Virus record (IMG/VR): IMGVR_UViG_3300025137_004795 | Coordinates: 1 to 46,695 of that record | DNA: 46,695 bases | Origin: a virus | Reading direction: 5' to 3' (one strand) | Shown here: in pieces, positions 1-46,695 of the stretch | How positions within the stretch are numbered: the stretch's first letter is position 1 | Layout: every line of letters begins with the position of its first letter | Position numbers and translations under genes: made by a program | Notes under the pieces: model-generated | What the model was told of the DNA's origin: nothing | Seen by the model: the letters and a program-made list of their open reading frames with translations, nothing else | Databases searched by the model: none

Positions 1-7689: not shown

Positions 7690-8275
7690 AGAATCAGAAA
7701 GAGACACACATTGTTCAGACAAGTGTTGCGGTGCAGACGTTAAAAGAGAAGATTGTGGATGTTCAGCAGACTGCGAACATTGTAATTGCAACGATACTAG
7801 TATTAAAGAATCAGTACAGAATAATGATCTCAAAGCATTAATAGATACCACAGTAAGTATTGATCAATACAAAAGTAAAATTGGCAAAGACTCAGAGATT
7901 ATTGTCCTAGCAATTAAATGTATGGACGAAGGACCTGCACAAGATCTAAGTCAGTTTTTGGAAACAGGACATAAGACATTAGATGTAGATGTAAGCCCAG
8001 GACCAGATCAAGAAGGCAAGTATACTGTATTTGTTGAAATGGAAAGAGATTCAGAAGCATTTAAAAAGATTGAAGCAATGCTGGAAGACACCAAAAGAGT
8101 TGACAATGAGATTGAGGACTGGATGTTCACTAGTTATGAGAACAAAAAACCTCAACAATTTAATAAAGATTCTTATCAAGCAAGTGTATTAGATTCTCCA
8201 GTTAAGTATGAGACAGAACACAATCCAGAAGCAAAAGAAATTGCTGAGAGAATGAAGTTCTTAAACACTTACTAA
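7670..8275 (+). CDS. Hypothetical protein with Cys-rich N-terminus
   Basis: About 201 residues. Three ATGs lie in a row (7664, 7667, 7670); the last has ideal spacing to AGGAG at 7659-7663 and is chosen. Residues about 15-45 contain a dense cluster of ten cysteines (CSDKCCGADVKREDCGC then CEHCNCND), likely to bind metal, perhaps Zn or Fe-S. The remainder is acidic and helical with no known domain. It sits between an unknown gene and IF-1, and its stop codon abuts the IF-1 start. No function is assigned. Confidence 0.75.
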   Translation: MPLDQIKESERDTHCSDKCCGADVKREDCGCSADCEHCNCNDTSIKESVQNNDLKALIDTTVSIDQYKSKIGKDSEIIVLAIKCMDEGPAQDLSQFLETGHKTLDVDVSPGPDQEGKYTVFVEMERDSEAFKKIEAMLEDTKRVDNEIEDWMFTSYENKKPQQFNKDSYQASVLDSPVKYETEHNPEAKEIAERMKFLNTY

Positions 8276-8494
8276 ATGGCAAAAGAAGAATTAGTCAAGT
8301 TTTCCGGTATTATTGTTGAATGTTTGCCAAAAGCAATGTTCAGAGTAGAATTAGAGAATGGACACATTATACTAGGAATAGTTAGTGGTAAAATACGAAA
8401 AAACAACATTAAGATTTTATTAGGAGATAGTGTTGATGTTGAGATGTCCGGATACGATCTTACAAAAGGTCGAATAACGTTTAGGTACAAATAA
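8276..8494 (+). CDS. infA: Translation initiation factor IF-1
   Basis: A 72-residue protein, exactly the usual bacterial length, that aligns along its whole length with bacterial IF-1: MAKEE start, the TLP-like [15 protein letters not shown] segment (residues 16-30), [15 protein letters not shown] (37-51) and the final [15 protein letters not shown]-1 is a single OB-fold that binds the ribosomal A site during initiation. The ATG directly follows the upstream stop (TAAATG) with no good ribosome binding site, so it is probably made by translational coupling. The surrounding genes are phage-like, so this is a phage-carried copy. It could favour phage mRNAs or replace host IF-1, but that is inference. 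Confidence 0.95.
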
Positions 8495-8961
8495 TGATAA
8501 AACTATATGCAATGTTAATAATCATAGCAATACTAGGTGGTGTTGGTTATGGTGGCTATGCTTATTATAAAGATAGTCAGCAACGTATCGCGACACTTAC
8601 TAGCAATAATGCTAAGTTAGATGGCGCCGTTAAATCAAGCGAACAAGCCATTGCTAGTATTCAAGCAGATATGAAAAAAGTTAATACTCAACTTAAGAAA
8701 GTAAGTAGTGACTTTGCAGATATTAGAGCTCAGAATAGTCAACTAGCAGAAAAACTAGAAACTATTGATTTAGGAATTCTAGCAATTAATAAAACGCCAA
8801 GTATAGAACGTGCTATCAATAGAGGCACAATTAATGCAGGGCGTTGTTTTGAAATTCTAAGTGGTTCTCCACTTACAATAAAAGAGAAGGAAGCAAAAGA
8901 TGGTAAGACATTCAATAAAGAGTGTCCTTGGCTTTGGCCTGGCAACACTACTACTGATTAA
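8494..8961 (+). CDS. Inner-membrane spanin-like protein (Rz-type)
   Basis: 155 residues. An N-terminal membrane anchor (about residues 5-25, YAMLIIIAILGGVGYGGYAYY) is followed by a long coiled coil (about 30-100) and a short C-terminal domain with two cysteines. This is the shape of an i-spanin, which spans the periplasm and joins an outer-membrane lipoprotein to fuse the membranes at lysis. The next gene, overlapping its 3' end by 62 bases in another frame, encodes a lipoprotein, which is the classic Rz/Rz1 arrangement. The spanin call rests on architecture, since these proteins show little sequence conservation. Confidence 0.65.
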   Translation: MIKLYAMLIIIAILGGVGYGGYAYYKDSQQRIATLTSNNAKLDGAVKSSEQAIASIQADMKKVNTQLKKVSSDFADIRAQNSQLAEKLETIDLGILAINKTPSIERAINRGTINAGRCFEILSGSPLTIKEKEAKDGKTFNKECPWLWPGNTTTD

Positions 8962-9322
8962 TCTTGGTGCATGTAGTGGTACTCCAATTTCATTATTAGA
9001 GGTATCAACTAAGCCAATAGAAAAACCGGAACTAACTCTACCACCAGTTGATGTCGTTAAGATGAGAAAGATAGACTGGATAATTATTACAGAAAAAAAC
9101 TTTGAGGAAATCGTTGCTAAGGCAAAGAAAGATGGAGTTCCAGTTAGTTTCTTTAGTTTAAGTGGAGATGGTTATGCTAACTTGGGTTTAAACTTTAGTG
9201 ACATTAGAGCACTAGTCCAGCAACAACAGGCAATTATTGCCGCCTATGATCAATACTATAAAGGTATTGATGATCAAATCGATAAAGCTAACAAAAGTAT
9301 AGAAGACTCTTCTTTATTCTAA
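8900..9322 (+). CDS. Outer-membrane lipoprotein, spanin partner (Rz1-type)
   Basis: 140 residues with a lipoprotein signal: positively charged start, hydrophobic stretch, and the lipobox LGAC with Cys25. A proline-rich segment follows. At 140 residues it is longer than lambda Rz1 but acceptable for an o-spanin of an overlapping pair. The gene begins inside the i-spanin-like gene in a different frame. The C-terminal half contains a helical region (QQQQAIIAAYDQYY) that could pair with the i-spanin coiled coil. Another kind of phage lipoprotein cannot be excluded. Confidence 0.65.
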   Translation: MVRHSIKSVLGFGLATLLLINLGACSGTPISLLEVSTKPIEKPELTLPPVDVVKMRKIDWIIITEKNFEEIVAKAKKDGVPVSFFSLSGDGYANLGLNFSDIRALVQQQQAIIAAYDQYYKGIDDQIDKANKSIEDSSLF

Positions 9323-9358
9323 TTTTAATGCTCTTTGGCAGACATACTTCTCCAGGAG

Positions 9359-9366
9359 ATTAAATA
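9359..9366 (+). promoter_or_regulatory. Late-type promoter motif ATTAAATA
   Basis: Two mismatches to TATAAATA, followed by C as in most other copies here. It lies 40 bases before the preferred dnaJ-like start. Confidence 0.4.
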
Positions 9367-9406
9367 CATTTACATAACAGAGAAAACGGTTATGTGGGAG
9401 AGAGAA

Positions 9407-10093
9407 ATGAGAAGAAGTAGTAACCCCTGGGATATATTAGGGGTGACGCAAAGTGCAAGTATAGATGAAGTTAAAGAGTCATACAAACGTTTGGCTTTCA
9501 GATACCATCCAGACAAGGCTACAGGTAACGAAGAATACTTTAAGTTAATTCACTCAGCATACGAACAACTCCGTAAACGTACACATGTACCAGTACTAAC
9601 AAAACCAGATACGAAACTTGTAAACTTAAAACTTTCTATTAAGCAACAGATTGAAGGTGTTAGTGATATTATTGATACTGATGAGGGATTTGCCTTACTA
9701 GCAAAGATTCCAGCAGGTGCTACATTAAACGAAAAGTTTAAAGTAAAACATAATAATAAAGATTACATAATTAATATTAAAGAATTATCACATAAACTCT
9801 TTACAAGACACGGATTGAATGTTATAATGTATTTAGATGTAGACATAATAACAGCAATGACAGGTGGTAAGGTAGTAATACAATCACCAGTTGAACAAGA
9901 ATTAGAATTATGGATACCAGCAGGAAGCAAGAATAAAAATTTTATAGTTTTAGAGGGCATGGGTCTATTAGATCGTAAAACAAGACGTAGGGGTAATCTA
10001 CATATATTTTTAAAAGTAGACATACCAGTATTAAACACACCAGAAGACATAGCAAAATTTATAGTAAGGTTAAAAAATAATGACAGATATTGA
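9407..10093 (+). CDS. DnaJ-like co-chaperone (J domain plus C-terminal substrate domain)
   Basis: About 228 residues. The J domain fills roughly residues 4-60: NPWDILGV, the helix II basic stretch, and the essential HPD at YHPDK. The C-terminal half resembles the DnaJ peptide-binding domain (GGKVVIQSP, LWIPAG and RRGNLHIFLKVDIP). The Gly/Phe linker and zinc finger are missing, as in CbpA-type proteins, and the protein is shorter than CbpA (about 306). It would stimulate host DnaK. The start at 9407 has GGGAG five to nine bases upstream; in-frame ATGs at 9335 and 9392 are less likely, the first because it precedes the promoter motif. It overlaps the ClpA-like gene by 14 bases, making a chaperone-unfoldase pair. 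Confidence 0.88.
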   Translation: MRRSSNPWDILGVTQSASIDEVKESYKRLAFRYHPDKATGNEEYFKLIHSAYEQLRKRTHVPVLTKPDTKLVNLKLSIKQQIEGVSDIIDTDEGFALLAKIPAGATLNEKFKVKHNNKDYIINIKELSHKLFTRHGLNVIMYLDVDIITAMTGGKVVIQSPVEQELELWIPAGSKNKNFIVLEGMGLLDRKTRRRGNLHIFLKVDIPVLNTPEDIAKFIVRLKNNDRY

Positions 10094-12389
10094 AAACATT
10101 GTAATGGAGGCAATTAGCCTAGCCAAAAGATTTGGACATGAATATGTTACCCTTGAGCATTTGACAGCAGTAGTATTAGACGATAGTATGATTCGTACAA
10201 TGTGCTATGAGCTACAAGCTGATAGTGAGGGCATTCAAGAAGCACTAATGCTACACCTCAATGAGGATTGTAGAGAACTAATTACTGATCCACAGGAAGA
10301 AGTTATACCACGTAAAACACAGATGTTAGAGCGTGTTTTTAATAGAGCATTAACACAAGCACTATTTCAAGGTAAGAGAAAAATTAATCAATTGGATCTT
10401 ATGTTAAGTATCCTAACTGAAGACAAGAGTGCTAGTGTAAAGTTTACTAATGAGCTAGGCTTAAACAAGACGAAACTAGTTAACTGGATGTCAGATGCAC
10501 AACAGGATGGTCGCGGTAGAGTTAAAGAACTTGAAATGGCTGCCAAAAGTGTTAGCACACAAAAAGCAGCAGATGATGTATTAGCACAATTTACAATTAA
10601 TATGAATGAAGCAAGTGCAGATTATGATGATGTAGTTGGTAGACGTGAAGAACTTCGTGATCTAGTACAAACACTTGCTCGTAAGAAAAAGTCTAATGCA
10701 GTATTAGTTGGTCCAAGTGGTGTAGGTAAAACTGCTATCGTTGAAGGACTTGCAAAATTAATTGTTGAAGGTAATGTTCCGGAAACAATTATAAAAATGA
10801 AAGTTCTTAGTTTAGATATGACTAAGATGGTTGCGGGTACAAAGTATAGAGGTGACTTTGAGGAACGTATGAAGCAACTAGGTGAAGCCCTTGAAATTGT
10901 GGATGATGTTATCCTATTCATTGATGAGATACACATGATTGTCGGGGCAGGTAATACTGGTGGTAGTATGGATGCTGGTAATATGTTGAAGTCAACATTA
11001 ACAAGTGGCAAACTAAAAGTTATTGGTGCTACTACAGATGAAGAATATAGAAAAGTATTTGAGAAAGAATCAGCACTAGCTCGTAGATTTACAAAGATTC
11101 AAATTAATGAGCCTACTGTAGAAGAAGCAAAAGAGATACTTACCAACATATTAATTAGTTATGAAGTATATCACGTTGTTGATATTGATAAAGAGGCCGC
11201 CGAACTTGCAGTTGATCTAAGTGATCAATATATCTTTAATAAGAAACTTCCAGACAAAGCATTTGATGTGATCGATAGAGCATGTGCATACAATAAAATT
11301 TTGCCAGCTGATCAACAAATAAAACGTATTACTGTTGAAGAGATTCGTAGCGAGGTTGCTAGAACAACAGGTATTCCTGTTGAACACTTAGGTACTAAAA
11401 ACGAAGACCAAACTATTAAGAAACATGGTGAAGTTGAGGAGTATCTAAAGAATACAGTATTTGGACAAGAAAATGCAATTGATAAAGTAACAAATAGCAT
11501 TACAGTTAGCCTAGCAGGACTTAAAGATCCTAATAAACCAGTTGGTAGTTACTTGTTTACAGGCCCTACCGGTGTAGGTAAAACGGAACTTGCTAAACGT
11601 TTAGCACAAGCAATGGGTATGAAACTTGTACGTTATGATATGGCAGAATATCAGGAAAGACATACAGTATCAAAACTTATTGGTAGCCCTCCGGGATATG
11701 TAGGACATGGTGACGGTAAAGCAGGTGATGGATTATTAATCAGTGAACTAGAAGACAATCCAAACTGTGTATTACTATTAGACGAAGTAGAAAAAGCACA
11801 CCCAGATATTATGAGTGTCATGTTAGCACTAATGGATGATGGAGTTATTACTAGTTCAACAGGTAAAAAAGTATCAGGCAAAAACTGTATTATTATAATG
11901 ACAAGCAACTTAGGAGCAAGAGAAGGTGCAACGTCTAGTATTGGATTTAGTGAAAACTCATACAATGCTAAAGCAGTCACAGAAGCAATTAACAATTACT
12001 TTGCACCAGAGTTTAGAAACAGACTTGATGGACAAATACAGTTCGATGCACTAAAACCAGAGAACATGAGACGTATTGTTAAGAAGTTTCTTGGACAAAT
12101 TGAAGGTTATGTTGCAAGTAGATTTATCAAAATTCAATGGAATGAAAGTATTATTTCTTATCTTGAGAAAAAAGGCTTTGATTCAATAATGGGTGCGAGA
12201 CCATTGGGTAGACTTATTAATGAAAAGATAAAACTCCCAATGTCCAAAGTACTACTGGAAAACAAAGTAGATTGGATTCACGCCACTTACGATCCTATAA
12301 ACCAAATCGTTAAAATTAAACACGGCACCAAGGAGGTTGAAAAAATTGTACAACAATCTAAGAAAAAACCCGAAATGGAAACCAACTAG
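10080..12389 (+). CDS. clpA: ClpA-like AAA+ unfoldase
   Basis: 769 residues, close to E. coli ClpA (758). An N-terminal Clp repeat domain covers about 1-140. AAA-1 has Walker A GPSGVGKT (211-218) and Walker B ILFIDEIH. AAA-2 has Walker A GPTGVGKT (495-502), Walker B VLLLDEVEKAHPDIM, and the C-terminal GARPLGR sensor-2 region. There is no ClpB-type middle domain, so it is a protease partner rather than a disaggregase. The loop motif IGF at 621-623 is where ClpA and ClpX carry the IGL/IGF tripeptide that docks on ClpP. No ClpP gene is seen, so it probably works with host ClpP and may redirect host proteolysis. It is coupled to the DnaJ-like gene upstream. Confidence 0.95.
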   Translation: MTDIENIVMEAISLAKRFGHEYVTLEHLTAVVLDDSMIRTMCYELQADSEGIQEALMLHLNEDCRELITDPQEEVIPRKTQMLERVFNRALTQALFQGKRKINQLDLMLSILTEDKSASVKFTNELGLNKTKLVNWMSDAQQDGRGRVKELEMAAKSVSTQKAADDVLAQFTINMNEASADYDDVVGRREELRDLVQTLARKKKSNAVLVGPSGVGKTAIVEGLAKLIVEGNVPETIIKMKVLSLDMTKMVAGTKYRGDFEERMKQLGEALEIVDDVILFIDEIHMIVGAGNTGGSMDAGNMLKSTLTSGKLKVIGATTDEEYRKVFEKESALARRFTKIQINEPTVEEAKEILTNILISYEVYHVVDIDKEAAELAVDLSDQYIFNKKLPDKAFDVIDRACAYNKILPADQQIKRITVEEIRSEVARTTGIPVEHLGTKNEDQTIKKHGEVEEYLKNTVFGQENAIDKVTNSITVSLAGLKDPNKPVGSYLFTGPTGVGKTELAKRLAQAMGMKLVRYDMAEYQERHTVSKLIGSPPGYVGHGDGKAGDGLLISELEDNPNCVLLLDEVEKAHPDIMSVMLALMDDGVITSSTGKKVSGKNCIIIMTSNLGAREGATSSIGFSENSYNAKAVTEAINNYFAPEFRNRLDGQIQFDALKPENMRRIVKKFLGQIEGYVASRFIKIQWNESIISYLEKKGFDSIMGARPLGRLINEKIKLPMSKVLLENKVDWIHATYDPINQIVKIKHGTKEVEKIVQQSKKKPEMETN

Positions 12390-12972
12390 CAAACTCTGGT
12401 ATAGTAAATATCATTGTAGTATTAAGCTAGGACCATTTGATCAAGTGGGTAAATATGCTCCAATGATAGAACGACCCCATAGGCAATCCAATAGTTATGG
12501 ACAACTTGATGGGAAGTTTGCTATTATGTGGACAACTATATACACAACAGATGCAAAACTTTTAGAAGGATTAACAAAACTTTACCCTTATGAGGAGGTA
12601 CATACACCAATGAATGAAAAACATGCAACTCACCTATTGGATGGTGATCATACTATGGCTATTAGACCAGCAAAATGGTACAATCAATATAGATATAAAC
12701 TAGAGTGTTCAAGTTGGAGACGTTGGGGAGAGAAGACTGATGAAAAAGATCTACAACATGCTGATAAGTTTATTAAAGAATCATTTAAACGAAAAGATTC
12801 TAGGTTCCGTGCATCAGAAGGTTACTACTATAGTGATGCTAAGACAAGACTTCCTATTATATACACTAATGATGAAGCATCATTAATGCTATTCAAACTA
12901 ACATTTAGTAAAGCGATACCCATTTGTATTACTGAAGCAGTGACCTACGATGAAATAAAAGATCTTGCATAA
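12346..12972 (+). CDS. Hypothetical protein overlapping clpA
   Basis: About 208 residues, rich in Lys, Tyr and Trp, with no family I recognise. No ATG is available at the 5' end. The TTG at 12346 is preferred because AGGAGG (12331-12336) lies nine bases before it; an in-frame TTG at 12337 touches that site and is too close. The reading frame overlaps the clpA 3' end by about 44 bases in another frame. The next gene has its own late-type promoter within this gene's stop region. Confidence 0.65.
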   Translation: MYNNLRKNPKWKPTSKLWYSKYHCSIKLGPFDQVGKYAPMIERPHRQSNSYGQLDGKFAIMWTTIYTTDAKLLEGLTKLYPYEEVHTPMNEKHATHLLDGDHTMAIRPAKWYNQYRYKLECSSWRRWGEKTDEKDLQHADKFIKESFKRKDSRFRASEGYYYSDAKTRLPIIYTNDEASLMLFKLTFSKAIPICITEAVTYDEIKDLA

Positions 12973-12975
12973 ATA
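12968..12975 (+). promoter_or_regulatory. Late-type promoter motif CATAAATA
   Basis: One mismatch to TATAAATA, 26 bases before the ATG of the 58-residue gene at 13002; it overlaps the stop codon of the upstream gene. Confidence 0.55.
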
Positions 12976-13001
12976 CTATTATAATAAAGGAGATTTCATC
13001 T

Positions 13002-13178
13002 ATGGCGAAAATTAACGAAAGTATAATCGTAGTTAAGGTCAGTGAATTAGTCAAAGACAATGCAGAATCTGGACCAGCTCTATCGGCTGAAGCAGTTACA
13101 CAATTGGAAGCAGTAGTTAAAGAATTAGCTGGTGGCAATGCACTAATCGAAATTGAATCAAGTAATCAAGGACACTAA
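13002..13178 (+). CDS. Small hypothetical protein, likely late gene
   Basis: A 58-residue protein beginning MAKINESIIVVKVSELV and ending NQGH. It has a clear ribosome binding site (AAAGGAGA) and a late-type promoter 26 bases upstream, and lies directly ahead of the structural block. It is mostly helical, acidic and hydrophobic in pattern, with no known domain. A virion or assembly role is suggested only by position. Confidence 0.7.
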   Translation: MAKINESIIVVKVSELVKDNAESGPALSAEAVTQLEAVVKELAGGNALIEIESSNQGH

Positions 13179-13182
13179 GTGA

Positions 13183-13557
13183 ATGGCAAATTCAATCATA
13201 ATTCTAACTAATAAAGAAGAACTATCGTACACCGGAGAAAAGCACAAAGGTGATGGTTACTATGGCTATAGTGATGGCTTACATACTGTAAGTTTTCATG
13301 TATCTAACTTCATTGGTAGAATTTTTCTACAAGCAACTCTTGTCGAAGCACCTACAGAAGCTGATTGGTTTGACATTGAATTAACCCTATCAACACCCTA
13401 CATAGAATTCTCTACCCAGACAACAAAAACAGAAGGTGCAAGTTTCACTGGAAACTTTGTATGGGTAAGAGGAAAAGTAGATCGTAGCCACCTAGTTGCG
13501 GCCAGCTATGTATCAGCGACACATGGAAGATTAGAAAAGATTGTCCTTGTAATTTGA
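13183..13557 (+). CDS. Putative small virion structural protein
   Basis: 124 residues with mainly beta-strand character, no signal peptide and no catalytic motif. It sits 4 bases after the small gene upstream, with AAGGAC as ribosome binding site, and directly before two large fibre genes. Beta-rich proteins of this size next to fibres are often tail or fibre-attachment components, but the assignment is positional. Confidence 0.6.
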   Translation: MANSIIILTNKEELSYTGEKHKGDGYYGYSDGLHTVSFHVSNFIGRIFLQATLVEAPTEADWFDIELTLSTPYIEFSTQTTKTEGASFTGNFVWVRGKVDRSHLVAASYVSATHGRLEKIVLVI

Positions 13558-13568
13558 AGCCTCGGTTG

Positions 13569-13576
13569 TATAAATA
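13569..13576 (+). promoter_or_regulatory. T4-type late promoter (exact TATAAATA)
   Basis: Exact TATAAATAC, 22 bases before the TTG start of the first fibre gene. Confidence 0.75.
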
Positions 13577-13598
13577 CATACAATAGAGGAGACACAAG

Positions 13599-15818
13599 TT
13601 GGCAATTAATGCATATTCAACCGGCGTAACGCAGGGCGTTCCATCTAGTATTGATATAAAATCTAACGTAGCTCAAGGAGATATGTTATATTGGAATGCG
13701 ACTCTCAATTTATTTGAGACTGCTCCGCAACGTCTAATACCAGTAAACACCAGTGACCTAACTAATGACATACCTTTTACTACACAACAGTATGTTATTA
13801 ATGCTATTGCGAATGCAAGTATTGAAGGTGCTGAAGTTGACTTATCAATATACGACACTATAACAAGTGTTGATAGTAAGATTGCTGGAATAAACAATTT
13901 TGATGGACTGTTTAGTAGTTTAACAAGTACACCAACTACTCTTGCAGGTTATGGAATTACAGATGCTTTTGATGGTGACTATAATTCATTAACCAACAAG
14001 CCCAATTTGTTTAGTGGTAATTATAACGACTTAACAAATAAACCAGTAGTAACTGCACAGACTCTAGTATTTGATGGTGAAACACTTTCAATTACAAATG
14101 GTAATAATGTTAGTCTAGCAGGTATTAGACAAACACTTAGTATTTCAGGAACAACATTAACATTAAGCGATGGTAATAGTGTAAGCCTTGCTGGACTCGG
14201 CGGTGGCGGAGGCGGTATTGCACTCACTGATTTGAGTATTGCGGCAGAACCTTCAGCTAGTGGTGATGGTGATGTTTCTTTTAACGATTCAACTGGCGTA
14301 TTTACATATACTCCACCAGATCTAAGTAGTTTTGCCACTACAGCCAGTATACCTGCAGACGTAAGTGATCTAACAGATACAGGTAGCCTACTAGATTCAG
14401 ATAAAGCAGTAGGTGATTTAACTGATGTAAGCAATGTAGCACCAACTACTGGACAAATATTAAAATGGGACGGATCCGAATGGGCACCAGCGGCAGACTC
14501 AGGTGCTGGCGGTGGAGGTATTTCACTTACTGATATTAGTGTAGGTGCTGAAGCATCTGCATCAGGCGATGGAGATATCTCATATAATAACGTAACAGGT
14601 GTAATTACATATACTCCACCAGTTATAGGAGCAGAGAGTCCAATTGGTTGGGCAACAAGTGGTGCTGAAAATCAATTTCGTACTACAGATACATTTACAG
14701 AATCAGGAACAACATTTACAGTAAGAGGCACAATATTTGATGCTGACGGTAAATTACAAATAGAATTAGCAAACTTCAGTCCTATAGTTAGTGCTACTGC
14801 ACAGAGTTTAAGTTGGGACGTTGCGGCAACACAATTTGCAGTAACAATAGATAACCCAAGTGATTTTACAACTAAATGGATTAATGAAGTAGCATCAATA
14901 ACAAGTGCAACTGGCGTACACACAACTTTATCAGATTATACAACAACAGGAACAAGTGCAACACCGGCAGGTGGTGTAGATTGGACACAGACATTTACTA
15001 CGAATGCAACAGCCGTTATTACAAGTAATGGTACTGGCTTAACAGGTGGTACTGCTGGTGCAACAATAGGATATAATGATAATTCAGCTGCGGCTTGGAC
15101 AACAACGAATGCGATAACTTGGAACTGGCAAAATGCTAATAGTACAATATCATTTAGTAGTCTAACAGGTAAAACATTTTTAGAATCATATTCAACTATT
15201 GATTATACAGTTAACATTACAGGATTATACACTCCTTCAAACGCAGTTACAACAGTAACATCGACAGGTGGTGCAGTATCAAGTACCACTGGCAGTGGAA
15301 CATTTACATTTACTGATGCAATACACAAAGATAACAATACTGGAAGAAGTGTTAGTGCTTCTACAGTCTTTACTCGTCCAGCGGCAGTAACAGGCACGAG
15401 TTATACTGCCACTGATACAGCACAAGATACAACAATTTCAGCATCATTTACATATCCTAGTTTATATGTATTCACAGCATCAGTTGGTACAGTACCAGTA
15501 GTAGGTGATATTGTTTCAGGTAGTTCGTTTGTTGCTGGTGTAACACAATTAGGTAATCAGACAAAGAGTATAGACACATTTATTACCAACTCCGCGGCCG
15601 TTCCACAAGGTTTTTGGATGGCAGTTAGAACATCAGCATCACAACCCACAGCATTTAAAACAGGTATCAGTAGTGCGTTGTTATCAGATGTCACTCCTAC
15701 AACAGGAAGTACAGTTGATCTAGCACCGGGTAGTCCAGCCGGAGATTATACTGCTGAAGAATACACACTATATGGATTAACACTCCAGCCTGGACAAACT
15801 TATGTGAGGATTAGTTAA
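13599..15818 (+). CDS. Tail fibre-like repeat protein 1
   Basis: 739 residues, rich in Thr, Ser, Asn and Gly, almost without Cys, and built of short beta repeats. The start is TTG at 13599 with GGAGA at an ideal distance. The N-terminal half has the 'FSGNYNDLTNKP' type repeat (residues about 125-150) common in marine myophage fibres, Gly-rich hinges (GLGGGGGGIALTDLSI), and a block DLTDVSNVAPTTGQILKWDG near 273-292 that recurs in the next gene. The C-terminal half (about 350-735) lacks these repeats and is probably the receptor-binding or shaft region. Translation is coupled to the next gene (TTAATG). It is likely to sit at the tail or baseplate and take part in host recognition. Confidence 0.8.
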   Translation: MAINAYSTGVTQGVPSSIDIKSNVAQGDMLYWNATLNLFETAPQRLIPVNTSDLTNDIPFTTQQYVINAIANASIEGAEVDLSIYDTITSVDSKIAGINNFDGLFSSLTSTPTTLAGYGITDAFDGDYNSLTNKPNLFSGNYNDLTNKPVVTAQTLVFDGETLSITNGNNVSLAGIRQTLSISGTTLTLSDGNSVSLAGLGGGGGGIALTDLSIAAEPSASGDGDVSFNDSTGVFTYTPPDLSSFATTASIPADVSDLTDTGSLLDSDKAVGDLTDVSNVAPTTGQILKWDGSEWAPAADSGAGGGGISLTDISVGAEASASGDGDISYNNVTGVITYTPPVIGAESPIGWATSGAENQFRTTDTFTESGTTFTVRGTIFDADGKLQIELANFSPIVSATAQSLSWDVAATQFAVTIDNPSDFTTKWINEVASITSATGVHTTLSDYTTTGTSATPAGGVDWTQTFTTNATAVITSNGTGLTGGTAGATIGYNDNSAAAWTTTNAITWNWQNANSTISFSSLTGKTFLESYSTIDYTVNITGLYTPSNAVTTVTSTGGAVSSTTGSGTFTFTDAIHKDNNTGRSVSASTVFTRPAAVTGTSYTATDTAQDTTISASFTYPSLYVFTASVGTVPVVGDIVSGSSFVAGVTQLGNQTKSIDTFITNSAAVPQGFWMAVRTSASQPTAFKTGISSALLSDVTPTTGSTVDLAPGSPAGDYTAEEYTLYGLTLQPGQTYVRIS
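14403..14493 (+). repeat. Dispersed fibre repeat block, copy 1
   Basis: DNA encoding 'DLTDVSNVAPTTGQILKWDGSEWAPAAD'. Related copies lie at about 16146-16232 and 16520-16604 in the neighbouring fibre gene, with long identical runs such as AAATGGGACGGA. Confidence 0.6.
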
Positions 15819-18800
15819 TGGCAGTTTATGACGGTTTAACAAGAAACCAATGGCCGGGAACCTGGAGCCCGAGTTCAAATCATCCAATTGTTTTGGATAC
15901 AGAAATTCGTGGAGCTCTACGTTTTGCCAGTGGTGGAGCAGGAGATACGCTTACTGATATTACTGGACAAAGACTACAAGAAGGTATGCTTGTATATCTT
16001 AAGACAGGTTACGGTTCTTTTACTAGCAATACATATTATAAATATAGCCTATTAGTTGGCGAGTCAAGAAATGCTGCCACTGGTGCTATGCCAAACGCAG
16101 TTGGTAACTGGAGTGTAGTTACATTCGCTGGAGCAAGTGAACTTAGTGCATTATCAGATGTAAGCACAACAGCACCTAGCACAGGACAAGTACTTAAATG
16201 GGACGGAACCGAATGGGCTCCGGCCGCTGATTCAACTTCTGGCGGTGGAGCCGGAATCGCTCTTACTGATATCAGTGTAACACAAGATTCAGCATCGGGT
16301 AACGGAACTCTATCATACAATAACGTAACAGGTGTTATAACATACACACCACCAGTATTATTTGATGGTGCATATGCATCACTAACTGGAGCCCCAACTA
16401 TCCCAACAGACATTACGGATTTATCAATAACGGACGGGACGAGTGGACAAGTATTAACAACGGATGGTTCGGGCAACTTTAGTTTTACAACAGCATCAGG
16501 AGGCGGAGCCAGTGCATTAGGTGGACTAACAGATGTAGCAAGTACAACTCCTAGTGCTGGACAAGTACTTAAATGGAGCGGCACACAATGGGAACCAGCA
16601 AGTGATTCAACAGGTGTTGGTGGATCAGGTATTGACCTAACAGACATAAGTGTTACTATTGCAAACGCCGCCGGTGGTGGTAGTTTAACATATAATAACT
16701 CAACAGGTGTATTTCTCTTTAGTCCTGCAGACGTAAGTGGCTTTAGTACATTTAGTGGAGCATATGCTGATCTAACTGGCAAGCCTACTCTCTTTAGTGG
16801 TGATTATAGTGATTTAACAAACATACCAGCTAGTTCAGATAATATGGAATTATCAATAACAGGTGGTACTAATCTTAATCTAGTTAATGGTACAGATAGC
16901 TCAGTTATTGATACTGTTAATTTAGCAAACATTACTTCAAGTCTAGACTATACACAACTGGATAATCTACCTGCATTGTTTAGCGGAGATTATACAGATC
17001 TAACAAATAAACCAGCTATTCCAAACTTAACAGGTTATGCAACAGAATCATTTGTACAGACATATGTTCTAAGTACAATTACAACTGATAACCTACTAGA
17101 AGGTGGCACAAACTTATTCTTTAACAATGAACGTGTAGATGATCGTGTTAACGCATTGTTTGTGGATGGTACTGGATTAACAAAAACATATGATGATGCA
17201 GGTAACTTACTTACACTTGCAATTGATTTCTCACAATTCGATACTGATGATGTTGTTGAAGGCTCAGTCAATACATACCTAAGTGGAAAAACAACAGATG
17301 TACTTGCAGAAGGTAGTTCAAACTTATATTTTAGTAATGCAAGAGTTAGAGCGGCCGTTACTGCAAGTGATGGTATAACATTTAATAGTGCAACTGGTGA
17401 CTTTACTCTAACTGATACAGCCGTTACTCCAGCGTCATATGGTAGTGCAAGCCTAGTACCAGTTATTACAGTTAATGCAAAGGGACAAATTACAGCGGCA
17501 TCAACAGTTAGTGTTGCTGGTGTTACTGATTTTGATTATGATACAGCAACTGGTGTACTTGATATTGATACAGCAGACGGTGGAAACTTTACCGCAACTG
17601 TAACACTTGCTCCGTTTACAACTACAGATTTAACAGAAGGCACAAACTTATATTATACACAAGCGAGATTCGATAGTGCCTTTACAGCCACAGATACAGA
17701 TGCTCTTAGTGAAGGTACAACAAACTTATATTTTACAGATGCAAGAGCCTTGGCAGCAACAGATGGTGAAATAGTTAAGTTTGCAAATATGTTTGCAACA
17801 GAAGGCGACTTACCAAATGCAACAACATATCACGGAATGTTTGCTCATGTTCATGCAACAGGAAAAGGTTACTTTGCACACGCTGGCAATTGGATTAAAC
17901 TATTAGATGAAACTTCATCAACAACAACTAATCTAACTGAAGGAACTAATTTATATTTTACAGATACTAGAGCCCAGACAGCAATTACTGGTGGTACAGC
18001 AATAACAAATACTGCAGGAACTCTAGACTTAGATGATACAGCAGTAACTCCTGGATCATATGGTAGTGGAACAGAAATTCCTGTAATTACAGTAGATCAA
18101 CAGGGTAGAATTACTGGATCAACAGTAGCAACAGTAAGTAGTGATTTACCAATTGCTGGTGATACTGGTACTGATACAGTAAGTTTATTAACTGATACAC
18201 TAACATTTACTGGTGGTGTAGGCGTAACAACAACTGTTGCCACTGATGCAGTAACTATTGATATTGGACAATCAGTAGGTACAACAGATGACGTAACATT
18301 TAATGATGTAACTGTAAGTGGTGATCTAGAAGTATTAGGTACATTAACATCACTTAATACAACTAATACAGAACTTAAAGATAATACTATTGTACTAAAC
18401 CAGGGTGAAGCAGGTGCAGGTGTAACACTAGGATCAGCTGGTATTGAAATTGATAGAGGAACAGAAGCAAACGTATCCTTACTATTTGAAGAAGCTGATG
18501 ATCAATGGTCAACTGGTGCAATTAGATTAGTAACTGGCGATTTACATGCTGGTGAAGAAATAAAAAGCACAATTACAACATCAGGTGGTATTGTAGTTAA
18601 TGATAGAAATATTGTATTAGCAGGACAAACTACTGATGCAACACCAACAGAAATATATTTAAATAATGGTACAGGAAAGATTGAAATAGCAAGTGGAGCC
18701 ACAGCAAAATTTAAAGCAACTGTTGTTTGTACTGATGGTACAGATACAGCGGCCTTTAACATAACTGGCTTAATACAGAATGTAGCAGGTACTACTAGCC

Positions 18801-18970
18801 TAATAGGAACAAATATTCTAGAAACAATAGCAGAAGACAGTGGTTCTAACTGGTCTGCAGCTCTCACAGCAGATGATCCAGCTGACTATCTAAAGATTGT
18901 AGTTACTGGAGAAGCGTCTAAGACTATAGATTGGACAGTATTTCTAGACATTTCTGAGGTAAAAAGATAA
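15818..18970 (+). CDS. Tail fibre-like repeat protein 2
   Basis: 1050 residues of the same style. It holds two copies of the LSDVSTTAPSTGQVLKWDG block, near residues 111-130 and 237-255. Several 'YxDLTxKPxLFSG' repeats follow (about 183-395), then at least five copies of 'TEGTNLYFTDARA'-like motifs between about 425 and 715. The C-terminal region has the 'DDVTFNDVTVSGDLEVLGT' and 'NTIVLNQGE' phrases found in the distal part of many cyanophage and pelagiphage fibres. There is no obvious self-cleaving peptidase domain at the C-terminus. Shared blocks with the gene upstream point to duplication or recombination between the two. It is probably a long fibre or its distal half. Confidence 0.82.
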   Translation: MAVYDGLTRNQWPGTWSPSSNHPIVLDTEIRGALRFASGGAGDTLTDITGQRLQEGMLVYLKTGYGSFTSNTYYKYSLLVGESRNAATGAMPNAVGNWSVVTFAGASELSALSDVSTTAPSTGQVLKWDGTEWAPAADSTSGGGAGIALTDISVTQDSASGNGTLSYNNVTGVITYTPPVLFDGAYASLTGAPTIPTDITDLSITDGTSGQVLTTDGSGNFSFTTASGGGASALGGLTDVASTTPSAGQVLKWSGTQWEPASDSTGVGGSGIDLTDISVTIANAAGGGSLTYNNSTGVFLFSPADVSGFSTFSGAYADLTGKPTLFSGDYSDLTNIPASSDNMELSITGGTNLNLVNGTDSSVIDTVNLANITSSLDYTQLDNLPALFSGDYTDLTNKPAIPNLTGYATESFVQTYVLSTITTDNLLEGGTNLFFNNERVDDRVNALFVDGTGLTKTYDDAGNLLTLAIDFSQFDTDDVVEGSVNTYLSGKTTDVLAEGSSNLYFSNARVRAAVTASDGITFNSATGDFTLTDTAVTPASYGSASLVPVITVNAKGQITAASTVSVAGVTDFDYDTATGVLDIDTADGGNFTATVTLAPFTTTDLTEGTNLYYTQARFDSAFTATDTDALSEGTTNLYFTDARALAATDGEIVKFANMFATEGDLPNATTYHGMFAHVHATGKGYFAHAGNWIKLLDETSSTTTNLTEGTNLYFTDTRAQTAITGGTAITNTAGTLDLDDTAVTPGSYGSGTEIPVITVDQQGRITGSTVATVSSDLPIAGDTGTDTVSLLTDTLTFTGGVGVTTTVATDAVTIDIGQSVGTTDDVTFNDVTVSGDLEVLGTLTSLNTTNTELKDNTIVLNQGEAGAGVTLGSAGIEIDRGTEANVSLLFEEADDQWSTGAIRLVTGDLHAGEEIKSTITTSGGIVVNDRNIVLAGQTTDATPTEIYLNNGTGKIEIASGATAKFKATVVCTDGTDTAAFNITGLIQNVAGTTSLIGTNILETIAEDSGSNWSAALTADDPADYLKIVVTGEASKTIDWTVFLDISEVKR
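16146..16232 (+). repeat. Dispersed fibre repeat block, copy 2
   Basis: Encodes 'LSDVSTTAPSTGQVLKWDGTEWAPAADS'; counterpart of the block at 14403 in the other fibre gene. Confidence 0.6.
16520..16604 (+). repeat. Dispersed fibre repeat block, copy 3
   Basis: Encodes 'LTDVASTTPSAGQVLKWSGTQWEPASD'; the most diverged of the three copies. Confidence 0.55.
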
Positions 18971-18973
18971 ATA
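18966..18973 (+). promoter_or_regulatory. Late-type promoter motif GATAAATA
   Basis: One mismatch to TATAAATA, overlapping the stop of the fibre gene and 43 bases before the next ATG. Confidence 0.45.
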
Positions 18974-19016
18974 AGTATAGTGCAAAAGCACAGATAACAA
19001 ATAAGGAGTCATAAAA

Positions 19017-19289
19017 ATGGCAAACGTAACAATCGGATCAGGAATTGGCGCAAGAACACAAATTATGTCAATTGCAAAAGGAACAGGCGACCACGACCAA
19101 GCAGAACTAAACACAGTATGTAACGCACTAGCGATGACACACACAGTAGTTGGAACAGATGGAACAATCGGTACAGACGCTGGAATGCACATTGCAGTAC
19201 AAGGTTCAGCAGACGTTGATGAATCAGCAGCTGCATACGCAACTGACATTACATTAACAGTGGTAGCAGATTTTAAAGCAGCTCTATAA
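19017..19289 (+). CDS. Small hypothetical protein, probably structural
   Basis: 90 residues, rich in Ala, Thr and Gly with few charges. A strong ribosome binding site (AAGGAG) precedes the ATG and a rho-independent terminator follows, so it ends the fibre transcript. No known domain. Its composition and late promoter fit an abundant virion or fibre-associated protein. Confidence 0.65.
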   Translation: MANVTIGSGIGARTQIMSIAKGTGDHDQAELNTVCNALAMTHTVVGTDGTIGTDAGMHIAVQGSADVDESAAAYATDITLTVVADFKAAL

Positions 19290-19326
19290 AATATAAGCTC
19301 TTAGAAATTATACAACTAATATTAAA

Positions 19327-19357
19327 GGCGTCACATTTTTATGTGGCGTCTTTTTTT
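19327..19357 (+). terminator. Rho-independent terminator
   Basis: A 10-bp stem (GGCGTCACAT with ATGTGGCGTC, two G-U pairs), a TTTT loop and a run of seven T. The next late promoter begins two bases later. Confidence 0.9.
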
Positions 19358-19358
19358 A

Positions 19359-19366
19359 TATAAATA
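19359..19366 (+). promoter_or_regulatory. T4-type late promoter (exact TATAAATA)
   Basis: Exact TATAAATAC directly after a terminator and 25 bases before the ATG at 19392. This terminator-promoter-gene order is strong evidence that the motif is a working promoter. Confidence 0.8.
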
Positions 19367-19391
19367 CAGATATAATAGAAGGAGTCATGAA

Positions 19392-19712
19392 ATGGCAACA
19401 AGAAATCCAGCAAACGAAGTACAGTTTAATGTAGTAAACTTCGGTACAGAGATTCAAGTATGGAATGTAGCAGGAATGACTACAGATCCAAGTACAGAAG
19501 CTTCACCTGGTGAAGATATGGAAGCACTAGTAGAAGCAGTTCAAATGCTAGGCACAGTTTTAGGATGTGGTAAGATTGTATCAGGTGGCGGAACACATGC
19601 ATTTAATATCTATGTTGAACAATCAGCATGGACACAAGCAACAATAGAAGCCGCAGTTCAGGCAACAGGCGGAATATTCGCTAGTGCAACTGTTACAGCA
19701 GGCGATCTATAA
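19392..19712 (+). CDS. Small hypothetical protein, late gene
   Basis: 106 residues. The ATG at 19392 is chosen because it lies after the promoter and the GGAGTC site; an upstream in-frame start would run through the terminator. Largely uncharged, Ala/Gly/Thr-rich, similar in style to the 90-residue protein upstream but without clear sequence identity. Probably a virion protein; no function can be read. Confidence 0.65.
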   Translation: MATRNPANEVQFNVVNFGTEIQVWNVAGMTTDPSTEASPGEDMEALVEAVQMLGTVLGCGKIVSGGGTHAFNIYVEQSAWTQATIEAAVQATGGIFASATVTAGDL

Positions 19713-19718
19713 TAAATA
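19711..19718 (+). promoter_or_regulatory. Late-type promoter motif AATAAATA
   Basis: One mismatch to TATAAATA, 21 bases before the holin-like gene and overlapping the stop of the preceding one. Confidence 0.5.
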
Positions 19719-19739
19719 TAAGAAACGGGGGAATACAAA

Positions 19740-20135
19740 ATGGCAGGAATGGGAATACCAGATGACGATGATGTAGTCGTTGCAAAACCAAAGAAAGTAT
19801 CAAAACCAGTTACTAAACCAGATGCAACTGTAGTAAGTTCTACAGATAGTACAACAAGAAAAGTAAAGTTAGATCTAGAAGTAGATACAACTGTTAAGGA
19901 TTTAGGTCCTAATCCATATGTAAAGATAATCCATATGGCAAGAGCAGTAGATGCCTGGAGAATTTTTCCACGTGTCTTTATTACAACATATATTATACTA
20001 CTATACAAATGTGTTATATGGTATATGGCATTGCCAAATCCAAGTATGGAACAGTCAGGATTAATTAGTATTGTTGTAGGTGCTGGAGCGGCATGGTTTG
20101 GCTTATATACTGGATCAAGTAAAAGTAGGAAATAG
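19740..20135 (+). CDS. Small membrane protein, putative holin
   Basis: 131 residues. The first 60 are acidic and unstructured. Two membrane segments follow, near 78-98 (VFITTYIILLYKCVIWYMAL) and 105-125 (GLISIVVGAGAAWFGLYTG), then a short basic tail (SSKSRK). Two segments with a charged tail are typical of class II holins, which open the inner membrane at lysis. The strong site CGGGGGAA and a late-type promoter precede it. Spanin and muralytic genes lie elsewhere in the window. Another membrane role is possible. Confidence 0.55.
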   Translation: MAGMGIPDDDDVVVAKPKKVSKPVTKPDATVVSSTDSTTRKVKLDLEVDTTVKDLGPNPYVKIIHMARAVDAWRIFPRVFITTYIILLYKCVIWYMALPNPSMEQSGLISIVVGAGAAWFGLYTGSSKSRK

Positions 20136-20144
20136 AGAGAAATT

Positions 20145-20708
20145 ATGTATCAACATCATATTATGTTAAGAACAAATGAACATTTACCATCAGACACAGC
20201 TCTAAAGTGGTATCAGATAGTTAGAGAATTTGCTCCAAAAAATACAATTTACAGTTATGAATTAAACGGTAATTCTATTGCAATGGAATACGGACTCTAT
20301 ATGGAAGATGATCTTCCACATGCATACATTGTTCCGTTAACTCGTGATATGACTTCTGATGAGGCCTCCTTTATAGTTGAAGCATGGAGTTATTCTTATC
20401 AATCAGATTGTGATATAGAAATAAGTAATCAGTTTACTGATAATGGGTTTGGAGAATTTAACAATTCAATTCATATTGAAGAGGAAATAAAAACCCAAGT
20501 AACCAACGATATCCAAAAGTGGGAACACAATCGCTGGGTAGATAATAAAATACAAGAAGGCTGGCGTTGTGGCAGTTACTTTAACAGCAAACAAAAAACG
20601 CACCCAGCATTAAAGTCTTGGGATAACCTTCCAGAAAGTCATAGAAGAGCAAGAGATATTCCAAACAAGGAAGTAATGGAATTTCTTTCCAAAAATAAAA
20701 TTATATAA
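20145..20708 (+). CDS. RyR-domain protein
   Basis: 187 residues. The C-terminal 70 (about 115-185) match the RyR repeat pattern: HNRWVDNKIQEGWRCG, then HPALKSWDNLPESHRRARD. The conserved pieces are H..W, GWxxG, KTHP.L..W..LPES and the R-D near the end. RyR domains occur in ryanodine receptors and also in many bacterial and phage proteins, where they are thought to bind nucleotides or other small ligands. The N-terminal 110 residues resemble no domain I know. It leads a group with two radical SAM genes and may regulate or sense for them. Confidence 0.7.
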   Translation: MYQHHIMLRTNEHLPSDTALKWYQIVREFAPKNTIYSYELNGNSIAMEYGLYMEDDLPHAYIVPLTRDMTSDEASFIVEAWSYSYQSDCDIEISNQFTDNGFGEFNNSIHIEEEIKTQVTNDIQKWEHNRWVDNKIQEGWRCGSYFNSKQKTHPALKSWDNLPESHRRARDIPNKEVMEFLSKNKII

Positions 20709-20721
20709 GAACGGTAACATA

Positions 20722-21678
20722 GTGATTTATTGCCTCACAGAAGATAAGAAACTGTTTACCATAGATGTTAAAAACATGTACCCACCTTCTCCAAAGAGTT
20801 GCTTCGCATTCAATAACTTCGTATGTAATAAAGTAGATACAGCATTTCGTATACAGGCAAACGGAGTAATTGCTAGAGATAACGAGGCAATGTGTGGTAT
20901 TACAGATGTTATATGTACAAATGATTTATGTTCACACCCAGCAGATTATCGATTACCTAAGGCACAAACTCCAGAAATACTTGAAGAATTTAAAATCTTG
21001 GTTATGGCTAGTGTCGAAGATACACAACCATATAATATGCATAAAGGTAAAATTATTGCTATTGGTGATGATAGTTTATTAAAACCACAAGTTGAAACTC
21101 GTGTTAATTGGAATCCTGTTAAGAACTGTAATTGGGATTGTAGTTATTGTAATCCAGCATGGAGAACAGACAGAAATACTAATAAGAAATCACCATACGA
21201 ACTTAAACAAATGTTCTTAAAAGCCAAACTTCCTGAAAGTAATAACATAACTATTAAACTAGGCGGCGGTGAACCTACTATGTTATCGGAAATAGACAGA
21301 ATAGTTAAGTGGCTATTAGAACATAATGATAATATTAAAAAAGTTATAGTTGATACAAATGGTAGTGCAAAGTGGCATGTACTTGAAAGACTATGTAAGT
21401 TAGCATATCTACAAATAACATTACATAATGAGTACGTTACTACTGAACATCTAAATAAACTTCTAAAATTGAAAATGGCATATCCAAAAAAAGTTAACTT
21501 TAAATTAATGGAAAATGCAAACCAAACTATTTTAGATTTCTTTATTCTACAGAATGTCGGAAAACCTAAACCAGCAGAAATAGAAAAATGGTGGGAAATT
21601 CAACAGATCACTCTTTCAGATAAAGTATATCGTAGTGTTAGAAAAGACGTAGGTGCAGATGCTATTAGTAAAAACTGA
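20722..21678 (+). CDS. Radical SAM protein, tandem copy 1
   Basis: 318 residues with GTG start. The radical SAM Fe-S motif CNWDCSYC is at residues 136-143 (Cys136, 140, 143). The SAM-binding GGGEPT follows near 189-194 and VDTNGSA near 213-219. The first 120 residues contain extra cysteines (MCGITDVICTNDLCSHP) that could bind an auxiliary cluster, and the phrase KIIAIGDD is shared with the next gene. It overlaps that gene by 26 bases. The reaction is unknown; no precursor peptide is obvious, though small proteins upstream (19017, 19392) are possible substrates. SufB in this genome could supply its cluster. Confidence 0.88.
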   Translation: MIYCLTEDKKLFTIDVKNMYPPSPKSCFAFNNFVCNKVDTAFRIQANGVIARDNEAMCGITDVICTNDLCSHPADYRLPKAQTPEILEEFKILVMASVEDTQPYNMHKGKIIAIGDDSLLKPQVETRVNWNPVKNCNWDCSYCNPAWRTDRNTNKKSPYELKQMFLKAKLPESNNITIKLGGGEPTMLSEIDRIVKWLLEHNDNIKKVIVDTNGSAKWHVLERLCKLAYLQITLHNEYVTTEHLNKLLKLKMAYPKKVNFKLMENANQTILDFFILQNVGKPKPAEIEKWWEIQQITLSDKVYRSVRKDVGADAISKN

Positions 21679-22531
21679 TACTGGATTATATCGCACAGAC
21701 TTTAATGTATTAAAACGTATGAAGATCACAAACTTTATGGATTGGTTTTGTGACTTGGGAAAATACAATGTCATAGTAACTCCGCAAAAACAAATACACA
21801 CAAGTATATGTCGCAACATAGATACTATCTGTAACAAAATAAATTGTTGGTGTGGTGAGGATATAGAGATACCCAAAGCCATTAATGAACAAACTTTACG
21901 CATGTTTGAGTCACAGATTTTAGATAGTAATCTACTTGACTTTCCTGAATATGAGTCAGGTAAAATTATTGCTGTTGCTGAATCTCGTAAAATAACTGAA
22001 AGCACATTACTATTAGACTGGTCTCCAACAAAGCGTTGTAATTATGATTGTAGTTACTGTCCACCAAGAATACATGATAATCACAGTCCATTACCAGATC
22101 TAGATGAACTGAAGCAAATGGCGACAGATATTCTAACACCACACAAACATAGACGTGTACGAATAGTTATTAGTGGTGGGGAACCTACCCTATTGCCTGA
22201 TTTACTATTATTTGTACAGTATCTGGATAGTATGCTTGAACGTAAACGTATACTAATTATGACTAACGGTACAACAAGTATAAAAAGACTTATAGAATTA
22301 CACCAATACAGTATGTTTTCAATATCCCTACATCATGAATATGTATCCGACAAACTGTTAAACAAGTTTCTTAACTTCCTAAACCAAACACCATATAACA
22401 AAAACATATCGTTCAAAATGTTTCAAGGACATAACTTTGATAATTTTATAGCACAAGCAAGTAAATATGACTTTGTTCGCATATCAGATAATGTTCCAAT
22501 CGTTGATAAAGAAACTAGTGAATGGACTTGA
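21653..22531 (+). CDS. Radical SAM protein, tandem copy 2
   Basis: 292 residues, GTG start at 21653 or ATG at 21659. CNYDCSYC lies at 129-136, SGGEPTLLPD near 179-188 and MTNGTT near 203-208. Order and spacing match the upstream protein: KIIAVAESR, DWSPTKRCN, and the 'SLHHEYVSDKLLNKFL' stretch compared with 'TLHNEYVTTEHLNKLL'. The two are therefore diverged tandem paralogues. The N-terminal part has CNKINCWCG, a possible extra metal site. The pair may form a heterodimer. Target unknown. Confidence 0.88.
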   Translation: MQMLLVKTDTGLYRTDFNVLKRMKITNFMDWFCDLGKYNVIVTPQKQIHTSICRNIDTICNKINCWCGEDIEIPKAINEQTLRMFESQILDSNLLDFPEYESGKIIAVAESRKITESTLLLDWSPTKRCNYDCSYCPPRIHDNHSPLPDLDELKQMATDILTPHKHRRVRIVISGGEPTLLPDLLLFVQYLDSMLERKRILIMTNGTTSIKRLIELHQYSMFSISLHHEYVSDKLLNKFLNFLNQTPYNKNISFKMFQGHNFDNFIAQASKYDFVRISDNVPIVDKETSEWT

Positions 22532-22556
22532 CAGTATAGCAAATACATGTTACTAT
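22528..22556 (+). promoter_or_regulatory. Sigma-70 promoter for uvdE
   Basis: TTGACA (22528-22533), 17-base spacer and TACTAT (22551-22556), 29 bases before the ATG. The -35 box overlaps the stop codon of the preceding gene. Confidence 0.65.
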
Positions 22557-22585
22557 ATATTGTAATCATTAGTAAGGTGTAATTT

Positions 22586-23611
22586 ATGACTATAGGCAGA
22601 GTAGGTTTCGCATGTAAGTATATGCATCCTGATCAAACACAGAACAAGAAACTATTAGATGAAATACAACGTCCACTAAATACTCGCAGTACAACAGTAC
22701 AGTGGCTTAATAGACAGACACGTGATGTTGCAGAAGAACGGCTATGGGACTTGATGGTTCATAATGCTGATTCATACGGAAAGTTAATAGAGTATGTTGG
22801 AACTTTACCTCAACAACAAAGAATGGTTAGGCTGGGCAGTGATGTTTTGCCTGTATATACTCAGCATGAGTGGTCGTACTTCTGGAAAAAGCCAGACGTT
22901 ATCGCATATGCAGAGAAAACATTTGCAAAGGTTGGCGAATCAGCAAGAGCCCTCGATGTCAGACTATCGATGCACCCAGGCCAATTTACTGTACTTGCGA
23001 GCGACAACCCGGAAATAGTAGAACGTAGTATAGAGGAGTTTGAATATCATGTTGATGTCATCAGGTGGATGGGTTTCGGACGCACCTTCCAGGACTTTAA
23101 ATGCAATGTCCATATATCCGGTAGACAAGGTCCTGCCGGTATCAAAGCAATCCTCCCAAGATTATCTCCGGAGGCGAGAAATTCTATTACAATCGAGAAT
23201 GACGAGAACGCATGGGGGCTCGAAGACAGTCTCGAACTTGCCGATGATGTCGCACTCGTACTTGACATACACCATCACTGGTGCCGTGAAGGAGAATACA
23301 TATTACCCACCGACGATAGAGTTCTTCGCGTAATCGATAGCTGGCGTGGTGTAAGGCCTGCCCTACATTATTCATACAGTCGTACAGAACATTTACCTGA
23401 AGGGTTTACACACGATACAATGCAAGACTTCGGTACACTATTAGAAGCAGGACACAAGAAAGCCAAACTTAGAGCACACAGTGACTACTATCCTAACAAG
23501 GCAGTTAACACATGGGCTGGTAGTTTCCGTAATGACTTTGATATTATGTGCGAAAGCAAGTGTAAGAACTTAGCCAGTATAGCATTCGAAGAAGAAACAA
23601 GAAAAGTATAA
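22586..23611 (+). CDS. uvsE: UV damage endonuclease UvdE
   Basis: 341 residues, matching bacterial UvsE/UvdE along its length. The family segments are the start GRVGFACKYM, RLSMHPGQFTVL (near 126-137), CNVHISG (near 173-179), TIENDENAWGLED (near 198-210), LDIHHHWCREG (near 227-237) and RAHSDYYPN (near 291-299). UvdE is a TIM-barrel, metal-dependent nuclease that nicks DNA 5' of UV photoproducts and starts alternative excision repair, useful to a phage in sunlit water. The central part (about 22950-23350) has noticeably higher G+C and uses codons such as CTC, CCG and GGG that its neighbours avoid. This suggests recent acquisition or recombination. It has its own early-type promoter. Confidence 0.95.
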   Translation: MTIGRVGFACKYMHPDQTQNKKLLDEIQRPLNTRSTTVQWLNRQTRDVAEERLWDLMVHNADSYGKLIEYVGTLPQQQRMVRLGSDVLPVYTQHEWSYFWKKPDVIAYAEKTFAKVGESARALDVRLSMHPGQFTVLASDNPEIVERSIEEFEYHVDVIRWMGFGRTFQDFKCNVHISGRQGPAGIKAILPRLSPEARNSITIENDENAWGLEDSLELADDVALVLDIHHHWCREGEYILPTDDRVLRVIDSWRGVRPALHYSYSRTEHLPEGFTHDTMQDFGTLLEAGHKKAKLRAHSDYYPNKAVNTWAGSFRNDFDIMCESKCKNLASIAFEEETRKV

Positions 23612-23614
23612 ATA
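23607..23614 (+). promoter_or_regulatory. T4-type late promoter (exact TATAAATA)
   Basis: Exact TATAAATAC overlapping the uvdE stop and 24 bases before the first gene of the virion-cargo-like cluster. Confidence 0.75.
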
Positions 23615-23638
23615 CACTATAACAACAGGTGTATTACT

Positions 23639-23872
23639 ATGAATATGGACGAAGTATATAGACTCAAGTATCTAGCAGGTATCGTTAATAAAGACGGTAC
23701 TAGTGTGGAACCTGAGACTACTTCTATGGAAAACCTAAGTAACATTGGTAGTGAAAAAGGTGAATACATGAGAAAAAATAAGATACAACCTGGGACTAAC
23801 GAGTGGTTTAAGTTGTGGTTTTCACAGCCTAAATTAACTGGTGAAGATCCAATGCCGAGGAAAAACAAATGA
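23639..23872 (+). CDS. Small protein with RLKxLAG motif, first gene of the cargo-like cluster
   Basis: 77 residues. The N-terminus MNMDEVYRLKYLAGI resembles the AELSRLKKLAGLSE phrase inside the protein encoded at 24597. The C-terminal part (IQPGTNEWFKLWFSQPKLTGEDPMPR) looks like a conserved small phage motif, but I know no function for it. The gene is headed by an exact late promoter and overlaps the next gene by 4 bases. Probably a virion-associated or co-packaged protein, by context. Confidence 0.7.
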   Translation: MNMDEVYRLKYLAGIVNKDGTSVEPETTSMENLSNIGSEKGEYMRKNKIQPGTNEWFKLWFSQPKLTGEDPMPRKNK

Positions 23873-24348
23873 GAGCAAAAGACTTAATGGAAAAAGGACT
23901 AGTAACACCTGATCCAAAATTACCTAACTTTAAAGAGCTAGGTAAACCAAGTAAATATATGAAACGAAAGAAGGCTTTAGATGTAAAAACAAAGCCTATG
24001 ACAGAAGAAACATTCAACGATGATGATGAATTCTTTGAAGCATATGGTTACTTGGCTTATAGTATTGATGAAAACGATCTTTTTGAAGCGGAATATCAAG
24101 GACGTACTGTTAAACTAAACAAACCCATGCAGGGTGATGTTAAAAAGTTTAAAGTATATGTCAAGGACCCAAAGACTGGAAATGTTAAAAAAGTAAACTT
24201 TGGACATGGCGGATCAAGTGTTAAAGGTAAAGCAATGAAAATTAGAAAGAATAATCCTAAAGCTCGTAAAAGTTTTAGAGCTAGACATAATTGTGATAAT
24301 CCAGGACCTAAGACTAAAGCACGTTATTGGTCATGTAGGAAGTGGTAA
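23869..24348 (+). CDS. Basic phage protein, possible virion cargo
   Basis: 159 residues, strongly basic in the second half. It begins MRAKDLMEKG, giving an early L-M-E that fits a prohead-protease site. The C-terminal 90 residues (from QGRTVKLNKPMQGDVKKF) form a compact domain with VKKVNFGHGG, KARKSFRARHNC and a final ARYWSCRKW. Two conserved Cys and one His could bind zinc. I recall this domain as frequent in marine phages with no known function; the basic charge would suit DNA binding inside the capsid. It ends one base before the next ATG. Confidence 0.75.
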   Translation: MRAKDLMEKGLVTPDPKLPNFKELGKPSKYMKRKKALDVKTKPMTEETFNDDDEFFEAYGYLAYSIDENDLFEAEYQGRTVKLNKPMQGDVKKFKVYVKDPKTGNVKKVNFGHGGSSVKGKAMKIRKNNPKARKSFRARHNCDNPGPKTKARYWSCRKW

Positions 24349-24585
24349 ATGAGAATACACGAAATTACAGATTGTTGTGATGATTGTGTTAATGAAGCAA
24401 TTGGATTAATGTTTAAAGGTTATCCGTGTACAGTTGATTGTGGTGGACATAAAGCAGGCTACCGTTATGCAAACTTTAAAATGCCCAACAAAACGCCTGC
24501 AGACATGCAACGAGTAATGGGCGGAATTGGAACTGTACATAATAGTTTCTGGGAAGGTGCTAAATCTTACCTAGAGGAAATATAG
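24349..24585 (+). CDS. Small Cys/His protein with MRIHEI N-terminus
   Basis: 78 residues beginning MRIHEITDCCDDCVNEA, then the segment YPCTVDCGGHKAGYRYA (residues about 25-41), whose CTxDCxGHxAGY pattern looks like a small metal-binding motif. The rest is helical. It belongs to the group of proteins here with M-R-I-x-[DE]-[IV] starts. Function unknown. Confidence 0.7.
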   Translation: MRIHEITDCCDDCVNEAIGLMFKGYPCTVDCGGHKAGYRYANFKMPNKTPADMQRVMGGIGTVHNSFWEGAKSYLEEI

Positions 24586-24596
24586 AGGGAAAAATT

Positions 24597-25043
24597 ATGA
24601 AGAAGAAAAATTGTGGTTGTGGAAAGGATCCATGCGAAACATACGGAAAGCAAGATGAATCATATAACATAAACGCATCAGCAGGCAATATGGATATGAT
24701 TCATAAAATATTTGATAGCTTAGATGATGAGCAGAAAACACAGATACAAAGAGAATTAACTGTAAAAGTTAGAGGCATTAGTGTTCCTCCAATTAATCCT
24801 AACTTAGGAAAATTAAAAGATAGAAATCCTAATGATAAAGATATTGCTGACATGCCTTTATCACAATTACAGAACTTGTATAGTGATGTTAACGAAGCTG
24901 AACTCTCACGTCTAAAGAAACTAGCAGGACTTTCAGAAGTTGCTGGTCCTGATAAATGTTGGGACGGTTATAAAAAAGTAGGCACTAAGCCAGGTACAGG
25001 TAAAAACAAAGGCAAGCGTGTTAACGACTGTGAAAAGAAGTAA
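24597..25043 (+). CDS. Hypothetical protein with Cys-rich ends and RLKKLAGLSE motif
   Basis: 148 residues. The start MKKKNCGCGKDPC is Cys-rich. The middle is helical and ends in AELSRLKKLAGLSEV near 101-115, which contains L-S-E, a possible prohead-protease site. After this lies a short basic domain with two cysteines (CWDGYKKVGTKPGTGKNKGKRVNDC). The AGLSE site therefore separates two modules, as in the larger neighbours. Its stop overlaps the next start (TAATG). Function unknown. Confidence 0.7.
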   Translation: MKKKNCGCGKDPCETYGKQDESYNINASAGNMDMIHKIFDSLDDEQKTQIQRELTVKVRGISVPPINPNLGKLKDRNPNDKDIADMPLSQLQNLYSDVNEAELSRLKKLAGLSEVAGPDKCWDGYKKVGTKPGTGKNKGKRVNDCEKK

Positions 25044-26905
25044 TGTCAAAAAGTATAGATCGGTCACTGATTCAAAAAATTAAAGACAAAGCAGTTGAAC
25101 ATGGCATCGATCCGGCTCTTTTACTATCTATAGCATATAAAGAAACTAGAATCCGAACAGGTCTTACTGGAGATACAGATAAAAAGAATCATGCACATGG
25201 CGTATTCCAAGTGCGTTTACCTGCCTTACAGGATGTTAACGATTATTATAAAACATCATATACAGTAGATAATATGAAAAACAACATTGATGATAACATT
25301 GATGCTGGTGCTCGTTATCTTATGATGATGAGAGATAGATATGGTGCTGAGAATACACAACAACAACTTGCTATGTATAATGGTGGCCCAGGTGCTAAAA
25401 AAGGAAACAACAAAGGGGCAAATAATTACGCTGATAGCGTAATGAAATATAAAGGTACAATAAATGCTATTATAGATGATGATGACAACAATACTACTGC
25501 AATCACTCCAAGTAAAAATGCACCATTTAGATCACCTGCTCCAAAGCTGAGACCAAAAAAATTAGATGTTCCTCTTCCAAAGGCAAGACCAAAAAACTTA
25601 GATGTATTACCACCATTACCAAAACCAAAACCAAAAGACTTAAATGTATTACCACCATTACCAATTCCTAAACCTAAAAGGAAAGCCAACAAACTAACAT
25701 ACATTGATTTGGCAAAGATGAATAAGATTACTGACGTCAATAAGATTGGCATAGGTCAGAAGATTAAACTGCCTGATGGTAGCAAATATATTGTACAAAA
25801 AGGTGATACACTAAGCAAAATTGCACAGTTACATAACAGAGTTACAGAATCAATAAGTATGGTAAAGCCACAATTTGATGTAGAGTGGGAAGAAGCAAAT
25901 CGTTATCCGTATATAGAAAAACTAGGACAACAAGGCTGGGAAGACTTTGCACAAAATGGTGTAGAAGTAACAATCAACCAAAGCAATATACATAAAATCG
26001 GCAACACAGGTGCTGATGGCAGTGAAAAATTAAGTGATTTAGAACCTGATAAAGTAGCACGTCTTAAAAAAGCATTTAGATCTGGAACAGTTGAAATGCC
26101 TATAGTAGTCAAGCAACCCGATGGATCATATGATCTAGTCGCAGGTAATACTAGACTAATAGGACTCATTACACATGAAGGCGAAGCAAAGGTTTGGTTA
26201 GTAGATGCTAGTTCATTATCAGAAGCAACGAGTTCACCGGGCAGAGTAAAACGTGCAGGTGCTAGTTGTAGTGGCTCAGTTACTGAACTTAGAGCCCTAG
26301 CAAAGAAACATAGTGGAACAGAAAAAGGTAAGATGTATCACTGGTGTGCGAACATGAAGGGTGGCAAGAAAGAAAGTATTCAAGAAGTACTAACAGATGT
26401 TACTAGTTCAACACAAGTATTTGTAGACATGGATGGAGTACTAGCAGACTTTTTCGGAGAATGGAAGAAGTTGATAGGTAGTGATTGGCGTAAGGTAAAA
26501 GACATTGAACCTGCACTACAAAAAATTAGAGACACAGAAGACTTTTGGTTAGACTTGCCACTACTACCACAGGCAAAAAACTTGTTGGGTATGATTAAAG
26601 ATCTAAAAGGTAGTTATACTATACTAAGTAGTCCATTGCCAGATGATCCCAATAGCGAACCACACAAACGAGAATGGATTGACAAGAATCTAAGTTTCTT
26701 TCCACCAGAGAAAATTATTATTACACATAACAAAACTCCATATGCAATTAATAGCGACGGATCACCAAACATATTAATTGATGACTTTGGTCAGAATGTT
26801 AATAAATGGGAGGCGGCAGGTGGTGTTGGATTTAAACACAAGGATCACAAGTTTGAACGTACTGCTAAAGCGATTAAACAACACATGTCTGATCCTGCTA
26901 AATAG
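25043..26905 (+). CDS. Multi-domain protein: lytic transglycosylase, LysM, ParB-like and HAD nucleotidase modules
   Basis: 620 residues with unrelated modules in a row. Residues 1-130 are a lytic-transglycosylase (SLT/goose-lysozyme-like) domain with catalytic-type Glu34 in AYKETR, then GVFQV and LAMYNGGPG. Residues about 165-214 are a Pro/Lys repeat linker (PKPKPKDLNVLPPLP). LysM-like sequence follows (about 222-270): the end of one repeat (KIGIGQKIKLP) then the start of another (YIVQKGDTLSKIAQLHN). A ParB/sulfiredoxin-like domain has DLVAGNTRLIGL near 372. A small basic segment covers about 396-447. Residues 457-620 are a HAD 5'-nucleotidase (FVDMDGVLADFF, ILSS, LIDDFGQN). Possible prohead-protease sites LSE394 and IQE448 lie exactly at two module borders. 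It could be an injected polyprotein that opens the wall and acts on nucleotides. Confidence 0.85.
   Translation: MSKSIDRSLIQKIKDKAVEHGIDPALLLSIAYKETRIRTGLTGDTDKKNHAHGVFQVRLPALQDVNDYYKTSYTVDNMKNNIDDNIDAGARYLMMMRDRYGAENTQQQLAMYNGGPGAKKGNNKGANNYADSVMKYKGTINAIIDDDDNNTTAITPSKNAPFRSPAPKLRPKKLDVPLPKARPKNLDVLPPLPKPKPKDLNVLPPLPIPKPKRKANKLTYIDLAKMNKITDVNKIGIGQKIKLPDGSKYIVQKGDTLSKIAQLHNRVTESISMVKPQFDVEWEEANRYPYIEKLGQQGWEDFAQNGVEVTINQSNIHKIGNTGADGSEKLSDLEPDKVARLKKAFRSGTVEMPIVVKQPDGSYDLVAGNTRLIGLITHEGEAKVWLVDASSLSEATSSPGRVKRAGASCSGSVTELRALAKKHSGTEKGKMYHWCANMKGGKKESIQEVLTDVTSSTQVFVDMDGVLADFFGEWKKLIGSDWRKVKDIEPALQKIRDTEDFWLDLPLLPQAKNLLGMIKDLKGSYTILSSPLPDDPNSEPHKREWIDKNLSFFPPEKIIITHNKTPYAINSDGSPNILIDDFGQNVNKWEAAGGVGFKHKDHKFERTAKAIKQHMSDPAK
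26897..26904 (+). promoter_or_regulatory. Late-type promoter motif GCTAAATA
   Basis: Two mismatches to TATAAATA, 19 bases before the ATG at 26924; same variant as at 7139 and 33791. Confidence 0.4.
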
Positions 26906-26923
26906 TAGTATGAGGAACTACGA

Positions 26924-28525
26924 ATGAGAATTAATGAAGTAGACAAACCAGTAACACAGGCTGATATTGATCAGCTAGAAATCTTTGCTGACCGTTTGTT
27001 TTCTAAAGTAGGTATTGATGTAGAGTTTACTCGTCACTTTTTAGATAGAGTTAATGATGAACGCAATATCAAACAGATTACACAGAGTGAACTAACCCGT
27101 TTATTCAAACAAGAATTTAAACGTTGGGGTAAGCCTATTGCACAGATGGGTCCTGATACTGAAGCAGTAATGAGAGATATGGCAACGAATATTAATATGC
27201 CATTTGCGTTGCGTTGGGACGAAACAAATCAAGAACTAGACTTAGTTGCTAAAACAATAATGCGTAAAGCAGACTTCAAAACAAGTAACCAAGAATTTGC
27301 AGTAGAAGATCAAATAACAGAATATTATCCAATAATTTCTGGAGCATTGGCAATTGCAAGTAGACTATTAGCAAAACGTGGAATTAAAATAGGAATAGAC
27401 TCTATAAAGAAAGCGGCTTCACATATGCCTTCAGGTACAACTCCAGAAGCAATTGCACAAACAGTGGCGGCTGTGATAGCAGGTGGTAAAGCCCTGACTA
27501 AACAAAAGAACAATGAAGCAACCACTAAGATGGGTGGTGGCACTAATTTTGATAAGTTCATGGGTAGAACTGGTAACAAAGAAGTTGATGATGCTATTAG
27601 GTCAATTAATAAAGATAATTATTCCACTAGTTCTGGAAGCAAACGTATTAAAAAACGAGGTTATTGGGATATTGATGGTAAAGATTATTATTATGAAGAC
27701 GTTTCTTCGGTAGGTAACAAGTTATCTATCGTCGAGGGGGGAGCGATGCCTGGTGTGGGTGCAATTCACATTTCAGAAATTGAACCCACACTGGCAAAGC
27801 TAGAAAAAGCATTAGGTATGGACCTAATGAGTAATGTTTTAGGAAGCGTTGGTAAGAGACAGTTCAGTGGAGACATTGATGTTGCTCTAAAAATAGAACG
27901 AGATGAGATTCCAGAATTCTTAGCAAAGCTAAAGGGTACACCAGATATTAAAGATATTGCTCAAAGTAGTGTTATTATGACAAAGGTACAAATACAAGAT
28001 TATGACGGAACTAAAACAGATGGTAGACCACGTACAGGATTCGTACAGGTAGATTTTATGCCAGGCGATCCGGGCTGGTTAAAGACATATTATCATTCAC
28101 CACATGAGAACGACAGTAAGTACAAAGGTGTTTTCCGTAACTTATTGTTAGCAAGTATATGTGGTATATATGATAGACAAGATAGTGCAGAACAAATTGA
28201 AGACGGAAGACCCAAAGAAAGCCTACGTTATATGTGGAGCCCAACAGATGGTCTAATTCGTGTTAAACGTACACCAGTCCCTAAAAAGAGTGGTGAAGGT
28301 TACACTAAGAAAAACTCTAATACAATAATGGCAGGACCATTTAAACAAGCAGATGAGATAGCACAAACCCTAGGACTTGATAGTGGAGCAGACTTAGACA
28401 GTTTTGAATCATTATTAGCGGCGATAAAGAAAAACTATCCACAGGATATAGTAAACAGAATCACCGAAGCTTTCACTAGAAATAACACAGTAAAAGATAT
28501 TGGCGTTCCAAGTGAACTTGCCTAA
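26924..28525 (+). CDS. Virion-cargo-like protein with nucleotidyltransferase-like domain
   Basis: 533 residues, N-terminus MRINEVDKP. Residues about 35-70 (FTRHFLDRVNDERN, ITQSELTRLFKQ) form a module seen in many marine phage proteins. I-T-E133 is followed by an amphipathic hydrophobic stretch (about 134-165), as in two neighbouring proteins. Residues about 280-460 resemble a Pol-beta-type nucleotidyltransferase: GKRQFSGDIDVAL near 305-317 provides two Asp, and FVQVDFMPGD near 373-382 gives the third. The target could be RNA, a protein or a small molecule. There are no membrane anchors apart from the amphipathic stretch. The module order and (I/L)-x-E sites suggest processing in the prohead. 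Confidence 0.75.
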   Translation: MRINEVDKPVTQADIDQLEIFADRLFSKVGIDVEFTRHFLDRVNDERNIKQITQSELTRLFKQEFKRWGKPIAQMGPDTEAVMRDMATNINMPFALRWDETNQELDLVAKTIMRKADFKTSNQEFAVEDQITEYYPIISGALAIASRLLAKRGIKIGIDSIKKAASHMPSGTTPEAIAQTVAAVIAGGKALTKQKNNEATTKMGGGTNFDKFMGRTGNKEVDDAIRSINKDNYSTSSGSKRIKKRGYWDIDGKDYYYEDVSSVGNKLSIVEGGAMPGVGAIHISEIEPTLAKLEKALGMDLMSNVLGSVGKRQFSGDIDVALKIERDEIPEFLAKLKGTPDIKDIAQSSVIMTKVQIQDYDGTKTDGRPRTGFVQVDFMPGDPGWLKTYYHSPHENDSKYKGVFRNLLLASICGIYDRQDSAEQIEDGRPKESLRYMWSPTDGLIRVKRTPVPKKSGEGYTKKNSNTIMAGPFKQADEIAQTLGLDSGADLDSFESLLAAIKKNYPQDIVNRITEAFTRNNTVKDIGVPSELA

Positions 28526-28546
28526 TCTAAAACTACGAGAAGAAAT

Positions 28547-29731
28547 ATGTACATAAAAAGAGATCCCAAAAGATACTGCGTATTCACATCTAATTATCCA
28601 TTTATTGATAATGACGGCTATACTGCATTATGTTGTAAGAACAGTCACCATAAACTTCCATATCATATTAAAGAACATAAGCTCAGTGACATCTGGAGGT
28701 CACCGGAGATGCTTGCCGTACGTCAGCAGTTTGCAACAGGAAAAGATGTTAAAGGTTGCTTTAAATGTTATGAACCTGAAGCACAAGGTATTAGAAGTTT
28801 CCGCACTAAAATGCTAGGACAACTTAATTTTAAAGACGGTAAAGTACCGTTCTTAGATGATGAGATCAGAGCTATAGATCTTCGTATAGGTAACATATGC
28901 AATCTTTCATGTACAATGTGTTACAGTGGTAATAGTAATAGAATTTATCAACAGATACCTAAAATGGCAAAACATTTTGGCTGGAGTCAGGGTAAAGTAG
29001 ATGCAGAGATGGAAAAGTATTCTGCTAAAAACTATGACTGGAGTAATGACGAACGTGCTTGGGATAATATTATTTCGGCACTTGATGAGAATCTATTGCA
29101 TTGTTATCTAGCAGGTGGTGAACCGTTTTACCTTAGAAACTTTGCTAATACAGTAAGACGTATTGGTAGTCTTGCACCTAATGCCCGTTTTGTTATTAAC
29201 ACAAATGGTACTAGACTGTTAAGAGAAAAAGATCTAAAACAATACGAAGGACTAAAGATTGGTATACGTTTAAGTGTAGATGGCTGGGAAAAGTCAGATG
29301 AATGGACTAGACAAGAAACTGTTTGGGAAGATAAACTTGCCGTTATGGATCAGTACTATAAAGAATTCAACTTAAGAGTATTTGATATTACTGCCAATGC
29401 GTTTAGTGTTAGAAGTATTCCCAAGCTAATAGAGTATTTAGATGAAAGATATCCTTTAAGTCAGATACAAGTACGTCCTGTTATTAACAAGCAGGAAATA
29501 CTAATGGAAAACATTCCAATGCATTTTAGAGAAGAAAGTCTATCATTTTTTGAGAAGCATTCGTCAAGAATAATGGGATTAGATCATGTAATTATGGAAA
29601 TGAAAAAGCCTTATAATGAAAGCAACCATAGAAAGGAAGTAGTGACAAAGTTTGTAGACTACTTTGATAGAAATGGAACAGTAAAATTAGAGGACTTTGA
29701 TCCAGAACTTGCAGAGTATGTTTATAACTAA
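28547..29731 (+). CDS. Radical SAM protein with N-terminal Cys-rich (twitch-like) region
   Basis: 394 residues. CNLSCTMC lies at 118-125 (Cys118, 122, 125), the SAM-binding AGGEPF near 193-198 and INTNGTRL near 221-228. The first 80 residues hold CC (in YTALCCKN) and GCFKCYEPEAQG, which resemble the SPASM/twitch auxiliary cluster ligands, here placed before the catalytic domain. SPASM/twitch enzymes usually modify peptides or proteins. A protein of the same layout is encoded at 42207. It is the only gene in this part of the cluster without a cargo-like start, so it may act in the infected cell, perhaps on neighbouring products. Confidence 0.88.
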   Translation: MYIKRDPKRYCVFTSNYPFIDNDGYTALCCKNSHHKLPYHIKEHKLSDIWRSPEMLAVRQQFATGKDVKGCFKCYEPEAQGIRSFRTKMLGQLNFKDGKVPFLDDEIRAIDLRIGNICNLSCTMCYSGNSNRIYQQIPKMAKHFGWSQGKVDAEMEKYSAKNYDWSNDERAWDNIISALDENLLHCYLAGGEPFYLRNFANTVRRIGSLAPNARFVINTNGTRLLREKDLKQYEGLKIGIRLSVDGWEKSDEWTRQETVWEDKLAVMDQYYKEFNLRVFDITANAFSVRSIPKLIEYLDERYPLSQIQVRPVINKQEILMENIPMHFREESLSFFEKHSSRIMGLDHVIMEMKKPYNESNHRKEVVTKFVDYFDRNGTVKLEDFDPELAEYVYN

Positions 29732-29734
29732 TTC

Positions 29735-29742
29735 GATAAATA
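29735..29742 (+). promoter_or_regulatory. Late-type promoter motif GATAAATA
   Basis: One mismatch to TATAAATA, followed by C, 27 bases before the ATG at 29770. Confidence 0.55.
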
Positions 29743-29769
29743 CTTTTAACAGAGATACGGAGTCATACA

Positions 29770-30600
29770 ATGAGAATTAATGATATTATTAGTGAACAGG
29801 GTGTTATTGTTCAGGGAGTGAATACAACTGTTGACGTAAAAGTGGGACAAACAGAAAAAGAAGCTAAGAAATTATTTCCTATGAATAAAGGTGGCAAGCC
29901 TAAGCAACAACCTGGCGGTGCTGTTCATCAGCTTTTTAACATGGGACTTAGTGAGTCTACTATAGATGAGATTACAGCAATGGAGGCTCCTGTTAAACAG
30001 AGTGATGTTGTATCTGTAATAAACAATTTAGCATCTCGCAAAGATGACAACCCTTTTTCCGTACGATTTTATAACGGTGCCATCGGTAAGATTAGACCAA
30101 GCACAGCAAAGAAAGTATTAAGTTTCATTGAACGTATTGATGCTGATGAAGTTAAGGCTAAAGTAATGACATACATCTCAACAATTAATGGATTTAAAGA
30201 AATTGCACAGAAGGCTGGCGTTAAGGTTAGTGAAAACAGTAATAGACCAGTTATTACTAGAACAGGCGCAGGCACAACTAAAACAGTCGGCGGTAATGAG
30301 ATATCAAGAGCAACTCCAAAAATTGGTGGAAACCAGACTACACAGTATGCTGATGGTAGTATCAAAACAGTAAACACTACAAAGGCTGGCGGCGCCAATA
30401 TACAGAAGACACAAGTTGCTGGTATTGGACAAAAGCAAGGTGTAACCAATGCTAAGATAAGCAAAGGTGACATGGCAGTAAATATGAACTTTGATGGTAG
30501 CAGTAATAAAATTGATCCTCGTAAAGCAACCAGTACTGGAATGCGATACAAAAAACCAAACGGAATAACTAAAACTGTTGGAAATATGAAGGCAATATAA
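29770..30600 (+). CDS. Virion-cargo-like protein with MRINDIISE N-terminus
   Basis: 276 residues. The start MRINDIISEQG carries I-S-E at 7-9, a good match to a T4-type prohead-protease site after a short targeting peptide. The middle is helical, with GLSESTIDEITAMEAP containing more candidate sites. The last 110 residues are a low-complexity, Gly/Lys/Thr/Asn-rich basic tail (TGAGTTKTVGGNE, KTVNTTKAGGANIQKT). No known domain. The basic tail would suit contact with packaged DNA. A late-type promoter precedes it and a 50-residue gene overlaps its stop. Confidence 0.7.
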   Translation: MRINDIISEQGVIVQGVNTTVDVKVGQTEKEAKKLFPMNKGGKPKQQPGGAVHQLFNMGLSESTIDEITAMEAPVKQSDVVSVINNLASRKDDNPFSVRFYNGAIGKIRPSTAKKVLSFIERIDADEVKAKVMTYISTINGFKEIAQKAGVKVSENSNRPVITRTGAGTTKTVGGNEISRATPKIGGNQTTQYADGSIKTVNTTKAGGANIQKTQVAGIGQKQGVTNAKISKGDMAVNMNFDGSSNKIDPRKATSTGMRYKKPNGITKTVGNMKAI

Positions 30601-30752
30601 TGACTGATGAGTTTATGAAACATTATGTTACTAAAATCAAGGAACATGAAGAACTAAGACTGTCACAAAACGAACGAGATGCATATTGGGTTCAATGGCA
30701 TATCGATAATCCAGGGAACCTAAAAGAACGTGAAGATACTAATTATAGGTGA
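30600..30752 (+). CDS. Small 50-residue hypothetical protein
   Basis: Starts MTDEFMKHYVTKIKEHE and ends EDTNYR, mostly charged and helical. Its ATG overlaps the upstream stop (TAATG), and its last 23 bases overlap the GTG start of the next gene, so it fits the coupled series. Too short for a family call; a real gene is likely because it fills the gap exactly. Confidence 0.55.
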   Translation: MTDEFMKHYVTKIKEHEELRLSQNERDAYWVQWHIDNPGNLKEREDTNYR

Positions 30753-31593
30753 CAGTTATGTCCACAACTATGTTCCTGTTAATGTACTAGCTGAACGGAT
30801 CCTTAGCAAAAAACCAACACTTCAATTTCATGAAGATCATCCATACTTTTCTTGGCATACGCAACTATCTCAAATTAATCCATCTTGGGAAATAACTGCC
30901 AACGGAGAAGGTGGTTGTGATAATTGGTGGATATATTCTAACTTTTTGGAAAACTATAAAAACTATGATAAAGTAATAATCACCTGGACAGCTGAAAGTA
31001 GATATAGTTGGAAAACAGAAGACGGTGTCTGGTTTCATACTAGCAATATTGCATCTGCAAAAAATAAGTATGATTCAAATTGGCGGGGTAAAGATATCTA
31101 TAAACTAATGATGGATTTTTTACCACAAGTACATTATGAAGATTACAAAAGATATAAAACTTTTAATAACCTGATGCGTGATAATATAAAACTTCTTAGG
31201 CCAGATACTATGTTTATCAATTGCTTTAATCCTAATGATACACATTTACAGGAAGATCCTAGAGGCGAAAGACATTTTGATAGTTTATTTGCACTAACAA
31301 GATATGAAAATAACCAACTAGGCATTACAGGACCTGCATATTGGAAAACGCCAGAATTAGATCAAGTAATTGATTGTAGATGTAGTCATCTTACAAAAGC
31401 TTCGCATATAATTTTAGCAGAACAGATTGTAAATGCTATAGAGTTAGGTGCTACAGAATTTAAGATTGATATTGCATCTTTTGAAAGAGATATGACTACT
31501 GAATATCATAAAGAATTTTGGACTAAAAGAGATGTGATGAAATATGCCGACAAATATTACAATGCAGGAATGTTAACCAAAAAGTTTGGCTAA
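30730..31593 (+). CDS. SGNH/GDSL-hydrolase-like protein
   Basis: 287 residues, GTG start. The N-terminus KILIIGDSYVHNY has the GDS block with Ser9 as nucleophile candidate. NGEGGCDNWW (near 57-66) fits the Gly block and VIITWTAESR (near 81-90) the following strand. CSHLTKASH (near 216-224) supplies a late His, although the usual DxxH spacing is changed. The fold suggests an esterase acting on acetyl or acyl groups of carbohydrates or lipids. No signal peptide. It lies between two cargo-like genes. Confidence 0.65.
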   Translation: MKILIIGDSYVHNYVPVNVLAERILSKKPTLQFHEDHPYFSWHTQLSQINPSWEITANGEGGCDNWWIYSNFLENYKNYDKVIITWTAESRYSWKTEDGVWFHTSNIASAKNKYDSNWRGKDIYKLMMDFLPQVHYEDYKRYKTFNNLMRDNIKLLRPDTMFINCFNPNDTHLQEDPRGERHFDSLFALTRYENNQLGITGPAYWKTPELDQVIDCRCSHLTKASHIILAEQIVNAIELGATEFKIDIASFERDMTTEYHKEFWTKRDVMKYADKYYNAGMLTKKFG

Positions 31594-31601
31594 ATACCAG
31601 T

Positions 31602-32363
31602 ATGAAAATAAACGATATCATTATGGAAGATCAAAATATGAATGAGGGCTGGAAAGAAACACTCAGCAGTTTGGCTATAGCCGCCAGTTTAACTGTTGGT
31701 ACTTTGGGTGCATTAACTGTTAAACAAGCAATAGACTCAAATGATTTTACTACAGGCCAGAAGCAGGAAATATTTAAGGCTGCTGATCTACCACAAAGCG
31801 AATTGCCTCCTGAACTATCAGCAACTCCAAAACCTCGTCCAGAAAGATTATTAGTTTACAAACCACTAACAAATACACCTGCTGAACAGACTTTACTTAA
31901 AGCCGCTGAATCATCTGGACTTAAAGGTGTTGAACTTGCGGCATTTATGGCGCAAATGGCACATGAGAGTGAGAACTTTAGTGATATGGTTGAGGATCAT
32001 CCTAATATTAAAAAATATGCTGGTAAACTAGCAAAAGCATTGGGAAACAAATCTGTTAATGATGCAAAACGTTTTATTGGTAGAGGCTACATACAACTTA
32101 CAGGACGTTGGAATTATGAATGGATGCAAAAGAGTTTGGGTATTGATTTAACAAGTAGTTGGAGTAATGCACACAAGGCAAGTAATCCAGATATTGCGGC
32201 TAAGATTGCTGTGGAGTTTTGGAAACAGCGTGTGAGACCTAACGTAAATGACTTTAGTAATACAGCTGAAGTGACTAAGCCTATTAATAGTAGACTGCAT
32301 GGACTGGAACACAGAGAGACAAGATTTGCAAAGTTGGCAAAGGGTCTCGTTGTCCGTAGATAG
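31602..32363 (+). CDS. GH19-type muralytic enzyme with cargo-like N-terminus
   Basis: 253 residues. The N-terminus MKINDIIMEDQN has I-M-E at 7-9. A hydrophobic stretch (about 25-45, LSSLAIAASLTVGTLGALTV) follows and could be an anchor or signal-arrest segment. Residues about 100-250 form a glycoside hydrolase family 19/lysozyme-like domain: FMAQMAHESENF with Glu122 and Glu124, then GRGYIQLTGRWNY near 161-173, the family signature. GH19 enzymes in phages cut peptidoglycan. It could be the endolysin, secreted by its own signal-arrest segment, or a virion enzyme used at entry, which the N-terminus favours. A GCTAAATA motif (31589-31596) is only 5 bases from the ATG, too close for a normal leader. 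Confidence 0.82.
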   Translation: MKINDIIMEDQNMNEGWKETLSSLAIAASLTVGTLGALTVKQAIDSNDFTTGQKQEIFKAADLPQSELPPELSATPKPRPERLLVYKPLTNTPAEQTLLKAAESSGLKGVELAAFMAQMAHESENFSDMVEDHPNIKKYAGKLAKALGNKSVNDAKRFIGRGYIQLTGRWNYEWMQKSLGIDLTSSWSNAHKASNPDIAAKIAVEFWKQRVRPNVNDFSNTAEVTKPINSRLHGLEHRETRFAKLAKGLVVRR

Positions 32364-32366
32364 AAC

Positions 32367-32765
32367 ATGGCGGGCAAGTTTCTAGTAACTAGGTTATTGA
32401 ATAAGGATGCGAATTCTATACAACAACTAATTGATGATGAGACAGCCATTCTGGCGAAGATGTCATCTCCATTTACTCTACAAGATGCATATATCTTTAT
32501 TAGGTTATATAACACATTAGGCATATGGGTTGATGATGTATTAGTTGGAGCATTAGAAATAAAACCTTCTGGTGAAACTGCATATGTAATAGGCAAGGAA
32601 TATAGAAGAAAAGGTTATTGTACACGAGCCATTAGAGCAGTTAATGGTAATATATTTAAGAAACTGCTGAGAGTAAATAGACTGTGGTGCCTAATACATA
32701 CTGATAATGAAATTAGTATTAGAATCGCAGAAAAATGCGGACTGGAGATAGTTTATGTCAAATAA
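32367..32765 (+). CDS. GNAT-family acetyltransferase
   Basis: 132 residues with the GNAT layout: a beta strand VLVGALEIKPSGETAYVIG (near 54-72), the acetyl-CoA loop EYRRKGYCTRAIRAV (near 73-87), where R-x-x-G-x-C/A matches the motif-A pattern, and the closing IRIAEKCGLEIV (near 119-130). It would move an acetyl group to an amine, on a protein, tRNA or small molecule. Starts 3 bases after the lysozyme stop and overlaps the next gene by 11 bases. Confidence 0.75.
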   Translation: MAGKFLVTRLLNKDANSIQQLIDDETAILAKMSSPFTLQDAYIFIRLYNTLGIWVDDVLVGALEIKPSGETAYVIGKEYRRKGYCTRAIRAVNGNIFKKLLRVNRLWCLIHTDNEISIRIAEKCGLEIVYVK

Positions 32766-32985
32766 AAAGTTTGCTGCTCAAGATCTAGAAGATACACATG
32801 GACCAATGAATAGTGTAGCGAAGGAAGATGCCAAAGTTTGGGCAAGTAAGAAAAACAGAAGTAATGATTTTTCACAAGAGCAACTTCATCGTATAGAGGT
32901 TGCAAAACTACAAAAAGAAAAAAGAGCTAGTAAGAAAATAGATAGACGTACTAGTAAACAATTATTAAGAAACATAGGAGATTAA
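32755..32985 (+). CDS. Small basic hypothetical protein
   Basis: 76 residues, very rich in Lys and Arg, helical, without Cys. Ends KIDRRTSKQLLRNIGD. It could bind nucleic acid by charge. No family is recognised. It overlaps the acetyltransferase gene by 11 bases and is followed without a gap by the oxygenase gene. Confidence 0.65.
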   Translation: MSNKKFAAQDLEDTHGPMNSVAKEDAKVWASKKNRSNDFSQEQLHRIEVAKLQKEKRASKKIDRRTSKQLLRNIGD

Positions 32986-33768
32986 ATGTCAGAAGAAATA
33001 AAATTTAAATTTCAAGAGGATCTAAAAGACAAAGATGGTAAAGATCTTAAACTTATGCCAAAGAGTACACAAGCACAGGGAGATTTCTACGGCAAGTGGT
33101 TAGAATCAAACAGAACTAAGTTTGAACCCACTGATGAAGATATCAAGTGTGAACTACAACTACAAGCTCTAAGTATTTGGGAACCATTAAAATATGAATT
33201 TGATCTGGGCTGGTTTAAGAAACAAATCAAGCCGTATGATGATAAATGGGTTCCTTATTTAAGGCGTGAAGGTGTTACAAATGATCGTGATGGATTATGT
33301 CTAATGGGTATGCCAGGAGATGCTTACAATGATGGACTTAGTATGCCGGAAGCTAGAAGAAGACATGATAGAAAACTAGGTGAGATTGACTTTAATAGTA
33401 AAACAGAATTATATAATGATCTGTCAAGTCTACATGACATGTTGGAATTTTTCCAACCACTAGGTAGAAGTATGTTAGTGCGTACACACGCAGGAGGCTG
33501 GTTTCCACCACATAAGGACCAACCACAGTTAACCAGAGACACTTTTCGTATTGTTGCTTTCCTAAGTCGTGCAACACAACATGATGCATATCAATGGGAA
33601 ATGGAAGGCAAGAACTGGCCTATTACCCCTGGTAAGGCATACTATTGTGATACAAGAAAGACACACAGAACACACAGTTGGTTTAACAATAGTATTCATT
33701 TAGTTATTAATGTACCTAAAACATGGGAAAATGTTATGAAACTAATGAGTGTTACACAAAACTACTAA
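32986..33768 (+). CDS. 2OG-Fe(II) oxygenase-like protein (aspartyl/asparaginyl hydroxylase type)
   Basis: 260 residues. The C-terminal half has a double-stranded beta-helix pattern with the iron ligands H176 and D178 (PPHKD) and a distal His in KTHRTHSWFNNS (H227 or H230), followed by HLVINVP. The order HxD...H with an R nearby is typical of the aspartyl/asparaginyl beta-hydroxylase group of 2-oxoglutarate oxygenases. The N-terminal half is acidic and helical with no domain I know. The substrate is unknown; virion proteins and host factors are both possible. Such oxygenases are frequent in marine T4-like phages. Confidence 0.75.
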   Translation: MSEEIKFKFQEDLKDKDGKDLKLMPKSTQAQGDFYGKWLESNRTKFEPTDEDIKCELQLQALSIWEPLKYEFDLGWFKKQIKPYDDKWVPYLRREGVTNDRDGLCLMGMPGDAYNDGLSMPEARRRHDRKLGEIDFNSKTELYNDLSSLHDMLEFFQPLGRSMLVRTHAGGWFPPHKDQPQLTRDTFRIVAFLSRATQHDAYQWEMEGKNWPITPGKAYYCDTRKTHRTHSWFNNSIHLVINVPKTWENVMKLMSVTQNY

Positions 33769-33790
33769 CATAATAATATAGACAATTATT

Positions 33791-33798
33791 GCTAAATA
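33791..33798 (+). promoter_or_regulatory. Late-type promoter motif GCTAAATA
   Basis: Followed by C, 20 bases before the ATG at 33819. Third copy of this variant. Confidence 0.45.
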
Positions 33799-33818
33799 CT
33801 ACAAAGGCGGAGAAAAGA

Positions 33819-34241
33819 ATGAGATTCACAGACTTAGATGAGAATGTTTCGGGTGCATTTGCCACTAGTATGGGTGGCGGAAATGGCTTTGCAAATGGTG
33901 GGCCTGGTACAATAAGACGTGTCAAAAAAACCAAGAAAACAGAATCTAAGAAAGTTAAAGAGAGCATCTATCAAGCAAATAAAGATGATCCTAACAATCC
34001 TGAAGTCTTAATTTCCGGTTATGGGCGAATGAGTATGGAGACTCTCAAAAGAGTTGTAACTGACCATCTAGAAGAATTGGTTGGACATGCTAACGCAGAT
34101 AATTGGGATCAAGTACAATATACACTAGAAGAAAATGGTGTGTTCTCTGCTAAACTGAAAGCATTATTAGATGCTCAGAAAGAATTAGAAGGTATCCGCA
34201 AAAAAGGTGGTACTAAATCACGTGGAATAAACAAGAGGTAA
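33819..34241 (+). CDS. Virion-cargo-like protein with MRFTDLDE N-terminus
   Basis: 140 residues. The ATG at 33819 is preferred to an upstream start because it follows GGCGGAG and the late-type motif. The start MRFTDLDENVSG contains L-D-E at 6-8. A Gly-rich then Lys-rich stretch follows (MGGGNGFANGGPG, RVKKTKKTESKKVKE). The C-terminal half (VLISGYGRMSMETLKRVVTD through about residue 125) is a predicted helical domain. The charged linker and L-x-E site fit a packaged and cleaved protein. Function unknown. Confidence 0.72.
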   Translation: MRFTDLDENVSGAFATSMGGGNGFANGGPGTIRRVKKTKKTESKKVKESIYQANKDDPNNPEVLISGYGRMSMETLKRVVTDHLEELVGHANADNWDQVQYTLEENGVFSAKLKALLDAQKELEGIRKKGGTKSRGINKR

Positions 34242-34247
34242 CGACAA

Positions 34248-35732
34248 ATGAGTACAGAACGCGGTAGCAATGCAAATAAAATTAATAACACATTTGAACG
34301 TGTTATGGGTGAAATAAACAAATTTGAACAAGTCTTTAAACAAGGCGGTTCAATGGAGCAGGCAGTAATGGGCGTGGATGGAGATGTTTCTCATTTAAAA
34401 GATGTAACAGAAGCATTATCAAATCTTTATGAGGCATTAGAATCTGCACATTATGGTACAATGGGACATATTCAAGAAATGTTAAGTAAGAAAAAGAAAA
34501 TTACAAACAAGACTCCAGTTGGTATGGTAGCTGAAGGAGTACTTGATGGTGATGATGAAGATGGATTTATGGCACGTTCACAACTTTACTTCTTGGCTCG
34601 TGATGCTATTGCGTTACACGGTATGATTAATGACCAGGATAACTTGCAACCTTGGGTACAATCAAAAATTGCACAAACTTCAAAAGACATTGACGCTGTT
34701 CGTCGTTACACAGAGTACAATGAAATGGAAGATGGTGGTGCAGATCCAATGCAAGTAGGTCCTACAGACGAGCCAGCAATGGAAGGATATTCAGTTATGC
34801 CAGACATTGACAGAGAAAAATATCAAGAGCGTGATGGACTTGAAGGACCTTTTCAAACTAAAAGTGGTAAAGTAGTATATTACGATACAAAAGAAGGTTC
34901 GTATTACGATCCAGATACTGATATGTATATTAGCTATGACGAGTGGAGAGCATTAGATGAATCAACACAACTTAATGAACTTTTACCTGTAGTACCTATG
35001 GCTATACAGGCGGCATTGGCTGCTGGTAGATATGTTGCTCCTTGGTTACTTAAAAAGTTTGCAGGTCAAGGTGGTGCAACTATTCTTAAAAGAGCAGCTA
35101 CAAAAGGTATCCCTTCAGCAGTAAAAGGTGCTAAGACACTTGTAAAGAAACATGGTGCAGTTAAAACAGGACTAGGTACAGCAGGTAGAGTTGGTACTGG
35201 TGGTGCTGTTGGACATGGCGCGGCCACTTATGGTGATGAGCAGGACGATAGAGTAGATACTGCCGCAGATAAAATGGATGCCCTAAGAAAAAGAGATGCA
35301 AAAAGACGTGCTGGTTATTACAACGCAGATGGAAGTATTAAAGAAACTAAAGCTGAAGTTGAATACAAACTAGATAAACCAGATAGTAAAAAGTCAAAGC
35401 CGCCAAAGTTTCCAAGACAGAAACAAATGGTAGAAGCCAAAGATGAATTTAAACCTCATATGATGTACGATCCTAAAACAGGCAAAGGCAAAATGGCAAA
35501 GGTAAAGCAAGACCATTTAGATATGAAGGCTAAAGGTTGGGGACATGATAAGCCTAAAATTAAAGAAGGTAAGAGTCCACATAAAAAAGGTACACCGAAA
35601 TACAAAGCACACATGGCGGCTATGCATGCCAATAGTGCAAAGCCAGAAGGCAAAATGATTGAGGATAAAGTTAAGACTGAAGCAACTGAATTCTTTACTA
35701 AAATCAAAAAACAGGCGGGAGTAAACAAATGA
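34248..35732 (+). CDS. Large cargo-like protein with internal membrane-active segment
   Basis: 494 residues. Residues 1-160 are helical and acidic (EVMGEINKFEQVF style). A small beta module lies at about 200-238 (FQTKSGKVVYYDTKEGSYYDPDTDMYISYDEW). L-N-E244 is followed by a hydrophobic amphipathic stretch (about 245-275, LLPVVPMAIQAALAAGRYVAPW) and a Gly/Ala/Lys-rich region (276-325), which look able to insert into membranes. The last 130 residues are Lys-rich with more candidate sites (I-K-E near 442). This module chain, with processing-like sites at the borders, resembles the neighbours at 25043 and 35729. It overlaps the next gene by 4 bases. No enzymatic motif is visible. Confidence 0.72.
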   Translation: MSTERGSNANKINNTFERVMGEINKFEQVFKQGGSMEQAVMGVDGDVSHLKDVTEALSNLYEALESAHYGTMGHIQEMLSKKKKITNKTPVGMVAEGVLDGDDEDGFMARSQLYFLARDAIALHGMINDQDNLQPWVQSKIAQTSKDIDAVRRYTEYNEMEDGGADPMQVGPTDEPAMEGYSVMPDIDREKYQERDGLEGPFQTKSGKVVYYDTKEGSYYDPDTDMYISYDEWRALDESTQLNELLPVVPMAIQAALAAGRYVAPWLLKKFAGQGGATILKRAATKGIPSAVKGAKTLVKKHGAVKTGLGTAGRVGTGGAVGHGAATYGDEQDDRVDTAADKMDALRKRDAKRRAGYYNADGSIKETKAEVEYKLDKPDSKKSKPPKFPRQKQMVEAKDEFKPHMMYDPKTGKGKMAKVKQDHLDMKAKGWGHDKPKIKEGKSPHKKGTPKYKAHMAAMHANSAKPEGKMIEDKVKTEATEFFTKIKKQAGVNK

Positions 35733-37435
35733 GAATCAATGACATAGGAGCAACCTCTCCTAGTATAGCAAAGTTTGATAAACTAACTAGAACTGCAAAA
35801 CAAGTTCGTGAGTCTAAAGCTATAACTGATAGTGTTGTAAATGAAGGAAGTCCTGCTAATAATATGCTTGTAAGACTTGACAATATGCAAGATGCAATGA
35901 GACGTATGGTATTAAAAATACCAGAGATGGATGACGGAGATCTAACAGATCAAGTTACTACAATGATAAAGCTCTTAGATAAATTTGACGAAGTAATGCA
36001 AAGATCTTTTGCTATTATTCCTGAAGGCATTGCAGAAGCCAGAGATGGGCACGATATAGAATTACTAAAAGCAGTAGCAAATCAGATGGCAGAAGATGCA
36101 CGAATGGGTGACTATACTGCAATAGATCACTTATTAAAGAATATTAGTGTTTCTGAATTGCAAGGCTTCCTAAGTGATGAACCATCTGGTTTTCCCAATC
36201 ATTCATTAAATACTGACGAATCAATAAACGAAAAAGGAAAAGGTCTTTGGGCTAACATTCATGCTAAAAGAAAGCGTGGAGAAAAGCCAGCAAAGCCTGG
36301 AGAAAAAGGTTATCCTAAGACACTAGACATTGAAAGTGTACAAGAAGCAACTCCAACTAGTGAATATGATTATGATATTAAAAAGTTTTTTGCTAAAGTA
36401 CAAGAACTTGAAGATGAAAATCAACATGGTGAAGTTGCTCAAATGTTAACACAATTATATGGTACAAATTCTGAACTAATGATTATACGTGGTATCAATG
36501 GTATACATGCCAATCAAGGTAGTATTGATCCAGAAGAACAAAAGTTAAGAGATAAAATTAGTACAAAATATTATTATCGAGCACAAAAAGAAGCAGGTGG
36601 CGAAAAGTTTCCTGCAAACACAAGTGCTACACAAGGCAAAAGAATGGGTGCAGAATCATTAGGCGAAGCAAGAACCAATATGTTTGGTATACAAGTTCGT
36701 GATATAGACGATAAGATTAAAAGCACAGAAGAACAAATAGAACTTGCAAAAATTAATAAAGGTGGGTGGAAAGAAAAAGATATTCCAAAGTTAGAATCAA
36801 AACTAGCACACCTAAAGATGAAAAAAGCAAAAGGTATTACTGAAGAAGCAGAAAAGAATGCATACATTTGTGTACATGCTAAAAAAGGTAAACATGAATG
36901 CCATGCAACATCATCATATGGTGCGGCAAAGAAAGCGGCTGAACATTGGGGACTAAAAAGCACAACAGGTATTGATGCACATTTGGCAGTGGAAGAAAGT
37001 GTTCCTGGAATGGCACCAGACGACTACCATTGTAAAGATTGTAATGATACAATGCACAACCCTACAACTGATTGTCCACACGATTCACATGACGAGCAGG
37101 GTAGACATTGGGTAGATAATAACGGCAACGGTATTCATGATGCAGACGAAGGCATGGAACAGAAGTGTTGTTGTAAGTATTGCGGTGATGAACTATACGG
37201 CGAACCAAAAACAGATTGCCCATACGATATCAACGATCCAGATGGCGACAATTGGATAATGGTAGACGTTGATGGCGATGGCGATCCTGATATGAAAATT
37301 GCAATGGGATCAATGCCAGAAGGTTGGATGGATGATGCCAAAGATGCAGTAGGTTCTACTCTCGGTAAAGTAACAGATAAAGTAGCAGGTGACTTTAAGA
37401 AGCGAAAGAAATTATTCGGTAAATCGAAGAAATAA
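35729..37435 (+). CDS. Large cargo-like polyprotein with zinc-ribbon and Ca-loop modules
   Basis: 568 residues, start MRINDIGATSPS. At least four (I/V/L)-x-E sites with a small residue after them lie between modules: I-N-E168, V-Q-E206, L-G-E313 and I-T-E372. Module 206-313 is helical. Module 373-425 holds a Cys/His phrase (YICVHAKKGKHECHATSSYG) then AAEHWGLKSTTGIDAHLA. Residues 431-500 carry two treble-clef or ribbon-like CxxC units (CKDC/C and CKYCGDELYG/C). They alternate with acidic loops DNNGNGIHDADEG and DVDGDGDPD that look like EF-hand or dockerin-type calcium loops. The C-terminal 40 are amphipathic and basic. The sequence suggests a chain of small domains released by cleavage. Confidence 0.75.
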   Translation: MRINDIGATSPSIAKFDKLTRTAKQVRESKAITDSVVNEGSPANNMLVRLDNMQDAMRRMVLKIPEMDDGDLTDQVTTMIKLLDKFDEVMQRSFAIIPEGIAEARDGHDIELLKAVANQMAEDARMGDYTAIDHLLKNISVSELQGFLSDEPSGFPNHSLNTDESINEKGKGLWANIHAKRKRGEKPAKPGEKGYPKTLDIESVQEATPTSEYDYDIKKFFAKVQELEDENQHGEVAQMLTQLYGTNSELMIIRGINGIHANQGSIDPEEQKLRDKISTKYYYRAQKEAGGEKFPANTSATQGKRMGAESLGEARTNMFGIQVRDIDDKIKSTEEQIELAKINKGGWKEKDIPKLESKLAHLKMKKAKGITEEAEKNAYICVHAKKGKHECHATSSYGAAKKAAEHWGLKSTTGIDAHLAVEESVPGMAPDDYHCKDCNDTMHNPTTDCPHDSHDEQGRHWVDNNGNGIHDADEGMEQKCCCKYCGDELYGEPKTDCPYDINDPDGDNWIMVDVDGDGDPDMKIAMGSMPEGWMDDAKDAVGSTLGKVTDKVAGDFKKRKKLFGKSKK

Positions 37436-37441
37436 AAATAG

Positions 37442-37705
37442 ATGGCATATACAATAGTTAAAACATTGACTGATGAAGACGGCACAATACATGCAGATTC
37501 TACCTCATGGACAGAAAAGTTCGGGAACATGGGATTAGGTAGAGATGATATTGATGGATTTATTACTGCTGATGGAACTAGTACAGTTACACTAAGTAGA
37601 ACATTTGCCAGCGAGGCATCCTGGATGGATTATCAAGCAGAGATCTATTCTAAGAGAGGTGATCACACATTTACTTCTATATTGACTGAAGAGGAAACAA
37701 GTTAG
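37442..37705 (+). CDS. Small hypothetical protein
   Basis: 87 residues, acidic, beta-rich, no Cys. Starts 6 bases after the polyprotein gene and its stop (TAG) overlaps the GTG start of the next gene by one base. Composition (TITADGTSTVTLSRTF-like) resembles small virion beta proteins. No family recognised. Confidence 0.65.
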   Translation: MAYTIVKTLTDEDGTIHADSTSWTEKFGNMGLGRDDIDGFITADGTSTVTLSRTFASEASWMDYQAEIYSKRGDHTFTSILTEEETS

Positions 37706-37968
37706 TGGCCAAGAAGAAACAAAGAGCAACACAGACTTCACAAGGAGTAGTTTGCCAAAATAAAAGTGCAGTATCAAAGGCACGAAGAAAAGATTGGATG
37801 ACAGGTCCAGAAAGATCTCAAGCTCAGCTTGAAGCATTTAATAGAGGCAAAAGAGTTATGTTAACTATTGCCAATCCTAATACAGCAGAAACAAACAAAA
37901 GATTTATTAGAGTTCCAGCACATGATGTATGGCATACATCAGCAACTGGTGGAAAACCGAGAAAGTAA
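37705..37968 (+). CDS. Small basic hypothetical protein
   Basis: 87 residues, GTG start. Strongly basic at both ends (KKKQRATQ, KPRK), with a central VMLTIANPNTAETNKRFIRV strand region. Could bind nucleic acid. No recognised family. Ends 2 bases before the next ATG. Confidence 0.65.
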   Translation: MAKKKQRATQTSQGVVCQNKSAVSKARRKDWMTGPERSQAQLEAFNRGKRVMLTIANPNTAETNKRFIRVPAHDVWHTSATGGKPRK

Positions 37969-37970
37969 CT

Positions 37971-38330
37971 ATGAAAATAAATGAAGTAATAGGCAAAGAT
38001 GACGTAGGTCAAAAGATTTATAAAGACAACAAAACTCGTGTTGTACATACTCCTGTTGCTGATAAAAATATAAGTGTAGCTGATCAACGTATGGATAAAT
38101 TTGATAGTGATAGAGCTAGAGATAATTTAAATTACAAAGGTGCTAAAATTACTATGCCTGGCACAAATCAAGCTATTGCTAAAGCTCAAAATAATATTAA
38201 ACAAGCCTACAACAAGCAAGATAAAATAGATCAAAGATCTGGTGCTGGAACTTCTTTTATTAAAAAAGGTAAGCCTGTAAGATTTGACAAGAGTAATAGT
38301 CTTAGCAACTCAAACATTAAACTGGACTAG
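37971..38330 (+). CDS. Virion-cargo-like basic protein with MKINEV N-terminus
   Basis: 119 residues. The ATG at 37971 is preferred since it gives the MKINEVIGKDD start shared with the neighbours; an in-frame ATG at 37929 lies inside the upstream gene. The rest is basic, rich in Lys, Asn and Asp, with no known domain. It may coat or condense DNA or be an injected protein. Function unknown. Confidence 0.68.
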   Translation: MKINEVIGKDDVGQKIYKDNKTRVVHTPVADKNISVADQRMDKFDSDRARDNLNYKGAKITMPGTNQAIAKAQNNIKQAYNKQDKIDQRSGAGTSFIKKGKPVRFDKSNSLSNSNIKLD

Positions 38331-38341
38331 GAAGATAAAAA

Positions 38342-39757
38342 ATGAGATTACGTGAATTTAAAGAAGTGGAACTACTAAGAGAAGGCAATCTAACACATGC
38401 TGAACTTGGTAAACACTATGGTAGATACTTAGGAATGTTTATTGATAAGATAAACAATTCAGAACCCTTTGAGGTTACTAATCCAGACAAACGTATTGAA
38501 CTAGGTGATCAAGTAGTACTTGACAAAAGTGCCATTAATGCTATATTACAAGCATACTTTGGACAAAATAAAATACCTTCAGCAGATGAAATACAAGCAG
38601 ATTCAGGCGGTAAGGTAAAACCAGTAGCAGATCCAAACAAAGTAGAACTAAAAACACAAACAGGTGGAATAGTTTATATTGGAGCACTTCGTAAGCCATC
38701 AGAATTTGGTAGTGCAAAAGGATTTAATACTGGACAAATAGCCGAAGGTGCAATTGGCGCCGCGGTTGTGGCACGTTTTAAGAAGCGTGAAGGAGAGATT
38801 ACTTCTGCAGATGTAATTGAGATAATCAGAGGCATGGGTCCTGGAGAAGAATCCGGTAAGAATTTAAAAGGTGGACTGAACGAACCATCTAAGAATGATA
38901 AAATTTACTTTAACTTGGTATTACCTAAAGGTGATTATAATGCTTTATATGGTGGCGTAACCAAAGAGAAGATGCACCCTGATATGCAAGGTGTTATTAA
39001 TTCAGCAACAATGTTTGCTAACAGTAGTGTGGTAAGTGAAGCCCTACAAAAAATTATACAAGATAATAACTCCAACAACGTAAGTATAAACAGTGACGGA
39101 GCCAGTGACCAAACAGGCACAAAAGCAGATCTATTCCTAGACATAGATGGAACAACAGTTAATCTATTAAGTCTAAAAGCTGGAGATGTTAAGCAGTTTG
39201 GACAAGGTAGTGGATACACATATGATAAACTAGATGGTTTCTTTAAAGATACATTTGGTGTAGGTGTTCCTGCACAGTATGAAGATGAACTTGATGGTAA
39301 AGATCCAAAAGAAGCATTTGGTATTATTCATGAAGTATATGCCTCAATAGCCCAAGCTCTACAGGCAGAACTTAGTGGACATAATATTCCTAGTGAAGCA
39401 CGTTTTGTTGAAAGACTATACAAAGGTATTAACCAACATGCTACTCGTGGTGATGATAGTGTTACAATGGTTGTACTTAAAAAGACACCTAATGCTCCTG
39501 GATTTACTGAACTACAGTTTGGTAAAGCTCTACAGGATGCAATGGAAAATACTAACCTAACAGTAGACTATAAGACTCCTGGACAGGGTAGTGCAATTAT
39601 TGATATTTTAGGAGAGCCAATGGGTGGCGGAGCACCACAAATGCTGGTTAGAACCCGTGGTAACTTTAAAAGCGAAGGCAAGGGTTATGTGAGAAACATT
39701 GTTGAAATGGGTCCATTACTTAAGACACTTGCTAAAATAGAAAGAGATCAAAAATAA
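38342..39757 (+). CDS. Cargo-like protein with PD-(D/E)xK nuclease-like core
   Basis: 471 residues. The start MRLREFKEVELLREGNL contains L-R-E at 12-14. The region TKADLFLDIDGTTVNLLSLKAGD (about 260-282) has the Asp, then a beta strand, then a Ser-Leu-Lys arrangement, as in the PD-(D/E)xK nuclease core (D...xLK), with a helix following (VKQFGQGSGYTYDKL). This pattern is short and common, so the nuclease call is tentative. The N-terminal 90 and C-terminal 150 residues match nothing I know. An injected nuclease would suit early attack on host DNA. It is the last gene of the cargo-like series. Confidence 0.65.
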   Translation: MRLREFKEVELLREGNLTHAELGKHYGRYLGMFIDKINNSEPFEVTNPDKRIELGDQVVLDKSAINAILQAYFGQNKIPSADEIQADSGGKVKPVADPNKVELKTQTGGIVYIGALRKPSEFGSAKGFNTGQIAEGAIGAAVVARFKKREGEITSADVIEIIRGMGPGEESGKNLKGGLNEPSKNDKIYFNLVLPKGDYNALYGGVTKEKMHPDMQGVINSATMFANSSVVSEALQKIIQDNNSNNVSINSDGASDQTGTKADLFLDIDGTTVNLLSLKAGDVKQFGQGSGYTYDKLDGFFKDTFGVGVPAQYEDELDGKDPKEAFGIIHEVYASIAQALQAELSGHNIPSEARFVERLYKGINQHATRGDDSVTMVVLKKTPNAPGFTELQFGKALQDAMENTNLTVDYKTPGQGSAIIDILGEPMGGGAPQMLVRTRGNFKSEGKGYVRNIVEMGPLLKTLAKIERDQK

Positions 39758-40032
39758 TGTGGGAAATGATAACAAACATGGCAACTGATAGGTTGTGGAT
39801 TTATACTGCATTAGCCGGTTCAGTGTTCGGTGCAATATTTGTAGCCTACATTAGTACAACAAGAGTCGGGCTTTGGTTTTATGCCAAAGTAGATTCAGCA
39901 GTAGATTTTTTAGTAAAACGTTGGGGTTGGACTTGGTTACAACAACCAGAAGATGCTTGGCGTAAACGCTATCCAAAAATTACAGCAAAAATTGATGACC
40001 TAGAACAGAGAATCAAAAACCTAGAGAAATAA
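39757..40032 (+). CDS. Small membrane-anchored coiled-coil protein
   Basis: 91 residues: one membrane segment near 12-32 (WIYTALAGSVFGAIFVAYIS), a Trp-rich middle (KRWGWTWLQQPEDAWRKRYP) and a short C-terminal coiled coil (KIDDLEQRIKNLEK). The start overlaps the previous stop. It may act at the host membrane, for example in lysis control, but nothing specific is shown. Confidence 0.65.
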   Translation: MWEMITNMATDRLWIYTALAGSVFGAIFVAYISTTRVGLWFYAKVDSAVDFLVKRWGWTWLQQPEDAWRKRYPKITAKIDDLEQRIKNLEK

Positions 40033-40033
40033 A

Positions 40034-40885
40034 ATGAATAGAATAACATTAGTGTGTACTCGCTCGGCGATCAGTGCATCAGCTCTGACCTATATGATTA
40101 ATCAAAGTCCTGACTTCTATAGTGTAAGTCATAACAATTTATGGTTAGCAGAAGTAAGCGATAAGTTTGGCACAGCTCATACAATTAATGATTGGTGGAA
40201 TGTTCCAGATAGTTTTACAGCATACAACAAGTCAATTAGAAATGCTGAAACACTAACACTTGAACAACTACAAATACTATCAGACTGTGCATGGGATATT
40301 AACTTAGGTAAAGATATTGCCCTATTTACACATGCAACAAATCCAGCAGAAATAGAACAATTATCAGAACAACATAAACTATCTATAGATGTAGTCACCT
40401 GTCGTATGGGAGATAACAGTCACCATTTTGTATTAAGTTGGTTGCGTAGAGAGTATAATCAGATAATGAATGATTGGGAAAACCAAGAACGTGCTTGGAA
40501 AAACTTAATGAATCACAGGACAGTTAAAGATAGTTTCTGGAATAGTAAACGTGTTATTGAAATGCATGAATGGCTTATTGATCCAGCAGAAATGTATAGG
40601 ATACTAAGAATTAAACCTGAGCCTAGTATGGACTTATGGTGTAAAGAATACAGAGATAAGAACGGTATAAGTGTAACAACGTCAATTGATGAATGTTGGC
40701 ATGAGAGTAACTTGGGTAATATCACTAAATTACAGGTGTTGTTGTACCTAGTAAACAAGTTTTATAGTGAAGGCAATAGCATAAATGCTACACAGTTATA
40801 CGGCTATAAAATATTTACTGACCATATAAATGATGGTAAATTACACTATACTGAATTGGATTATAATGTTAGAAATAGTTTATAA
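40034..40885 (+). CDS. Hypothetical protein, weak sulfotransferase-like features
   Basis: 283 residues, Trp- and Asn-rich. The start RITLVCTRSAISASALTYMI is strand-then-helix and slightly recalls the phosphosulfate-binding loop of sulfotransferases, but the loop itself is not convincing. The gene at 41211 has a similar size and a clearer loop, so the pair may be related. Its stop codon overlaps an exact TATAAATA. Function not assigned. Confidence 0.6.
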   Translation: MNRITLVCTRSAISASALTYMINQSPDFYSVSHNNLWLAEVSDKFGTAHTINDWWNVPDSFTAYNKSIRNAETLTLEQLQILSDCAWDINLGKDIALFTHATNPAEIEQLSEQHKLSIDVVTCRMGDNSHHFVLSWLRREYNQIMNDWENQERAWKNLMNHRTVKDSFWNSKRVIEMHEWLIDPAEMYRILRIKPEPSMDLWCKEYRDKNGISVTTSIDECWHESNLGNITKLQVLLYLVNKFYSEGNSINATQLYGYKIFTDHINDGKLHYTELDYNVRNSL

Positions 40886-40919
40886 ATAGCTTGACAACCA
40901 CCTGTATAACATGTATTAT
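40881..40919 (+). promoter_or_regulatory. Late promoter TATAAATA next to sigma-70 promoter, upstream of dsbA
   Basis: Exact TATAAATA at 40881-40888 is followed by TTGACA (40891-40896), a 17-base spacer and TATTAT (40914-40919). The ATG follows at 40952. Two promoter types in series would give expression in both phases. Confidence 0.65.
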
Positions 40920-40951
40920 ATAAGAACTAACACAATTAGGAGAGTAATTTT

Positions 40952-41206
40952 ATGGCAACATATTCATCACAAGATGTAGAGAAACTAAAGAGAATCGTTC
41001 AAGAAGGAATTCATGTAACGCAGGAACTAGACACACTTAAAGAAGGTTTGAAAGACACAGTTAAAGCAATTGCAGAAGAACTTGATATTAAACCTTCAAT
41101 ATTAAACAAGGCAATTCGTATTGCATACAAGGCAGAAATGGGTAAAGCTCGTGAAGAGTTTGATGAACTAGAACAGATACTTGAAAGTATCGGTAGGAAC
41201 GAATAA
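40952..41206 (+). CDS. dsbA: DsbA-like double-stranded DNA-binding protein (late transcription)
   Basis: 84 residues, close to T4 DsbA (89), with the same helical layout: an N-terminal charged helix, a central conserved helix pair (IAEELDIKPSILNKAIRIAYKA, near 45-66) and an acidic end. T4 DsbA binds double-stranded DNA near late promoters and enhances late transcription. The window also has many TATAAATA-type promoters, which agrees. It is preceded by stacked late and early promoters and a GGAGAG ribosome binding site. This is not the disulfide oxidoreductase of the same name. Confidence 0.72.
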   Translation: MATYSSQDVEKLKRIVQEGIHVTQELDTLKEGLKDTVKAIAEELDIKPSILNKAIRIAYKAEMGKAREEFDELEQILESIGRNE

Positions 41207-41210
41207 CAAT

Positions 41211-41933
41211 TTGAATCATACTTTTGTAAATTTCAGAGCAGGGCGAAGTGGGGAGTTCATTCTATCTTTATTGATGCTAATGGACAATCCTAATCGCCAA
41301 AACATTACTGTAAGTGATTTCGGAAGTTGTCATACTAACAGACATCATGAGAAACAAATTACAATTGGTGGAGTACATGAGGTAGATCCGGATATTGCTC
41401 TTGCTGAATTCAAACTAGACGACCAATATCCACTATACAAAGCACATATACTTGATGAAGGAGAACTGTTACAAAAGTTTTGTAATTACTTTAGTGATTG
41501 TACAGTAATCAACGTACTTAGTGATGATGCTAGTGTGGATCAAATAATTAGAAATATATGGTTCAAAGTTATTATACAGGAACGTAGTACTTATGGTGCT
41601 GATAGACTAGTAGAGGTAATGACGAAAGCAGGGCTGGAACCCAAGAGAAATCCATACCGCATTGCCCGTGCAGACTTTGATATTCTATATGCTTGGCTAA
41701 AACAGGATTATAAATATCTTGTTAAAGATCAACAAATCATAAACGACATACCTAACTTACATAACATTAACTTCGATAACATGATGCACGATAAAGTTGG
41801 TATTATTGCTAAATTATGTGGATTAACCCATAAAGCATCTAATACAAGAGTTAATGAATTCTATAATGAGTACCTAAGCAAACAGCCTACTGAACAGGAT
41901 ATGATTGACTTTAGGAACAACCTTGATGAATAA
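41211..41933 (+). CDS. Possible sulfotransferase-like P-loop protein
   Basis: About 240 residues from the TTG at 41211, which follows TAGGAAC; a TTG at 41181 would overlap dsbA. The start HTFVNFRAGRSGEFILSLL (residues 3-21) is strand, loop, helix with GRSGE, recalling the phosphosulfate-binding loop of sulfotransferases. The rest is helical with LRxxIRNIWFKV-like stretches and no clear second motif. The target is unknown. The neighbour at 40034 could be a diverged relative. Confidence 0.55.
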   Translation: MNHTFVNFRAGRSGEFILSLLMLMDNPNRQNITVSDFGSCHTNRHHEKQITIGGVHEVDPDIALAEFKLDDQYPLYKAHILDEGELLQKFCNYFSDCTVINVLSDDASVDQIIRNIWFKVIIQERSTYGADRLVEVMTKAGLEPKRNPYRIARADFDILYAWLKQDYKYLVKDQQIINDIPNLHNINFDNMMHDKVGIIAKLCGLTHKASNTRVNEFYNEYLSKQPTEQDMIDFRNNLDE

Positions 41934-42207
41934 GATAGTAGAGTTTTGGAAGAGCAGTTATACTAGCGACCCTAAAGCCTTTATGTTAGAAATGGTTAGT
42001 TTCTTCGTAACAGTTATTGCAAGTATGATGCTGGCCATCAATGCACAAAATCCTGACATGACCATTGTTTATCCATTCTTTTTTATTGGAAGTGTGACTG
42101 CCATTTGGGCATACCACAGACGTAAATTAATATGGCCTTATATGCTTACTATATATTTTGCAATAGTAAATGTGTTTGGGTTTGGTATAGCAATGGGCTG
42201 GTATTAA
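41926..42207 (+). CDS. Small integral membrane protein
   Basis: 93 residues with three membrane segments: near 22-40 (MVSFFVTVIASMMLAI), 48-64 (IVYPFFFIGSVTAIWAY) and 71-90 (IWPYMLTIYFAIVNVFGFGIA). The ATG at 41926 is preferred over a TTG at 41905 because AGGAAC precedes it. It overlaps the previous gene by 8 bases and the radical SAM gene start by one (TAATG). Function unknown. Confidence 0.7.
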   Translation: MNKIVEFWKSSYTSDPKAFMLEMVSFFVTVIASMMLAINAQNPDMTIVYPFFFIGSVTAIWAYHRRKLIWPYMLTIYFAIVNVFGFGIAMGWY

Positions 42208-43424
42208 TGTCAGATGTCTTCTGCCCAACACCATGGTTAGAAATGTTTGTACGTCCTAATGGTGATGTAATTCCTTGTTGTGAAATGATATCTTCAGACA
42301 ATACTTGTGGTAATGTAAACACAGATAAGTTTGAAGACATTATGAATCATTCAATGTATAAAAAGATACGTGAAGAATTATTAAAAGGTAAGAGAACTAG
42401 AGAGTGTCATAATTGCTGGAATCGTGAAGATCAGACTGGTGGTACAAGTCTAAGAACAAAACGTGTAAGTGATGATTATATACAAGACATCGGTGGTAAA
42501 GGTTTAGATGATGAAGTTTTTACTAAACTAATTGTTACAGATATTAAAAGTATGAAGATAGACTTTAGTAATGGTTGTAACCTAAAGTGTCCGATGTGTA
42601 ATTACAACAGATCAACCGCTTGGAGAAAAGATAAATTAGCATTTGAAAAAGACTTTGACTTTGAAAATTATGAATACCATGGACTAAAAGTTAAAGTGAA
42701 AGAATGGGACGAAATATTTAAAACTATACCCCTTAGTTTTATAGATGATAATCTAGAATATATACTTCAAATGCATGAGATCAATATTAGTGGCGGTGAG
42801 CCATTCTTTCATCCACAGTTCCATCATTTACTGGATAAGTTAGTTGAGAATAATTATGCAGGTAATCTAACACTTATTACTAACCTAACTCTACTTGAAG
42901 ATGATACATTAGAAAAACTTGAAAAGCTGGAAAGTAGATTGAGTATTAGTATTGATGGCTGTCTTGATTTGTATGAATATGTTAGAAGTGCTACTACACA
43001 TGGCAAGTATGACTGGAATCATATCTGGGGTAAGATACAACAAGTAATGGAAGCAGATATACACATAAGTTTTTCATATACACCACAGTTATACAACATG
43101 TATAATATTATACCTTGGCTGGAAATTACTAGTGAGTTTAGGCAACGACAACAACGTAAGCAACTTTTAAATGAAGTATTGATATCACCAAACTATTTAC
43201 GGATCGCCAATCATCCTGATAAAGCAGAAAAGGATAGACTAATACAAAGTTTAAGTTTCTGGGATCACGTTCGTGGTGTTAAAAGTATACAACAAGCACT
43301 AGCACAACCGCAACCCAAGGATCGCTGGATACAGTTCTGTAAGTTCACTAATTTTCTTGACAAACAGCGAAAAACAAGTATAATAAAGTATGTTCCACAG
43401 TTTGAGAAGTATTGGATTAACTAA
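42207..43424 (+). CDS. Radical SAM protein with N-terminal Cys-rich (twitch-like) region
   Basis: 405 residues from the ATG at 42207; an in-frame ATG 25 codons upstream lies inside the membrane protein gene. CNLKCPMC at 124-131 (Cys124, 128, 131) binds the SAM-cleaving [4Fe-4S] cluster, with SGGEPFFHP near 196-204 and LSISIDG near 244-250. The N-terminus has CPTPW, DVIPCCEM and RECHNCWNRED, like SPASM/twitch cluster ligands. Layout matches the protein encoded at 28547, though sequence is clearly different. SPASM/twitch enzymes mostly modify peptides. The small proteins at 41926 and 43425 surround it, so a membrane-linked substrate is conceivable. Confidence 0.88.
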   Translation: MSDVFCPTPWLEMFVRPNGDVIPCCEMISSDNTCGNVNTDKFEDIMNHSMYKKIREELLKGKRTRECHNCWNREDQTGGTSLRTKRVSDDYIQDIGGKGLDDEVFTKLIVTDIKSMKIDFSNGCNLKCPMCNYNRSTAWRKDKLAFEKDFDFENYEYHGLKVKVKEWDEIFKTIPLSFIDDNLEYILQMHEINISGGEPFFHPQFHHLLDKLVENNYAGNLTLITNLTLLEDDTLEKLEKLESRLSISIDGCLDLYEYVRSATTHGKYDWNHIWGKIQQVMEADIHISFSYTPQLYNMYNIIPWLEITSEFRQRQQRKQLLNEVLISPNYLRIANHPDKAEKDRLIQSLSFWDHVRGVKSIQQALAQPQPKDRWIQFCKFTNFLDKQRKTSIIKYVPQFEKYWIN

Positions 43425-43691
43425 ATGATAGACTATTTACAGTTTCACTGGAGTGATATAGTTGGTAACATTGGGGTTTTATTATTAGTAATAACCTATG
43501 CTATGTTACAAGCAGATAAGATTGATGCAAAGGGTTTTTGGTATAGTTTTAATAACTGTATGGTAGCAATACTACTATTTGTTAACCTATATTTCAAACC
43601 TGTTCTTGCTAATATTACTCTTGAAGTGTTTTGGTTAGCAATTAGTTTATATGGAATTTATAAATGGTACACAAAAAGGAAACAATATTAA
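43425..43691 (+). CDS. CBU_0592-like small membrane protein
   Basis: 88 residues with three membrane segments. The pattern WSDIVGNIGVLLLVITYAML (9-28), then WYSFNNCMVAILLFVNLYF, and WLAISLYGIYKWY matches the small 'CBU_0592' family of bacterial membrane proteins, whose function is unknown. It starts right after the radical SAM stop and ends one base before the polymerase gene. Confidence 0.6.
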   Translation: MIDYLQFHWSDIVGNIGVLLLVITYAMLQADKIDAKGFWYSFNNCMVAILLFVNLYFKPVLANITLEVFWLAISLYGIYKWYTKRKQY

Positions 43692-46337
43692 ATGAGTTAT
43701 GTAGACGGATTTCTTGACAGGGATCGCGATACTATTCACGTTGTTGAACGTGTAAAAGGTAAACGAGAATATAAGGAATATCCTGCTCGTTATACTTTTT
43801 ATTACAAGGAACCACGTGGCAAATACACAAGTATCTTTGGTGATAAACTTGAACGTGTAATCTGTAATAGTAGTAAAAAATATAATACTGAGAAAAAGAT
43901 CAATGCACACAAAGGATTATTTGAGAGTGACATTGATCCTGTATTCCGTTGCTTTGCAGACAACTATGATCCAACAGAATCACCTGAACTTAACTTATGT
44001 TTTTTCGATATTGAGGTTGACTTCAATAAAGACAAAGGATTTGCTGATCCTAGTGATCCATTTAATCCAGTTACAGCCGTTAGTCTACATTTAGGTTGGT
44101 TGAATCAAACTATATGTCTAGCAATTAAGCCTGATACACTTACTACAGAACAAGCTCAAGCAGTTATGAATAAGTTTCCTGACAGCTTATTAATGAAGGA
44201 CGAGGAGGAACTACTTAATACTTTCCTTGAACTTATAGATGATGCAGACATACTAAGTGGTTGGAACTCAGAAGGTTTTGATATTCCTTATCTAGTTAAT
44301 CGTGTAGCTCGTGTATTAAGCAAAAGCCATACTCGTAAATTTTGTTTATGGCAGAAGTTTCCTAGAGAACGTACACTAATAAAGTATGGCAAGGAAAATA
44401 AAACATATGAATTGCAAGGGCGTATACATTTAGATTACTTGGAACTATATCGTAAATATACATATCATGAAATGCACAGTTATAGTCTAGATGCTATTGG
44501 TGAGTATGAACTAGAAGAACGTAAGATTGCATATGAAGGAACACTAGATCAGTTATATAACAATGACTTTGAAACGTTTATTGCATACTCTAGGCAGGAC
44601 GTTGACTTACTTGTTCGTATGGATAAGAAGCTACAGTTTATTGACTTAGCAAATGTATTGGCACATTCCAATACAGTAACACTTCCTAAAACAATGGGAG
44701 CCGTTGCACAAACAGATCAGGCTATTATCAACCATGCACATAGCCAAGGACTTATTGTTCCTGATAAGAAACGTGGAGAGAAGCCATTAAATGCGGCAGG
44801 TGCCTATGTGGCAACACCAGTTAAAGGCATGCACAAGTGGATTGGTTCAATTGACTTGAACAGTCTATATCCTAGTATTCTTCGTAGTTGTAATATGTCA
44901 ACCGAAACTATTGTTGGACAGATACGACACACATTAACACGCCCTATGATTGAGAGTTTCGATGATGAAGTTCCAAAAGCCTGGGAAGGAAAGTTTGCTA
45001 GTTTAGAGTATGATTTAGTTATGGCCAAAGACAAAGAAGAACTACTGTGGTTAGACTTTGAGAACGGAGAAAGTTTTCAGGCAACTGGTGCAGAGATATA
45101 TGATTTAGTATTCCTAAGTGGTGAACCCTGGGTACTGACTGCAAATGCTACTATATTTACATATGAGAAAGTAGGAATTGTTCCTGGCTTATTAGAACGT
45201 TGGTATGCAGAACGTAAAGAACTACAAGTAAAAGCGAGAGCGGCCCGTGAAGAGGGTGGAGACTTGTTTGACTATTGGGATAAGCGACAGTTAGTTAAAA
45301 AAATTAACTTAAATAGTTTGTATGGTGCTTTACTAAATCCAGGTAGCCGTTTCTTTGATGAACGTTTAGGACAATCCACTACATTAACTGGTAGGTGTAT
45401 TGCTAAACATATGGCCGCACAACTTAACCAAGTTATGGCAAATGAGTATGATCACATGGGAAAAGCAATCGTATATGGTGATACTGACTCTGCATACTTT
45501 AGTGCATATCCTCTACTCAAGAAACAGATAGATGCTGGTGAGGTTAATTGGGATAAAGACACAATTATAAAATACTATGATGCGGCCTGTGAAGAAGTTA
45601 ATGATACGTTTCCAGCCTTTATGAATCGTGCTTTCCATACTACTCTTGAACTAGGCAAAATTATTGCCGCAGGTAGAGAAATGATTGGTAGTGCAGGTAT
45701 TTTTATTACTAAGAAACGTTATGCAATGCTAGTGTTTGACAATGAAGGCAAACGTGAGGATAAAGACGGTAAGCCAGGCAAGATTAAAGCAATGGGTTTG
45801 GACTTAAAACGTAGTGATACTCCAGACTATATGCAGACATTCCTTGAGGAAGTTCTGATGATGGTGCTAACAGATGTGCATGAAGACGAAGTTATTAAAC
45901 GTATTATTGAATTCCGTAAGGAGTTTAGACAGAAGCCTAGTTGGCATAAGGGTACGCCTAAACGTGTTAATAACTTAACACACCATACAAAAGTATTTAA
46001 GAAGACAGGCAAGTGTGGTATTGGACATGCAATGGCGGCCATTAATTGGAACCGTCTAAAGACAATGCACAGTGATCAATACAGTATAGACATTGTAGAC
46101 GGTATGAAAACAATCGTATGCAAACTAAAGAATAATCCATTGAATATGACTAGCATCGGTTATCCAACTGATGAGAATCGTATTCCAGATTGGTTTAAGG
46201 ATTTGCCCTTTGATGATGATGCAATGGAAAATGCAATCGTTGGCAAAAAGCTAGAGAATCTATTAGGAGAGTTACCCAACATAGATTTATCAACGGCACA
46301 GGCAAAGACTACATTTACTGATCTATTTGAATTTTAA
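43692..46337 (+). CDS. 43: Family B DNA polymerase, T4 gp43 type
   Basis: 881 residues, against 898 for T4 gp43. The exonuclease motifs are FFDIEVD near 104-110, SGWNSEGFDIPY near 194-205 and YSRQDVDLL near 300-308, so proofreading is intact. The polymerase motifs are A, IDLNSLYPS near 387-395; B, KKINLNSLYG near 536-545; and C, YGDTDS near 595-600. It replicates the phage genome in the cytoplasm with clamp and helicase genes that must lie outside the window. The sequence ends TTFTDLFEF, a C-terminal tail like the clamp-binding peptide of gp43. No intein or intron is present. Confidence 0.97.
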   Translation: MSYVDGFLDRDRDTIHVVERVKGKREYKEYPARYTFYYKEPRGKYTSIFGDKLERVICNSSKKYNTEKKINAHKGLFESDIDPVFRCFADNYDPTESPELNLCFFDIEVDFNKDKGFADPSDPFNPVTAVSLHLGWLNQTICLAIKPDTLTTEQAQAVMNKFPDSLLMKDEEELLNTFLELIDDADILSGWNSEGFDIPYLVNRVARVLSKSHTRKFCLWQKFPRERTLIKYGKENKTYELQGRIHLDYLELYRKYTYHEMHSYSLDAIGEYELEERKIAYEGTLDQLYNNDFETFIAYSRQDVDLLVRMDKKLQFIDLANVLAHSNTVTLPKTMGAVAQTDQAIINHAHSQGLIVPDKKRGEKPLNAAGAYVATPVKGMHKWIGSIDLNSLYPSILRSCNMSTETIVGQIRHTLTRPMIESFDDEVPKAWEGKFASLEYDLVMAKDKEELLWLDFENGESFQATGAEIYDLVFLSGEPWVLTANATIFTYEKVGIVPGLLERWYAERKELQVKARAAREEGGDLFDYWDKRQLVKKINLNSLYGALLNPGSRFFDERLGQSTTLTGRCIAKHMAAQLNQVMANEYDHMGKAIVYGDTDSAYFSAYPLLKKQIDAGEVNWDKDTIIKYYDAACEEVNDTFPAFMNRAFHTTLELGKIIAAGREMIGSAGIFITKKRYAMLVFDNEGKREDKDGKPGKIKAMGLDLKRSDTPDYMQTFLEEVLMMVLTDVHEDEVIKRIIEFRKEFRQKPSWHKGTPKRVNNLTHHTKVFKKTGKCGIGHAMAAINWNRLKTMHSDQYSIDIVDGMKTIVCKLKNNPLNMTSIGYPTDENRIPDWFKDLPFDDDAMENAIVGKKLENLLGELPNIDLSTAQAKTTFTDLFEF

Positions 46338-46340
46338 GAA

Positions 46341-46416
46341 TTGGTGTACAGACGTATACTAATCCCCGGGTGAAACATTTAGTTAAAGAACACCCTCCAT
46401 TTTGAAAGGAAAAACA
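46341..46416 (+). promoter_or_regulatory. Leader of the BMP-family gene with a hairpin
   Basis: The 79 bases after the polymerase gene hold a hairpin GGGTG/CACCC (arms near 46368-46372 and 46391-46395, 18-base loop) followed by TCCATTTT, then the site GAAAGGAAAA and the ATG. It may be a weak terminator or a leader control element. No promoter consensus is clear. Confidence 0.3.
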
Positions 46417-46695
46417 ATGAAACTATTAAAAGGTATTGCCCTTACTATTGCTGTCATGTTGTTCATGACAGTATCAGCAAGTGCAACGGATCCACTAAAA
46501 GTAGGTTTTATCTATGTTGGCCCAACTGGCGATCATGGATGGACTTATAGACACGATATCGGAAGACAAGATGTTGAGAAACATTTTGGCGATAAGGTAG
46601 TAACCAAATTTATTGAATCAGTACCAGAAGGTCCAGACGCAGAAAGAGTTATGCGTTCAATGGCTATGGAAGGTATGGATATTATATTTGCAACA
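46417..46695 (+). CDS. BMP/PnrA-family periplasmic solute-binding protein (partial, runs off the window)
   Basis: First 93 residues of a substrate-binding protein. A Sec signal peptide (MKLLKGIALTIAVMLFMTVS, ASA-T near 23-25) is followed by DPLKVGFIYVGPTGDHGWTY, the typical first strand and ligand loop of the BMP family (basic membrane protein, PnrA/Med). Then come the VVTKFIESVPEG and the MRSMAMEGMDIIFAT strand. BMP-family proteins feed ABC transporters, often for nucleosides. No permease or ATPase is in view, so it may pair with a host transporter. The 3' end is cut by the window edge. Confidence 0.85.
   Translation, partial: MKLLKGIALTIAVMLFMTVSASATDPLKVGFIYVGPTGDHGWTYRHDIGRQDVEKHFGDKVVTKFIESVPEGPDAERVMRSMAMEGMDIIFAT

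What the first reader, a model, noticed from the sequence alone, without database searches (positions are those of the whole stretch)
20145..22531. RyR-domain gene followed by two tandem diverged radical SAM genes
The two radical SAM proteins share layout and phrases (KIIAIG/KIIAVA, NWNP/DWSP before the Cys motif, HNEYV/HHEYV), so they come from a duplication. Extra Cys in both N-terminal parts hint at auxiliary clusters. The RyR-domain protein in front could sense a nucleotide ligand. This could be a small unrecognised modification system.
Basis: partly seen in the sequence, partly recalled or inferred. Interest (0 to 1): 0.72.

Follow-up and report, generated by a model that had tools for sequence, protein, structure and literature searches.

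The report
Phage radical SAM pair beside RyR
A marine jumbo-type phage carries a duplicated pair of radical enzymes with an undescribed cysteine domain, next to an unrelated gene that probably blocks a bacterial immune signal; they are neighbours rather than one system, though the enzyme architecture itself is new.

Summary
A RyR-domain gene (20145-20708) is followed by two diverged radical SAM genes, rS1 (20722-21678) and rS2 (21653/21659-22531), sisters by duplication (96/97 support). The interpretation as one three-gene system fails. The closest relative (L001, RyR 45% identical) has the same gene order, but RyR is followed directly by UvsE with no pair between. No other RyR locus fetched carries this radical SAM family, and no fetched radical SAM locus carries RyR. 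The RyR gene is best read as a RyDEP-like cADPR binder or hydrolase (anti-Thoeris): three of four ligand residues match at exact spacing; the catalytic Asp is shifted by one. The pair is a cassette of a kind common in variable regions of large phages. What is new is the architecture: a Cys domain of about 60 residues (4 invariant Cys, no Pfam or PHROG family) precedes the core. It resembles the C-terminal part of STM4011-family proteins, so domain order is swapped. In six phage contigs and one Bdellovibrionia lineage it is a free small protein encoded just downstream of a core-only enzyme. Its chemistry is unknown; gene neighbours of relatives point weakly to sugar or surface-glycan tailoring.

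The parts
20145..20708 (+). RyR-domain protein, 187 aa; RyR domain at residues 109-183, N-terminal ~105 residues a separate phage module
   Evidence: Pfam RyR E 1.9e-10; H128, W131, H153 at exact RyDEP spacing; orthologue in the same place in L001, and in the same stretch in Atu_ph07 and Phosso
20722..21678 (+). rS1, radical SAM protein with N-terminal Cys domain, 318 aa, GTG start; the fast-evolving copy
   Evidence: Pfam Radical_SAM E 2.3e-12; CNWDCSYC and GGGEPT present; branch 3.24 against 0.90 for rS2
21659..22531 (+). rS2, radical SAM protein with N-terminal Cys domain, 290-292 aa (ATG 21659 or GTG 21653)
   Evidence: Pfam Radical_SAM E 1.1e-15; hundreds of viral relatives
20818..20946 (+). 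Cys domain of rS1 (about residues 33-75; Cys 35, 58, 65, 70)
   Evidence: alignments A4 and A6; no Pfam family
21743..21877 (+). Cys domain of rS2 (about residues 31-75; Cys 33, 53, 60, 65, 67)
   Evidence: profile of the fused domain matches the free version at 98.9% probability; relatives match positions 195-254 of STM4011 NF038073
22586..23611 (+). UvsE-like UV endonuclease, a separate mobile gene; directly follows RyR in L001
   Evidence: Pfam UvdE E 2.7e-37; 80 closest loci share no RyR or Cys-domain gene
19740..20135 (+). phrog_10198-like protein just upstream of RyR, also upstream of RyR in L001

Best explanation
Two independent functions lie side by side in a variable stretch behind the tail-fibre genes. 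(1) The RyR gene is an older gene of this phage lineage. It makes a RyDEP-like protein that binds, and perhaps cleaves, 2' or 3' cyclic ADP-ribose and so blunts Thoeris immunity; binding (sponge) is likelier than cleavage. (2) rS1 and rS2 are an inserted cassette of duplicated radical SAM enzymes. Each has a Cys domain placed before the core that probably holds an auxiliary 4Fe-4S cluster and shapes the substrate site. It is a swapped-order counterpart of the C-terminal domain of STM4011-type enzymes. The two products may act in sequence or as a pair, rS1 being the diverged copy. The likeliest substrate is a sugar, nucleotide-sugar or surface-glycan precursor. Shown: genes, homology, duplication, conserved Cys, free and fused forms, lack of trio conservation. 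Inferred: cluster binding, pairing, substrate, cADPR binding.
For: Synteny without the pair in L001: ClpA, P13183, fibre, P19740, RyR, UvsE, then two other radical SAM genes. RyR in Phosso and Atu_ph07 lies between P13183 and the DNA polymerase, beside the ligase genes, with no radical SAM annotated near it. RyR found only in loci fetched for RyR. RyDEP function and residues H75, W78, H100, D117 from PMC13232231, mapped through phage homologues with exact 0/+3/+25/+42 spacing. Invariant Cys and core residues. Free domain against fused domain 98.9%, downstream of a core-only enzyme in six distinct phage contigs and in L178/L179. STM4011 positions 195-254, model matched by 10 of 13 members. Neighbours of relatives: DegT aminotransferase, epimerases, UDPG dehydrogenase, sulfotransferases, carbamoyltransferase, family 2 glycosyltransferase in L175. 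Gene cassettes of radical SAM in pelagimyophage host-recognition islands (PMC7029224).
Against: The window itself shows no glycosyltransferase or nucleotide-sugar gene near the pair. Each Pfam family among neighbours is seen in only 1-4 of 76 proteins, so the glycan reading is weak. In RyR the D117 column holds R170, with D171 next to it, and the Q54 region is not alignable, so catalysis is doubtful. Profile comparison with the N-terminal SPASM domain of the other window radical SAM proteins failed (1%), and no solved structure matches the domain, so the cluster is unproven. STM4011 matches of single domains are weak (E 1e-4 to 3e-2, best 2.1e-5) and no whole protein reaches the family cut-off. 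rS1's long branch leaves the sister placing open to artefact. No structure model could be made.
Confidence: 0.55

Rival explanations
1. The radical SAM pair modifies a phage or host protein or peptide (RiPP-like or virion-protein maturation), with the Cys domain as a SPASM/twitch-type peptide-binding domain.
For: Cores resemble many peptide maturases at low score; paired maturases such as HxsB/HxsC exist; tail-fibre genes lie just upstream.
Against: No short Cys-rich or leader-like ORF was seen recurring beside the family; the two small proteins upstream are window-only in the loci fetched; neighbours of relatives lean to sugar enzymes.
Confidence: 0.25
2. The cassette is a neutral or decaying passenger in a variable region, kept for a short time without a function for this phage.
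For: rS1 evolves very fast, has lost the fifth Cys (C67 column) and rS2 lacks the C-terminal tail of relatives; UvsE nearby is mobile too.
Against: Both frames are intact, both keep the CxxxCxxC motif, GGEP and the four domain Cys.
Confidence: 0.15
3. Viperin-like enzymes that make chain-terminating nucleotides or counter another phage.
For: Viperin models are the top curated NCBIfam match (E 1e-10 and 1.8e-12) and PADLOC pVip matches (E 9e-12, 2.5e-13).
Against: Scores are 41-47 bits against a cut-off of 180 and cover only the core; viperins have no such N-terminal Cys domain (own knowledge); other window radical SAM proteins also match pVip.
Confidence: 0.05
4. RyR, rS1 and rS2 form one nucleotide-sensing modification system, as first proposed.
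For: Close spacing and same strand in the window (13-base gap, 20-26-base overlap).
Against: No relative keeps the trio.
Confidence: 0.04

Closest known systems
STM4011 family radical SAM protein (NCBIfam NF038073)
   Same: Same two domains: radical SAM core (profile 11-146) and a Cys region (195-254); NCBIfam names a separate STM4012 radical SAM family from the same locus (own knowledge).
   Different: Domain order is swapped in the window proteins and the Cys domain can be a free protein; no whole protein reaches the 200-bit cut-off. Function of STM4011 itself appears unknown (one search found no paper).
N_Twi_rSAM, twitch-domain radical SAM (NF033640)
   Same: Also a Cys domain before the core; two other window genes (28547, 42207) are members (192 and 248 bits against 170); relatives of these sit beside the rS2-like genes in arrays.
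   Different: rS1 and rS2 score 24 and 20 bits; the N-terminal domains do not align by profile (1%).
Radical SAM clusters of Campylobacter phages CP220, CPt10, CP21 and pelagimyophage cassettes
   Same: Several radical SAM genes in a row in interchangeable regions (PMC2853527, PMC7029224).
   Different: The CP21 match covers the core region only (query 114-265); the Cys domain was not found in sequenced phages with two representatives.
RyDEP, phage RyR-domain defence-evasion protein (PMC13232231)
   Same: PF02026 domain; H75, W78 and H100 equivalents at exact spacing.
   Different: Catalytic D117 position shifted by one, Q54 region replaced by another N-terminal module, catalysis untested.

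Membership tests
RyR domain (PF02026) | Score above Pfam gathering cut-off | tested here: met
   41.3 bits against 27.4
RyDEP (anti-Thoeris RyR protein) | Ligand residues H75, W78, H100 | tested here: met
   H128, W131, H153 at the same spacing
RyDEP (anti-Thoeris RyR protein) | Catalytic D117 | tested here: inconclusive
   R170 in that column, D171 next; D present in Atu_ph07 and Phosso
RyDEP (anti-Thoeris RyR protein) | Binding or cleavage of 2'/3' cADPR | not testable with these tools
   needs protein
Radical SAM superfamily (PF04055) | CxxxCxxC with core match above cut-off | tested here: met
   47.8 and 58.6 bits against 29.5, motif present in both
STM4011 family (NF038073) | Whole-protein score over 200 bits | tested here: not met
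   rS1 and rS2 scored 24 and 21 bits; best relative 48.9
STM4011 family (NF038073) | Core followed by C-terminal Cys domain | tested here: not met
   Cys domain precedes core
N_Twi_rSAM (NF033640) | Score over 170 bits and N-terminal twitch/SPASM domain | tested here: not met
   24.2 and 20.5 bits; profile probability 1%
Prokaryotic viperin (NF038283) | Score over 180 bits | tested here: not met
   41.3 and 47 bits
Auxiliary-cluster (SPASM/twitch type) enzymes | Cys set that binds a second 4Fe-4S cluster | not testable with these tools
   four invariant Cys in 22 sequences are compatible; cluster not shown

The most novel reading that the evidence does not exclude
A new Fe-S domain works as an exchangeable partner of radical SAM cores: after the core in STM4011 enzymes, before it in phage enzymes, or as a free subunit. 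rS1 and rS2 form a heterodimer in which the fast-evolving copy sets substrate choice for a phage-made glycan or metabolite.
Probability: 0.2. Interest if true: 0.65.

Novelty: new variant of a known kind. Interest (0 to 1): 0.42.

Why it matters
Radical SAM cassettes are a frequent but unexplained class of genes in large uncultured phages. A conserved Cys domain that occurs before, after or apart from the core gives a handle on that family: the free and fused forms predict which proteins work together and can be tested in E. coli. The RyR neighbour shows how a chance neighbour can look like a system, and adds a jumbo-phage branch to the newly found cADPR-targeting RyR proteins.

Tried and rejected
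Trio as a unit: rejected by synteny and by the lack of RyR in radical SAM loci. RyR with UvsE as a unit: 80 closest UvsE loci carry no RyR. Small proteins at 19017 and 19392 as substrates: no relatives in fetched loci, and none for 19392 in phage records. Viperin membership: below cut-off. rS1 as a fused form of the short core-only clade: constrained tree rejected at p 0.012. N-domain as the SPASM of N_Twi_rSAM: 1%. More RyR relatives by an alignment scan or from L001 and Phosso: none new. STM4011 and its locus in papers: nothing on function (the two papers were not read). Structure prediction: job interrupted, then switched off, so fold searches were not possible. The scan with rS1 alone found no viral relatives.

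Full report
Observation. The window is a virus record of 46,695 bases. Its DNA polymerase is closest to Sinorhizobium phage Phosso (47.7%), Agrobacterium phage Atu_ph07 and RaK2-type jumbo phages, so it is probably a fragment of a jumbo-type phage. The three genes are real and placed as stated: RyR domain E 1.9e-10, radical SAM E 2.3e-12 and 1.1e-15. rS1 and rS2 match each other at E 4e-28.

Duplication. In a tree of 62 sequences the two are sisters (93/81); in a cleaner 25-row tree the support is 96/97. rS1 has a branch of 3.24 against 0.90 for rS2, so divergence was lopsided. Joining rS1 with the short core-only clade is rejected (p-AU 0.012), while joining rS2 with the long clade is not (p 0.163), so the exact order of events stays open.

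Is the trio kept together? No. L001, the closest RyR relative (45%), has the same order of ClpA, P12379, P13183, tail fibre, P19740 and RyR, then UvsE directly; two other radical SAM genes follow UvsE there. In Phosso and Atu_ph07 RyR lies between P13183 and the DNA polymerase, beside the DNA ligase genes, with no radical SAM annotated in the stretch. In Salicola phage SCTP-2 none is annotated near it either. Across all loci fetched up, the RyR profile is found only in loci fetched for RyR. The 80 closest UvsE loci hold no RyR and no Cys-domain gene. The stretch therefore looks like a variable region in which RyR is the older resident and rS1-rS2 and UvsE are cassettes. These comparisons are few (four relatives), but they agree.

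RyR. A 2026 preprint (PMC13232231) shows that phage RyR-domain proteins cleave or sequester 2' and 3' cADPR and defeat Thoeris; residues H75, W78, H100 and D117 matter. DyoEdafos gp78 itself was not retrieved, but Xenomorph gp87 shows exactly that spacing, and in the window H128, W131 and H153 match, with R170 in the D117 column and D171 next to it. In two Arthrobacter phages the homologue lies next to or near a PnuC-like nicotinamide riboside transporter, which fits NAD-linked biology. Most tested homologues in that paper bind but do not cleave, so a sponge is the safer guess here. The N-terminal part of the window protein resembles the N-terminus of a different phage protein next to P13183.

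The Cys domain. Alignment of 22 homologues shows C33, C53, C60 and C65 invariant and C67 nearly so, before the core motif. The domain alone has no Pfam match; a free representative has none in PHROGs. Two representatives have no tblastn match in 50,697 phage records, whereas uncultured viral contigs hold hundreds of relatives of rS2. Ten of 13 members match the STM4011 radical SAM model, and for those placed on it the match is at positions about 195-254 of 278, its C-terminal part. Core and Cys domain are thus in swapped order. Single-domain scores are modest, best 2.1e-5; a Bacteriovoracaceae member matches with two stretches (48.9 bits in all).

Free form. In L004, L006, L008, L009, L010 and L011 a core-only radical SAM gene (225-231 aa) is followed by a small gene encoding the Cys domain alone, directly or (L008) after one QueC-like gene. 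The same split is seen in Bdellovibrionia L178/L179. Fused and free domains match at 98.9% probability. Such fusion and splitting usually means that the parts work together; this is an inference. The domain is not detectably the SPASM of the N_Twi family, although it shares the look of a C-G-G-C frame.

Context of relatives. Of 113 distinct Cys-domain radical SAM ORFs, 69 have another radical SAM ORF within 300 bases. Non-radical-SAM neighbours include sugar-nucleotide and tailoring enzymes, but each family is in few proteins; a family 2 glycosyltransferase accompanies one bacterial copy. Literature already reports many radical SAM genes in Campylobacter phages (PMC2853527), pelagimyophage islands (PMC7029224) and a T4-like environmental genome with 12 (PMC5332604). 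So the arrays are known; the swapped and free Cys domain is not described in the libraries searched.

Verdict. The finding is two neighbours, not a system. The RyR gene is probably anti-Thoeris. The pair is a new architecture variant of phage radical SAM cassettes with unknown chemistry, glycan tailoring being my best guess at about one in three. Structure models could not be obtained.

Noticed in passing
window 28547-29731 and 42207-43424: Two more radical SAM genes, both over the cut-off of N_Twi_rSAM (NF033640), so the fragment carries at least four radical SAM genes.
   Followed up: partly
window 149-2817: TctA transporter gene (E 3.9e-75) with an upstream signal-peptide-like protein without Pfam match, possibly its binding protein: a tricarboxylate transporter as auxiliary metabolic gene.
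   Followed up: partly
window 2949-3779: A 276-residue class II tRNA synthetase-like protein (E 1.5e-15), shorter than a normal synthetase.
   Followed up: no
window 20145-20460 and L093, L102, L107, L131, L142: The N-terminal module of the RyR protein resembles the N-terminus of another phage protein, whose C-terminal half resembles window ORF 23869-24348.
   Followed up: partly
L008 8942-10620: A QueC-like gene sits between the core-only radical SAM gene and the free Cys-domain gene.
   Followed up: no
L178 and L179 (Bdellovibrionia), whole locus: Arrays of at least seven radical SAM genes in bacterial genomes, including the core-only plus free Cys-domain split.
   Followed up: no
window 22586-23611: UvsE has relatives at 75-83% identity in many contigs that share almost no other window gene, so it moves alone.
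   Followed up: yes
window 19017-19289 and 19392-19712: Two small proteins with no relatives in fetched loci; the second also has none in phage records. Probably lineage-specific virion proteins.
   Followed up: partly
L248 1300-1978 and L251 1495-2332: RyR-domain genes next to or near PnuC-like nicotinamide riboside transporters in Arthrobacter phages.
   Followed up: no

Follow-up and report, generated by a model that had tools for sequence, protein, structure and literature searches.

Why should nine viral proteins with different bodies begin with the same few residues? This question is raised by the 46,695-nucleotide stretch of DNA analyzed here (the window), which belongs to a giant T4-like phage of marine origin and for which a first-pass annotation had proposed that a motif shared by nine gene starts is a capsid-targeting sequence. 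All nine starts are present, on the plus strand like every feature located below. The N-terminal motif ^M[KR].[^P][DEQ][ILVF] (short form M[KR]xx[DE][ILVF]), which was built from the nine starts themselves and has position 3 and the cut site outside it, is carried by 9 of the 51 window genes, exactly those nine, against 0.44% per gene, or about 0.2 genes per window, expected from composition (p=1.6e-12). At internal Met control positions of the window it occurs once in 340. The tagged genes fall within a run of 19 genes, and none is found among the remaining 32. Mean identity among the nine proteins is 50% over residues 1-6 and 7% over residues 7-12.

Identical tag residues are encoded by differing codons (ATT AAT GAT, ATA AAC GAT and ATC AAT GAC), which argues for selection at the protein level rather than recent copying of DNA. 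The claim that the rest of these proteins are unrelated holds within the window, where their bodies show no mutual BLAST similarity (best E 0.15), but not beyond it, since the bodies are mosaics that share modules via proteins of other phages. A megablast search with 17 kb against phage genomes gave no match. At 33819 and 37971 the start is an ATG inside a naive ORF that begins slightly further upstream (33789 and 37929, respectively); the L007 orthologs begin at exactly these ATGs (417, MKFSDLEE, for 33819; 3952, MKINEVIG, for 37971), and the choice of starts is therefore right.

Five of the nine tags come with an early [IL]xE site, the type of site at which a head protease would cut, and all five that had been listed near the N-terminus were located. 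MRAKDLME (23869-23892), with LME at residues 6-8, opens a gene of 159 aa (23869-24348) bearing a C-terminal phrog_7595 domain. MRINDIISE (29770-29796; gene 29770-30600, 276 aa) has ISE at residues 7-9, and its relatives start with MKINEILNE (L045) and MKISDIISE (L042). MKINDIIME (31602-31628; gene 31602-32363, 253 aa) has IME at residues 7-9 and belongs to a protein with a GH19 lytic domain, whose second site, MNE/GW (the slash marks the cut), is aligned with LDE/GW and VNE/GI of relatives. MRFTDLDE (33819-33842; gene 33819-34241, 140 aa) has LDE at residues 6-8. The fifth tag, MRLREFKEVELLRE (38342-38383; gene 38342-39757, 471 aa), has LRE at residues 12-14, and in the structure model of this protein residues 1-14 lie below pLDDT 50, that is, exactly to the predicted cut. 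Its protein matches are solely uncharacterised Synechococcus phage proteins, and the cyanophage homologue is without the tag, which counts against the tag reading. A PD-(D/E)XK nuclease, suspected from E135, D263 and K279, was not confirmed, and a PDB fold search gave no match.

The other four genes are without an early [IL]xE after the tag. They are MRIHEI (24349-24366; gene 24349-24585, 78 aa), MRINEV (26924-26941; gene 26924-28525, 533 aa), MRINDI (35729-35746; gene 35729-37435, 568 aa) and MKINEV (37971-37988; gene 37971-38330, 119 aa; orthologs in L001 and L007). Relatives of 24349 bear cut-type tags, MKINDIVNE in L133 and MKLYELFDTVSE in L141, and those of 26924 start with MRLNEFD (L077), MRFFELLKE (L168) and LKTFLQFE (Melnitz). 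The C-terminal part of 26924 is nucleotidyltransferase-like: its model (pLDDT 60) has a fold match to Pol beta/mu that, though weak (E about 0.01, probability up to 0.97), agrees with the GS..DID motif of the protein.

The presence of the site in 5 of 9 tags, ending at residues 8-14, compares with 10% of control windows (p=9e-4). The enrichment is clearer in relatives of the window, in which 72 of 100 distinct tagged N-termini have an [IL]xE ending by residue 16, mostly at residue 8 or 9, against 7.8% of control windows and 12% of untagged N-termini; directly behind the tag, the site is about nine-fold over control windows. Position 3, which the search motif does not set, is I, A, L, F, Y, V or M in 93 of these 100 N-termini. 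The resulting consensus is M-[KR]-[I/A/L/F]-x-[D/E/Q]-[I/L/F]-(I/L)-x-E. The first-pass annotation had staked its reading on conservation of the motif in relatives, and conserved it is: across 86 related marine loci, the tag is found on 155 of 1604 ORFs against 12.5 expected from internal Met, in counts that are not phylogenetically independent. It is kept on orthologs and non-orthologs alike.

If the tag directs proteins into the head, a protease of the gp21 type should accompany it. The window, itself a fragment, yielded neither a gp21 gene (PF03420 and protein searches) nor one for scaffold or capsid, and the same searches found no gp21 in 20 related polymerase contigs, all of which are fragments. 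The homologue that the first-pass annotation had wanted found is present in relatives: gp21 (PF03420, S77) is encoded by Atu_ph07, PA5oct and the jumbo relatives G023, G024, G025 and G030. The jumbo relatives, whose DNA polymerase is 55-57% identical to that of the window, carry gp21, a gp67-position protein and a major capsid protein (MCP) with the junction LxE/NASAGSTSAGN, and their small tagged proteins share the flanks of this junction, LxE/NASAGATSAGN (for example, MRAQEFIKE/NASAGATSSGS and MRAHEIME/NASAGATCAGS). The gp67-position protein of PA5oct, detected by virion mass spectrometry, is MKINDIITE/GYY, and that of Atu_ph07 has a start related to the tag. In the published PA5oct mass spectrometry, tags occur in 6 of 93 virion proteins and 1 of 83 others (one-sided p=0.08, short of significance). 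Taken together, motif conservation, [IL]xE enrichment, a T4-like layout, the MCP junction, gp21 in relatives and enriched late-promoter motifs support the reading proposed at first pass, and we consider it highly probable from these sequence data that the common N-terminus serves as a capsid-targeting propeptide of the T4 type, carried by a large and modular set of cargo proteins.

Could the tag be a mere translation-initiation or expression element, its AT-rich start, promoter and ribosome site copied together with 5' ends and playing no part in the protein? The starts are indeed AT-rich, and a late-promoter motif lies beside the ATG of some genes. In relatives, by sequence only, it is near the ATG of 14 of 103 tagged and 23 of 926 untagged genes (p=4e-6), and in the window the T4-late-promoter-like CTAAATA precedes 3 of the 9 tagged genes, at 26898-26904 upstream of 26924, at 31590-31596, 5 nt before the 31602 ATG, and at 33792-33798 upstream of 33819. 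However, the codons of the same tag residues differ, as do the upstream sequences, the [IL]xE stands at a fixed distance behind the tag, the MCP junction is common to tagged proteins, and untagged neighbours on the same strand manage without a tag, which makes this explanation very unlikely.

Another idea is that the tag is a virion tag serving the tail or baseplate, or tethering to a scaffold without trimming, in which case [IL]xE would simply belong to a flexible, acidic linker of ordinary type. The absence of the site from four of the nine window tags would suit it, as would the tagged PA5oct mass-spectrometry proteins, which are annotated only as structural. We nevertheless regard it as improbable, given that the site is enriched nine-fold with a peak at residues 8 and 9, that it matches the MCP and gp24 sites, and that the head-core protein at the gp67 position is tagged in PA5oct and has a related start in Atu_ph07. 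N-termini that are short and amphipathic are able to direct proteins to membranes, and the tag might accordingly be a host-side localization signal (membrane, periplasm, degron or other compartment) during infection. Such a role is hardly credible, as no Sec/Tat-like hydrophobic core follows the tag in the nine sequences, and it would sit poorly with the resemblance to T4 head propeptides and with a predicted cut that takes the tag off after residue 8-9.

The capsid-targeting propeptide may not be the only place where the protease acts. Four small cargo modules are placed either directly behind the tag or within larger proteins, and the residue before them (P1) is Glu in 89 of 89 distinct contexts, with an aliphatic residue or Phe at P3 in 73 of the 89. 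The junction rule is not universal, since 2 of 6 repeated modules tested, ICVHAKKGK and CWDGYKK, have no Glu at a fixed preceding position; an earlier and less strict test, in which the search window spanned 12 residues, was also negative. Predicted internal junctions in the window are LFE/AEYQGR (24079-24087), after residue 73 of 23869 and [LI]xE in 8 of 8 contexts; VKE/SIYQ (33954-33962), after residue 48 of 33819, whose module is fused straight to the tag in L055 and L047; and IKE/GKSPHKKGT (35559-35567), after residue 440 of the untagged 34248 and directly tag-fused in L191. Two further candidates each have a single context: INE/KGKGLWANIH (36224-36232), a weak one after residue 168 of 35729, and LSE/ATSS (26216-26224), which lies behind residue 394 of the untagged 25043, ahead of the RAGASC module, and is the one context of this N-side variant. 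It is conceivable, with the balance tilting slightly against, that cargo is loaded in cassettes, in which modules separated by [ILVM]xE follow a lineage-specific N-terminal address peptide. Multi-enzyme precursors (such as the L010 nucleotidase, Cu/Zn superoxide dismutase and GH19 lysin) would then be brought into the prohead by a single tag and be cut by the prohead protease into separate injected proteins, and the set would include mini-proteins mimicking the mature N-terminal arm of the MCP.

Targeting of T4 IPIII requires its residues 4 and 7, and by analogy residue 2 of the tag, which is basic, may bind the prohead scaffolding core together with the hydrophobic residues 3 and 6. The S77 protease (gp21) would then cut behind Glu, the peptide would leave, and the mature cargo would remain in the head alongside the DNA, as in T4. 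Where [ILVM]xE sites also separate the modules of a cargo, as we propose for some of them, a single tag could import a precursor that yields several proteins on cutting. Lacking an early site, four of the window proteins may be packaged and left untrimmed there, like the IPIII variant whose residue 10 is Asp. The cargo would be expected to be ejected into the host, and we infer both the virion presence and the injection of the tagged proteins. In giant phages, the majority of genes are unknown, and ordinarily proteomics alone shows which of them have products that travel in the virion. A sequence-readable tag with its own protease site may provide a list of proteins likely to be packaged, and perhaps injected, in uncultured phages, with candidates that include enzymes (a GH19 lysin, a nucleotidyltransferase-like protein and the ADP-ribosyltransferase-like arrays of Atu_ph07). 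A mechanism worked out in T4 would be extended to marine jumbo phages, with a testable prediction for each protein.

Cleavage by T4 gp21 takes place behind L/I-x-E, ten residues of the capsid-targeting sequence (CTS) are enough for packaging, and targeting is separable from cutting (PMC9026906); the CTS is the sole common part of T-even internal proteins (PMC3012670). The T4 sequences, read directly, bear out the MKTYQEFI-type start and the L/I-x-E cut cited at first pass, with MKTYQEFIAE/A in IPII and IPIII, ..ITE/A in IPI and MAKINELLRE/S in the vertex protein gp24. Like the CTS of IPI, IPII, IPIII and the gp24 and Alt propeptides, the window tag is a short N-terminal peptide on otherwise unrelated proteins; its residue 2 is basic, its two hydrophobic residues are spaced three positions apart with an acidic residue before the second, and it usually ends in an [IL]xE cut site. 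It differs in length (8-9 residues versus 10) and in consensus (M[KR]IN[DE]IIxE versus MKTYQEFIAE), and the window, unlike T4, has at least nine cargos within 16 kb, some of them large enzyme-like proteins, as well as apparent internal junctions and no gp21 within the fragment.

The Agrobacterium jumbo phage Atu_ph07, a relative by DNA polymerase, also has a cluster of short-tagged genes. Ten ADP-ribosyltransferase-like genes (39484-49507) start with M[RK]W[NEQHD]QL[TNI]E and are followed by one more tagged gene, and the array lies within CDS 31-76, a region with 29 virion proteins by mass spectrometry. Its tag dialect differs, and one cargo family is repeated there, whereas the window has many unrelated cargos. 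The ejection proteins of SPN3US and phiKZ are similar in that N-terminal parts of head-internal cargo are removed by the prohead protease. However, their propeptides are mostly long, several exceeding 100 residues (PMC5694885), while the window sites lie at residues 8-14; their protease has diverged, and no short shared tag is reported for them. Multidomain enzyme cargos for which packaging and injection are inferred (PMC9503650) also occur as polyvalent proteins and MuF-fused effectors. In contrast to the latter, the tagged proteins are without a MuF or portal fusion (no Pfam match to either domain in the nine), and it is the short tag on which their entry seems to depend.

In this marine jumbo phage, the nine N-termini encoded by the genes starting at 23869, 24349, 26924, 29770, 31602, 33819, 35729, 37971 and 38342 are best explained, from sequence patterns and analogy, as capsid-targeting propeptides of the T4 type. 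All nine starts read as in the first-pass annotation, and the pattern ^M[KR].[^P][DEQ][ILVF] matches precisely these among the 51 window genes (p=1.6e-12), against a baseline of 0.4% per gene from composition and 1/340 internal methionines. Mean pairwise identity is 50% over residues 1–6 and 7% over residues 7–12, identical tag residues are written with differing codons, and the bodies, described earlier as unrelated, indeed lack significant mutual similarity. The early prohead-protease (gp21) site [IL]xE, previously ascribed to several starts, ends at residue 8, 9 or 14 in five of the nine and is missing from the other four (5/9 versus 10% of control windows; p=9e-4). Tags without it would mark cargo that is packaged but untrimmed.

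Related marine contigs were gathered by scans with 38342, 31602 and the window DNA polymerase. The motif conservation on which the proposal depended is borne out: orthologs retain the tag (MKFSDLEE, MKINEVIG and MRANEF in locus L007; MRASEF on the GH19 protein in locus L012), and additional, non-orthologous genes have it too. Among 1604 ORFs from 86 loci, 155 start with the pattern versus 12.5 expected from internal start-type codons (26/6575). The tagged ORFs fall into 25 single-linkage families, a conservative number because modules held in common chain families together. Of 100 distinct tagged N-termini, 93 have one of I, A, L, F, Y, V and M at position 3, which the search left unconstrained. 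In 72 of the 100, [IL]xE ends by residue 16 (at residue 8 or 9 in 53 of these); the corresponding rate is 7.8% for windows taken from those proteins and 12% for N-termini that carry no tag. All these counts are phylogenetically non-independent yet span many unrelated bodies. The jumbo-phage contig G025 carries the pattern genome-wide in 15/455 ORFs.

The gp21 homologue (PF03420) sought since the first-pass annotation was not found in the window, a 46,695-base fragment, or in 20 polymerase contigs, all fragments. It was confirmed in the named relatives Atu_ph07 and PA5oct and is present in jumbo contigs G023, G024, G025 and G030, whose DNA polymerases are 55–57% identical to the window's. In these four contigs the major capsid protein (MCP) junction is LxE/NASAGSTSAGN or a near variant (the slash marks the known or predicted cut point), and MCP-type junctions recur behind the tag in small proteins: MRAQEFIKE/NASAGATSSGS, MKIRDILE/SATAGATSSGN, MKISDILNLNE/DASAGATSAGN and MRAHEIME/NASAGATCAGS. 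The post-cut sequence of small tagged proteins of 65–75 aa (L015, L016, L042, L055, G025:186603-186821) resembles the mature MCP N-terminal arm. The gp67-position protein starts MKINDIITE/GYY in PA5oct, where it is a virion protein by mass spectrometry, and MKLTELFNPLTE/SYY in Atu_ph07; its counterparts in G023–G025 and G030 open with M(N/L/V)..E(L/F) and are less clearly tag-like.

Several cargo modules occur both right behind the tag and within longer proteins. Tag fusions include MRAAEFVTE/NFADG (L011), MKINEIITE/NFADG (L171), MKINEILNE/GKSPHKKGT (L191) and MKINEINE/SIYQ (L055). Although the module searches left the preceding residue free, Glu stands there in 89/89 distinct contexts (NFADG 61, GKSPHKKGT 13, AEYQGR 8, SIY..PNNPE 7); P3 is I/L/V/M/F in 73 of the 89, and P2 and P4–P6 are mostly non-hydrophobic. 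For NFADG, P3 enrichment is 83% versus 27% at other Glu of the same proteins (p=4e-20). The modules ICVHAKKGK and CWDGYKK do not follow the preceding-Glu rule. A single-tagged ORF, L010:8311-10311, joins three domains: NT5C (5'-nucleotidase), Cu/Zn superoxide dismutase (SOD) and GH19 lysin. An ISE lies close to where the SOD begins, and a VNE precedes the GH19 part; this VNE/GI aligns with MNE/GW in the window and LDE/GW in L011 and L012. We predict cleavage at the module junctions.

The window, an IMG/VR fragment, comes from a T4-like jumbo phage of marine origin, its DNA polymerase (43692-46337) being nearest, among named phages, to those of Sinorhizobium Phosso, Agrobacterium Atu_ph07 and RaK2-like phages. 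Among the tagged cargo, a GH19 lytic domain is present in 31602 and a nucleotidyltransferase-like region, with GS...DID and a weak Pol beta/mu fold match, in 26924; 38342 gave no PDB match, and its model has low confidence across residues 1–14, reaching the predicted LRE/G cut. An untagged 620-aa ORF (25043-26905) combines SLT transglycosylase, LysM, NT5C and a Cys-rich basic module. The stretches 116-12389 and 20722-23611 contain genes of host-like type for metabolism and stress (SufB, DnaJ, ClpA-like AAA, radical SAM, UvdE; Pfam), with a putative tricarboxylate-transporter-like gene (116-2817) and a putative PhoH-like gene (6309-7043, minus strand) judged from sequence only.

Atu_ph07 (MF403008 39484-49507; loci L004/L027) has ten consecutive genes, each starting M[RK]W.QL.E and bearing YRGM/YRGI motifs, from which we take them to be ADP-ribosyltransferase-like; two tested gave no Pfam match. 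The array falls at CDS ~53–62 of the record. Within the CDS 31–76 cluster mass spectrometry detected 29 virion proteins (PMC6102473), and the array lies inside that cluster if the paper's numbering equals record order. In PA5oct, tag-like starts occur in 6/93 proteins flagged in its record as detected by mass spectrometry versus 1/83 selected undetected proteins (one-sided p=0.08), a suggestive contrast only. T4-late-like [ACT]TAAATA lies ≤18 nt from ATG in 14/103 tagged versus 23/926 untagged genes (p=4e-6), and CTAAATA precedes window genes 26924, 31602 and 33819. At some genes TAAATA is only ~5–12 nt before ATG (window 31590-31601; also, for example, L042:2948 and L046:1386), which suggests leaderless or near-leaderless late transcripts.

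In the T4 record, IPII and IPIII begin MKTYQEFIAE/A, IPI begins MKTFKEF...ITE/A and the vertex protein gp24 begins MAKINELLRE/S. Cleavage by gp21 follows L/I-x-E, and the first ten residues of IPIII are enough for packaging; residues 4 and 7 serve targeting and 8 and 10 cutting, Asp at position 10 blocking cutting while packaging is kept (PMC9026906). T-even internal proteins are diverse and have only the capsid-targeting sequence in common (PMC3012670). From strong sequence patterns and this precedent, we infer targeting and cutting of the tagged proteins. The window tag resembles that of T4 in K/R at position 2, hydrophobic residues at 3 and 6, an acidic residue at 5 and the ensuing [IL]xE, but is one residue shorter. 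The kind of system is already known, T4-type; as far as the papers searched show, what is new is the tag dialect, how many cargos there are and of what nature, and the module junctions.
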